From Akkermansia muciniphila (GTDB lineage: Bacteria; Verrucomicrobiota; Verrucomicrobiia; Verrucomicrobiales; Akkermansiaceae), in contig CAMDCV010000033.1 of the NCBI GenBank assembly GCA_945890645.1, positions 1 to 45,255 of the forward strand: a stretch of DNA of 45,255 bases, written 5' to 3'. This document shows, one piece after another, positions 1-45,255 of this stretch. Position 1 is the stretch's first letter. Each line of letters begins with the position of its first letter. The notes beneath the pieces are model-generated. The model was given only the letters and a program-made list of their open reading frames with translations, did not search any database and was not told the DNA's origin. The position numbers and the translations under genes were made by a program.

Positions 1-41
1 ATCCTCTTGACACTGCCCGTGGTAGCACATACGGTATCAAA

Positions 42-452
42 GTGATTCGCGCTGTGATTGACACGAACGTGCTAGTCGCGGCCTTACGCTCTTCCACCGG
101 TGCAAGCCATCAGATTCTTCTGGCTGCAGATCGGGGTGAGTTCGAGGTCGCGCTGTCCGTTCCGTTACTCGCGGAATATGATGATGTCTGCCATCGACCT
201 GACAATGGGATTCTCATTCCGGCATCGGCGATCGACGACGTGATCAATCGAATTGCGCAAATATCTTGGCAACAGACAATCCACTACTTGTGGCCTGGCA
301 TCCTGCCCGATCCCATGGATGACATGGTATTGGAAGTAGCCGTTGCCGCCGGAGCATCACACATCATCACCTTCAACCACAAGGATCTCAAGCAAGCCTC
401 GGAGTTTGGGATCGCCGTAGTAACACCCTCCGAGTTCATGAAAAAATTATGA
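42..452 (+). CDS. PIN-domain toxin (putative type II toxin-antitoxin RNase)
   Basis: A 136-residue protein of the PIN-like family usually annotated as putative toxin component, PIN family (COG1569 type). Such proteins are Mg-dependent ribonucleases. The first strand carries VIDTNV with the first acidic residue at D7; further candidate active-site acids are E45 and D93/D94, followed by the TFNHKDL segment near residues 110-116 that closes the site. The start is GTG at 42, chosen because family members begin a few residues before the VIDTN motif. The stop overlaps the next ATG by four bases (ATGA), so toxin precedes antitoxin, opposite to the commoner order. An upstream frame ends at 43-45 and overlaps the GTG, so an earlier gene may run into it from outside the window. 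Family assignment is firm; the RNA target is unknown. Confidence 0.9.
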   Translation: MIRAVIDTNVLVAALRSSTGASHQILLAADRGEFEVALSVPLLAEYDDVCHRPDNGILIPASAIDDVINRIAQISWQQTIHYLWPGILPDPMDDMVLEVAVAAGASHIITFNHKDLKQASEFGIAVVTPSEFMKKL

Positions 453-715
453 GCACACTAAGCCTAAGAATACCAGATTCGTTGCATCGAACACTGAAGA
501 GCGCCGCCGAGCAAGACGGCGTTTCCATCAACCAATTTGTCAGTCTTGCTGTCGCAGAGAAATTGTCAGCTTTGCAGACCTACAACTTGATCGCGGAACG
601 TGCCGCGAAAGGTTCTCGCGAAAGCTTTCTCAAAGCCATGTCCACGGTGCCATCCGGAGAGGTGATAGAGGGTGATGAGATTCCTTCGCGAGCCAAAAGG
701 AAAACCAGTCAATAA
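449..715 (+). CDS. Ribbon-helix-helix antitoxin
   Basis: An 88-residue protein whose first 42 residues fit a ribbon-helix-helix (Arc/HicB-like) DNA-binding fold: a short strand (TLSLRIPDSLH), then two helices containing AEQDGVSINQFV. The remainder, rich in charged residues, would be the toxin-wrapping tail. It starts inside the stop codon of the PIN gene, which implies translational coupling. By analogy with other type II systems it should neutralise the PIN RNase and repress the shared promoter; that role is inferred from family and position. A third tiny ORF follows after three bases. Confidence 0.85.
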   Translation: MSTLSLRIPDSLHRTLKSAAEQDGVSINQFVSLAVAEKLSALQTYNLIAERAAKGSRESFLKAMSTVPSGEVIEGDEIPSRAKRKTSQ

Positions 716-718
716 TCG

Positions 719-841
719 ATGAATGACAACGACTTTCAAAAGCACTTGGAGAGCGTGAAGCAAATGGGGGCGATCATACAGGGGGAAAATACACCCCAGC
801 CAAATGATTACCCTTTCCTCTCTGTGGTCCTCGCATGGTAA
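719..841 (+). CDS. 40-residue ORF resembling the N-terminus of an HTH antitoxin, probably truncated
   Basis: An ATG three bases after the antitoxin stop opens a 40-codon frame ending in TAA. Its first part (NDNDFQKHLESVKQMGAI followed by a GE-P pattern) resembles the start of small XRE/HigA-NadS-type regulators, which begin with a helix of the form F-x-x-L-x-x-S-V-x-x-x-G-A-x-x-x-G and continue into a helix-turn-helix. Here the frame diverges after about residue 28 and stops before any HTH, so it is either a decayed antitoxin or a short peptide of unknown role. Placement directly behind the TA pair supports it being a real or formerly real gene. The resemblance is by eye only. Confidence 0.4.
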   Translation: MNDNDFQKHLESVKQMGAIIQGENTPQPNDYPFLSVVLAW

Positions 842-1052
842 CATTTTAGCATTTAGTTAGGTTTGATAGATCTATGGTTATTCTCTCTTGATGATTGGAT
901 TTGACTCCGCATTTGTCAAAAAATTCTGAGTTGCAAGATGACTTCTGCCTTCCCTTTAGACAACTCGCTCCGCACTGCTTTCGCTGGGCTTTGTCTCTTC
1001 GTATGCTGGAGCGTGCCCCGCAAGAACTGGACAGGAAATAAGAGCTTTCCGA

Positions 1053-1148
1053 ATCGATGCCGACAAAGCCTACCTGCAAAGCGGCGGGAGTTTCAGAGCC
1101 GTGGTCGTTTCCTTGCTGACTTCCGATTCGTTTATTTATCGGAAATGA
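1053..1148 (+). pseudogene. Leftover C-terminal tail of a DUF1592/DUF1585-type protein (copy A)
   Basis: A 31-codon stretch from GAT at 1056 to the TGA at 1146-1148 reads DADKAYLQSGGSFRAVV and ends SLLTSDSFIYRK-stop. The GGSFR...SLLTSDSF-xxR pattern resembles the extreme C-terminus of planctomycete/verrucomicrobial DUF1592-DUF1585 cytochrome-like proteins. Upstream in this frame no family sequence continues, so only the tail remains. A second copy lies at 7937-8032. Of seven base differences between the copies six are synonymous, which shows that both once evolved as coding sequence. Family naming is from memory of the motif and is less certain than the repeat itself. Confidence 0.6.
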
Positions 1149-1171
1149 TGATCCCCATCTTTCGTTAAACG

Positions 1172-1230
1172 TGGCGTAAGGCACAGGCAGAATACTCTGC
1201 TATGCCTTACGCCATTTGCTTCTTTTGTTT
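1172..1230. terminator. Strong hairpin between convergent units, probable terminator
   Basis: A perfect 12-base inverted repeat (TGGCGTAAGGCA at 1172-1183 with its complement at 1203-1214) encloses a loop that holds a smaller GCAGA/TCTGC stem, so the structure is nested. The plus strand continues into a T-rich stretch (TTTGCTTCTTTTG, then TTTTTG). It lies between the plus-strand remnant ending at 1148 and the minus-strand lipoprotein gene ending at 1248. It therefore probably terminates plus-strand transcription and may act in both directions. Confidence 0.6.
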
Positions 1231-1247
1231 TTGTTTTCCCGAGAAAG

Positions 1248-1712
1248 CTATTCTTCTCGCATCTTGGCCAGGGCCTCTTGGAACCGTTTTGCCAGATCGG
1301 GGTCTTTGGCGATCGTGGGCATGGCTTTGGTCATGGCTTCTTGCATGCGCTGTATGGCGGGCTGCATGATGCCTTCCAATTTGGTTTTGAGTTCGGGACT
1401 CATGTCACTGTCCATGGATTTCATTTGTTTACCGATCTTGGCAAATTCTTCCGCAATCGGCGCGATTTTTGGCAGGGCTGCTTCAGCGGATGGAGCATCG
1501 GTGATGGATTCCATGACCACAGCGATCTCGTTTTGGAGCTTGGCAATTTGTTTGACGACGGCTTCGGGCGAATCAGGTGCTGCTGGCGCGGGAGCTGGTT
1601 CCGCTGAGTCCGTTTGCTCCACGGTGGTTGTTTTTTCTTCTGGCTTGCAGGAGGGCAGCAGGAAGCTGATCGACAAGCTCAAAAGAGCGATGGTGTATAG
1701 TGTTGTTTTCAT
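1248..1712 (-). CDS. Small hypothetical lipoprotein
   Basis: A protein of about 154 residues with a lipoprotein signal: MKTTLYT, a hydrophobic stretch (IALLSLSISFLL) and a lipobox ending LPSC, so the mature protein would start at Cys and be lipid-anchored. A Pro/Ala/Glu-rich linker follows. The rest is helical, Lys/Glu-rich and Met-rich, with heptad-like spacing, suggesting a soluble helical bundle outside the cytoplasmic membrane. I chose the internal ATG at 1712 because it places the basic N-region directly before the hydrophobic core; a start five codons earlier is possible. It follows the exported-protein gene 1842-3185 on the same strand after about 130 bases. I do not recognise a named family. 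Confidence 0.75.
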   Translation of the reverse strand: MKTTLYTIALLSLSISFLLPSCKPEEKTTTVEQTDSAEPAPAPAAPDSPEAVVKQIAKLQNEIAVVMESITDAPSAEAALPKIAPIAEEFAKIGKQMKSMDSDMSPELKTKLEGIMQPAIQRMQEAMTKAMPTIAKDPDLAKRFQEALAKMREE

Positions 1713-1841
1713 GGTATGTGGTGGCACCGATCAGTGCTCATGGATGAGAGAAAGATTTTTTGGCGAAAGTTTCTGAATTTTTCCCATGGGATTTTGTTAA
1801 CGTCGTTTTTTTGGTGCGTGGACTCTCACGACGGATGGGGA

Positions 1842-3185
1842 TCATTCCGAGATGCCACCGCCTGAAATGAGTTCATATTTCATGCGTAGGAATGCGGCGG
1901 GACGACTACTGCGGTTTTGACTGGACGGGAAGGTGATGGTTCGCGCCGTAAAATTGTTCGATTCGATCACCCGCGATGCACCTGTTCCCGTCCAGAGGCT
2001 TCCTACGCCAAAGCCGCTGCGGCGCGTTTGTTCGCTCCAGTTGGTCAATCCAGTCGATTCTTCGAAGATCAATCGGACATCGCTGGGCAGTGGCGAGGGA
2101 ATGATCATTTGGAGAGCCGGCACATTTCCTGTAGCGAGCATGTAGGACGCGCGACGGGCTCGCCAGGCTGTCGGTGATGGCCCTGCTGGATTGATGCGGT
2201 GGAGATAGCTTTCGATATTGCTGATTCCGTCGCCGTTGGGGTCGGCATTGGCTAGGGTATCATTGGCAGTCAGGCCGTGTCCGCTCATGTAATCGGCAAA
2301 TCCACTGCCGTTGGTGTCGCCGATCGTGATCGTAGTGGTCGGATGGCTGAGCACGTAGTTGGGTGAGCTTGGCCATGTGATGATCACGGTTTCTGGCGAT
2401 TCGTTCAGAGTATCGACCAGAGATTGGAAAGTGAAGCTCGCTGTGCTGTTAGAACCAGTGAATTCCACACTGTTTGCAGGAAGGAGGCTGCATGAATAAT
2501 CGGAAGAGTGAGTGGCCGAGCCGCTGATGGTAGGGGTGAGGGTGATGGTCCCGGAATATCCGGACTCCCGTGCGAGGGAGATGGTGTTCACTCCGGAACC
2601 TTCTGATAGAGTCAGCGACTGTGGCACGGTGATGGTGGGTGCCAGCTCTGAGACTAGATCATCAAATTGGTGATAGCCGAATCCAGAATTGTTATTATTC
2701 ACGGTCCATCGCAGGGTGCTGAGTCCGTTAAAGTTGGAGGGGAACTGGTGAACGACTCCTGCAACGGAGCTGCCAGTACTTAAGGTGACAGTGACCGGAG
2801 CACTGCCGTCGCTTTTGAGTCCGGTGAAGGTCACTGTGCTTGTGCCGCCAAATGGAAAAAGGCGGATGGACTTCATGGTGAAAGGAGTATAAATGGGATG
2901 GTGGAAGAAGAAACGTGCAACGCTCCATTTCGCGCTCGGTGATTTCACTCCCGTTTTGTAGAAAAAGTTGTCATTATTGCGAATGACCATTTGAGTGAGA
3001 GCGGAGGTGCTAAAATCCTGACAACTCAATTGCATCCCATCTTCGATCCAGGGATTGGCGATTTGGAATTCGCTGTTCGCAGGGGGATTGGCGGAGTTGA
3101 AGTTCATCGTCCGGTCCGCCCCATGAGCAGTAGATAGGACAATAGGCACTAGTAAAATCGGCAGGTATCGAGTGATTCGGTTCAT
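1842..3185 (-). CDS. Exported protein with Calx-beta-like domain and EF-hand-like C-terminal module
   Basis: A 447-residue secreted protein. Residues 1-22 are a signal peptide ending STAHG-AD. An all-beta region (about 24-180) of unknown family follows. Residues about 184-290 resemble a Calx-beta repeat (SLTLSEGSGVNTISLAR, then SPETVIITW and TITIGD). A Ca-loop-like motif DPNGDG at 315-320 leads into ISNIESYLHRINP, the spacer common in verrucomicrobial surface proteins. The last 90 residues contain LTNWSEQT and end with FLRMKYEL plus a short tail. The C-terminal third parallels those of the proteins at 11040 and 14691. The gene lies 59 bases after the PEP-CTERM gene on the same strand, probably in one transcript. 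The role is unknown; cell-surface or extracellular adhesion is a guess. Confidence 0.75.
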   Translation of the reverse strand: MNRITRYLPILLVPIVLSTAHGADRTMNFNSANPPANSEFQIANPWIEDGMQLSCQDFSTSALTQMVIRNNDNFFYKTGVKSPSAKWSVARFFFHHPIYTPFTMKSIRLFPFGGTSTVTFTGLKSDGSAPVTVTLSTGSSVAGVVHQFPSNFNGLSTLRWTVNNNNSGFGYHQFDDLVSELAPTITVPQSLTLSEGSGVNTISLARESGYSGTITLTPTISGSATHSSDYSCSLLPANSVEFTGSNSTASFTFQSLVDTLNESPETVIITWPSSPNYVLSHPTTTITIGDTNGSGFADYMSGHGLTANDTLANADPNGDGISNIESYLHRINPAGPSPTAWRARRASYMLATGNVPALQMIIPSPLPSDVRLIFEESTGLTNWSEQTRRSGFGVGSLWTGTGASRVIESNNFTARTITFPSSQNRSSRPAAFLRMKYELISGGGISE

Positions 3186-3244
3186 CGTATATGTATTTTG
3201 AGGTGGTTAGAGTAAAATTTCCGAGGTGAAGCATGGCAGAGGAC

Positions 3245-3910
3245 TCAGCGCTGGCGGCGGAGCAGCAAAAGAAAACCGATTCCACCCAGAAGCGAAGTAA
3301 CGGGTTCCGGGATTGGCGTTACGGTCATGCGAATTCTCGGCACCGGACCGGAACTGAGTTCACTCCATGGACTGATGGGTGTGGAACTCCATGAGGTTCC
3401 CAGAGTCCACTCGGGATCGACGATGGGAGCATTGCTGTTGGCGATGGAGTAGAGTGCGTTTCCGGCAGGGACAGTATAGTGAATCCAGTAAAGCGTGTTT
3501 GCCTCTAACAGAGGTGCATTCGCAGGAATGATGGAGAGAATTTGATTGATGGGAGAGCTCGATGCGGGAGTGACGGTGCCGAGAGTGATGGGATTGAGAC
3601 CGCCGGGGACCAGGGTGCCGGTGCTCAGTGTGGCCAGGATAGGCGCGATGGTTCCGCCGCCGATGGCGATGGCAAACTCCAGGTTATTGAGATAAGATTG
3701 GCTATTTCCCGTAGTGAAAGAAAACGCCACCTGGCGATCGGGAAAGGGATTACCAAAAAACCCCGATGTGGCGAGCGGGCCACTCAGTGATTGCGAGGAT
3801 GACTGCGTGCCAACGCCAAGGTTGTTGATGGATACCGCGGCTTCCGATGCGAAGCTGGTGGCGATGAGCAGGGTGATGACGCGAGTGAGGCGAACGATTG
3901 TTGTTTTCAT
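3245..3910 (-). CDS. PEP-CTERM sorted exported protein (choice-of-anchor R-like)
   Basis: A protein of 221 residues from the chosen ATG at 3910 (MKTTIVRLTR), which directly precedes a hydrophobic signal segment ending SFASEAAVS. An earlier in-frame start would add 30 residues with no export logic. The C-terminus is a textbook PEP-CTERM signal: PIPEPVTSLL, a hydrophobic span, then LLLLRRQR. Such tails are recognised by exosortase/archaeosortase-type enzymes; none is encoded in this window. The body (NNLGVGTQSS, then SFTTGNSQSYLNNLEFAI, then YWIHYTV) resembles proteins labelled choice-of-anchor R, from memory. It sits about 100 bases downstream of the WD40 kinase gene, so it may be regulated with the sigma factor and kinase. 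Confidence 0.8.
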   Translation of the reverse strand: MKTTIVRLTRVITLLIATSFASEAAVSINNLGVGTQSSSQSLSGPLATSGFFGNPFPDRQVAFSFTTGNSQSYLNNLEFAIAIGGGTIAPILATLSTGTLVPGGLNPITLGTVTPASSSPINQILSIIPANAPLLEANTLYWIHYTVPAGNALYSIANSNAPIVDPEWTLGTSWSSTPISPWSELSSGPVPRIRMTVTPIPEPVTSLLGGIGFLLLLRRQR

Positions 3911-4009
3911 GGTATGGATGCGAGGAAAACTGGCATTCATCACCAGCATTCTCATGCCATACAGAAAGATCGGCGCGCGAAAGTTTCTGAGAAAATTCAA
4001 TTCGTTGAA

Positions 4010-7000
4010 TCACGGGGCTCGCTTGGCGGGAAACTCGCGCCATGCCCCTGACTCAGTCATTCCGCGCAATACGGAATCATCGGCCGAAAACTCCAGTGCG
4101 TGGAAAATTTCACCGCGATGCATGGTTCCGAGCTCGCGCCAAGTCGCAAGATGCCAGAGCCGAGTCGTGGCATCGGCTGCGCTTGTGACGAGCGTTTTGC
4201 CATCGTGAGAAAAGGCGATGCTGGTGAGCCTGCCTTGGTGGCCACGCAACTCGCGCTCGAGATTTCCCTCTGGCATGGTGCGCACGGTGACGATGTTGTC
4301 ATCACCTCCGGAGGCGAGCCGATTTCCCTGCGGAGAAAAGCCGACAGTGGATGCCACATCTTCAGTGAGCCGGATGGGAGAGCCCCAGTGCCCGGTTTCG
4401 GTGTCCAGCACGCGCAGAATTCGTGGCCAAGAAAATGCGCCGAGGAAGCGTCCGTTTTCGGAAAGGATCAAACGGACGTAGGTTTCGCCGGGGCCTGGGA
4501 TGGTTTGTTGCGTTTCTCGCGAGTTGGCGGGATGGAATGCAATACTCTCGTTCGCTCGTCCGCTGCCGCGCCACTCGCCTTGCGGGCAGATCACGTTGAT
4601 TGAGGGGGGCGGATTTGTGGTTTGTGGAATGGCGTCTTGTCGGGAGGGAGGTGAAACGGGCGCGGGCAGTAAGCCGGACCACAGGCGGCAACTGCGGTCG
4701 ATGCTGCCAGTGACAAGGTGGTTCCCATCGGGAGAAAAATCGAAGTCGAGAATGCCATCTTCATGCCCTCGCAGCAACCGTGCTGGGGCGTCGGCCTTGA
4801 TGGACTGAAGAGCGAGGATTTGCCCGGCTTGTGTGGAGGCAAGCCGAAGCCCATCAGGCGAAATTCTGAATTGCTGGAAGGTTCCCGTAATCGGATAGAT
4901 TTGGCCGCTGCGTGTTCCTTCCGGGAGCTTCCACTGGACGATCATGCTGCCGGTGCTGAGATTGCCGAAGAGCGTTTTGCCATCCGTAGAATAGGCAAGT
5001 TGTTTGAGGGCAATCGGGTGATCGATCCGCTGGATCTCTTTTCCAGTCGCCAATGAATGGATCGCAATGTGACTCGCACCGTGAGGCAACAATGCGATGT
5101 GTTGCGCGTCTGGGGAAATCGCAAAGTTCCCCAGCAGATTCGGAATTTCTCTCAACAAGGACAAGTTCGCACTATCGTAGATGCTGAGCCGATGGAACTG
5201 ACCGGGTCCTTCCACGGGGCTGAGGACACAAATGAATTTACCGTCTGAGGAGTAATCGATTTGGGTAACATAGGTTTCGGGGATCAATCCATCAAGTTCC
5301 CCATCGGGCATGTTCCAGATTCTGAGGTAACTGCCGAGGCCGGCGGTGATGAGGGATTTACCATCCGGGGACCAAACAAGATGGGAAGTGTCGCCAAGTT
5401 TCGAGGGTCTTCCGCGCATGCGCACCTCGTCAGGGTTGATCGGCTGGGTGAGAATTTTTAGCGCCATGGCTTGAGACCGAGCCGTGACGCGACCCATCAA
5501 AGGAATTTCCGCTGGACCGCGGGGTGCATCATCACGCGGCAGTTCTAACAGATTGTCTCCGCCGGGAAATGTGCGAAAGATCACACGGCCCTCACGACCA
5601 GCGCTGGCGAGAATTTTCCCATCGGGACTCACGGCCACACCAGTGACCGCGGAGGAGTGACTTTGCCAAAGCTGCAAATCATCGCCACGGCAGAGCCGGG
5701 AAAGCCAGTGCCACTCATAGCCGCGCAAGTCGTCCGCCCCGTCTTTCGGCAGATGATTGGCGAGCATGGCACGCGCCTTGCCCAGGTGGCCTTCTTCGAT
5801 CGCACGATAGCCGACATAAAGGTCCGCCGCATAGGAATTGAGCTGGGACTGATTGCGCGCGCGTGCGGCTTCTTCCGCCTTGGTAAGGGCGATGCCAGCT
5901 TGGCGCACGGCTTGGTCTTTTTCCTTTTGTAAAAGAATTGAGCCGAAGATGAGAAAGGCCAGCAAGACCAAGGAGGCGACTGTCGTGGCGATGCCGAGTG
6001 CCGCGGCGACGGGGTGTCTGCGGCAAGCTCGAATCGTTTTTTCCATCCATCCGAGTGGTCGTGCGATGACCGCTTCATGACGCTGCCACCGTGCGAGATC
6101 ATCCGCAAACGCGGCGGTAGTGGCATAGCGGCGTGACGGATCACGGCGCAGGGCGGTCAGGCAGATCATCGCCAGATCGCGGTCGATGCGAGGATTGCTG
6201 ACGCGGGGATCGGGCACGTCGTGCGAGACGACTTGGCGCAGAACATCCAGAGGAGTCTCGCCTGTGAAGGGCGGCCTGCCTGTGAGGACGTGGTAAAGAA
6301 TCGCCCCCAAGCTGTAAAGGTCCGCGGCGGTTGTGATACTCGCACCGGCAGCTTGCTCGGGCGACATGTAGCAGGGAGTACCCAGCGCGGCGCCTGTCAT
6401 GGTCGCTCCAGCAGGAGCATGAATCATCCGCGCTAGCCCGAAGTCACTCACCAGCGGCTCGCCTTGCTCATCGATGAGAATGTTCGCTGGCTTGAGGTCG
6501 CGGTGAAGGATGCCGCGCTCATGTGCATAGTGAACGGCGCGGGCCACTTTGATGAGGATCTCGATCAGTGCATCGGAAGTATCCCGCGTGCCAAGAAATT
6601 CATGTCGAACGATCTTTTCCGCGAGGGTGCCGCCAGCGGCGAATGGCATGACATAGTAGGGTGTGCCTTCGTGTTCCCCCACTGCGTAAATGCGCACGAT
6701 GTTCGGGTGATCCAATTCCAGCACGGACTCGCATTCGAGGCGGAAGCGCCTCAACTCATCCGGCCCTGCCAATCGTGCGGAAGCGAGCATTTTGATCGCG
6801 ACAGAGGTAATTCCATCTGGCGCACGAGCGAGGAAAACGATGCCATGACCACCGCGGCCGATGATTTCCTCAAGTTGATAGTCCCCACATTCACCGATCG
6901 GATCATCAACCACTTCTTCATTTTCCAAGATGCCGAAACTCAGCGCCGTGGCCAGTAGGCAACCGGGACACAGCGCATCCGCACCTGCGAGATTCGAGGG

Positions 7001-7045
7001 TGTGCCACATCGCGCACAATGGGATGAATGACTATTTGTGGGCAT
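4010..7045 (-). CDS. Membrane Ser/Thr protein kinase with C-terminal WD40 propeller(s)
   Basis: A 1011-residue Hanks-type kinase. The N-terminus has a zinc-ribbon-like C10-x2-C13 and C26-x2-C29. The kinase domain spans about 56-325: P-loop GRGGHGIV (63-70), ATP-binding VAIK with K85, catalytic HRDLKPAN (D183), DFG at 201-203, activation segment GTPCYMSPEQ, then ADLYSLG. All key residues are present, so it should be active. One membrane span lies at about 347-372. After a short coiled region, residues 440-1005 hold WD40 repeats (for example VSPDGKILASAGREG, FSPDGNHLVTGSIDRS, FSHDGKTLVTSAADA), probably two partial propellers. It starts 44 bases after the sigma gene, a pairing common in PVC bacteria, and is followed by the PEP-CTERM gene. 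Signal and substrates are unknown. Confidence 0.95.
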   Translation of the reverse strand: MPTNSHSSHCARCGTPSNLAGADALCPGCLLATALSFGILENEEVVDDPIGECGDYQLEEIIGRGGHGIVFLARAPDGITSVAIKMLASARLAGPDELRRFRLECESVLELDHPNIVRIYAVGEHEGTPYYVMPFAAGGTLAEKIVRHEFLGTRDTSDALIEILIKVARAVHYAHERGILHRDLKPANILIDEQGEPLVSDFGLARMIHAPAGATMTGAALGTPCYMSPEQAAGASITTAADLYSLGAILYHVLTGRPPFTGETPLDVLRQVVSHDVPDPRVSNPRIDRDLAMICLTALRRDPSRRYATTAAFADDLARWQRHEAVIARPLGWMEKTIRACRRHPVAAALGIATTVASLVLLAFLIFGSILLQKEKDQAVRQAGIALTKAEEAARARNQSQLNSYAADLYVGYRAIEEGHLGKARAMLANHLPKDGADDLRGYEWHWLSRLCRGDDLQLWQSHSSAVTGVAVSPDGKILASAGREGRVIFRTFPGGDNLLELPRDDAPRGPAEIPLMGRVTARSQAMALKILTQPINPDEVRMRGRPSKLGDTSHLVWSPDGKSLITAGLGSYLRIWNMPDGELDGLIPETYVTQIDYSSDGKFICVLSPVEGPGQFHRLSIYDSANLSLLREIPNLLGNFAISPDAQHIALLPHGASHIAIHSLATGKEIQRIDHPIALKQLAYSTDGKTLFGNLSTGSMIVQWKLPEGTRSGQIYPITGTFQQFRISPDGLRLASTQAGQILALQSIKADAPARLLRGHEDGILDFDFSPDGNHLVTGSIDRSCRLWSGLLPAPVSPPSRQDAIPQTTNPPPSINVICPQGEWRGSGRANESIAFHPANSRETQQTIPGPGETYVRLILSENGRFLGAFSWPRILRVLDTETGHWGSPIRLTEDVASTVGFSPQGNRLASGGDDNIVTVRTMPEGNLERELRGHQGRLTSIAFSHDGKTLVTSAADATTRLWHLATWRELGTMHRGEIFHALEFSADDSVLRGMTESGAWREFPAKRAP

Positions 7046-7089
7046 CGCCTATGCAAGTGAAATACAGGATATAACCACAATAGTTTCTC

Positions 7090-7863
7090 TCAATAGCGAA
7101 GTGCCGCGATGAGGTGGCGCAATTCATCCTCCACGTCCTCATCGGTTGGCACGGTGCGGGCAATTTCCGCGCGCAGGAGTTGGCCGAAGCGTTGGCGCAT
7201 TTTGTAGATGGCGGATTTCGCGGCGGCTTCCGAAATTCCCAATCGGCACGCGGTGTCTGCGTAGGAGGCGGGTTCCTCGCCATCGGCAAGATATCCTTTG
7301 AGCGCATCATGACGATCCAATTGACCAGCGGCATCGTATTCCTTTTGCATGCGGGAGCGCACTCTAGCGAGCAAGGTCAGTGCCCATCGCTTGTCATAGG
7401 CCTTTTCTGGATTTTCTCCGCTATGGGGTTCGCATGCAGCGAGCAAAGCAGGATCCACCGTGTCCATATCCACCAGCGCTGCGCCGCCGCCACGTTTCTG
7501 AGTGCGCTCGCGTTTCCACTCGTTGATCAAAAAATGCTTGAGTGAAGCGAGGAGGAAATTGCGGAATCGCCCTTTATGAGGAGCTACCTCCGCAAAGCTA
7601 TTGCCCTTGATCAAACGGAGAAAAAATTCCTGGGCAAGATCTTCTGCGTGATGCAGCGCATATCCCTTCATCCGCAAATGCGCAAAAACCGGCGGCCAAT
7701 AGGCACGGCATAGCTGCTCCAGAGCCTCGCGTGAGGCCGGCGTGGAAGTTCCTGCGGCAGCGAGGACGATGGTCCAGGGAGTGTGCTTGAACGCTTGCTC
7801 ATGAGCTGTTTTCTCCTCATTCCCCGACGTTGATGCCGTGCTGCATTTCACAGGAAAGAGCAT
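7090..7863 (-). CDS. ECF-type RNA polymerase sigma factor paired with the kinase
   Basis: A sigma-70-like protein of about 257 residues. The N-terminal TPWTIVLAAAG, then CRAYWPPVFAHLR and HHAEDLAQEFFLRLI, match the region 2 layout of the PVC-type ECF factors associated with protein kinases. FRNFLLASLKHFLINEWKR covers the rest of region 2. The C-terminal region 4 helix-turn-helix is YADTACRLGISEAAAKSAIYKMRQRF. I chose ATG 7863; an in-frame TTG at 7950 would add 29 residues and run antisense into the protein-tail repeat, which is unlikely, and a later start just before the conserved part is possible. The next gene, the WD40 kinase, follows after 44 bases, so the kinase probably controls the factor directly or through a partner (inference). 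Confidence 0.88.
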   Translation of the reverse strand: MLFPVKCSTASTSGNEEKTAHEQAFKHTPWTIVLAAAGTSTPASREALEQLCRAYWPPVFAHLRMKGYALHHAEDLAQEFFLRLIKGNSFAEVAPHKGRFRNFLLASLKHFLINEWKRERTQKRGGGAALVDMDTVDPALLAACEPHSGENPEKAYDKRWALTLLARVRSRMQKEYDAAGQLDRHDALKGYLADGEEPASYADTACRLGISEAAAKSAIYKMRQRFGQLLRAEIARTVPTDEDVEDELRHLIAALRY

Positions 7864-7936
7864 CGAAAATTGCGTGCAATAAGTCAAACGGAAATTGGTA
7901 AGTGCAAGTGCCTCACTCACCGATTCCCCAACCCTG

Positions 7937-8032
7937 ATCGATGCCGACAAAGCCTACTTGCAAAGCGGCGGGAGTTTTAGGGCAGTGGTTGTTTCCCTGC
8001 TGACTTCCGATTCGTTTATTGATCGGAAATGA
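7937..8032 (+). pseudogene. Leftover C-terminal tail of a DUF1592/DUF1585-type protein (copy B)
   Basis: The same 31-codon tail as at 1053-1148, here ending SDSFIDRK-TGA (8030-8032). It matches copy A at 89 of 96 bases. The differences are six synonymous changes plus one Tyr-to-Asp change near the end. In frame, a few more codons extend upstream (LTDSPTLIDADK) before similarity is lost. It lies in the gap between the divergently read sigma genes at 7090 and 8263, pointing towards the latter. It has no start and no room for a full gene, so it is a relic of a larger gene or a copied tail. Confidence 0.6.
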
Positions 8033-8262
8033 GGATTGTCTTACGGATTCGACCGTAATTCTTCTAAGTCAAGGACGAAACCCTTGGTGCTGAAAAATGC
8101 CTCGAAACCCAAGGAGTTTTGCAGCGACAGCAAAAGATTTGATCCCCGCAGATTTGAAAGTCCTCTCACAACTCAGGGAGTTCTGAATTTCTGTGCCTAA
8201 GAAAATTTCTCTCCGAACTCACAGATCGATGGGAGCCAGCGTGCCGCTTTGTTGCCAGAGAC
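8033..8262. other. Intergenic region before the ECF operon
   Basis: About 230 bases after the protein-tail remnant and before the ECF sigma start. It must hold the promoter of the 8263-10046 operon, but I see no convincing -35/-10 pair, no ECF-type GGAAC motif and no strong hairpin. No small ORF with a recognisable product was found. Confidence 0.3.
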
Positions 8263-8766
8263 ATGTTGCACTCCGCTCCATCACAAACATCTTCTTGGCA
8301 CCAATGGTGGCAGACTGAAGGTGCCGTGTTCTTCCTCTACGCACGGCAGCAAACGCGATGCGAAGCGGATGCCAAGGATGTGTTGCAGGATTCCTTGATC
8401 GAGTCCTGGCGCAAGTCCGGCGATCACCTCCCGGAAAAAGCCATGGTCTTCGCCACCATTCGCCGCCGCGCCATCGATCTGGGGCGAAGCATTGATCGCC
8501 GACAACGCCGCGAACAGGAAGTCGCTATTAACCAGCCTAATTGGTTTGTAATAGACTTTGCGGATGGGGATACCCATGAGCACATGACCCGCGTCATCGC
8601 CAGCCTGCCGCCTGAGCTGCGCGAGGTGTTGATCCTGCGCATCTGGGGCGACATGACTTTCCCCGCCATTGCGCAAATGACGGAAATCCCCGTGGCCACC
8701 GCTACCTCCCGCTATCGGTACGCCATCGCACGCCTGCGGGAAAACCTCACTGAATGGCAACCATGA
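8263..8766 (+). CDS. ECF RNA polymerase sigma factor
   Basis: A 167-residue sigma-70 family protein of the short ECF type. Region 2: FFLYARQQTRCEADAKDVLQ then SLIESWRK, with the DAKDVLQ motif typical of region 2.2, followed by FATIRRRAIDLGRS. Region 4: RVIASLPPELREVLILRIWG, then MTFPAIAQMTEIPVATATSRYRYAIARLRE, a canonical helix-turn-helix for the -35 element. The ATG at 8263 gives a normal length. Its stop overlaps the ATG of the next gene (ATGA at 8763-8766), which encodes a one-span membrane protein, the classic sigma/anti-sigma arrangement. It differs from the longer, kinase-linked factor at 7090. Confidence 0.92.
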   Translation: MLHSAPSQTSSWHQWWQTEGAVFFLYARQQTRCEADAKDVLQDSLIESWRKSGDHLPEKAMVFATIRRRAIDLGRSIDRRQRREQEVAINQPNWFVIDFADGDTHEHMTRVIASLPPELREVLILRIWGDMTFPAIAQMTEIPVATATSRYRYAIARLRENLTEWQP

Positions 8767-9164
8767 ACGACTCATCCATAGAAACCATGTTACGTCAGAT
8801 GCGCCCCGCGCCTCTACCCACCGAAGTCTGCGAGCACCTGCATGACGAGCCTGTCAAGTATCGCGTAGCTCTAATCAAGCGGCCGCTGCTGCTGGGTCTT
8901 CTCAGTGCGGCGGCGCTCTTGATGCTGTGCCTTTTATGGCCCAGCGCACCAAGTCCCGCGCGCGCCGTCACCCTCCACCAGCTGGAATCCACCTTGCTGC
9001 GCAGCAATCGCATCGCGCTCGAAAAACACGATCAAGTCTGGTGGGAACAATGGGAACAGGAGTGGCTCGATGAAGAAGTCACTCTTTGCTCTAGCAATCC
9101 TGCCTTGGTGCGCTTCACCCGCACTCGCCACGAAGTCGTCTGGCAACCCGTAGAATTTCAATAA
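8763..9164 (+). CDS. Single-span membrane protein, probable anti-sigma factor
   Basis: A 133-residue protein from the ATG overlapping the sigma stop; a start three codons upstream is possible. A cytoplasmic segment of about 38 residues (SSIETMLRQMRPAPLP) precedes one membrane helix (about 41-60, LLLGLLSAAALLMLCLL). An outside domain with many Trp and Glu residues (WWEQWEQEWLDEE) follows. Position and topology fit an anti-sigma factor holding the ECF protein at the membrane. No zinc-binding ZAS motif (H-x3-C-x2-C) is visible, so the assignment rests on context. The PDZ protein gene follows after 57 bases. Confidence 0.75.
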   Translation: MNDSSIETMLRQMRPAPLPTEVCEHLHDEPVKYRVALIKRPLLLGLLSAAALLMLCLLWPSAPSPARAVTLHQLESTLLRSNRIALEKHDQVWWEQWEQEWLDEEVTLCSSNPALVRFTRTRHEVVWQPVEFQ

Positions 9165-9221
9165 AATCTCTGCCTTCCATCGAACAAACAAACTACAACA
9201 AACAACATAAATACCAACAAT

Positions 9222-10046
9222 ATGAAAACGAAACAACACATCGCACGAAACGCTCTGGCCATCCTCCTTATCGCACCGTGCTTTTCGCAAAACGTCCCGG
9301 ACTTCCCAAAAAATGAAGCCCGCGCGGAGGCCCATGCGGAAGCCAGCGGCAATGGCTCCCAGACATCCAAGCAAACCGTGAGCGTCATCTCAGACGGCAA
9401 GCGCACCATCAAAACAACCATCACCGAACGAAATGGCGTGCGCGAGGTGAAACGGGAAGTCACCGATGAGAACGGTTGCACAATTGCCGAAAACCCCGAC
9501 AATGATCCAAAGGAAAACACTGGCGATGCCCCCGCAAATTCTCAACAACAAGACCTGTGGCTCGGCGTCCATGTCAAGGCTGCCGAGCCCGCTTTGCGCG
9601 AGCAATTGGATCTGGCAGAAGACGAAGGCGTCGTCATCGAATTCATTGCCGACAATAGTCCCTCTGCCCGAGCAAAAATGAAAGTCAACGACATCATCCT
9701 CTCCTTGGACGAAGAAAAAATCGGCGACCCTAAGGAACTGCGCAAGCACCTACAAAGCAAACAAGAAGGAGACGAAATCAAGGTTGACTATCTGCGCAAA
9801 GGCCAAAAAGCCACCGTCACCATTCGCGTAGAAAAGCGCCCCGCAAACGAGAAGAACGATGCCCCGCCAGCCGACACGCTTGGCAAGTTAGAACCCCGTG
9901 AAGGCCGAGCCGACCTAGAAATACGCCACGCTGAGAGTTTCGATAAAATCCTCGAAGACCCAAATCTACCTGAAAATATGAAAAAAACCGTGCGTCAGAT
10001 GCAAGAGCGCTTGAAGGAGTTACAAGAAAGACATCAACCCCGCTGA
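9222..10046 (+). CDS. Exported PDZ-domain protein
   Basis: A 274-residue protein with a signal peptide (MKTKQHIARNALAILLIAPC, cleavage near FSQ-N). After a Lys/Glu-rich beta region (about 50-85) and a polar linker, residues about 111-205 form a PDZ domain: LWLGVHVKAAEPAL, GVVIEFIADNSPSARAKM, VNDIILSLDEEKI, VDYLRKGQKATVTIRV. This is the HtrA/DegS-like PDZ type, but there is no protease domain. The C-terminus is a charged helix ending LKELQERHQPR. It is the last gene of the sigma/membrane-protein operon. A role as a sensor of misfolded proteins that acts on the anti-sigma arm is plausible but inferred. A strong terminator follows within 20 bases. Confidence 0.85.
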   Translation: MKTKQHIARNALAILLIAPCFSQNVPDFPKNEARAEAHAEASGNGSQTSKQTVSVISDGKRTIKTTITERNGVREVKREVTDENGCTIAENPDNDPKENTGDAPANSQQQDLWLGVHVKAAEPALREQLDLAEDEGVVIEFIADNSPSARAKMKVNDIILSLDEEKIGDPKELRKHLQSKQEGDEIKVDYLRKGQKATVTIRVEKRPANEKNDAPPADTLGKLEPREGRADLEIRHAESFDKILEDPNLPENMKKTVRQMQERLKELQERHQPR

Positions 10047-10064
10047 TCCTCAGACTTCAACCTT

Positions 10065-10100
10065 GCGCCCCCATGCTCTTCGGACATGGGGGCCTTTTTT
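10065..10100 (+). terminator. Rho-independent terminator of the ECF operon
   Basis: A perfect 9-base stem (GCCCCCATG at 10067-10075 with CATGGGGGC at 10085-10093) has a 9-base loop and is followed by a run of six T (10095-10100). It lies 20 bases after the PDZ gene stop. Confidence 0.92.
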
Positions 10101-10137
10101 GCTATATCTAGCAGCGCTTACTCATGCGGGAATATGC

Positions 10138-10270
10138 AAAGTAACTGTCCCTCTGCTTAGGTTTCCAAATATGGCACTTGGCGTACTGTGCAGAGGGCGA
10201 ATTTGTCCAGATATGGCCTCCGCAGACGTGAAATGTAAGGTGACTGAAATGTAAGGTGACTGTCCCTCCG
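10138..10270. repeat. REP-like repeat patch with GT(A/G)ACTGTCCCTC ends
   Basis: The patch begins with AAGTAACTGTCCCTC and ends with AAGGTGACTGTCCCTC, two versions of the same word. An 8-base inverted pair, CCCTCTGC (10149-10156) and GCAGAGGG (10190-10197), can form a hairpin. A perfect 16-base tandem repeat (TGAAATGTAAGGTGAC) fills 10229-10260. GGGACAGT-(C/T)AC-type words recur around Y1/REP-associated transposases in other genomes (recollection, not checked). No transposase gene is present here. Confidence 0.55.
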
Positions 10271-10279
10271 TCTATAAAC

Positions 10280-10292
10280 GCAATTAAATTGC
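10280..10292. promoter_or_regulatory. Perfect 13-base palindrome upstream of the pseudopilin operon
   Basis: GCAATT-A-AATTGC lies 44 bases before the ATG at 10336, in an AT-rich leader. Its size and place suit a dimeric regulator site, but no regulator can be assigned. The anchor M-like product downstream and metal-linked relatives elsewhere raise the possibility of metal control; this is speculative. Confidence 0.3.
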
Positions 10293-10335
10293 ATTAGCAT
10301 CTTGATTTTTTTTGCACAAAATATACAATTGAGCC

Positions 10336-11043
10336 ATGCGCAAGCGGAAAAGCACTCTAGGGAAAGGAATGACTTTAGTTGAAGTCTTAGTGGTCATTGC
10401 GATAGCACTTGTATTGTCGACGCTGATCGGCGTGAGTGTGCAATCAGCGAAAAAGAAAGCGCATCAAGTTGCTTGTTTAAATCATATGCGTCAAATCGGG
10501 GTGGCTCTTCAATTGTATGCGGATGACCATCAAGGAGAGTATCCACAGACTTCACACACGGCTGAGCAGGGCAAATCATGGATTTATGCACTTGAAGAAT
10601 ATATCGATGAATTCGATGAGGTAAGAATTTGTCCAGCGGATCCGAAAGCAGATGAGAGACGAAAGGCGGGAGGAACCAGTTATATTCTCAACAGTTTTGT
10701 TTTTGTTCCTCCCATGGACGCGTTTGGGGAGCCCGATGGACCAGCCTACAATCGACCTGCACGGCTAAGCAGCGCGTCAACGACAATCACGACATTTTGT
10801 TGTTCCGATGCCGTGGGTGTGCATGCGGGTGATGATCATACGCACTCGGATGCGTGGACGAGTTGGAACTCTGTATGCCGAGACATTGCCCCGAATCGTC
10901 ATTTAACAGATAAGAATAATCCACTCAAAGGCAGCAGCAATTATTTATTTGCGGATGGCCATGTAGAATCGTGGTTGGCAGCTGATGTAAAGAAGCGCAT
11001 CGATGCAGGCGAAAATATCGCAACGATCCCTGGTACTTTATGA
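10336..11043 (+). CDS. Prepilin-type N-terminal cleavage/methylation protein (pseudopilin-like)
   Basis: A 235-residue protein with a type IV prepilin-like leader: basic MRKRKSTLGKG, then MTLVEVLVVIAIALVLSTLI, with Glu at position 5 of the mature form as required for pilin assembly. Cleavage by prepilin peptidase would be between G11 and M12. The body (ACLNHMRQIGVALQLYADDH, ADGHVESW near the C-terminus) matches the DUF1559/H-X9-DG group very abundant in Planctomycetes and Verrucomicrobia. It may be a minor pseudopilin or a surface protein using this export route. Its stop overlaps the start of the next gene (ATGA), so the two are translated together. An AT-rich region with a perfect 13-base palindrome (GCAATTAAATTGC, 10280-10292) lies upstream and may be an operator. 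Confidence 0.88.
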   Translation: MRKRKSTLGKGMTLVEVLVVIAIALVLSTLIGVSVQSAKKKAHQVACLNHMRQIGVALQLYADDHQGEYPQTSHTAEQGKSWIYALEEYIDEFDEVRICPADPKADERRKAGGTSYILNSFVFVPPMDAFGEPDGPAYNRPARLSSASTTITTFCCSDAVGVHAGDDHTHSDAWTSWNSVCRDIAPNRHLTDKNNPLKGSSNYLFADGHVESWLAADVKKRIDAGENIATIPGTL

Positions 11044-12101
11044 AAATGAAAAAGTTAGTAATGGCATTGGTCTTGAATACGCCCATGCTAGCCTTGGAGC
11101 CCCTGATTGCTCACATTGATATTGACCCACGCTACCAAGTTGCAGGTGATCAATGGACATGGAAATTGATTGCGGATGGAATCGACAAGGACCCAGCTTT
11201 GCATTACATGCCGGGTCGAGATTTGCCGGCAGGGACGACGGGCAACCGGACAGGAGAGCGTCACGTGCGACCTGCTTCCTCAGCGTGGGGTTTTTTGGGT
11301 GTTGCGTCTGGCGACCCAGTCTGGATTTATACGCAGCTGAACAATCAGTACGCGTGGCTAGGATTTCACGATACACAGGTCTCATTCCCGCAGCCAGTTC
11401 GTGTGTATTTGCATAGTGTGGAAGGCCCCAGCGGTGGGGTATTTTCTCTCTACACGAGTAGTTCAGCAGTGTTGCTCAAAACGATTGATGGTATCGACGC
11501 GCAAGATTGTTTCGATAAACCAATGAACCACTCTCACATGAATTGGGCTTTTTCCCGCAAAGGAATGTGGCGAGTGAATCTCAAAGTTCAGGGTTTTTTG
11601 GGCGCGGGAATGACTTCACCAACGTCTTTGTCACCGGTCGTACCTCTGCATTTTGCGATCGGTCACCGTTCCCAGTGGAGAGCAAAAAATTTTGAGGCGG
11701 TGGATGTGATGAACGAATCGATCTCCGGCGATCAAGCGGATGCCGACGGTGATGGTTACAGTAACTTGTTAGAATATGCAATTGGCGGCAATCCACGCAT
11801 GATTTCGGAAGCTAGCAGCGAACGTCCGGGACCATTGATGCCGCAGCAAAATCTATTTTTTATCGGAGGAGATCGTTATCTCCAATTCGAATATTACAGG
11901 CGTAGTTCGGCAGATTCTCCTGAAGCTAGCTATTCTGTTGAGTGGGCAGATTCTCTTCATAATCATCCATGGACCACTGATGGCATCGTTGTTTCCACCA
12001 CACCAGTGAATGCTCAGTGGGAAAAAGTCATCGTTCGCGATCGTAAGAAAATGAGTGATTCTACCAAGCGATTTGTTCGCTTGAGAATTTCTAGCCTTTA
12101 A
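11040..12101 (+). CDS. Exported choice-of-anchor M-like protein with EF-hand-like tail
   Basis: A 353-residue protein whose N-terminus (MKMKKLVMALVLNTPMLALEP) looks like a signal peptide. Residues about 22-200 match the layout of the surface-anchored domain known from TIGR03769/choice-of-anchor M proteins: HIDIDPRYQ, then SAWGFLGVASGDPVWIY, AWLGFHDTQ, VEGPSGGVFSLYTSS and SHMNWAFSRKGMWRVNL. The tail has a Ca-loop motif DADGDG, SNLLEYAIGGNP, and ends FVRLRISSL, a module also seen at 1842 and 14691. In actinobacteria this domain is tied to metal ABC transporters; no transporter is visible here, so function is open. It is coupled by ATGA overlap to the pseudopilin and faces a convergent gene of the same domain type. 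Confidence 0.7.
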   Translation: MKMKKLVMALVLNTPMLALEPLIAHIDIDPRYQVAGDQWTWKLIADGIDKDPALHYMPGRDLPAGTTGNRTGERHVRPASSAWGFLGVASGDPVWIYTQLNNQYAWLGFHDTQVSFPQPVRVYLHSVEGPSGGVFSLYTSSSAVLLKTIDGIDAQDCFDKPMNHSHMNWAFSRKGMWRVNLKVQGFLGAGMTSPTSLSPVVPLHFAIGHRSQWRAKNFEAVDVMNESISGDQADADGDGYSNLLEYAIGGNPRMISEASSERPGPLMPQQNLFFIGGDRYLQFEYYRRSSADSPEASYSVEWADSLHNHPWTTDGIVVSTTPVNAQWEKVIVRDRKKMSDSTKRFVRLRISSL

Positions 12102-12110
12102 ATTTGGCAA

Positions 12111-12146
12111 TAAAAAATCCCATGGCTGTGAAGGCAACCATGGGAT
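12111..12146 (-). terminator. Terminator of the PEP-CTERM anchor M gene
   Basis: A perfect 9-base stem (12117-12125 with 12138-12146, ATCCCATGG and complement) has a 12-base loop. Read on the minus strand it is followed by TTTTTTATT. It lies 22 bases past the stop of the minus-strand gene, in the gap between two convergent genes. Confidence 0.85.
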
Positions 12147-12167
12147 GAGATTTCAAGCACCGCAGAC

Positions 12168-12890
12168 TTACCTGCGACGGCGGGCCAGAAGTAGCATTCC
12201 AAAAACGCCCATAAGTGCGGCAGAAGGTTCGGGAATCACAGAGAAGCGGTAGGATGCGGTAGCTGTTTTTACGCCGTCTATCGCATGCTCGCCACTGAAG
12301 CCGAAGGTAAGATCATACTCGCCCGGTGCCGTGAAGCCCCAGCCAAAGTGTGCGTGATCGCCAGCCGTAATGTCATAATGATCCGCGGATGACACGCCAT
12401 CAGCTGTTGACATAAAAAATGTCGGCGTGTCAAACGAGTCGACTTGCCAGAGAGAAAAGTTCGCTCCAACTGGACTCGTAAATGACGTTAGTGTCAATGT
12501 GATGGGCGTTACCCAATCTCCCGGCACGAGTTCCTCAGCCCCTATGCCAGTAAATGGCGCGCCAAGAGTATCAGCTTCAATGGCATCTTGAGGCAGATAC
12601 CAGTAGCTAACCCCGGCACCAATTCCCACGGGCTGCCAAACGGAGTTGGCATCGCGTAATACATTCGTGGTTACTAAGATCGTGAGTTCACCAGGAGCGT
12701 ATTCCGTGCCACTATCAAGTGGAAGCCCATCTACGATGGCGCCAGCTTCAGCGTGACTGTGCGGATCAATTTCGCCACCTTCATAACCGATCCCGATTGC
12801 ATCAACATGTCCAGCGGTGAGTGTCGCAGCACTTGCTTGAACGATTGACGCTAAAGCACTTATCAATAAATTGGTTGTTACATTTTTCAT
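12168..12890 (-). CDS. PEP-CTERM protein with choice-of-anchor M-type domain
   Basis: About 240 residues from the ATG at 12890 (MKNVTTNLLISALASIVQASA), a clear signal peptide; an upstream extension lacks export logic. The mature part begins TLTAGHVDAIGIGYEGGEID, and contains GVSYWYLPQD, PFTGIGAEEL, SPVGANFSLWQVD and DHAHFGWGFTAPGEYDLTF. This is the HVD...HAH..WGFTAPG..DLTF pattern of TIGR03769-type surface-anchored proteins, better conserved than in the convergent neighbour at 11040. The C-terminus is a PEP-CTERM signal: VIPEPSAALMGVFGM, then LLLARRRR. It should be processed and anchored by an exosortase coded elsewhere. The His-rich conserved residues suggest metal binding, but this is inference. 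Confidence 0.85.
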   Translation of the reverse strand: MKNVTTNLLISALASIVQASAATLTAGHVDAIGIGYEGGEIDPHSHAEAGAIVDGLPLDSGTEYAPGELTILVTTNVLRDANSVWQPVGIGAGVSYWYLPQDAIEADTLGAPFTGIGAEELVPGDWVTPITLTLTSFTSPVGANFSLWQVDSFDTPTFFMSTADGVSSADHYDITAGDHAHFGWGFTAPGEYDLTFGFSGEHAIDGVKTATASYRFSVIPEPSAALMGVFGMLLLARRRR

Positions 12891-13223
12891 GCGCAGCGAA
12901 TTTGGCATTAACGTAACAAATATGCAATAACAAAATTTATGCGTTTTATTAATCATGCTGAGCCGTCTGTTTGAAGATCATAACTCTAACCGCTGCAAGG
13001 TCAGACGAGAATCACCTCATCGACATGGCCAACTCCAATGACGAGCCTTTTCCCACCACCTCAGTAATGGCATAAATAGTGCTGCGCTTGCGTGCATACG
13101 CGCCGAATCTGACCCGAGGAGAATCCTTCATTTATTGCAAATATTGGATAAAACTTGGAATTTCCTGCGTAATCTGTCATTGTCCTTCTATCAAAGCCGC
13201 GCAAGGCCCTACCAACCAATCTT
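12891..13223. other. Divergent intergenic region before the DUF1552 gene
   Basis: About 330 bases between the start of the PEP-CTERM anchor M gene (minus) and the DUF1552 gene (plus). The left half is AT-rich (TATGCAATAACAAAATTTAT around 12920-12940) and probably holds the minus promoter. The right half has no clear promoter, no strong hairpin and no supported small ORF. There is no trace of a DUF1592-type gene, the usual partner of DUF1552, immediately upstream. Confidence 0.35.
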
Positions 13224-14636
13224 ATGAATAACAGACGTGAATTCCTCCGAAATGCCTTTCTCGCCATGGGCGGGCTCTCGATCCCAGGCATGATGCCGGG
13301 CATTTCTGCCTCGCCTCTGATCGGCGGCGCGGCGGGTGGTCCACCGATGCGCTTTATTTTCATGCACCGGGGCAATGGTCTGTTTCCGAAAGTCATGGTG
13401 CCGCCCTCCTTTGGTAAAGAGGAGATGGACAAGGAAAAGCAGAACCTTCCCTACGAAGTTGATCTCGCCAAGCACACGCTTCCTGAATGGATGAGCCCGC
13501 TGGAAGCGCACAAAGACAACCTCACTCTCCTCCAAGGACTTTCCGGAAAAATGTGCACCACCGGTCACCACTCGTGGTGCTCGTCGCTCGGGGTTTTCAA
13601 AGCCAATGAACGTCTCAGCTCGATTAAATGGGCAACCGTCGATTTCGAATTGGCGAAACTTTTCCCATCGCCGATGGAGCACATCGAGTTGGCCTGTTTC
13701 CCGACGGGCGGTGGCAATGCACGCGGTGGGCTGGATGGCATCGCCAAGGGCTTTTCCGCTCGCGGTCCGCAGCAACCGAACTACGCGTTTGGTGGCCCGG
13801 GCATCGCGGTGGATGAAATTTTCAAGTCGGTCTCCTCGGACAAAAACGACCAAGTCCGCTACCAGCTGGAGCGCAAGGTGCTCGAGTTCGCGGCCGGTGG
13901 TCAAACCGAACTGGCACGTCACCTCGCTGGATTTGAAAAGCGCAAGGTCGGCAACTACGCGAGCTCGATCGAAGAAATTCGTGAGCGCGATCGCAAGGTC
14001 GATATGATGGCCGATACCGTCCGCAAGCACGTGCCGAAATTGGAAAGCAAATACCTCTCGAACGAGATGGACACCTACACGCGTCAAATCGGTCACACGG
14101 AAGTGCTGCTGTCTTCCTTGATTTCGGGTCTCACGAATGTCGTCGCTTTCACCGTCGATGAACTCGGTCACGAATACACGGGCATCCCTGAGATCGAAAA
14201 AGAAAAAGTCAACATGCATGACATCGGTCACGGCAAGCCCGTGAAACATCTCGCTGCCGAAGAAATTCGCAAGCGCGCTGAGCATCACCACATGGAGTTG
14301 GTCAATCGCATCGTCACGCGTCTCAAGAGCGTGCCCGAGGGCAATGGCACGATGTTTGACAACACGATGGTCTTCTATTTTCCGGACAACGGCGAAACAC
14401 ACCACAGCCACGGCACGGAATTTCCGTTCGTCATCATGGCCGGTGCGAATTGCAAAATGAACCTCGGCAATCGTTACATCCGTCTGCCGTATTGGGGCAC
14501 GGAAGGTCACAAAACTCTCGGGAACTTCTACACCACGATTTTGAATGCTTACGGCAACCCCATCAAGCACTACGGTGACCTCGACCCCGGCCTCAAAGGC
14601 GATCAAATGGGCGCGATCAAGCAGTTTTTAGCCTGA
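13224..14636 (+). CDS. Tat-exported DUF1552 protein
   Basis: A 470-residue protein starting MNNRREFLRNAFLAMGG, a twin-arginine export signal (RREFLR). It then reads GGPPMRFIFMHRGNGLFPKV and follows the DUF1552 pattern throughout: FGKEEMDKEKQN, LQGLSGKMCTTGHH, GPGIAVDEIF, and a C-terminal FPDNGETHHSHGTEFPFVIM and RLPYWGTEGHKTLGNFYTTI. The last part resembles the alkaline phosphatase/sulfatase superfamily, as in DUF1501. In PVC genomes DUF1552 genes often follow a DUF1592/1588/1585 cytochrome-like gene; here that partner is missing, although two tails of such a gene remain at 1053 and 7937. Biochemical function is not established for the family. A long antisense frame covering it is a shadow. 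Confidence 0.9.
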   Translation: MNNRREFLRNAFLAMGGLSIPGMMPGISASPLIGGAAGGPPMRFIFMHRGNGLFPKVMVPPSFGKEEMDKEKQNLPYEVDLAKHTLPEWMSPLEAHKDNLTLLQGLSGKMCTTGHHSWCSSLGVFKANERLSSIKWATVDFELAKLFPSPMEHIELACFPTGGGNARGGLDGIAKGFSARGPQQPNYAFGGPGIAVDEIFKSVSSDKNDQVRYQLERKVLEFAAGGQTELARHLAGFEKRKVGNYASSIEEIRERDRKVDMMADTVRKHVPKLESKYLSNEMDTYTRQIGHTEVLLSSLISGLTNVVAFTVDELGHEYTGIPEIEKEKVNMHDIGHGKPVKHLAAEEIRKRAEHHHMELVNRIVTRLKSVPEGNGTMFDNTMVFYFPDNGETHHSHGTEFPFVIMAGANCKMNLGNRYIRLPYWGTEGHKTLGNFYTTILNAYGNPIKHYGDLDPGLKGDQMGAIKQFLA

Positions 14637-14690
14637 CAGGTTGGAAGGTGGGGCCATCTTTACAGGTGCCCCGTGATAGTTGAAGGCATG

Positions 14691-17600
14691 TCATCGGCTC
14701 ACCTTAAGCCGTGCGAATTTATTCAGAGCCGATCCCGGAAGGGTCAAGGTGATGGTGTCTTCCCCGAGCGCTGGCGTATTTTTTAGCACCGTCACTCCGG
14801 GGTTATTCGCCGTTGCGCTGATGGGAACGGTGTAGCGTGTGCTCCAATCCGTTAGATCAGGGCTGACTTCGATTTCCACAAGTGTGGTGCCATCGATCGA
14901 ATCTTGGTCACGTTTGAAGGTGAAGACGAAGTTGCCGTTGTGGTTCGTGGCGGTGGGTAGTTTGGCGGTATCATTGCCGTTGCCGCTACCACCCAGGACA
15001 TATTCAAGCGCATTGGTGACACCATCGTTGTCTTCGTCCGCATTCAAATTTGAGCCTGTGTTAGGGGCGTTGTTGGCGATCCAAATCGCAAAAGTATCCG
15101 CCATGAGGTAGCCATTCGCATCTAGCTTGAAGAAAGGAATTTGGGCAGAGGAAATGAGCGCGAGTTGGGCAGGCGTAAGACCGCTGCTATTGGTCCCGAA
15201 ACGCAGCGAGGATCCCGATACAAAACTACCGGTGAGGGTGAGTGTGCCGCCGGTCCAGTCGATGGCGCTGCTGTTGCTGAAGGCCAATGCTGCACCCGAG
15301 CCAAGGTTGATTTTGGCCGTGCTGGTGATGTCGAGGGTGTCCATGGTATCGGTGAAAGTGGCGGCATCGAGGGTGGCATTGCCAATGGAAATTGCGCTGG
15401 TGTTGGCGAGAACATTACTAGAGCCCAATGCCAATGTTCCTGATGTAAGGGTGGTAAGTCCTGTGTAGGTATTCGCACCGCTGAGTGTTAATGCGCCGCC
15501 GTTTACCGTTAGATGGAGTTTCCTTGTTCCTGCTCCGATGGCATTCTGGATGATCCCTGCAAAAGAAGAGGTGCCCGTGGCGGTCAAGGTGGAGTCGGTG
15601 GAGATTGAGCTATTCCCAATGATCGCCGAGTTCGGTCCCTTGGTCATGCCTGCGATGCTTTGGTTGAAGCCGTTGAGGTCGAGGGTAGATGCGCCAGAGG
15701 CACCTAGCGTAACAAGGGAGGCGGTAGAGAGACCGTTGTTCGCTCCAAGGATCGCAGTGCCCTGATAAACCGTGAAATCGCTGTAGCCAGTTCCACCGCC
15801 AGAATACATCACAGTGCCGATGCGAGATTGAACATTCACCGATGAAGTGATGGGTCCCGCGATATGGAGGATGGTGTTGGCCGACGGAGCGGCAAAATGT
15901 CCGCCCGCTAGCGCGATGTTGTTCAGCGTAATCGGCCCGCTGACCGTAGTGGTGCCGGCAGTAGTTCCGGCTTCGATCAAACCGCGCCCGCCAGCACCAG
16001 TATTGGTGCTGATGGTAATGGGGTTCGCAATATCAAGACCCGTGGCCACTACTAGGCGAGTGCCGCCGCCGAACGTGATAGGTCCACTTCCCAGCGCCGT
16101 GGCGGAAGTGGCACTAACGATTCCGCCGTTGATCATGGTGCCGCCATTGTAGGTGTTCGTGCCACTGAGAGTAAACGTACCCACGCCGCTCTTCGTTAAC
16201 CCGAAATGATTTCCGCTTGTTGATCCAGGCATGGCCGTTGCCGCCACCGAGCCATTTGCAGAGCCACCGAGGACGCCTGAGAATGTGTGGTTGCTGCTGT
16301 TGTTAATGGTCAGCATGGCCGCTGGGGAAATATTACTATTGACCACGCGCTGCACTCGCAGATTTTGCGGATTATTGGTCAGACCGGCGAGTTGTTGGTT
16401 GAAGCCATTCAAATTCAGCTCTGCAAAACGCCCCGTGCTAACGCCAGGCTGGCCGTCGATAGTCAATACAGTAGTGGGAGGCAGGGCGTTATGGATTCCG
16501 AGTTTGAGGATAATTTGAGTGGCCGTGGTTCCATCGGTATCAAGCAGGGTACTGCCAGTGTAGTTGCTTTGCGCGCCTAAATAGACCGTGGACAATGCGT
16601 TTTGATTGACGCTGCTGGAAAAGGCGACATTCCCGCTTCCCGATATCAGGCTATTCAGTGTGAGCGTGGAGACAACTCCACCACCCGGAGCGTTTACTGG
16701 CGCGCTAATGGTGGCGGTGGTGCCACTTCCGCCTAATGCAATCGGCGCGTTGATGACCGCTCCATCTCGATTGGAACGCAGCAGAGTATCGTTCGCCAGC
16801 GTGAGACTGGTTGTGGCTAGCAGAGCGGAGGGATTTCCGATTGCTAGCGTGCCAGCATTGACGATTGTGTTACCTGTATGTGTATTAGAGCCGGATAAAG
16901 TGAGCGTGCCCGCACCAATCTTTGTCAGGGAGCCCGCTCCGGAGATGGTGCCATTTAAGGTAAGCGTTTGTGAAGTGGCGACATTGACGCTGGCATTCGA
17001 AGTTGCATTGATGTCATTTGCCAGTGCGCAGCTCGCTGTGTTCGAGAGGTTTCCGCCATTGAGCACGAGCAATCCGTCGCTGAGCGCGGAGTTATTGTTT
17101 ACCACCAGCGTGCCCGCGCTAACGATCGTATCACCGCTGTAGGTGTTCGCGGCGTTTAATAGCACAGTTCCAGCACCAATCAGCGTGAGACCGGAATAGC
17201 CTCTAACGATTCCGTCAAATGTCGCCGTGCGCCCTGATGCGACATTCCAGTTGCTCGGAGCAGTCAATTGCACGGGACAATTTACCTCCAAATTCTGTGT
17301 GGCGGTGCTCATATCCAAACCCGCATCATCGAGGCTGAGAGTCGCACTGCCGTTGATCGTTACAGCTCCTCCCGGATTCGCGATTTTGAGACCTGCCCAC
17401 TGCTGATCGCTGGCAAGAGTCGTGGTGTTCGCGGCGGTGACTGTGTTGTTCCAGAGCGCCTGTTGGTGAATTCCTGGCAATGTATCTCCCACCCAGCTCG
17501 TTGCGCTGGATAGAGCAAGAGTGTTGTTATCTTTGGCACGGGTGGTGGTGGCGGCGGTCAGTCGGCCTGGCCAGGATTTCACCTGCGCACCACTGACTAG

Positions 17601-20048
17601 GATGAGGTTGTAAGTGGACGGGGGATTGAGATTGTTTGCGCCGAAATACATGCCCCAACGGAAGGTTGTCACTCCGGTAGGACGGGAGTAACTGCTATCA
17701 GCATACAACACGCCGTCGATCCAAAGCTTGTAGTTTAGTCCGTCATCAAGTACCCGAACATCGAAGCCGCCACCGTTGAAATTTTTCGCGCTGCCATCGG
17801 GATTCGTGACGAGCGTATCGTTACCAGTGCGGTTGTTCACGGTCAGCGATCCGTTAGTGCCCATACTGAGCTGCACTGCCCAGTCGTTATCCGTATTTTT
17901 CAGCTGGAAACACGCATAGCCCTGCTGGAGACGCGCGATTGTGTAACGGGCCGTCCATTCGTAAGTCTTGAACTCGCTGTAATTCCAACCACCGGCCATA
18001 AATGCTTCGGTGTGCGACGAGGTGCCCTCCCGGTCAGTGGCGGTATTTTCATCGTTCACAAAGACCCGTAGGACATGCGTGTTCCCATCGATCTGAAACC
18101 ACCGGCTGAAATCATCAACGTTCGACGTGGAAGTATGGCAGGCTACATGGAGCCGCAAGCTGGGAACTGCTATCGGACGATTGCCGTAGAGTCCCGTTTC
18201 AACGGCAGCATTGGTGACATTAATGACCGATCCATGCACTGGACCGTTATCATTGGAACCATTGTTCAACGTGGGTAAAATCGTGCTCCACGAGGGGTTC
18301 GCCGGGCTGCCGGTGTCCGTGAAAAGCACGGGCGGAACGGGAACGGTGAACCTCCAGGCGGTGTTGGCTGTGATTCCGGCGTAGTTGTTGCCTGATGTGT
18401 CCTTGATCGTGCCAGTGGGAATCAGCACATAATACGTTTGGTTGGTCGGCAGGTTGTTGGTGGGATTGATGATCAACCGCGTGGTGCTGAACGTCAGTCG
18501 GGAGGACGAAGCCACGTTGAATGACTCCACCACAACGGCATCGCTGCTTCGACGCAACTCGATGCTACCGGTACCTGCCACGATCGTCTCATCAAAAGTC
18601 GCCACTAGGTCGGCGGAGGCTAAGACATTCGAGGCGTTGTTGGCGGGGGAGGTATTGCTCAAGGTCGGCGGTGTTGTGTCACTTACTGGTGTGATCACAT
18701 ATTGTAAAAAGTTTCCACTAACTTGCAAGGAGCCGGTCTGATTCCAAGCAAGTGCGGGAACCGTCCCAAGAGTGAAGCCGCTGGCATTGGCGACGCCGCT
18801 GCCAAATTGAATCAAACGGTAAGTGCCATTGAAGCCTAGCGTCGTTGGCAGGTTGAGTGTCACTGACCCTGCTCCGCCGTTGAGGGTCAGGGCGTTGTTA
18901 ACTTTGATCGCAGCCTCGGTAGTGTAGTTCGAAAGCGAGCCCACATGGACAGTAGCCGCACCACTGAATGTCAGGCTGGAAACGGTGAGGTTATTTTCTC
19001 CTGCTCTGACCATGCCCCCATTGTCCACTGTGACAGCAGCATTGATCAATCCGTCTCCTGCCAGAGTAGCTCCGCCACTGACTATCGTTGGGCTGGTGGA
19101 GCTGCCGTCCACTTCCAGAGTGCCGGCACCGACCGTGGTGGTCCCGGTATAGGTGTTTGTTCCCCCGAGAATGAGAGTTCCGTTGCCGCTCTTGATGAGA
19201 GAACCACCCCCACTGAGCGCACCGTTATAAGTGGTGCTGCTGTTGTTGCCTCCCACAGTCAAAGCAATAGGAACCGGTGAGATAGCGTCGTTCTGAAGGG
19301 CAAGGTTGAAGCCGGTACCGGAACTCAAGGAGGAAAGGCCGCCGAAGGTGAATGCATTTGCAATGACACTGTCGTTGAAGACCACAGCGGAATCCGCACT
19401 CAAGACTACGGTGCTGTTCTGCAGGGCGAGTTGATGATTCAGAGACACGCGGGCACCGCCAGTGGCGCCCGCACTGAAGCTAGTAGTGCCGCTGAAAGTG
19501 TTGGCAGCCCCCAGATTGATGCTACCGGTGCCGGAGGTGCTGGGACCGGCGATCACCAGATTTTTACTGGCCGACCCTGCGATCACCGCGTTCACCGTCA
19601 AGGTTCGACCTGTGGTGGTGCTGGCCGCCGCTAAGAAGGTGTTATTTCCGGTATTGTTCAATGTAAGTGTGAAGGGGCCGCTGCCACCCGCGATGGCAAC
19701 GGAAGCACCACCCGATTTCTGGACAATTCCGCCAAGGACGATGTTCGCGCCGAGCGTGAGGGTTTGCGAGATGCCGTCAATTTCTGCCACGTTGCCGCCA
19801 TTGGTCCATGCCACACGGGCCAGTCCACTGCCTTGATCCCAATTTTTAAGAGTGGTGTTCCAAGTGCCAGATCCGCCCTCGCTGTCACCATTCCCATTAC
19901 CCGCGATGTCAGCGTTCCCACCATCCCAATACCTCGTCGCGGCTTGCACAGAGGAAACACTAATCGTGAGCAACGTAGACAAAATGGCGATAGCTTTCCC
20001 ACGAGCCATAAATGCCGAGAGCAATTGGACCAGTTGGCGGTTCTCCAT
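14691..20048 (-). CDS. Giant beta-strand-repeat surface protein (autotransporter-associated repeats, SbsA Ig-like domain)
   Basis: A 1785-residue exported protein. The signal is MARGKAIAILSTLLTISVSS, so the ATG at 20009 may be the true start; the ATG at 20048 is the longest. The mature part opens RYWDGGNADIAG, the usual start of autotransporter-associated beta-strand repeat proteins. Many repeats of the form GSLTKIGAGTLTLSGSNT-YTG-T-V-AGTL occur at about 285-330 and 960-1560. Residues about 460-575 (TPPTLSNTSPANNASNV, IKDTSGNNYAGI) resemble an SbsA/Big_5 Ig-like domain. A concanavalin/LamG-like region follows (about 580-840). There is no outer-membrane beta-barrel. The C-terminus is DEDNDGVTNALEYVLGG, TLVEIEVSPDLTDWST and ends KFARLKVSR. 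Repeated parts may recombine. It probably forms an extended beta-helix at the cell surface. Confidence 0.88.
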   Translation of the reverse strand: MENRQLVQLLSAFMARGKAIAILSTLLTISVSSVQAATRYWDGGNADIAGNGNGDSEGGSGTWNTTLKNWDQGSGLARVAWTNGGNVAEIDGISQTLTLGANIVLGGIVQKSGGASVAIAGGSGPFTLTLNNTGNNTFLAAASTTTGRTLTVNAVIAGSASKNLVIAGPSTSGTGSINLGAANTFSGTTSFSAGATGGARVSLNHQLALQNSTVVLSADSAVVFNDSVIANAFTFGGLSSLSSGTGFNLALQNDAISPVPIALTVGGNNSSTTYNGALSGGGSLIKSGNGTLILGGTNTYTGTTTVGAGTLEVDGSSTSPTIVSGGATLAGDGLINAAVTVDNGGMVRAGENNLTVSSLTFSGAATVHVGSLSNYTTEAAIKVNNALTLNGGAGSVTLNLPTTLGFNGTYRLIQFGSGVANASGFTLGTVPALAWNQTGSLQVSGNFLQYVITPVSDTTPPTLSNTSPANNASNVLASADLVATFDETIVAGTGSIELRRSSDAVVVESFNVASSSRLTFSTTRLIINPTNNLPTNQTYYVLIPTGTIKDTSGNNYAGITANTAWRFTVPVPPVLFTDTGSPANPSWSTILPTLNNGSNDNGPVHGSVINVTNAAVETGLYGNRPIAVPSLRLHVACHTSTSNVDDFSRWFQIDGNTHVLRVFVNDENTATDREGTSSHTEAFMAGGWNYSEFKTYEWTARYTIARLQQGYACFQLKNTDNDWAVQLSMGTNGSLTVNNRTGNDTLVTNPDGSAKNFNGGGFDVRVLDDGLNYKLWIDGVLYADSSYSRPTGVTTFRWGMYFGANNLNPPSTYNLILVSGAQVKSWPGRLTAATTTRAKDNNTLALSSATSWVGDTLPGIHQQALWNNTVTAANTTTLASDQQWAGLKIANPGGAVTINGSATLSLDDAGLDMSTATQNLEVNCPVQLTAPSNWNVASGRTATFDGIVRGYSGLTLIGAGTVLLNAANTYSGDTIVSAGTLVVNNNSALSDGLLVLNGGNLSNTASCALANDINATSNASVNVATSQTLTLNGTISGAGSLTKIGAGTLTLSGSNTHTGNTIVNAGTLAIGNPSALLATTSLTLANDTLLRSNRDGAVINAPIALGGSGTTATISAPVNAPGGGVVSTLTLNSLISGSGNVAFSSSVNQNALSTVYLGAQSNYTGSTLLDTDGTTATQIILKLGIHNALPPTTVLTIDGQPGVSTGRFAELNLNGFNQQLAGLTNNPQNLRVQRVVNSNISPAAMLTINNSSNHTFSGVLGGSANGSVAATAMPGSTSGNHFGLTKSGVGTFTLSGTNTYNGGTMINGGIVSATSATALGSGPITFGGGTRLVVATGLDIANPITISTNTGAGGRGLIEAGTTAGTTTVSGPITLNNIALAGGHFAAPSANTILHIAGPITSSVNVQSRIGTVMYSGGGTGYSDFTVYQGTAILGANNGLSTASLVTLGASGASTLDLNGFNQSIAGMTKGPNSAIIGNSSISTDSTLTATGTSSFAGIIQNAIGAGTRKLHLTVNGGALTLSGANTYTGLTTLTSGTLALGSSNVLANTSAISIGNATLDAATFTDTMDTLDITSTAKINLGSGAALAFSNSSAIDWTGGTLTLTGSFVSGSSLRFGTNSSGLTPAQLALISSAQIPFFKLDANGYLMADTFAIWIANNAPNTGSNLNADEDNDGVTNALEYVLGGSGNGNDTAKLPTATNHNGNFVFTFKRDQDSIDGTTLVEIEVSPDLTDWSTRYTVPISATANNPGVTVLKNTPALGEDTITLTLPGSALNKFARLKVSR

Positions 20049-20226
20049 ACTTTGGGGTTTATTGTGGGATTTCGGCAGAGAGCGATGCGCGCATGGTTTA
20101 AAATAGCTCTGCGCAACAGTTCACTACGTTTCGATCAAAAGTCAAGAATTAGCAATTCAGCGCCACCGTGCTCGAAGTAGTTCAAACTCCTGCGAATACT
20201 CTGTCATTTAGTGGGTAGCAATAGTA

Positions 20227-20243
20227 GTCAGGAAAACTGACAG
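20227..20243. promoter_or_regulatory. Candidate operator upstream of the giant DUF6288 gene
   Basis: The 17 bases GTCAGGAAAACTGACAG contain an inverted pair GTCAG/CTGAC around GAAAA. They match 16 of 17 bases at 28545-28561, just upstream of the GntR/LacI-type regulator. The site lies 83 bases before the DUF6288 ATG at 20327 and about 180 bases from the divergent beta-strand-repeat gene, so it could act on either. Binding is inferred. Confidence 0.5.
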
Positions 20244-20326
20244 CTAGGTCAGAAAATCAGAGATTGCCGTTTCTTCAGCTTTCTACTAACGCATGGAATG
20301 TTAATTGGATTTCTTTTAAAAAACCT

Positions 20327-23300
20327 ATGAATGCGCTTAATGAAACCATGGCGTCCGCTTCGCGGGCGCTCACTGTCAGAATCCCTCGGGCCATCCCTGC
20401 CCTGTGCATGGCTGCCATGCTGACGATCACGGCGGGCAGGCTGTTCGCAGCACCCCCGGATCTCACAAACGGCGGCGTGCCCACCACGACGAAGACCCTC
20501 AACCTCGGGCCGACAGGTGCCAATGGATGGCTCTATCATGTGAACGAAAATAGTAGCGAGAGTCGGCAGATTCTTGTGAAAAGTGTGGACGCAGGATCAC
20601 CGGCGGTCGGTATTCTCGCAGCAGGTGATGTGATTCTGGGCGTGAATGGCAGCGGTGCGAGTCCTGTTAATTTCACGTCGGATGCCCGCAAGACGCTGGG
20701 CGTGGCGATTGCAGATGCTGAGGCAAGAAATCCGGCCACCCTCCAGCTGCTGCGCTGGAGAGCTGGTGTGACCACCACGGAAACCATCACCCTACAAACC
20801 ATGGGTGCCTACAGTGCCACGGCCCCATACAATTGTCCCAAGTCCGCTTTGATTCTGGAGCAAGGCCTCGACTACGTGATGGCGAATCAGACATCGGGAA
20901 ATATGAGAATGGGCGCGCTAGCACTTTTGGCGGCGAACAATCCCGCCGATCCTGACAACGCCGCACGTTTGGCGCGGGCGCAGTCCGACGCTCTCGCGAT
21001 CATGCCCACGCTGGCGCAAAGGAACGACATGCTGGCAGGCAAGGTTTCGACCGAAAGCAAGATTGCTTGGAGTGTCGGCCACAGGCTGATCGTGCTGGCG
21101 GAGTATTATCTCACCACAGGTGACGCGCAGGTGCTTCCCGGCATTGAGGCTCTCGCCGTGGCGGCGGCCAATGGACAAAGTGCGCTGGGGACGATGGGAC
21201 ATCAGTTCACCAATCCCGGCCCAGACGGTTCGCTAAACGGCGCGTATAACGTCGGCTACGGAACAGTGAACTCCGCAGGCATGCCGTGTTTTTTGGGTCT
21301 GATTCTCGCGAAGAAATGCGGTCTGACAAACCCGGAGATCGACCCAGCGATCGCACGTGCCAGCCGCTTTTTCGCGGCGTATGCGAGTTATGGAACCATT
21401 CCTTACGGCGAGCACGAGCCCTACCGGCAATACCATGAAAGTAACGGCAAGAGCGGTTTGGTCGCCCTCTGCTTCGCACAGCAAGCCAATCGTGTGGAAG
21501 AAGGGAAATTTTTCGCCAAGATGGCAACTGCCGCCGCATCGGAACGCGGCATTGGTCATACTGGTCCGTGGTTCAACTACCTCTGGTCGCCGCTGGGTGC
21601 CGCGATCGGTGGCGAGGAGGCGGCTGCGGAACATTTCAGCCGTATCAGTTGGGATCTGGATTTGAGCCGCCGATGGGATGGTGGTTTTGAGTTCAATAAT
21701 CTCTACGGGCAAGGTGGCGACGGTGGTACACCGGGCTGGCAAAATGATTTTTTTATGTTTACTCCCGCGTTGCTGACCTATGCCTTGCCTCTTCGTCAAT
21801 TGGTGATCACAGGGAAAAATCCGGATGCCAATCGTTGGCTGAATGCGGCAGAAGTCGCCGAGGCCGTATCTGCCGATGAATATGCTGCCGCGAGCCGCAC
21901 GACTCAGCAACTAGTCGCGGATATGGGATCGTTTTCTCCGAAAGTGCAGTATTACGCCGCCAAGGAACTCGGCGACCGCACCGCCGAGCATGGCACGCTG
22001 ATTCCCCAATTGATCGCGATCGCTAACAATGCGAATGCAGGTGAGCAGCGAGTGGGTGCCTGTTTTGCTCTGGGAGAAACGGGCAATGGCAGCGCTGCCG
22101 CCACCCTGGCTACCCTTCTCACGGATGGGGATGGCGAAGTCCGCTATGCCTCCGCCGAAGGTCTCCGTTTCCTGCCACAAGCGAACCGCCTCGCCCACGT
22201 GAACACCATCATGGCCGCCGCCGCCAGCACCAGCAAACCGTTTTTCCCCATCGACGAGGAGGACCCCATCCATTTCGCCCATCACCGCTTGTGCATGTTG
22301 CTTTTTTACAGTGGCAATGCCTACGGGCCGAAAGGCGTAATCTGGGGCAATTCACTCAGCGGCATCAACCGCAGTCTGCTCTACCCTGCCATCGAAGCCG
22401 TGGCCGCCAATCCGAACGGCCAGGCGCGCAGCACGCTGGATCAAACGTACCGCTACCTGACCCAAGCCGACGTCCAGGCGGTCGCCGGCTCGATTGTCGA
22501 TTCCGTCAAAGACCGCGCTCCGGCCGATAAAATGTTCTCTGGCGGCGTCCGCACCAGTGGTCTTAGCATCCTGCAAAGCTACAACATCGCCGAGGGCGTG
22601 CCACTGAGCCGAATCATTGCCGACGACAAATCTCTCGGCAGCGAGCGCAACCACGCCCTGAATGTTTTAACGCTCTATAAGGGCTCCACACGACTGGTCA
22701 ATCCCGACCCAAAAATCGTCGATTTCTGCGAGTTCCTGGTTTTCACCGCACCGACACTCGCCACGGACGCGCAGGAGGCGCTCAATGCCATCATCGCCGA
22801 TTTGAATCCCGTGGCACCGACAGCTTTCAAAACGATCCAATCGATCACTGTCGATAATTCCAGCCTGACCCTGCCGGCCAGACATACTAAGCTGCATGTC
22901 AGCGCCACGGACCATGCCCAAGGCGACACCATCTACACGTGGCGCAAAGTGCATGGTGCCGGAAATGTGACCTTTACACCCAATGGAACGGGTGCCGCCA
23001 ACAACACCACCATTGTCTTCGACGGCATGCCCGGCCAGTATTTGTTTGAAGTCACCATGTCGGATTCTCGCGCACTGACCGAAGCAGTGGAAACCGTCGC
23101 GGTGACGCTCTATCAAGTAGGCGGCGGCCTGCCGCCTAACAGCCCGCCTACGGCAAGTTCCCAGACGCTCACGATTCCGCAGTCCACCACCACGCCCATC
23201 GTCCTCGGCGGCATGGATCCCGAAGGTCATGCGCTGAGTTTTGCAGTGACCAGCGAGCCCGCCCATGGAAAACTATCCGGCTCGGCTCCCTACTTAACCT

Positions 23301-26300
23301 ACACCTCAGACTTCGGCTACACGGGCGCGGATAGTTTCAGTTTCGAGGTGATGGACAGCGAGGGCCAGACAGCATCCGCCACCATCAACCTCACCGTGGA
23401 TCCTATCGCCGGTTTGCAAACCGCGGTCTATGAACCCTTCGACTACGCGGCAGGACTGCTCAACGGAAAATCCGGTGCCTCCGAGGTCGGACTCGCCGGA
23501 ACTTGGGCCTCGAACGCTTCCAGTGGCTTCGTCACTTCCGGTTCGATGACTTATGGAAGTCTCGCCACGAAAGGTGGAAAATTCGAACCCACCGGTGCCA
23601 GCAACCATTGGGGCGGCACACGTGCCATCAGCACCTCGGCGCTCGCCGCTAACGGCCTGCTCAATGATGGTTCCACCTTGTGGTTCAGCGCCGTGGTCGG
23701 TTACGGCCCCACCGCCAACCTCACCAATGCTCGCCTTTCCATAGCCTTAGCGAACAATGGTTTCAGCACTGGCAACTACGACTACTGGGTGCAGAACAGC
23801 GGGCCTCAACTCGGTTCCGGCATCGGCATCACCCTGGGCCGTCATGACGGCATCAACGGACGGGTCAAAGCAACCCAATTCCAAGATTTAGCCAAAGGCG
23901 ATGGTTTCGCCGGCAACATCTACGGTTCGTGGGAAGGCAATGGTGCGGCCTACGTCCAGAACCAAAACGGCCTGATCGTCTGCCGCATTACCTGGGCGGA
24001 TGATCCCGAGCTACCGGACACCATCGAAGTGTTCCAACCGCTCACGAACCTCGAGCTTCCTGGCGCGCCGATCTCGGTGCTCAATGCCGTGCTCGACCAA
24101 TCGACCTTCGACACACTGACGTTCAGCCGCGGCGACATCATCAAACTGGATGAAATCCGCTTCGGTCCCAATTATCACAGCGTGCTGGTAGGCAACCAAC
24201 CGCTTGCGGCCGATGTCGTCGCCCCAACTCCCAATCCCGTGGGTTTCCACACGCCGCCCACGGCACTCAACGGCACGAGCATCACGATGACGGCGGCGAC
24301 CGCTTTTGATTCGAGCGACGTCGAATATTTTTTCACCTGCACCGCGGGTGGTGGCAACAACAGCGGATGGCAAACGGGCACCACTTATACTGATAACGGT
24401 CTCACACCTGGGGTGCAATACAGCTACACAGTGACCGCCCGCGACCTCAGCCCCGCGCAAAACACCACCGCGCCCTCGGCGGCTTCTTCGGTAACCCTGC
24501 CGACTTCTCTCAATGCGCCCGATGTCGTGGGCATGGACCAAGCCACCGCTGAAGCAGTGCTCGTGACTTACAGTTTCGCCGTGGGAACGGTGAGCTCCGC
24601 CTACAGCCTCTCGGTGCCAGCAGGCCAAGTGATCAGCCAGAGCCCGGTGGGCGAAACCACCGCCGCCGTGGGCAGCTCGGTGAGTCTAGTCGTTTCGCTC
24701 GGCCCAGATCCCGATCAGAGCCCGCCGAATCCTAACCCGATGACCTTCGCCATCGCTCCCCATTCGACCGGCACCACGTCGATCGCCATGACCGCCAGCA
24801 CCGCCAGTGATGCGAATGCCGTTGAGTATTACTTCACCTGCACGAGCGGCGGTGGCAACGACAGCGGTTGGCAGGACAGCGCGGCTTATGAAGATAGCGG
24901 CCTCCAAGTCAACACGACCTACACCTACACAGTGACCGCGCGTGACAAGTCGCTCAACAACAACACCGGCACACCGTCAGCGCCAGCCTCCGCCACCACG
25001 GACATTGAGGCGGCACAAATCATCCCGATTACCTCCTTCAATCCGGCTACCTTCTTCAGCGGCGGAATCATGGCGGGCATCGATTTCGATGTGGACTCCA
25101 GCGGTACTTCGGGGTTTCAGGCTGTCACGCAGGCCGGTTTCCTCAGTGTGCCTGCAACGGCCGCCCAATCCTACAACGTCACTCACAACGGGATCACGTT
25201 CGACCTCCAGACCACAAATGCGAATCAGATCAACGTCCCACGCTGGCGCGCCAATGCCCTTGCAGGAAATCTCACCAATGATTTCCAACAGTTTTACGGC
25301 AAAACCGCAACGACCGGCAATGGTGTGACGGCCACGGTTACGTTGTCTGGACTTGCCGCAAACACGGAGTATGAAGTGAGCTTCTTCACCTACAATATCG
25401 GTGCCGGCCAAACGACCCATAATTTCCACCAAGGAACGTCAACGTCGGATCCGCTGATCACGACCTTCACCACCGCTGGCAATCAAAACAACTACAGCAC
25501 CTGGGTTCCCGGCATCACCTTTTCCCTCAATTCCGGAGCCACTGGCACGATCACGATCACGATGCATGCACCTGATTATCCCAACGGCGCGGAATTCGAC
25601 TCACGCCTGACCTTGAACGGCATCAGCGTGGTGGATCCATCACAACCGCTTAACAGCGCCCCGTCGTGGGCGGCCAATCCAATTAACGAAACCGACGCCA
25701 CCGAGGATGCGTCATACTCCGGCACACTCGCCAACGACGCTACCGATGCCGATGCAGCAGACACACTGACCTTTACCAAGGTGAGCGGACCGGCTTGGCT
25801 CAACATCGCCGCGGATGGCACGCTCACGGGCACGCCAACGAATGCGGATGTGGGTACCAACGTCTTCACGGTGAGCGTAACGGATGGCAACTGGCCTGCC
25901 CTCGATGGCACGCTCAACATCACGGTCCTGAACACGAACGACGCGCCGGTTTTCACCGTTGATCCGATCACCAGCGGCGATGCCACCGAAGATGTCTCTT
26001 ACAACGGCACGCTTGATGGCAGCGCGAGCGACGAGGATAGTGGAGCGTCCCTGAGCTTTGCGAAAGTGAGCGGTCCGACCTGGTTGAATGTGGCGGCAAA
26101 TGGCACGCTTTCGGGCACACCGGACAACGCCGATGTCGGCGCAACTCTTTTCACGGTGAGCGTGAGCGACGGTATTGCCGCGCCTGTGATGGCTACGCTC
26201 AACATCTCGGTTCTCAACACCAACGACGCCCCAGTCTGGACAGGCGATCCGATCAACGGAGCGGGTGCCGACGAAGATGTGACTTATAGCGGTAGTCTCG

Positions 26301-27343
26301 CCGCCAGCGCCAGCGATGTGGATGCGGGAGCAAACCTGATCTTCGCCAAAGTGAGCGGACCGGTCTGGTTGTCAGTTGCCTCCAATGGCGCGCTTTCCGG
26401 CACGCCGACCAACGCCGATGTGGGAGCTAACAGTTTCACCGTGAGCATGAACGACGGCATCGCCGCTCCAGTGACAACGACTTTGAATATCACGGTCATC
26501 AACACCAACGACGCACCCGCTTGGACAATCAACCCGATCACTGGGGCGGGAGCCACCGAAGGCATTGCCTACACGGGCCAGACTTTGGCAGGAATAGCCA
26601 CCGATGCCGACTCCGGCGACACCATTGCCTATTCGAAAGTAAGTGGACCGGCATGGCTCACTGTTGCCGCAAACGGCACGCTTTCCGGAACACCTCCTTC
26701 TGGTTCGACAGGTCTCAACTCGTTTGTCGTCCGCGCTACCGACAGCGCTTCTGCCATCACGAATGCCACGTTGGAGATCACCGTCGCCGGCCTACCTCTG
26801 CCATGGATTTCCACTGACATCGGCACCGGTATGCTCGCGGGTTCCACAAGCTTTAATGCAGGCACCTTCACTCAAGCGGGATCGGGTATCATAGGCGGCA
26901 CCAGTGACAGACTTCGCTACACCTATCAGACGCTCACCGGCGATGGTGAAATCAGGGTCCGCATCAGCGGATTACAAAACACGGGTAGCTCTTCGCGTGT
27001 TGGTGTGATGATTCGCGAAAGTCTCGCCGCCAACTCAAAGGAGATTTTCATCGGTATGACCAGCTCTAATGCCTATCGCTGGGCTCGCCGCACAGCTACC
27101 GGAGGCAGCACTACCACCAGCAATAGCAGCACCGGCACCGTCCCTAACACATGGGTTCGCCTAGTACGCACTGGCACAACCATCACTGCCTACAAGAGCA
27201 CGAATGGCACCAGCTGGACCACCGTCGGTAGCACTACAAACACCACGTTCGCCTCCACTTGCTACATCGGTATCGCTGTCGGCAGCGGAAGTACCACCAC
27301 CCTGAATACTTCCCAATTCAGCAACGTCAGTGTGACACCTTGA
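20327..27343 (+). CDS. Giant DUF6288-type exported protein with PDZ, HEAT, PASTA and Ig-like domains
   Basis: About 2339 residues from the ATG at 20327; an upstream TTG in frame is less likely. The signal peptide is VRIPRAIPALCMAAMLTITA...LFA. Next come a PDZ-like domain (LVKSVDAGSPAVGILAAGDVI), then YNCPKSALIL and an alpha/alpha-toroid-like DUF6288 body (about 165-540: NSAGMPCFLGLILAKKCG, SRISWDLDLSRRWDGGF), and HEAT-like repeats (YYAAKELGDRTAEHG). The second half is a chain of modules: cadherin/Ig-like (TYTSDFGYTGADSFSFEV), a LamG-like block, two fibronectin-like copies separated by a PASTA domain (VVGMDQATAEAVL), four putative-Ig (He_PIG) repeats and a lectin-like end (GVMIRESLAANSKEIFIGM). 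The first 700 residues parallel the protein at 36009. Possibly a cell-surface polysaccharide-handling enzyme; activity is unproven. Confidence 0.87.
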   Translation: MNALNETMASASRALTVRIPRAIPALCMAAMLTITAGRLFAAPPDLTNGGVPTTTKTLNLGPTGANGWLYHVNENSSESRQILVKSVDAGSPAVGILAAGDVILGVNGSGASPVNFTSDARKTLGVAIADAEARNPATLQLLRWRAGVTTTETITLQTMGAYSATAPYNCPKSALILEQGLDYVMANQTSGNMRMGALALLAANNPADPDNAARLARAQSDALAIMPTLAQRNDMLAGKVSTESKIAWSVGHRLIVLAEYYLTTGDAQVLPGIEALAVAAANGQSALGTMGHQFTNPGPDGSLNGAYNVGYGTVNSAGMPCFLGLILAKKCGLTNPEIDPAIARASRFFAAYASYGTIPYGEHEPYRQYHESNGKSGLVALCFAQQANRVEEGKFFAKMATAAASERGIGHTGPWFNYLWSPLGAAIGGEEAAAEHFSRISWDLDLSRRWDGGFEFNNLYGQGGDGGTPGWQNDFFMFTPALLTYALPLRQLVITGKNPDANRWLNAAEVAEAVSADEYAAASRTTQQLVADMGSFSPKVQYYAAKELGDRTAEHGTLIPQLIAIANNANAGEQRVGACFALGETGNGSAAATLATLLTDGDGEVRYASAEGLRFLPQANRLAHVNTIMAAAASTSKPFFPIDEEDPIHFAHHRLCMLLFYSGNAYGPKGVIWGNSLSGINRSLLYPAIEAVAANPNGQARSTLDQTYRYLTQADVQAVAGSIVDSVKDRAPADKMFSGGVRTSGLSILQSYNIAEGVPLSRIIADDKSLGSERNHALNVLTLYKGSTRLVNPDPKIVDFCEFLVFTAPTLATDAQEALNAIIADLNPVAPTAFKTIQSITVDNSSLTLPARHTKLHVSATDHAQGDTIYTWRKVHGAGNVTFTPNGTGAANNTTIVFDGMPGQYLFEVTMSDSRALTEAVETVAVTLYQVGGGLPPNSPPTASSQTLTIPQSTTTPIVLGGMDPEGHALSFAVTSEPAHGKLSGSAPYLTYTSDFGYTGADSFSFEVMDSEGQTASATINLTVDPIAGLQTAVYEPFDYAAGLLNGKSGASEVGLAGTWASNASSGFVTSGSMTYGSLATKGGKFEPTGASNHWGGTRAISTSALAANGLLNDGSTLWFSAVVGYGPTANLTNARLSIALANNGFSTGNYDYWVQNSGPQLGSGIGITLGRHDGINGRVKATQFQDLAKGDGFAGNIYGSWEGNGAAYVQNQNGLIVCRITWADDPELPDTIEVFQPLTNLELPGAPISVLNAVLDQSTFDTLTFSRGDIIKLDEIRFGPNYHSVLVGNQPLAADVVAPTPNPVGFHTPPTALNGTSITMTAATAFDSSDVEYFFTCTAGGGNNSGWQTGTTYTDNGLTPGVQYSYTVTARDLSPAQNTTAPSAASSVTLPTSLNAPDVVGMDQATAEAVLVTYSFAVGTVSSAYSLSVPAGQVISQSPVGETTAAVGSSVSLVVSLGPDPDQSPPNPNPMTFAIAPHSTGTTSIAMTASTASDANAVEYYFTCTSGGGNDSGWQDSAAYEDSGLQVNTTYTYTVTARDKSLNNNTGTPSAPASATTDIEAAQIIPITSFNPATFFSGGIMAGIDFDVDSSGTSGFQAVTQAGFLSVPATAAQSYNVTHNGITFDLQTTNANQINVPRWRANALAGNLTNDFQQFYGKTATTGNGVTATVTLSGLAANTEYEVSFFTYNIGAGQTTHNFHQGTSTSDPLITTFTTAGNQNNYSTWVPGITFSLNSGATGTITITMHAPDYPNGAEFDSRLTLNGISVVDPSQPLNSAPSWAANPINETDATEDASYSGTLANDATDADAADTLTFTKVSGPAWLNIAADGTLTGTPTNADVGTNVFTVSVTDGNWPALDGTLNITVLNTNDAPVFTVDPITSGDATEDVSYNGTLDGSASDEDSGASLSFAKVSGPTWLNVAANGTLSGTPDNADVGATLFTVSVSDGIAAPVMATLNISVLNTNDAPVWTGDPINGAGADEDVTYSGSLAASASDVDAGANLIFAKVSGPVWLSVASNGALSGTPTNADVGANSFTVSMNDGIAAPVTTTLNITVINTNDAPAWTINPITGAGATEGIAYTGQTLAGIATDADSGDTIAYSKVSGPAWLTVAANGTLSGTPPSGSTGLNSFVVRATDSASAITNATLEITVAGLPLPWISTDIGTGMLAGSTSFNAGTFTQAGSGIIGGTSDRLRYTYQTLTGDGEIRVRISGLQNTGSSSRVGVMIRESLAANSKEIFIGMTSSNAYRWARRTATGGSTTTSNSSTGTVPNTWVRLVRTGTTITAYKSTNGTSWTTVGSTTNTTFASTCYIGIAVGSGSTTTLNTSQFSNVSVTP
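25656..26795 (+). repeat. Four tandem ~286-base repeats encoding He_PIG-type Ig domains
   Basis: Four in-frame copies start near 25660, 25943, 26228 and 26513 (spacing about 285 bases). Each encodes W/F-x-x-x-P-I...GTL, VSGPAWL, ANGTLSGTP, FTVSV-DG and NITVLNTNDAP. The third and second copies are the most alike; the fourth is the most diverged. Such copies expand and contract by recombination. Confidence 0.85.
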
Positions 27344-27367
27344 TGTGACGAATGTGGACGACGAAAT

Positions 27368-27432
27368 GGAGCGCGGAATTTATTCCGCCCAGAAAAGCAT
27401 GAGAACAGCCTGCGGAATAAATTTCGCGCTCC
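27368..27432. repeat. Paired inverted hairpin (REP-doublet-like) between convergent genes
   Basis: Two 21-base arms (27368-27388 and 27412-27432) are inverted copies matching at 20 of 21 bases. Each arm starts with GGAGC at its outer end and is itself a palindrome (GCGGAAT-TT-ATTCCGC). The element lies between the giant gene ending at 27343 and the regulator gene ending at 27467, where it could also stop transcription from both sides. No T-run follows, so its main nature is probably a repeat. Confidence 0.7.
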
Positions 27433-27466
27433 GGTCGAAGAGTCCTCTTGGTTCTGCTCGTTCGTA

Positions 27467-28534
27467 TTATGAGCGCGCCGGGCCTATCGTGCCGCCCATC
27501 ACCAGCTTGGCATCGGTGCTGCTCACTCGGCGGTCGTTCTTTCCGCGGCTGATGTTATCGGACCACTTGACCACGCGTCGGATCAATGGCTGCGCATCCC
27601 AGGCGAAGTGGGTGATGGCCGGAATACACCAGTCAAAAACTTTATCATAGTCGTAGCAGACCAGAGAAACATCACGGGGCGCGACTATGCCACCGCGCGC
27701 CAAATGGTCCCGCGCGGCAATAAACAGCGCAGGCTCATCCAGCAACAGCGCAGTGGGCGGGGTATGCTGAAAAAGCGTATCTAACAGTTTCTGCAAGCCC
27801 GCAGGACTCTCGCGCCAATCCGGCAAATTGTAGGCTCCCGTCTCGATGCCATGTTTCCGCAACTCATCAAGAAAGAGCCGATCGAGAGTTCCTAGAGTTG
27901 GTTTTCGGCGCTCCTCCCGCACTACGCTCACGATACGCCGATGCCCCAATTTCACCAGCCGCTCCACCAGCTCGATCGATGCAGAAGTTTTGCTTGGTGC
28001 CGCGCCAGCGATAGCTACCTGACGAAAGCGCCCGAACATGGCGATGGCGGGCGTGGCTTGCGCAGCAAACCATTCGAGAACGTCACGCGGACCAGAAACG
28101 ACTACCCAGGCATCAGCTTCTGTGGCGGAAACATAACGAGCGATCCGGCTTACGTTCATGCCGAGCTCGTGCATGGTCTTGGCCACGAAGCCCGCATCGT
28201 GTCCCGCTTTCTGCAGTTGATGAACCAAATCAATCAGATAATCCGTTTTCCGATCGGAGTTTTCGTAGAGCAAGATCGCCACCCGCAGCGTTCGACCCCG
28301 AAGCATTGCTCCGGAAAGTTCGATCCTTCTCCTTAGCCCTCTCCCTTGCGAAACCAGCATTCCCTCTTTCGCTAGCCGCTGCATCGCCTCCTCCACTGTC
28401 CAGTGGCTGCAACCCAATTCCCCCGCAAGCCGGTCACGTCCCGGCAGCGTTCCGCGCCAACGCCCCTCGATCATACCCTGCCGAAGCAGGCTAGTGACTT
28501 GATCGGTGAGGGAGGAAAAGCTTTTCTCTGACAC
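27467..28534 (-). CDS. Transcriptional regulator: GntR-type HTH with LacI-type sensor domain
   Basis: A 355-residue protein. Residues 1-72 form a GntR-type winged helix (SLTDQVTSLLRQGMIEGRW, LPGRDRLAGELGCSHWTVEEAMQRLAKEGML). Residues about 80-345 match a periplasmic-binding-protein-like LacI sensor (LRVAILLYENSDRKTDYLI, LVKLGHRRIVSVVREERR, PTALLLDEPALFIAARDHLA, DVSLVCYDYD, ITHFAWD). Such fusions usually sense sugars in PVC bacteria. The start is GTG at 28532-28534, supported because the HTH begins right after it. It is divergent from the FAD oxidoreductase/sulfatase operon; the gap of about 150 bases holds the candidate operator at 28545-28561, fitting autoregulation and control of the operon. 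Ligand unknown. Confidence 0.9.
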   Translation of the reverse strand: MSEKSFSSLTDQVTSLLRQGMIEGRWRGTLPGRDRLAGELGCSHWTVEEAMQRLAKEGMLVSQGRGLRRRIELSGAMLRGRTLRVAILLYENSDRKTDYLIDLVHQLQKAGHDAGFVAKTMHELGMNVSRIARYVSATEADAWVVVSGPRDVLEWFAAQATPAIAMFGRFRQVAIAGAAPSKTSASIELVERLVKLGHRRIVSVVREERRKPTLGTLDRLFLDELRKHGIETGAYNLPDWRESPAGLQKLLDTLFQHTPPTALLLDEPALFIAARDHLARGGIVAPRDVSLVCYDYDKVFDWCIPAITHFAWDAQPLIRRVVKWSDNISRGKNDRRVSSTDAKLVMGGTIGPARS

Positions 28535-28544
28535 AGCAAAAGTT

Positions 28545-28561
28545 GTAAGGAAAACTGACAG
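28545..28561. promoter_or_regulatory. Candidate operator at the regulator/FAD-oxidoreductase divergent promoter
   Basis: GTAAGGAAAACTGACAG differs by one base from the site at 20227-20243. It lies 11 bases upstream of the regulator GTG and about 120 bases upstream of the FAD oxidoreductase ATG (28682). Here one arm of the GTCAG/CTGAC pair is altered (GTAAG). The location suggests that the GntR/LacI-type protein represses itself here. Confidence 0.5.
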
Positions 28562-28681
28562 GATGGAAAGAGTATTTTGTCCAAGCAGATAAGATCAGCT
28601 TGCCGCCGGTCTATGTGAGATTTTGCGCCACAAAAGTTTTTTGTTTTGCGCCGCAGAGGCTTATCGGTATCATCCACCTGC

Positions 28682-30322
28682 ATGATCAACAAACTCCGTC
28701 ACATTCTCGCCGCCTTGTTCATCAGTCAGGCACTCCATGCCCAGGAACCCGAAGTTTACGACATCGTCGTCTATGGCGATTCATCGGGCGCTGTCACCGC
28801 GGCTATTGATGCGAAACGTCGGGGTCTTTCGGTGATTCTCGTCAACCCCGTGGCTTTCCCCGGCGGTATGAGCGCCAGTGGTCTGGGTGCCACCGATTTC
28901 TTGGGCAGACGCAATACATTCGGCGGCATCGCTTCCGAATTCTACGACGGAGTGGCCGCTGCCTACGGCAAAGAGTTCGTTCGTAGCTTCGAGCCGCATG
29001 TGGGTTATAAGGTGTTTCAAAAACTAATCGCCGATGCCGGAGTCACCGTCGCCTATAACGAATTGTTAGATCGCAGCAAGGGCGTGAAAATGAATGGCAA
29101 ACGCATCGAATCGATAACTACACTCAGCGGTAAAACCTATCGCGGCAAGATGTTCATCGATGCCACCTACGTCGGCGATCTGATGGCCGCAGCGGGCGTT
29201 ACCTACACCGTCGGACGCGAGCCCGAGAGCCAGTACGGCGAAGACATGGCAGGCGTTCGTCGTGGCGATACCAGCCCACGCGTTCACTACACGCAAAAAG
29301 ACAAAGACCATTTCATCAAAGACGTAGATCCCTATGTAAAACCGGGTGACCCAAGCAGCGGTTTGCTGCCCTACGTTGTCAAAATCGAAGGCCTCACCAA
29401 CGGTCAAGGCGATAAAAAAATCCAAGCCTACAATTACCGCGTCTGCCTCACCACCGATCCGAAATTGCGCATCCCTATCGAAAAACCCACCGATTATAAA
29501 GAGATCGATTACGAGCTATTATTGCGCAATTTCGATGCCGGCGATCCACGCGTTCCGGCTCTCATCGAACCACTCGAAGGACCAGGCGCTAAGGTCGATT
29601 GGAATAACATGCACGCCGTGGGTTCTGATCATCCTGGTGCCAATTACGAATATCCAGAGGCTTCTTACGAACGCCGTATCGAGATCGAGAAACAGCATCA
29701 AAATTACATCCGTGGTTTCCTTTGGACCATGTCGAACAGCTCACGCGTTCCGGAAGAGATTCGCAAGAAAACCGCCGCCTATGGCTTGCCGAAAGATGAA
29801 TTCACCGACAACGGCGGCTGGCCGTGGATGATCTACATCCGCGAAGCGCGTCGAATGGTCAGTGACTACGTCATGACCCAGCACGACTGCGAAGGCAAAA
29901 AGTCCGCGCCCGATCCCGTGGCGCTTGGCTCTTTCGGCATGGACTCACACTGCGTCCAGCACATCGTGACCGACAAAGGCACGGTGCAGAACGAAGGCGT
30001 CATCTGGCGCGTGCCACCGAAACCGTACGGCATCTCCTATCGTTCCATCATGCCGAAAGAAAGTGAATGCGAAAACCTCTTCGCTCCTATCTGCCTCTCC
30101 ACCTCGCACGTTGCTCACGGCTCGATTCGCATGGAGCCGGTGTTCATGGCTCTCTCCCAAAGCGCCGCCATCGCCGCCAGTCTCGCCATCGAAAAAAACG
30201 TTTCAGTCCAAAAAGTCGACTATGCCGCTCTTAAGGAAAAGCTTGTCGCCGCGAAACAAATCGTCGAGCTTAAGCAAATTCCTCGCGCCGCAAAACCTGC
30301 GCCGCCGAAAAAAGCGCCATGA
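28682..30322 (+). CDS. Exported FAD-dependent oxidoreductase (FAD_oxidored type), copy 1
   Basis: About 546 residues from the ATG at 28682 (MINKLRHILAALFISQALHAQ, a signal peptide); an upstream TTG is rejected. The FAD-binding N-terminus reads YDIVVYGDSSGAVTAAIDAKRRG, a glycine-rich Rossmann motif with Ser replacing one Gly, followed by GGMSASGLGATD and, deeper, FIDATYVGDLMAAAGV. The C-terminal half has MIYIREARRMVSDYVMTQHD, the second-domain motif YRSIMPKESECENLFAPICLS and SIRMEPVFMALSQSAAIAAS. This is the PF12831 family common in Planctomycetes and Verrucomicrobia; substrates are mostly unknown, with carbohydrate oxidation suspected. It overlaps the sulfatase start by ATGA. A paralogue lies at 34009-35682. 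Confidence 0.9.
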   Translation: MINKLRHILAALFISQALHAQEPEVYDIVVYGDSSGAVTAAIDAKRRGLSVILVNPVAFPGGMSASGLGATDFLGRRNTFGGIASEFYDGVAAAYGKEFVRSFEPHVGYKVFQKLIADAGVTVAYNELLDRSKGVKMNGKRIESITTLSGKTYRGKMFIDATYVGDLMAAAGVTYTVGREPESQYGEDMAGVRRGDTSPRVHYTQKDKDHFIKDVDPYVKPGDPSSGLLPYVVKIEGLTNGQGDKKIQAYNYRVCLTTDPKLRIPIEKPTDYKEIDYELLLRNFDAGDPRVPALIEPLEGPGAKVDWNNMHAVGSDHPGANYEYPEASYERRIEIEKQHQNYIRGFLWTMSNSSRVPEEIRKKTAAYGLPKDEFTDNGGWPWMIYIREARRMVSDYVMTQHDCEGKKSAPDPVALGSFGMDSHCVQHIVTDKGTVQNEGVIWRVPPKPYGISYRSIMPKESECENLFAPICLSTSHVAHGSIRMEPVFMALSQSAAIAASLAIEKNVSVQKVDYAALKEKLVAAKQIVELKQIPRAAKPAPPKKAP

Positions 30323-31626
30323 AATCGCTAGCGATGGTGCTGTGCTCGGTTAGCCTCCTCGGGGGCTTCGAAACAACTGCGCCTCGCAAGCCAAACATCG
30401 TTCTCATCATGGCCGATGATCTTGGCTATGGTTCACTTGGTTGTTATGGCAACGCTGAAGTGAAGACGCCGCACATTGATCGCCTTGCCACCGAAGGGGT
30501 GCGTCTCACCGATTTCCACAGCAATGGAGCCTATTGTTCGCCGACGCGCGCTGCATTGTTGACAGGTCGATACCAACAACGCTGCGCTTGGGTGCCCGAT
30601 GAAGAACTAACGCCGGTATTCCGCGCGCAGCGAAAAGCAAACCAAAAGCAGCGCTGGGCCTGGGGCATTTCTCCTGAGGAGCTAACGATTCCCCGGTTGC
30701 TTCAGCAGTCGGGTTATAGAACCGCGCTCATCGGCAAATGGCATCTGGGTTACGACGAAAAATTTCATCCCATGAATTTCGGCTTCGATGAATTCCGCGG
30801 CTTCATGGGCGGGAATGTCGATTATCACACGCACGTGGCCGGTTACGGATTGAAACAGCTCGACTGGTGGAAAGACCGCAAGATCGAGAACGAACAAGGC
30901 TATGCCACCGATTTGCTAACGCGAGCCGCCACGGATTTTATCACCCGCCACAAGGACCAGCCCTTTTTTCTCTATCTCGCGCACGGGGCACCACACGAGC
31001 CATGGCAAAGTCGAGATCCTGCGGCGAAAAAATCACCCGTGGAAACCTACAAGGAGATGATCGAGGTGATGGATGAATCGGTGGGGAAGGTTATCGAGTC
31101 ATTGCGCCACCATCAGCTCGAATCGAACACGCTCGTCATCTTCTGTTCTGATAACGGCCCCGCTGCACCCCGCGACTTCAAAGCGAACGGCTCATTGTCG
31201 GGCGGAAAAGGAAATCTCTACGAAGGTGGCCACCGCGTGCCTTGCATCGCCCGTTGGCCGGGCATGATTCCTGCGGGCAATACACACGAAGACACAGAGA
31301 TGACGATGGATTTTCTGCCGACCTTTGCCAACATGGCGGGTGCTAAAATCCCTGCTGATCGGGTCATCGATGGCCGTGACATGCTTCCTTTTCTCCAAGG
31401 AAAAGGAGTCGCGCCACAACGCACCTTGCACTGGCAATCTGATTCGACATGGGCCATCCGCCATGGCTCTTGGAAATTGATCGGAATTCGTAGTAATGCA
31501 AAGGTTCTTGTAAAACTCGACAATAACCTGCACGAAAGCAGTAACCGCCTCGAAGCCAATCCTGAGAGGGTGGATCAACTGCTCAAACTGCACCTCAAAT
31601 GGCTCGCCGAAGTCGGCGAAAAATAG
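30319..31626 (+). CDS. Sulfatase (formylglycine-dependent)
   Basis: A 435-residue arylsulfatase-family enzyme with an N-terminal hydrophobic stretch (MKSLAMVLCSVSLLGGFETT). Metal-site start: PNIVLIMADDLGYGSLGCYG (D33, D34). The formylglycine motif C-x-P-x-R is C73-S-P-T-R77 with LLTGRYQ, so Cys is to be converted to formylglycine by a maturase not coded here. Further sites: GKWHLGYDEKFHP and IFCSDNGPAAP (metal ligands Asp-Asn). It probably removes sulfate esters from polysaccharides outside the cytoplasm. The ATG lies inside the stop of the FAD oxidoreductase, so the two are co-translated, which suggests action on the same sulfated glycan. The C-terminal domain is rather short (SSNRLEANPERVDQLLKLHL). 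Confidence 0.93.
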   Translation: MKSLAMVLCSVSLLGGFETTAPRKPNIVLIMADDLGYGSLGCYGNAEVKTPHIDRLATEGVRLTDFHSNGAYCSPTRAALLTGRYQQRCAWVPDEELTPVFRAQRKANQKQRWAWGISPEELTIPRLLQQSGYRTALIGKWHLGYDEKFHPMNFGFDEFRGFMGGNVDYHTHVAGYGLKQLDWWKDRKIENEQGYATDLLTRAATDFITRHKDQPFFLYLAHGAPHEPWQSRDPAAKKSPVETYKEMIEVMDESVGKVIESLRHHQLESNTLVIFCSDNGPAAPRDFKANGSLSGGKGNLYEGGHRVPCIARWPGMIPAGNTHEDTEMTMDFLPTFANMAGAKIPADRVIDGRDMLPFLQGKGVAPQRTLHWQSDSTWAIRHGSWKLIGIRSNAKVLVKLDNNLHESSNRLEANPERVDQLLKLHLKWLAEVGEK

Positions 31627-31848
31627 TTCTGACTCATAGGCTGGGAGCCGCAGAAGAACAGAGAAAATCGCCTGAATGACAACTCATCATAATACAAAAA
31701 ATTCTGCAAATTCTGTCAAAATAGCCACCACAGCCGGTCAAGCGATTGCACTATAGCCATGCCATTTCATCCTCTCGCGCAACTTTCGGATAGAAATTTT
31801 CACAGAGAGTCGTATCTTTCTGGGTCGTAACTCATCGACTCCACCACT

Positions 31849-33066
31849 ATGAAATTTACCCGTATTCTCCCCGCCGCCGCCGCTTTGGCATGCGCCCTAT
31901 TTTTCACAGCCGCCTACGCTCGCACTTGGACCAGTTCCGATGGCGCCAAAACTTTTGAAGGCGAACTGAAATCTTACGATCCGGATAAAGGTCTGGTCGC
32001 CGTTACTCTACCCAATGGCAAGTCCTTGAATTTCACGCAGGACAAACTCTCCGCCGACGACATCACCTTTCTCAAAGAGCAGGGCAAGTTTCCTGTAGAT
32101 AAGGCGGCCGCTGGCGCAAGCACAACGGCGGTCAAGGCGATTCCCGATGTGTTGCCGGATTCCGATGGCAAGGAAGCCGATATGAGTAAGCCGGTGCAGG
32201 TCTTCATCATGATGGGGCAATCAAACATGCTGGGCTTCGGGAATCCAGGGCCGGTCAAGGGCGTTGCTGCACAAAAATATCCTTATCTTGTCGATGATGC
32301 AGGGAACTGGAACGTGCGCAAGGATGTCCGCAATGTCTTTTTCTGCATGGCCCAACTGAAATACAATGATTGGTTAACGCCGGAAAACGGCAATGGCAGT
32401 GGGAAATTTGGCCCGGAAATCGGCATCGGAAATTATTTGGGGCACGCCATCGATGCCCCTGTCATGCTACTGAAATCTTGTGTGGGCAATCGTGCTTTGG
32501 GCTGGGACTTGTTGCCTCCCAGTGCGGTAGGTACGGGAAAAGATGGCAAATCCTACGAAGGGGACTCGGAGAGCTCGAATCGGAAAGTCAGTGAAGCAGT
32601 CAAAGCAAAAAGTGGCTGGTATGCAGGCCTCCAGTATGACCAAGACGTAGGTGCTGCTCAAACCGCACTCAAAGAATTGGCCACTTATTATCCAGGTGCT
32701 ACAAAATTCGAAGTTGCCGGATTTTTCTGGTGGCAGGGAAATGCTGAGGCAGGCAAGGGGAGTATCGAGAATTACGACAAGAACCTAGCATTTCTCTTCA
32801 ATGACCTGAAAAAAGACTTCAACGCACCCAATGCCAAGTTTGTTTGCGCGACATTGGGTGAACACGACATGAACGCCCCTCTCACGAAGAAGATGTTTGC
32901 CTTCGCGGAAAACTCGGAATTCAAAGGTAAGGCGGCCGTGTTCTTTACGCAACCTGTCGCCAACGGAGGAAGCAGCGGCAGCCATTACGGTGGCAATGGC
33001 GAGACCTACATGAGCGTAGGCGAAGGCATGGGCAAGGCGATGGTCGAATTGCTCGGCGGCAAATAA
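31849..33066 (+). CDS. Exported SASA-type acetylesterase with SHD1-like N-domain
   Basis: A 405-residue protein with a signal peptide (MKFTRILPAAAALACALFFTAAYA). Residues about 25-80 (RTWTSSDGAKTFEGELKSYD, LSADDITFLKEQ) resemble the SHD1-like domain found at the N-terminus of many PVC secreted proteins. Residues about 114-400 are a SASA/sialate O-acetylesterase-like SGNH hydrolase: VFIMMGQSNMLGFG with nucleophile S125, then LKSCVGNRALGW, FFWWQGNAEAG, and the final His in GSSGSHYGGNGETY. Such carbohydrate esterases remove acetyl groups from glycans, which fits a role beside the upstream sulfatase. A gap of 222 bases from the sulfatase suggests its own promoter. The small STN-like gene follows. 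Confidence 0.87.
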   Translation: MKFTRILPAAAALACALFFTAAYARTWTSSDGAKTFEGELKSYDPDKGLVAVTLPNGKSLNFTQDKLSADDITFLKEQGKFPVDKAAAGASTTAVKAIPDVLPDSDGKEADMSKPVQVFIMMGQSNMLGFGNPGPVKGVAAQKYPYLVDDAGNWNVRKDVRNVFFCMAQLKYNDWLTPENGNGSGKFGPEIGIGNYLGHAIDAPVMLLKSCVGNRALGWDLLPPSAVGTGKDGKSYEGDSESSNRKVSEAVKAKSGWYAGLQYDQDVGAAQTALKELATYYPGATKFEVAGFFWWQGNAEAGKGSIENYDKNLAFLFNDLKKDFNAPNAKFVCATLGEHDMNAPLTKKMFAFAENSEFKGKAAVFFTQPVANGGSSGSHYGGNGETYMSVGEGMGKAMVELLGGK

Positions 33067-33085
33067 TCTTCACCGATCCTCTATT

Positions 33086-33574
33086 TTGAAACCATTTTTT
33101 CTCCTCGCCTTCCTGCTCTCTCCCTTCGCTCACGCCGACGATAAAGCTACCGTAAACCTCGATGCTGGCGGCTACGCCTCTTCAGGCGGTTCTGGCAGGC
33201 CGAAACTGCCGGAAGTGGAGGTGTCCAAGGGCTTCGGCAGCAAGAAGAACGACATCCCAGTGGCGGAACAAATCGCCGCAATCAAGTCACACTTGGGCTA
33301 TCTGACGCTGATGCAGAAGCATAGCATCGATCTGTCGAAAGAAGTCACCGCCACCTATACCGAAAAACCATTGGCAGATATCTTCAAAGAAATACTGCCA
33401 AAAGTGCCTGTGAAATTTGATGGAGCGGATGCGAAGGTAACTGTTAAAAGTTTGACCGCTAACAAAGCGCGCCTTTCCGCAGTGATCGAACATCTCGACG
33501 ATGCGGCAGGAGTCTATTTCGTGTTTTCCGAAGAAGGTATCACAGTAAAAGCAGAACCGCCTATTGTGCCGTAA
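33086..33574 (+). CDS. Small exported STN-like protein (TTG start)
   Basis: A 162-residue protein, start codon TTG at 33086, chosen because it exactly precedes a signal peptide (LKPFFLLAFLLSPFAHA, initiator Met). A Gly/Ser/Pro-rich linker follows. Residues about 90-155 (IDLSKEVTATYTEKPLADIF, VKFDGADAKVTVKSLTANK, LDDAAGVYFVFSEEGITV) resemble the secretin/TonB short N-terminal (STN, beta-alpha-beta) fold, though without the large partner domain. Alone this would be a periplasmic or surface accessory module. It lies 20 bases after the SASA gene, so they probably share a transcript. No specific role can be assigned. Confidence 0.75.
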   Translation: MKPFFLLAFLLSPFAHADDKATVNLDAGGYASSGGSGRPKLPEVEVSKGFGSKKNDIPVAEQIAAIKSHLGYLTLMQKHSIDLSKEVTATYTEKPLADIFKEILPKVPVKFDGADAKVTVKSLTANKARLSAVIEHLDDAAGVYFVFSEEGITVKAEPPIVP

Positions 33575-33654
33575 GAAGTAACTTATAGTCATTCATTCAA
33601 TCCTCGCCGAGGACAATAGTTTGAATATCCTGCTAACAGGATCGTAGCTAAATT

Positions 33655-33972
33655 ATGAGAGTTGCCAGCATTACACTGATCTGTCTCACGTCCGCGTTTC
33701 TGCTCCTTTACCCATTCGTGCTGCTTGCGAATGTGATGAGCTATGCGGGGTATGCAAACTCCGCCACTACGTCATTGGGATTATCGATCGCTATGTCGGG
33801 ATTTCTGTGGAGCTCTACTTTATATCCATTGCCGTATCTGGCCGCACTAATTGTATCAATCATCTATCTCAAAAGAAAAAACGATAAGAAAGCCCTACAG
33901 TGGCAAATTGGTTTATTGGCATACATTGGTATCATCATCGGTTTTATGATAGCATGGATGATTTTTGAGTGA
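33655..33972 (+). CDS. Hypothetical three-span membrane protein
   Basis: A 105-residue hydrophobic protein with three predicted spans: about 5-28 (ITLICLTSAFLLLYPFVLL), 42-70 (SIAMSGFLWSSTLYPLPYLAALIVSIIYL) and 83-104 (LLAYIGIIIGFMIAWMIF). A Lys-rich loop (KRKNDKKALQW) between spans 2 and 3 should be cytoplasmic. No known family is recognised, and no enzyme motif is visible. It is 80 bases after the STN-like gene on the same strand and ends near the convergent oxidoreductase gene. The coding call rests on a continuous frame with typical membrane composition. Confidence 0.6.
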   Translation: MRVASITLICLTSAFLLLYPFVLLANVMSYAGYANSATTSLGLSIAMSGFLWSSTLYPLPYLAALIVSIIYLKRKNDKKALQWQIGLLAYIGIIIGFMIAWMIFE

Positions 33973-34008
33973 GGGCCCACTTTCAAGTGAAAGCATTCTG
34001 TTAGATTT

Positions 34009-35682
34009 TCACGGCGCCAGTTTCTGCCCGCGATCTTCTAACAATTTTTTCAGTGTAGCATAATCCACATCCTGCACTGCTACTTTAGCATCGATGGCGA
34101 GACTGGCCGCGAGCCCAGCGCTTTGGCCGAGGATCATGTAGACGGGTTCCATGCGGATGGAGCCGAAGGCGATGTGACTGGCGGATAAACAGACGGGCAC
34201 TAACAAATTCGTGCACTCGGATTTTTTCGGCACGATGGATCGATACGACACCGGATAGGGCTGGGGACAGGCGTGACCGAACGCGCCTTCGTTGCGCACG
34301 GTCATGTTGCCATCGATCTCGACGGCGACACGCTGACACGGATGCGAGTCCATGTGATAGGACGCGAGACCGATCGAATCCTCGGCGATGCGTGTTGATT
34401 CGCAGTTCGCTTGCGTCATGACATAGTCGGAGAGCATGCGTCGGCCTTCGCGGACGTAGAGTTGATGCGGCCAATGACCAGTGGCTTTGAATTCCTTTGC
34501 ATCGAGGCCAAATTTGTTCACGCGCTCTTGCAGGTCCTTCGGCACTTGTGGGTCGTTAGCAAGGAAGTACATGTAACCTTGTTGGTAGGTCACGTGATCC
34601 TGAAAAATCGTTTCGCGGAGTTGATAGAGTTCTTTGAGTGGCACGACCAGTCCACGACGCGGAGACGGCAGCTTGTCGAAATTGATCGGCTCGAAAGTAC
34701 CATCGGGCCAACGGTGGCTGCCGTTCACATTGTTCGAAGAAAAACTACCAGCGTTGTTGGAGTCACCATTGCGCATTTGCACCGGGCCATCGGTCATCGG
34801 ATTGGTGGTATAGTGAAGTGTCCACTTGATGTCAGGGCTGAAATTCATGAAGCGCGCGAGTAAGTCATAGCGCTTGGGATCGTAGCTCGCAGGTTTCGGG
34901 AACGCGACCTTGTCTTCCTTGTCGCTCAAGAACATGCGGAAATTGTAGGCCTGCACGCGGTAGTCGCCTTCGCCCGGTTTTCCGGCGGGATGCGGAGAAA
35001 TGCCGGGCAATAAACCGGACTTTGGATCTTCGGGGATTTTGTAGGGACTCACGGGCAAGTCGCAAAACTGATAGACGCCTTTCCACGAAACCGTCTGCCA
35101 CTGACCACCGAGCGTTTCGCCGTACGTGGTAGAGGGCTCGCGTCCTACGTGATACGAAACATTTGCCGCGGCGAAGAGATCGCCTTCGTAAGTGGAATCG
35201 ATGAACACCGCAGCGTTGATGGTCTCGCCGGTTTCCATAGTGATCGCGGAAATTTTTCCGTCCTTCATGGCGACAGATTCGAGCGGTCGTTCGCACAGCA
35301 CGGTGACCTTGGCCTCGTCTAACATGCTTCGGAATCGCGCTTCGGCTTCTGAGGGATTGAAATCCACGAGCTTGCCGAGGCTTTGATAAAATTCGAGTGC
35401 CATACCGCCGATGGATTTTTTCTTGCCGAGATCTGTTGCCGTGAGGCCGCCTGAGGTCATGCCACCGACAAAAGGATCGAACGAGAGAAGCACGACTTTT
35501 TTGCCCAGTCGTCCCGCTTGCACCGCCGCGGCGACTCCTCCGGGTGTGCCCCCGTAGACTGCGACATCGCACGTGATGGTCTGAGCCGCAGAGCGTTCGA
35601 CAGGTCGATAGTAAATCAAACCGCGCGGTTTTGCGGCGTATAGTGCCGAACTGAAGAGCAACAGAGAGAGGAAGATTTTCAT
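34009..35682 (-). CDS. Exported FAD-dependent oxidoreductase, copy 2
   Basis: 557 residues from the ATG at 35682 (MKIFLSLLLFSSALYA, a signal peptide); the frame stays open further upstream through an inverted repeat, but those codons are not plausible. The FAD motif is CDVAVYGGTPGGVAAAVQAG, with all three Gly positions, then GGMTSGGLTATDLG. The middle and end match copy 1 closely: LYVREGRRMLSDYVMTQAN, SYRSIVPKKSECTNLLVPVC and SIRMEPVYMILGQSAGLAAS. Copy 2 carries an insert in the centre (GSFSSNNVNGSHRWP). It is divergent from the second DUF6288 gene (326-base gap), mirroring the nearness of copy 1 to the giant DUF6288 gene. An oxidative step on a glycan is possible; no substrate is known. Confidence 0.9.
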   Translation of the reverse strand: MKIFLSLLLFSSALYAAKPRGLIYYRPVERSAAQTITCDVAVYGGTPGGVAAAVQAGRLGKKVVLLSFDPFVGGMTSGGLTATDLGKKKSIGGMALEFYQSLGKLVDFNPSEAEARFRSMLDEAKVTVLCERPLESVAMKDGKISAITMETGETINAAVFIDSTYEGDLFAAANVSYHVGREPSTTYGETLGGQWQTVSWKGVYQFCDLPVSPYKIPEDPKSGLLPGISPHPAGKPGEGDYRVQAYNFRMFLSDKEDKVAFPKPASYDPKRYDLLARFMNFSPDIKWTLHYTTNPMTDGPVQMRNGDSNNAGSFSSNNVNGSHRWPDGTFEPINFDKLPSPRRGLVVPLKELYQLRETIFQDHVTYQQGYMYFLANDPQVPKDLQERVNKFGLDAKEFKATGHWPHQLYVREGRRMLSDYVMTQANCESTRIAEDSIGLASYHMDSHPCQRVAVEIDGNMTVRNEGAFGHACPQPYPVSYRSIVPKKSECTNLLVPVCLSASHIAFGSIRMEPVYMILGQSAGLAASLAIDAKVAVQDVDYATLKKLLEDRGQKLAP

Positions 35683-35702
35683 GAGGAAAATTCTAGGGGA
35701 AA

Positions 35703-35760
35703 GAGCACAGGCGTCTCGCCTGTGACATAAAGGCAAACACAGGCGAGACGCCTGGGCTCC
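35703..35760. repeat. Inverted hairpin pair upstream of FAD oxidoreductase copy 2
   Basis: Two 17-base arms (35708-35724 and 35738-35754) are exact inverted copies, and each contains a palindrome CAGGCG-TCT-CGCCTG. At the outer foot stands GAGC (left) and, on the minus strand, GGAGC (right). It sits just upstream of the oxidoreductase ATG at 35682, so it lies in the mRNA leader or promoter and could affect expression. Confidence 0.65.
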
Positions 35761-36008
35761 TTTCCGTTTTGCAGGAAAAACTTGTGCAAATACGCCCCAG
35801 GTCCTTCTAATCTTGCAATCGACGGACTGCGTTTCACTCAGAGCGACGCTACTTTGCCCCACGCGATTCCAACATAGTGATCGACAAAAGAGGTCATCAA
35901 TGATTAAACTTTCGTAAGTTCTACCGCACACCAGACCAAATTCATCGAATTCGGAAATCGCGTAGATTCTTCCTCACCACCATTCTTCCTCCCACCAAAC
36001 GCAACCCT
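35761..36008. promoter_or_regulatory. Divergent promoter region between FAD oxidoreductase copy 2 and DUF6288 copy 2
   Basis: The rest of the 326-base divergent gap. It should hold both promoters, but no pair of -35/-10 boxes is convincing. The 17-base operator candidate of the first cluster was not found here by eye, so this pair may be controlled differently. Confidence 0.3.
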
Positions 36009-38762
36009 ATGAGCATCGGACAATTTCACTTCTCTCGCGTCCTCGGCACCTGCGCTGCTGCGATCGCATTGGCATTCACTCCCTCCGTGAGTGCGCAAAA
36101 TAAGAATGGCCCCGCAAGCCCGGGGGCCGCTTACTACACAGCTGCCACCACGCCCTTGTTCAACCCTTTCCCGAATGTCACCGACAAAAAACCGTGGCTG
36201 GTACGAAACCTCGGCACCGTCGGCATCGGCATCAATCTCGTGCAGCCAGGGATGGTCATGCAGATCAACAACGTGGAGAAAGGCTCCCCCGCAGAAGCAA
36301 CAGGCAAACTCCAAAAGGGCCAGATCATCGAGAGTATCAACGGCAAGGTGCTCAAGGAAGTCGATCCACGCGTCATCTTGGGCGACATCGTCACCGAGGC
36401 TGAAGCCAAGGATGGGAAAGTCGTTTTGAAAATCAAGGATGTCGGCGATGTGCTCGTGACAATTCCCGTGATGGGCGCCTACAGCAAAACCTGGCCCGTG
36501 AATTGTCCGAAGTCCGATAAGATTGTTCGCAATCTCGCCGACCTCATCGGGAAAGAGGCGCAGCCCAAATGGGGTTCGGTCATTTTCCTCCTTTCCACGG
36601 GCGAAGAAAAGGACCTCGAGGTGGTGAAGCGCTGGATGAAAGGTGTCAAGAACTACGCTGGGATGAATTGGGATAGAGGCTACAAGGGGCCGGGCCTCTG
36701 CGAGTATTACCTGCGCACTGGCGATCAAAGCGTGCTGCCGGAAATCAAGCAGATGACCGAGGAGCTCAAAAAACATATGTACAGTGGCGGTTGGAGCGGT
36801 CGTGGTGCGCCAGCGGCCTTCACCTATTCCGTTGGCACCGGACAAGTCCATGCCTCTGGCGTGAACTGCATGAGTTTCCTGCTGATGGCCAAGCTCTGCG
36901 GCGTGGAGGTAGACCAATACATGTTCGATGAAGCCTTCTCGCAGTTCTATCGCTTCGCGGGGCACGGCAACGTCGCTTATGGCAACACACTGCCTGAGGG
37001 CGGTTTTCGCGACAATGGCAAAACCAGCAGCCTCGCCTACGGTTTAGGAGCAGCGGCGATGATCGCGCCAGAGGGCGAAAAATCGGTGTTCGCCAAAGCC
37101 CGTGACAATTCCGCTATGAAAGCCTTCTACGCCACGAACTGGTTCCACGCCGCCCACACCGGCGGGGGTATGGGCGAAATCTGGCACCATTCCGCCATCA
37201 GCCAGATGCGGGAGAAGCGGCCCACAGCCTACCGTTCCTATCTCGACACCCGCCGTTGGGTGATGGATCTTTCCCGCCGTTTCGATGGCAGCATCGGCAT
37301 CGCCGGGATGGATGACCGCTACGACCGCTCCACCACCGAGGATAACATGGATTGGGGCACCTTTTTTGCGCTGACTTACACGTATCACCGCAAGCAACTG
37401 CAACTTTTCGGCGCACCTCGCAGCAAATGGGCCAAGAGCATGCCATTGCCGCGCCCCTGGGGGAACGAAGCGGACGATGTCTTCCACTCCATCGAGCCAA
37501 TCCCCGGCGGCCCACTCACTCTGGAGGATCTCAATCGAGAACGAGTCGAAACGGATGCCTCCGCGGCTGTCATCGCAAAGCTCACCGATCCGAACCTGAC
37601 CGATGAAACGCTTCTCAAATACATCCAGCACCCCGAATACGACCTGCGCAGCATGGCCATGGATCAGGTAGTCAGACGCGGCAAGGTGAATATGGTCACT
37701 CTGCTTTTGAAGTCCGAAGATGCACGCCTGCGACAGGCGGGGCTTTTGGCTCTCACCGGCATGTTCAAGGGCAGCGCTATTCCGCCCGACAAAGTGACGC
37801 CGGAAATGTATAGTCTTGTTGGCAGGATGATCGACAACCCCTCCGAATCTTGGTGGGTTGCGCTTCATGCCATCGATGCACTGGCCCGCGCGACACCAGA
37901 CGTGATTAGCAAACACCGCGACCGCTTGCTTGAATTTCTCAAATACGACTGCACTTGGCTGCAAACTGCCGCCGTGTGCACCCTTGCGAAAATCTCCACC
38001 GATCCCGCACATTACAAATTGGTTCTCCCAGCGATCATTGATCAATCCGCCTCCTTCCGAGTGGACTCCGCTTCTTCTCGGAGCTCTATCGCCATAGCCA
38101 ATGCGATGAAAACGGCCAGTCCCGAGGTGACAGCTTTCGCCACTCCACTGCTGAAAAAGACCTACGCAGCCCTCCCCGATGAGCTCAGGGAACCAAACAC
38201 CAACGCCCTCATGAGCAGTGGTGCTAGGGTGATCCGTACACGCGTCGGAGACATTCTGCGAGGAGTGCCGGGCGGAGAAGAATACGTGCGTCACCTGCCG
38301 AGAACGACCCTAGCCTCCCACATCAGCGGCAAGGATTCCGACATGTATGCCTACAACGGTACATTCACTGCGAACCCTGCCGTCATCGGCACCTGGGCCT
38401 GGGCGGTGTATCCCCAGCCGAACAACCCATCGGAAATCGATGCCCGCATCGCCGCGTTCATGAAGGCCAATGGTGGCAAAGGTCCTGCAAAAATCGACAA
38501 CCCCAAGGACACCATCCAACTGCTCGATGGTGGAAAAATCGCAAAATCAAAATTCTTCGGCGGTTATTTTTGGTCGGGCAACATGCTCGTCGGCGTCAAT
38601 GACGATCAAGCCCTCAAAATGGAGGTTCGGAACGTCGGCGGTCGTGATTTCCTGATCATCGAACGCGGTGGATTCAACGCCGTTCCTGACACCGAAGAGG
38701 CCGCCACTGCTGCAGTTCCCAAAGACTGGCATTGCGGCTATCACGTCTACGTGAGGCAGTAA
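36009..38762 (+). CDS. Exported DUF6288-type protein with PDZ and HEAT-like repeats
   Basis: A 917-residue protein with a signal peptide (FSRVLGTCAAAIALAFTPSVSA-Q). A PDZ-like domain lies at about 70-155 (MQINNVEKGSPAEATGKLQK, GQIIESINGKVL). The DUF6288 body follows the conserved VMGAYSKTWPVNCPKS: GLCEYYLRTGDQSVLPEI, ASGVNCMSFLLMAKLCGV, NGKTSSLAYGLGAAAMIAP, TRRWVMDLSRRFDGSIGI. This is probably an alpha/alpha-barrel. HEAT-like repeats occupy about 535-735 (HPEYDLRSMAMDQVVRRGK). The C-terminus (FFGGYFWSGNMLVGVND) is a beta domain not seen in the giant paralogue, which instead carries Ig-like modules. The start ATG fits the signal peptide. Family function is unknown; conserved Cys, His and Asp in the body could form an active site. 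Confidence 0.88.
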   Translation: MSIGQFHFSRVLGTCAAAIALAFTPSVSAQNKNGPASPGAAYYTAATTPLFNPFPNVTDKKPWLVRNLGTVGIGINLVQPGMVMQINNVEKGSPAEATGKLQKGQIIESINGKVLKEVDPRVILGDIVTEAEAKDGKVVLKIKDVGDVLVTIPVMGAYSKTWPVNCPKSDKIVRNLADLIGKEAQPKWGSVIFLLSTGEEKDLEVVKRWMKGVKNYAGMNWDRGYKGPGLCEYYLRTGDQSVLPEIKQMTEELKKHMYSGGWSGRGAPAAFTYSVGTGQVHASGVNCMSFLLMAKLCGVEVDQYMFDEAFSQFYRFAGHGNVAYGNTLPEGGFRDNGKTSSLAYGLGAAAMIAPEGEKSVFAKARDNSAMKAFYATNWFHAAHTGGGMGEIWHHSAISQMREKRPTAYRSYLDTRRWVMDLSRRFDGSIGIAGMDDRYDRSTTEDNMDWGTFFALTYTYHRKQLQLFGAPRSKWAKSMPLPRPWGNEADDVFHSIEPIPGGPLTLEDLNRERVETDASAAVIAKLTDPNLTDETLLKYIQHPEYDLRSMAMDQVVRRGKVNMVTLLLKSEDARLRQAGLLALTGMFKGSAIPPDKVTPEMYSLVGRMIDNPSESWWVALHAIDALARATPDVISKHRDRLLEFLKYDCTWLQTAAVCTLAKISTDPAHYKLVLPAIIDQSASFRVDSASSRSSIAIANAMKTASPEVTAFATPLLKKTYAALPDELREPNTNALMSSGARVIRTRVGDILRGVPGGEEYVRHLPRTTLASHISGKDSDMYAYNGTFTANPAVIGTWAWAVYPQPNNPSEIDARIAAFMKANGGKGPAKIDNPKDTIQLLDGGKIAKSKFFGGYFWSGNMLVGVNDDQALKMEVRNVGGRDFLIIERGGFNAVPDTEEAATAAVPKDWHCGYHVYVRQ

Positions 38763-38839
38763 CGTGGCGGCGCTTTCCAAGCGCCATGCCAAATTCTAAC
38801 AAAAAGTGAGGGGCTCGGCGCTTGAAAAGCGCCGCCACG
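38763..38839. repeat. Inverted hairpin pair between convergent genes
   Basis: Two 23-base arms (38763-38785 and 38817-38839) are inverted copies matching at 22 of 23 bases. Each holds its own palindrome (GGCGCTT-TCC-AAGCGCC) with GTGGC at the outer foot. It fills the whole gap between the DUF6288 stop and the stop of the minus-strand gene, and may act as a two-way terminator as well as being a repeat. Confidence 0.7.
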
Positions 38840-38840
38840 A

Positions 38841-41534
38841 CTACTTCATCCAATGTTCAAGAAACCTCTCCCAGCTTTCCTGCCACTGCTTTTCCTCGCC
38901 CTCCACACGCGCTATCCACCCTCGATGAAATGCCGCACCAGCACTCGGCAGCGCACGACTCGAAACACTCCGCGATGCCAATAACGGATCGGACGCAGGC
39001 GGCGTGTGAGTTTGAATTTTGTCGACCAAGTCCGCAAACTTCGCGCCGACAAAATGCGGCTTGCCTTGTTCTTTTTTGCGATGGAGTGAGCGCGGCGTGC
39101 CGAATTCGATGATTGGCCTATCGTCGGTATTGAGCGGATACTCCGCAAATAAATCCGCGGCCAACGTGAGATTACCGCAGTAAAACAATAAGATGGTTTG
39201 TCGATTGATCGGCAACATCAGCTCTTGCATGTTGAGATGGCTGGCACCAGCCACGGCGTACTGCTTGTCGCGTTCCACATCGAGCGTGCACGCCGGCACG
39301 GGGCTTTGACTTTGATGACCGACCAGTGCCACCATTTCCGCACCAGGTTGGAAGTTGCCGCGCCACAAACTCACTTGCGGGAAAACGGAAAGCATAGTGT
39401 GAGCGATGATGCCAAACTCTTGTTCACTGACCTGATAGAGCGGCAGCCATTGCACAAAAACGCCATCTGTTTTGAGACGGCTTTTGACTTGTTGAAAATG
39501 CTCTCGACTGTAGAGATCGCCGGTGCCGCGCCCATAGGGCAGGAACAGGTCGGCGTTGATCATCGCATACTCATCGCGCGTGCCCATCAAGTGATTGCGT
39601 CCATCTTCGATCAAGACCTTGGCCCGCGGATCAGTATAGAGCCCGTTCGTGAGATCCGGTTGACCCGTGCCGCCGGCAAAGTATTTTTTCGAGGCCGCAG
39701 CGACGCTGGGCGATAATTCGGACACCACTACCTTCTCGATGTTTTTAAAATCATTTTTGTCGAGCGCTTCGCCCGCAGTGATGCCCGTTCCCATGCCCAA
39801 AAAGAACACGCTGTCGGTGGCAGGAAATGCTAACAAGGGGATGCGCGCCTGAAACATTTGCAGCGGGTAGGCTTCGGCGGATCCAAGGCCGTAATTCGAG
39901 TTGATTTTGATCGCAAGGTTGTCGCGGCTATTTTTGACCACCGTCACTGTGCAATCGCTGGCCTCCCATTTTTCGACAATGGTTTCGGCTTGTCCGTCGG
40001 CATTCTTGAGCGAAGTGGTGGGTAGCTTGGTCGGGTTCAGCAAGGTCAATGTCAATAAGATCATCGTGAGTGCACCCGCTTTCGCCGCGCGATTGATCCG
40101 ACTTTTCGCGGTGGGTGTGAACAAAGCAACTAGCAAATACGAGAGCGCGATCACTTGGATCGAACGCCACATCCCGAGCCATTGGAGCAGCAAAAATCCG
40201 CAGACCAGTGACCCGAGGATCGCGCCGATCGTGTTGAGCGCCGAAAGTCGACCGATGCTTTTTCCGGCATGATCGGCGAAGGGCTGCTCGCCTTTCATGA
40301 GGAAAGGAAAAACCGCGCCTAACAACAAACAAGCAGGACCAATCGATAAAAAACCGGTGCCGAAGAGTCGCACGACATACGCGCCGAAGGCCGTATCGGT
40401 GGGCAGCATGCGCAGGTGATCGGTGAGCAAGAGAAAGAGGAAAGGCGAGAAGCAGAGCGACGCGCCGCCGAGCGAAGTCAGCAGCAAGAACGATTGCGAG
40501 GCAGGAATTTTTCCACCTGCTAACTTCGAGGCCAACCAGGCACCGAGCGCGAGACAGACCAACACGATGATCAACACCGACGAAAAACTATAGACCGAGT
40601 TCTCATGGACTTGCGCGAACATGCGCGTCCACAGCACTTCCAAAGCGAGCAGATTGAAGCCCGAGAGAAATGCCAAGACACCGATCTGTCGACGCGACAT
40701 CTTGGTGGCGTCAGGCGCGATGGTGGACTTTTTCGAAGCTTTGGCGGCGGAGCGAGAAGGCGGAGCCATTGTCGCGGCGACGTCGAGCTCTTCCACGTCG
40801 GTCGTCTTTTTCGATAGAGTGAACGCCAAGGCTGCCGCCACGAGGGAAATTCCCATCGCGACGATACACGTGACACGAAACCCCAGTTGCCCGATCAACA
40901 CAAACGCCGTCGCAAAAGCCCCGCAGGCCGCGCCGATCGTATTGACGGCATAGATGCGAGCGGCGGTCGTGCCGAACTCCGTTTGTCGACGAATCAGAGC
41001 CTGCCCGAGAATTGGGATCGTTCCACCCATCAAAAAGGCCGGCGGAAACACCATCAGCAAGGTCCACAACATCTTAAATGCGATCAGCCCGAAGCCCGAT
41101 CCCTCTTGTCCGTACAGCAGCGGATAGACCGCTTGGCACAGCGCCGGCGAGGCCAAGACTGCAGCCCCCGACAGGGCGATGCCCAGTTCTAGCCAAGCGT
41201 AGGAACGCAACGGTTTGGTGAGGCCTTCGCTGCGTCGACCCCAAAACCAACTGCCCCCCGCGATCCCGGCAAAAAACACCGCCAAGGTCAGCGCCGCCGC
41301 ATGAGAGGTATTCCCAAAAAACAGCCCCAACTGTCGCATCCAAAGAATCTGATAGATCAAACAAGCAAAGCCCGAGAGAAATACCATGCCTTGCAAGAGA
41401 AAGCCGTGAGTTCCGCGCAACATCGCGCCCAGCTCGCTCGGGTTGTCGGCGTTGTTGTGAGTCGTGACCTCCGTAGGAGTCGCCTGCGACGCAGACTTCG
41501 GCTTCAAGGGAGTGGCGGGACGAGGTCGCTTCAT
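38841..41534 (-). CDS. Fused MFS-like membrane/spermidine synthase-like protein
   Basis: About 897 residues from the ATG at 41534; an in-frame GTG six codons upstream is possible. A basic, Pro-rich N-terminus (MKRPRPATPLKPK) precedes many membrane spans (about 45-505: FLLQGMVFLSGFACLIYQIL, ALTLAVFFAGIAGGSWFWG). The C-terminal part (about 530-740) is a spermidine synthase-like Rossmann domain: FFLGMGTGITAGEAL (AdoMet-binding glycine motif), VVVSELSPSVAAASKKYF, DPRAKVLIEDGRNHL, MINADLFLPYGRGTGDLYS. This is the fused MFS/spermidine synthase family widespread in PVC and delta-proteobacteria; real polyamine synthesis has mostly not been shown. A C-terminal helical extension (HTPPASDPLLASRSV) follows. 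Its neighbours give no functional hint. Confidence 0.88.
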   Translation of the reverse strand: MKRPRPATPLKPKSASQATPTEVTTHNNADNPSELGAMLRGTHGFLLQGMVFLSGFACLIYQILWMRQLGLFFGNTSHAAALTLAVFFAGIAGGSWFWGRRSEGLTKPLRSYAWLELGIALSGAAVLASPALCQAVYPLLYGQEGSGFGLIAFKMLWTLLMVFPPAFLMGGTIPILGQALIRRQTEFGTTAARIYAVNTIGAACGAFATAFVLIGQLGFRVTCIVAMGISLVAAALAFTLSKKTTDVEELDVAATMAPPSRSAAKASKKSTIAPDATKMSRRQIGVLAFLSGFNLLALEVLWTRMFAQVHENSVYSFSSVLIIVLVCLALGAWLASKLAGGKIPASQSFLLLTSLGGASLCFSPFLFLLLTDHLRMLPTDTAFGAYVVRLFGTGFLSIGPACLLLGAVFPFLMKGEQPFADHAGKSIGRLSALNTIGAILGSLVCGFLLLQWLGMWRSIQVIALSYLLVALFTPTAKSRINRAAKAGALTMILLTLTLLNPTKLPTTSLKNADGQAETIVEKWEASDCTVTVVKNSRDNLAIKINSNYGLGSAEAYPLQMFQARIPLLAFPATDSVFFLGMGTGITAGEALDKNDFKNIEKVVVSELSPSVAAASKKYFAGGTGQPDLTNGLYTDPRAKVLIEDGRNHLMGTRDEYAMINADLFLPYGRGTGDLYSREHFQQVKSRLKTDGVFVQWLPLYQVSEQEFGIIAHTMLSVFPQVSLWRGNFQPGAEMVALVGHQSQSPVPACTLDVERDKQYAVAGASHLNMQELMLPINRQTILLFYCGNLTLAADLFAEYPLNTDDRPIIEFGTPRSLHRKKEQGKPHFVGAKFADLVDKIQTHTPPASDPLLASRSVSSRALPSAGAAFHRGWIARVEGEEKQWQESWERFLEHWMK

Positions 41535-41584
41535 GCAAGCCCGAATATCCACACTGCCCGCCCAACGCGCCAGCCTTTTTCTAA

Positions 41585-41713
41585 GGAGAAGGGGATTGCA
41601 TCCCCTTTTGCATCAACCCAAGAATCTTATGAACCAGCGTTGAAGAGATTAAATCATTTTGCATGATGGAAAAGTTGCTAGGCCATCACTAAGGGGATGC
41701 AATCCCCTTCTCC
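41585..41713. repeat. MITE/REP-doublet-like element, copy A
   Basis: A 129-base element with perfect 23-base terminal inverted repeats (41585-41607 and 41691-41713), each starting GGAG and containing the palindrome AAGGGGA-TTGCA-TCCCCTT. The inside shares long stretches with copy B (AACCCAAGAATCTTA, GGCCATC), in the same orientation. It lies 73 bases from the 3' end of the cytochrome c fusion gene. No coding frame is inside. Confidence 0.85.
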
Positions 41714-41786
41714 TATTTCAAACGCACCGGATGTGGCAATTGTTTGCAAAGTGTCTGACGCTGTCGAATCACTCTCTCGCCCCACA

Positions 41787-44700
41787 TTATTCTTTTAACT
41801 CAGAAGCTTGATAGAATGTTGCTTGGTCTTTGGTGGCGGCGCGGACTTTCTGAACCGTTTGCGGGCTCACAGGATTGGCTTTGTTGCCGAAGGAATTGCG
41901 CACGAAGGTGAGAACATCGGCTACCTCGGCGTCGCTCAAAAACTTGAACGGCGTCATGGGGACGGCTCCGGGATACTTCACACCTTTCACTTCGATCGGA
42001 CCGGTGATGCCGTGCAGAGTTAAGCGGATCAGGCGATCTTCGCTGCCTTGCACCCACTCACTGCCGGCCAGCGGCGGGAACATTGCTTCGGGCAAACCGT
42101 TGCCGTCTTTTTGATGACAGGTTCCGCAATGACCATCGCGCAGAAATACTTCCGCACCGCGGAGAAATTGTTCTTTGGCGGCGCCAGTGAGTTGCGTTTG
42201 ATAGACTGTCGGCGCTTCTTCTTTGATCTGCTGACCATTTAAGTACGCGGATGCCGTTTTGAAAACGGGATCGATCCACTTGTCCATCGATTCACCCGTC
42301 GACGGCTTGTAGGCAGCGGCCGCTTCGAGCACACTGCGACCGGCGGAAGTTTCGAGCCACGACGCAGCCACGATCGCCTCCAATCGCACGCGACCATTTT
42401 CATCGGCGGCGGCACTTTTCAGTAGCTCGGCATGTTGGGGAATTTGATGCGAGTTGTAGCGCAAGGCTCTCACCGCAGCGGCGCGCGCCTTGGGATCTTT
42501 GGCTTGCAACAGTGTGCGCACGATCGGTTCGCTCACTTGGTTGATGCCCCACGTAACCCACATCGCCTCCACAAGATTGTGCTCGTAGCGGGCCTCTGTT
42601 TTGTCGAGGCCTTGCACCCATTGATTCACCCCTGCCAACACCTCGGCATCTTTTCTTCCCCGCAGCTCACGACGCGTGCGATAGCGCGTGCGGTATTCAG
42701 GAGCTTTGAGATTTTCTAACAACTCCGCAATCGGCGCGCCAGCCACTTTCGCAGGAGTGACCAGTGGTAGCGCAGGATAGGTGATGCGGAAAATGCGGCC
42801 ATGCATGTGATCCCGATTCGGGTCTCGCGCGCTGTGTTGCATGTGACCGATACGGGCATTGTGCCAATCGACCAAATACAGCGAACCATCGGGCGCGAAC
42901 TCCATGTCTACTGGGCGGAAATTGGGATCAGATCCCTTTACCAAATCCTGACGGAACTTGCTCACAAAACCCGTGCCTTCGTCGACCATCGTGTGTTGCT
43001 TGGTGCCTTGAAAACCAATCGTGTTATTGATCAACAAATCGCCTTGCACTTCATCGGGGAAATGCCGACTCGAAATGAATTCCAAACCGGCTGTGGGTCG
43101 CACTAACACCGAAAGCAGATTCGGCGGTGTTGGATTAAAGCTGCCCAGTGGCACTTGCACCGAACCTTGCAGCATCCAGCGCACGGGTGGATCCGAAGTG
43201 TCCGCAAAAAAATCCTGACCCCATTCATCGTAGGCAATGCCCCAAGGATTCGGAATCGAAAGGCGCACCGTTCGTTCCAAATGTCGACGTTCCGGATTGT
43301 AGCGAAAAAATCCACCGTTAGAGCTGCGTACAGGGCCATAAGCGGTCTCGACGTGACTGCGCAGAAACGTGCCTTCGCCCATTAAGATGGCGCCCGAGGG
43401 ATCGGCGCAAAAAGCGGAGATCGCGTGGTGCGTGTCGTGATCGTCAAAGCCACTCATCACAATCTCGCGAACATCGGCTTGATCGTCGCCGTTGGTGTCC
43501 TGCAAAAAAAGCAGCGTATTGCCCTGCGACACATAGACGCCATCGTGCGAAAACTCAAAGCCCATGGGCAAGTGCAAACGATCGGCGAAAATTTTCTGCT
43601 TGTCCGCTTTGCCGTCGCCATTGGTGTCTTCCAGAATCAGCAACTTGTCGTTTGGCAGTGGATCACCGGGCTTGTAGTGCGGATACGAAGGCATCGTCGC
43701 GACCCAGAGTCGACCTTTGTTATCGAAGGAACACTGCACCGGATTTGCGAGATCGGGGAACATCGTTTCATCCGCAAACAATGCAATCTTATAGCCCGGG
43801 GGAACCGCCAATGTCTTCAACGATTCCTCGCCCGAAAGGTAATTGATTTTGTGATCGACGGTGCCGATCACGGGGAGGACTTCGGTCGTAGCATCCGCTG
43901 CGGCAACGTCGAACTTTTTGCCCTCCACCAAGGCCCAGATCGCTTGCTCGCGAATGCTCACCATTTGCTCCAGCTTGCGGAGTTCCGCCGGATAATTTTC
44001 CGGGCCATAGGGTCTGTGCCGTCGACCATAGACATGAACGCCATTGGGGATTTTGTAATAGTTTAGCCACATCCATCCGAAGTCATGCACGGCCTTTTTT
44101 AGTTCGGCAGCGTTCACCTTCGACACCGGCTTGCGCACTCCGAAAAGTTGGTCGATCAACACCGGCGCCAGTTTTGCGTATCCTTCCTCGGTGAATAACG
44201 CGCCATCGCGCGTCAGCGGTTTTTCACTGGCCGCGAACCAAGCGCTGGTGGGAGCATACAAATTCACGAAAGGCAACTGATGCGCTGCCGCAACATCTTC
44301 GATCGCTTTCGCATACAAGGCGAGATTCGCATTCTGCGTGGTGCCCTTCGGCGTGCCGTAGAGTGCCGAGAGATCCTGAAACGCCGTCGGCGACACTAGG
44401 GCAAGTTTTGGTACGTGAGTGCCATTGTATTTTTGTTGGAGTGTGTGTTGCACAAAGGCCTCCAACTCCGCCTTGAAGTTCGGCAAGCCCGCTGGACCTG
44501 CGAACGATTCGTTGAATCCGAAGAATGCGACGATGACATCCGGTTTCAATTGTTTCAACCAAGCATCCGGTTCCGGAAAACTCCCGTCCCCGGAATTGCC
44601 ACCCCAGAGATCCTTCGACTCCACCAAGGGGAAAAACTTTTCGCCACTAGGAAATGCCCAAGGACTCTTGCGTCCGGCATTGGGACGAAAGGCCGGGGTA

Positions 44701-44915
44701 TCTCCTTCGTCACAAAGATTGCGAATCACCAAATGATGTTCGGGATAGCGCCGATGCAGCTCCGTCTCAAAATGCCCATAATGAAGCATCCGCGAACCAA
44801 GCCCATTGCCCAATAATACCACGCGGGAATCTTTCGGTAACTCCATTTCCACGGCACCCAAGATCGATTGAGAGATCACCAGACCTAACAAGGCACAACA
44901 TAACGTTCGCTGCAT
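41787..44915 (-). CDS. PVC-type SGNH hydrolase / dehydrogenase propeller / cytochrome c fusion
   Basis: A 1042-residue exported protein with a signal peptide (MQRTLCCALLGLVISQSILG). Residues about 30-265 are an SGNH/GDSL-type hydrolase-like domain (VVLLGNGLGSRMLHYGHFET, IVAFFGFNESFAG; the usual GDS Ser is replaced by GNG). Residues about 370-720 form the membrane-bound dehydrogenase-like beta-propeller (TIGR02604 type): IALFADETMFPDLANPVQC, LILEDTNGDGKADKQKIF, LWVATMPSYP, YLVDWHNARIGHMQH. HEAT-like helices follow. The last ~115 residues hold one heme c site, CGTCH near residue 930, with MFPPLAGSEWV and a later Met (VPMTPFKF) as possible axial ligand. Such proteins probably oxidise sugars or alcohols in the periplasm. 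It is the only gene between two direct copies of a MITE-like element. Confidence 0.9.
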   Translation of the reverse strand: MQRTLCCALLGLVISQSILGAVEMELPKDSRVVLLGNGLGSRMLHYGHFETELHRRYPEHHLVIRNLCDEGDTPAFRPNAGRKSPWAFPSGEKFFPLVESKDLWGGNSGDGSFPEPDAWLKQLKPDVIVAFFGFNESFAGPAGLPNFKAELEAFVQHTLQQKYNGTHVPKLALVSPTAFQDLSALYGTPKGTTQNANLALYAKAIEDVAAAHQLPFVNLYAPTSAWFAASEKPLTRDGALFTEEGYAKLAPVLIDQLFGVRKPVSKVNAAELKKAVHDFGWMWLNYYKIPNGVHVYGRRHRPYGPENYPAELRKLEQMVSIREQAIWALVEGKKFDVAAADATTEVLPVIGTVDHKINYLSGEESLKTLAVPPGYKIALFADETMFPDLANPVQCSFDNKGRLWVATMPSYPHYKPGDPLPNDKLLILEDTNGDGKADKQKIFADRLHLPMGFEFSHDGVYVSQGNTLLFLQDTNGDDQADVREIVMSGFDDHDTHHAISAFCADPSGAILMGEGTFLRSHVETAYGPVRSSNGGFFRYNPERRHLERTVRLSIPNPWGIAYDEWGQDFFADTSDPPVRWMLQGSVQVPLGSFNPTPPNLLSVLVRPTAGLEFISSRHFPDEVQGDLLINNTIGFQGTKQHTMVDEGTGFVSKFRQDLVKGSDPNFRPVDMEFAPDGSLYLVDWHNARIGHMQHSARDPNRDHMHGRIFRITYPALPLVTPAKVAGAPIAELLENLKAPEYRTRYRTRRELRGRKDAEVLAGVNQWVQGLDKTEARYEHNLVEAMWVTWGINQVSEPIVRTLLQAKDPKARAAAVRALRYNSHQIPQHAELLKSAAADENGRVRLEAIVAASWLETSAGRSVLEAAAAYKPSTGESMDKWIDPVFKTASAYLNGQQIKEEAPTVYQTQLTGAAKEQFLRGAEVFLRDGHCGTCHQKDGNGLPEAMFPPLAGSEWVQGSEDRLIRLTLHGITGPIEVKGVKYPGAVPMTPFKFLSDAEVADVLTFVRNSFGNKANPVSPQTVQKVRAATKDQATFYQASELKE

Positions 44916-44963
44916 CGTCTTGTTACGCTAGCGATTGCCTCGTTCTCTCGCAAGAGCAAACCC

Positions 44964-45099
44964 TATGGAGAAGGGGATTGCATCCCCTTTGGATTAACCC
45001 AAGAATCTTACTAACTAGCGCTGGAAAAATGGTATGATTTTGCACAAGATTGAAAATTTGCTTGGCCATCGTTAAGGGGATGCAATCCCCTTCTCCATA
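44964..45099. repeat. MITE/REP-doublet-like element, copy B
   Basis: A 136-base element with perfect 26-base terminal inverted repeats (44964-44989 and 45074-45099). The arms hold the same GGAG-AAGGGGA-TTGCA-TCCCCTT unit as copy A, and the core matches copy A in order and orientation. It lies 48 bases upstream of the cytochrome c fusion gene start, so it may also include or disturb its promoter. Confidence 0.85.
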
Positions 45100-45176
45100 T
45101 TTAAAGCCTTGGATTCATAAAGTAAGCGCAACACCCGAATCTTTACAAGTAGGAAGATTCGAGATGTTACTCTGAA

Positions 45177-45255
45177 ATGAAGACATACACTCAACTAACA
45201 GACGAAGAGCGAGCGGTGATTGGCAAGATGCTTTGTCATCGCCTCAGCATAAGAG
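45177..45255 (+). CDS. IS30-family transposase, N-terminal fragment (cut by window edge)
   Basis: From the ATG at 45177 the frame reads MKTYTQLTDEERAVIGKML and continues past the window. TYTQLT-EER-xI is the typical start of IS30-family transposases, where it begins the N-terminal helix-turn-helix. Only 26 codons are visible, so intactness is unknown. Upstream, GAATCTT/AAGATTC (45137-45143 and 45154-45160) form a small inverted repeat that may belong to the element end or its promoter. The left IS terminal repeat cannot be fixed. Confidence 0.75.
   Translation, partial: MKTYTQLTDEERAVIGKMLCHRLSIR

Follow-up and report, generated by a model that had tools for sequence, protein, structure and literature searches.

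Two DUF6288 genes beside FAD-dependent oxidoreductase genes in Akkermansia muciniphila: an unsupported functional unit, and SASA-type esterases as the better-supported partner of DUF6288

Gene Organization of the Region

The window, by which the whole stretch of Akkermansia muciniphila DNA analysed here (45,255 nt) is meant, contains two genes coding for DUF6288 proteins (DUFa and DUFb) and two coding for FAD-dependent oxidoreductases (FADa and FADb). These genes and their neighbors are arranged as follows:

13224..14636, plus strand: HXXSHH (DUF1552) protein, member of the FADa block described below
14691..20048, minus strand: PATR-repeat autotransporter-like protein, member of the FADa block
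20327..27343, plus strand: DUFa, a 2338-aa DUF6288 protein with DUF6288 (toroid) and HEAT parts, then Big_9, He_PIG, Cadherin and PASTA repeats
27467..28534, minus strand: GntR-type regulator with a Peripla_BP_3 sensor domain, between DUFa and FADa
28682..30322, plus strand: FADa, a PF12831 FAD-dependent oxidoreductase
30319..31626, plus strand: sulfatase (PF00884), whose relatives (64-65%) adjoin FADa in L138 and L168
31849..33066, plus strand: SASA-type carbohydrate esterase (PF03629), whose relatives adjoin FADa in L121 (86%) and L122 (81%) and lie one gene away in L138 (48%)
34009..35682, minus strand: FADb, a PF12831 FAD-dependent oxidoreductase
36009..38762, plus strand: DUFb, a 917-aa DUF6288 protein with a PDZ-like region, an alpha/alpha toroid (about residues 159-462) and a HEAT/armadillo part (about 526-754)
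38841..41552, minus strand: membrane protein with a C-terminal spermidine-synthase-like domain (NF037959), a recurrent neighbor of DUFb

DUFa, DUFb, FADa, and FADb are all open reading frames that match the named families; export of the four proteins was judged by eye only, from their N-termini. Against the Pfam profile of DUF6288 (PF19805, cut-off 26.3), DUFa and DUFb score 454 and 407 bits, and the domain occupies residues 80-497 of DUFa. FADa and FADb reach 337 and 327 bits against PF12831 (FAD_oxidored, cut-off 27) and cover profile positions 1-416 of 416. FADb (minus strand, start at 35682) and DUFb (plus strand, start at 36009) are divergent, with 326 bases between them. Profile scores and coordinates agree with the layout given in the original prediction, namely two DUF6288 genes and two paralogous FAD genes, their order and divergence, and the intervening regulator, sulfatase, and esterase.

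FADa and FADb are 38% identical over 533 columns, and the DUF6288 domains of DUFa and DUFb just 27% over 386 columns. Identities of this size mean that the two pairs do not stem from a recent segmental duplication; this explanation, which had been named beforehand as one that could undo the prediction, was therefore rejected. Elsewhere in the window, a gene for a protein kinase with a WD40 propeller (4010-7045) adjoins an ECF-like sigma factor gene (7090-7950), and a protein with GDSL-like lipase, DUF7133, HEAT, and cytochrome c domains is encoded at 41787-44915.

Occurrence of DUF6288-FAD Pairs in Related Genomes

It had been predicted from the repeated pairing that DUF6288 and PF12831 proteins form a functional unit. 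This was not borne out, as the pairing is not enriched elsewhere and the FADa block exists without DUF6288 in relatives. The genome to which the window belongs (3.8 Mb in 66 contigs) carries about 15 DUF6288 genes (17 matches) and six clear PF12831 genes out of 16 matches, most of the others being short; the only ones near DUF6288 are the two in the window. In counts for this genome, matches found in two pieces were merged (41 SASA matches, for example, became 32 genes), and all expected neighbor counts assume a uniform placement of genes. An FAD gene is located within 4 kb of two of the 15 DUF6288 genes, with 0.3 expected (Poisson p 0.04), and both cases belong to this one cluster.

The gene-neighborhood survey that the original prediction had called for was run on related genomes and found no enrichment of DUF6288 near PF12831. 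Among the PF12831 matches listed for the 17 DUF6288-bearing genomes (29 were searched), 4 of 67 FAD genes have a DUF6288 domain no more than 9 kb away, with 2.6 expected (p 0.26); leaving out the window's own genome, the same count is 2 of 61, with 2.2 expected. The order was also searched for the closest FAD matches (386 genomes), and each match was taken together with as much as 10 kb of sequence on either side; there are 21 for FADa besides the window and 22 for FADb. Most of them are 64-91% identical and four are 50-57% identical. DUF6288 occurs in the flanks of none of the 21 FADa-like and one of the 22 FADb-like matches, where 4 kb of sequence is present on both sides in 11 and 18 cases, respectively.

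Seen from the DUF6288 side, the number of loci with an FAD gene no more than 4 kb away is 1 of 80 for the DUFb type (37 of these 80 have 4 kb on both sides), 0 of 20 for DUFa-type loci hand-picked from the match listing, 0 of 7 for further DUFa-type loci, and 0 of 11 for other loci of the window's own genome; these samples overlap with the genome set, several loci apparently lying on contigs of the searched genomes. The sole positive DUFb-type locus (L097) has a weak FAD match 3.0 kb away. Overall, the positive cases are the two pairs of the window, a DUF6288-sulfatase-FAD arrangement in G017 (L133), in which all genes point in one direction and the last codes for a relative of FADb (65%), and a locus in G025 (L135), in which another FAD gene is located 87 bases ahead of the DUF6288 gene. 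A literature search returned no paper combining PF12831 with a sulfatase and, among the titles listed, none on a DUF6288-FAD pairing. A functional unit of DUF6288 and FAD oxidoreductases is unsupported.

Synteny of the FADa Block

Relatives of FADa reveal a genomic context of its own. In G004 (contig C3; L121 and L221), counterparts of the HXXSHH protein (92%), the PATR protein (69%), FADa (90%), and the SASA esterase (86%) are encoded in this order, with no DUF6288 or GntR match in the block; among the genes listed, PATR and FADa follow each other directly. PATR and FADa are direct neighbors in G001 (contig C8; L123), HXXSHH, FADa, and SASA genes are adjacent in G009 (contig C27; L122), and in G002 (L138) FADa is followed by a sulfatase (64%) and then by a SASA gene (48%). 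This synteny shows that FADa is part of a block made up of the HXXSHH protein, the PATR autotransporter, FADa, the sulfatase, and the SASA esterase, some members of which are missing in individual relatives. The window differs from these relatives in that DUFa and the GntR gene sit between PATR and FADa. The simplest reading is that both were inserted in this lineage, the direction of the change being inferred; loss in the other lineages is the alternative.

About 7.5 kb past PATR in G001, an ORF (L222:13862-16999) is 51% identical to a quarter of DUFa, probably to its repeat tail only. Sequence searches of the PDB identified no solved relative along the whole length of the FAD proteins; weak matches begin in the N-terminal FAD-binding part, and FADa alone gave no match.

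Association of DUF6288 with SASA-Type Esterases

Grouping of the genes located within 4 kb of DUF6288 (422 genes from 90 loci, including the window and its own genome) yielded two groups of SASA-type esterases, present in 23 and 21 loci, as well as sulfatases (20 loci), the spermidine-synthase-like membrane protein (12), and GntR regulators (7). A 275-aa family without a Pfam match adjoins DUF6288 in 10 loci (L075:9582-10406 and nine more).

In the window's own genome, 8 of the 15 DUF6288 genes have a SASA domain either in the same protein or in a gene no more than 4 kb away (1.44 expected, p 1.3e-4); counting separate SASA genes only, the number is seven (p 7e-4). One of the eight cases involves the SASA gene of the window, a member of the FADa block by synteny, and a single SASA gene accounts for two of the eight. 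As a control, 20 arbitrary stretches of the same genome were searched. They contained no SASA gene by phmmer, for which two of the three queries came from DUF6288 neighbors, and by PF03629 a SASA gene was found in the center of two of them (C1:99505 and C4:104489), so that the contrast, by the Pfam measure, is 8/15 versus 2/20. A SASA gene within 4 kb was likewise found in 34 of the 80 DUFb-type loci (30 if proteins with an additional DUF6288 match are left aside) and in 11 of the 20 hand-picked DUFa-type loci, and in only one of the seven further long DUFa-type loci. These data make the SASA-type esterase a better-supported partner of DUF6288 than the FAD oxidoreductase. A misleading lead, the oxidase partner, is thereby removed and replaced by a testable one, in which DUF6288 is associated with carbohydrate esterases.

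In two instances from the window's own genome, DUF6288 and SASA are fused in a single chain (L033, 3072 aa; L028, 1177 aa, with PDZ, DUF6288, HEAT, and SASA parts). Fusion as a general rule was rejected, as a Pfam scan of 13 DUF6288 proteins (DUFa, DUFb, L028, L030:9368, L032, L033, L034, L174, and L176-L180) showed SASA in these two alone. A special partnership with sulfatases is not supported, as they occur near 4 of the 15 own-genome DUF6288 genes with 2.5 expected (p 0.24). Raw counts of GntR genes within 4 kb of DUF6288 are 5/80, 4/20, 1/7, and 1/11 for the samples named above.

Two further loci of this genome are of note for their composition. On contig C21 (L030:5422-19096), a stretch of about 14 kb contains three DUF6288 genes interspersed with SASA-like genes, one of these SASA-like genes having no Pfam match, and at L032:3388-5193 a protein with a metallopeptidase-like end (Peptidase_M90/ATLF Pfam match) is encoded near DUF6288.

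A Membrane Protein Adjoining the DUFb Clade

The protein encoded at 38841-41552 matches NF037959 (fused MFS/spermidine synthase) with 170.2 bits at a cut-off of 40, and many hydrophobic stretches are found within its first 480 residues. Of the 80 DUFb-type loci, 11 have a gene for such a spermidine-synthase-like protein no more than 5 kb away; conversely, 14 of 40 loci centered on such a protein have DUF6288 within 4 kb. Strong matches to the 38841-41552 protein (E 1e-213 or lower) are present in six of the 29 genomes, all of which have 10-25 DUF6288 matches, and the other 11 DUF6288-bearing genomes have 1-9 each. Four of nine spermidine-synthase-like genes are located within 9 kb of DUF6288, with 0.59 expected (p 0.003, own genome included); without the own genome the count is 2/7, with p 0.08 at 9 kb and p 0.04 at 6 kb. 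The DUFb clade often adjoins this membrane protein, the statistic being weak once the own genome is set aside. No paper on NF037959 was retrieved by family name.

Architecture and Expansion of the DUF6288 Family

As matched or modelled, DUF6288 is a large dispersed family consisting of a PDZ-like region, an alpha/alpha toroid, a HEAT arm and, in some members, Ig-like tails. Up to 25 matches are found per genome. In G008, four to five matches lie in about 22 kb of a single contig (C213:17025-39208), which suggests local expansion. In three long DUF6288 proteins (L177, L179, and L180), PATR autotransporter-type repeats and Ig domains are present as well; therefore, some members of the family may be displayed on the cell surface. 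A literature search returned no paper naming DUF6288 or PF19805.

Predicted Fold and Conserved Residues

Structure prediction, as proposed for DUFb with the original prediction, yielded alpha/alpha toroids resembling carbohydrate enzymes for both DUFb and DUFa. The DUFb model has a mean pLDDT of 88.4, and its toroid aligns with the GH76 structure 6shm over 274 residues (Z 19.5, rmsd 3.9; VIA-align 2); the best matches are GH76 mannanases, cellobiose 2-epimerases, and GH105 enzymes, with Z of about 16-19.5. The toroid of DUFa (residues 155-506, pLDDT 81.9) aligns with the GH76 structure 4v1s over 286 residues (Z 21.6, rmsd 3.6), and its matches comprise GH76 enzymes, glucuronyl hydrolases, and epimerases (Z up to 21.6). 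Nearly level with these glycan enzymes are squalene-hopene cyclase (Z 20.2) and drimenyl diphosphate synthase (Z 19.2); DXDD is the motif of squalene-hopene cyclases. Among the VIA-align matches listed, carbohydrate enzymes account for 30 of 50 rows for DUFb and for about 40 of 50 for DUFa.

With Foldseek, the DUFa toroid matched nothing at E <= 0.001, complement C5/C4 being among the best, and the top matches of full-length DUFb were armadillo-type repeats. Sequence searches of the PDB gave weak PDZ matches for DUFb. The toroid profile matched epsin, a cellulase, a six-hairpin glycosidase, and an epimerase there, all weakly. CGEQ is the thioester motif of complement-type domains. The toroids do not match it, their invariant Cys166 being followed by P-K-S in the consensus.

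The toroid alignment comprises 73 sequences (71 of 91 segments and the two of the window), and an alignment of long DUFb-type proteins includes 66 of 76. Invariant in all 73 toroids are, in DUFb numbering, Cys166, Lys168, Trp221, Glu232, Thr237, Tyr324, His383, Trp392, and Arg423, and Asn336 is kept in 72. Read by eye from the helix list of the model, W221, Y324, H383, W392, and R423 are located in or near the loops before putative inner helices. In alpha/alpha toroids, the active site is usually found where the inner helices begin or just ahead of them. Several invariant residues of DUF6288 would thus gather at a putative rim of the modelled toroid. The adjacent catalytic aspartates of GH76 are a mutated pair named in PDB titles; across the 73 DUF6288 toroids, no invariant adjacent acidic pair was found. 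At the positions of E199 and E200 of DUFb, 67 and 63 of the 73 sequences, respectively, have an acidic residue and DUFa has none, as judged from the sequence alignment only.

Discussion

The DUF6288-FAD pairs of the window are probably circumstantial neighbors in a carbohydrate-processing region, DUF6288 having the SASA esterase as its recurrent partner, joined by the membrane protein in the DUFb clade. The most likely reading of the toroid itself is that of a glycan-active or glycan-binding domain. The original prediction had guessed that the toroid cleaves or binds a glycan which the oxidase then modifies; the glycan part agrees with the fold and with the carbohydrate-esterase context, and the part played by the oxidase fell with the pairing. 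In the most likely mechanism, the toroid would bind an acetylated polysaccharide at the rim where several of the invariant residues come together and perhaps cleave or rearrange it, while the SASA-type esterase would strip off O-acetyl groups and the HEAT and Ig parts would serve as arms or anchors.

Other explanations have to be weighed against this one. The pairs could still be a genuine functional unit in the minority of genomes that show them, the gene order having been lost elsewhere; the toroid would then prepare a glycan for oxidation by the FAD enzyme. The two pairs of the window, the loci L133 (DUF6288-sulfatase-FADb) and L135 (FAD-DUF6288, 87 bases) and the p value of 0.04 in the own genome would fit such a unit, but DUF6288 is near only 1 of the 43 closest FAD matches and the 17 genomes show no enrichment, which makes it improbable. 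Even less credence is given to the idea that, within this fold, the toroid groups with the terpene cyclases and has a lipid as its substrate, in keeping with the membrane partner of DUFb. The Z values for squalene-hopene cyclase and drimenyl diphosphate synthase and the recurrence of the membrane neighbor can be cited in its favor; however, carbohydrate enzymes make up the larger part of the listed structural matches for both proteins (30/50 and about 40/50), and the neighbors frequently are carbohydrate esterases.

A stronger contender, though still on the unlikely side, is that DUF6288 proteins are non-enzymatic surface binders or scaffolds. On this view, the PDZ, toroid, and HEAT/Ig parts would grip a polysaccharide or a partner protein, and catalysis would be left to SASA esterases and sulfatases. 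The PDZ, HEAT, Ig, Cadherin, and PASTA modules and the lack of an invariant adjacent acidic pair among the 73 toroids are in line with this role, yet divergent members share several polar and aromatic residues without exception, in our judgement seemingly beyond the need of a pure scaffold. Returning to a polysaccharide-directed toroid, it is tentatively proposed, with somewhat less than even confidence, that DUF6288 constitutes an undescribed class of exported polysaccharide-active toroid enzymes that goes together with SASA-type esterases, has a His/Tyr/Asn/Lys/Arg rim in place of the acidic pair, is built on PDZ and HEAT parts, and is greatly expanded in some Verrucomicrobiota genomes. If active, DUF6288 would represent a new enzyme class in polysaccharide breakdown by these bacteria.

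Comparison with Known Systems

In freshwater Verrucomicrobia, sulfatase genes adjoin PSCyt genes in presumed polysaccharide loci (PMC5615132). These Planctomycete-type cytochrome/sulfatase clusters resemble the present case in that HXXSHH and PSCyt3 genes are found near a few DUF6288 genes, and differ in that the literature search did not find DUF6288 named there. FADa and FADb far exceed the cut-off of the PF12831 FAD_oxidored family. The protein encoded at 38841-41552 is likened to NF037959 by a score above the cut-off and is set apart by its linkage to DUF6288. The SASA esterases of PF03629 are found adjacent to DUF6288 and, in two proteins of the window's own genome, fused with it, but constitute a separate domain, for which DUFa and DUFb show no match. 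With terpene cyclases, the DUF6288 models have the alpha/alpha toroid fold in common, a comparison made at the fold level only. The same predicted toroid of about 270-300 residues (Z of about 17-22) appears to be shared with GH76 alpha-1,6-mannanases, GH88/GH105 unsaturated glucuronyl hydrolases, and cellobiose 2-epimerases, whereas DUF6288, at about 10% identity to GH76 and its kin, shows no invariant adjacent acidic pair in the toroid alignment and carries additional PDZ-like and HEAT parts.
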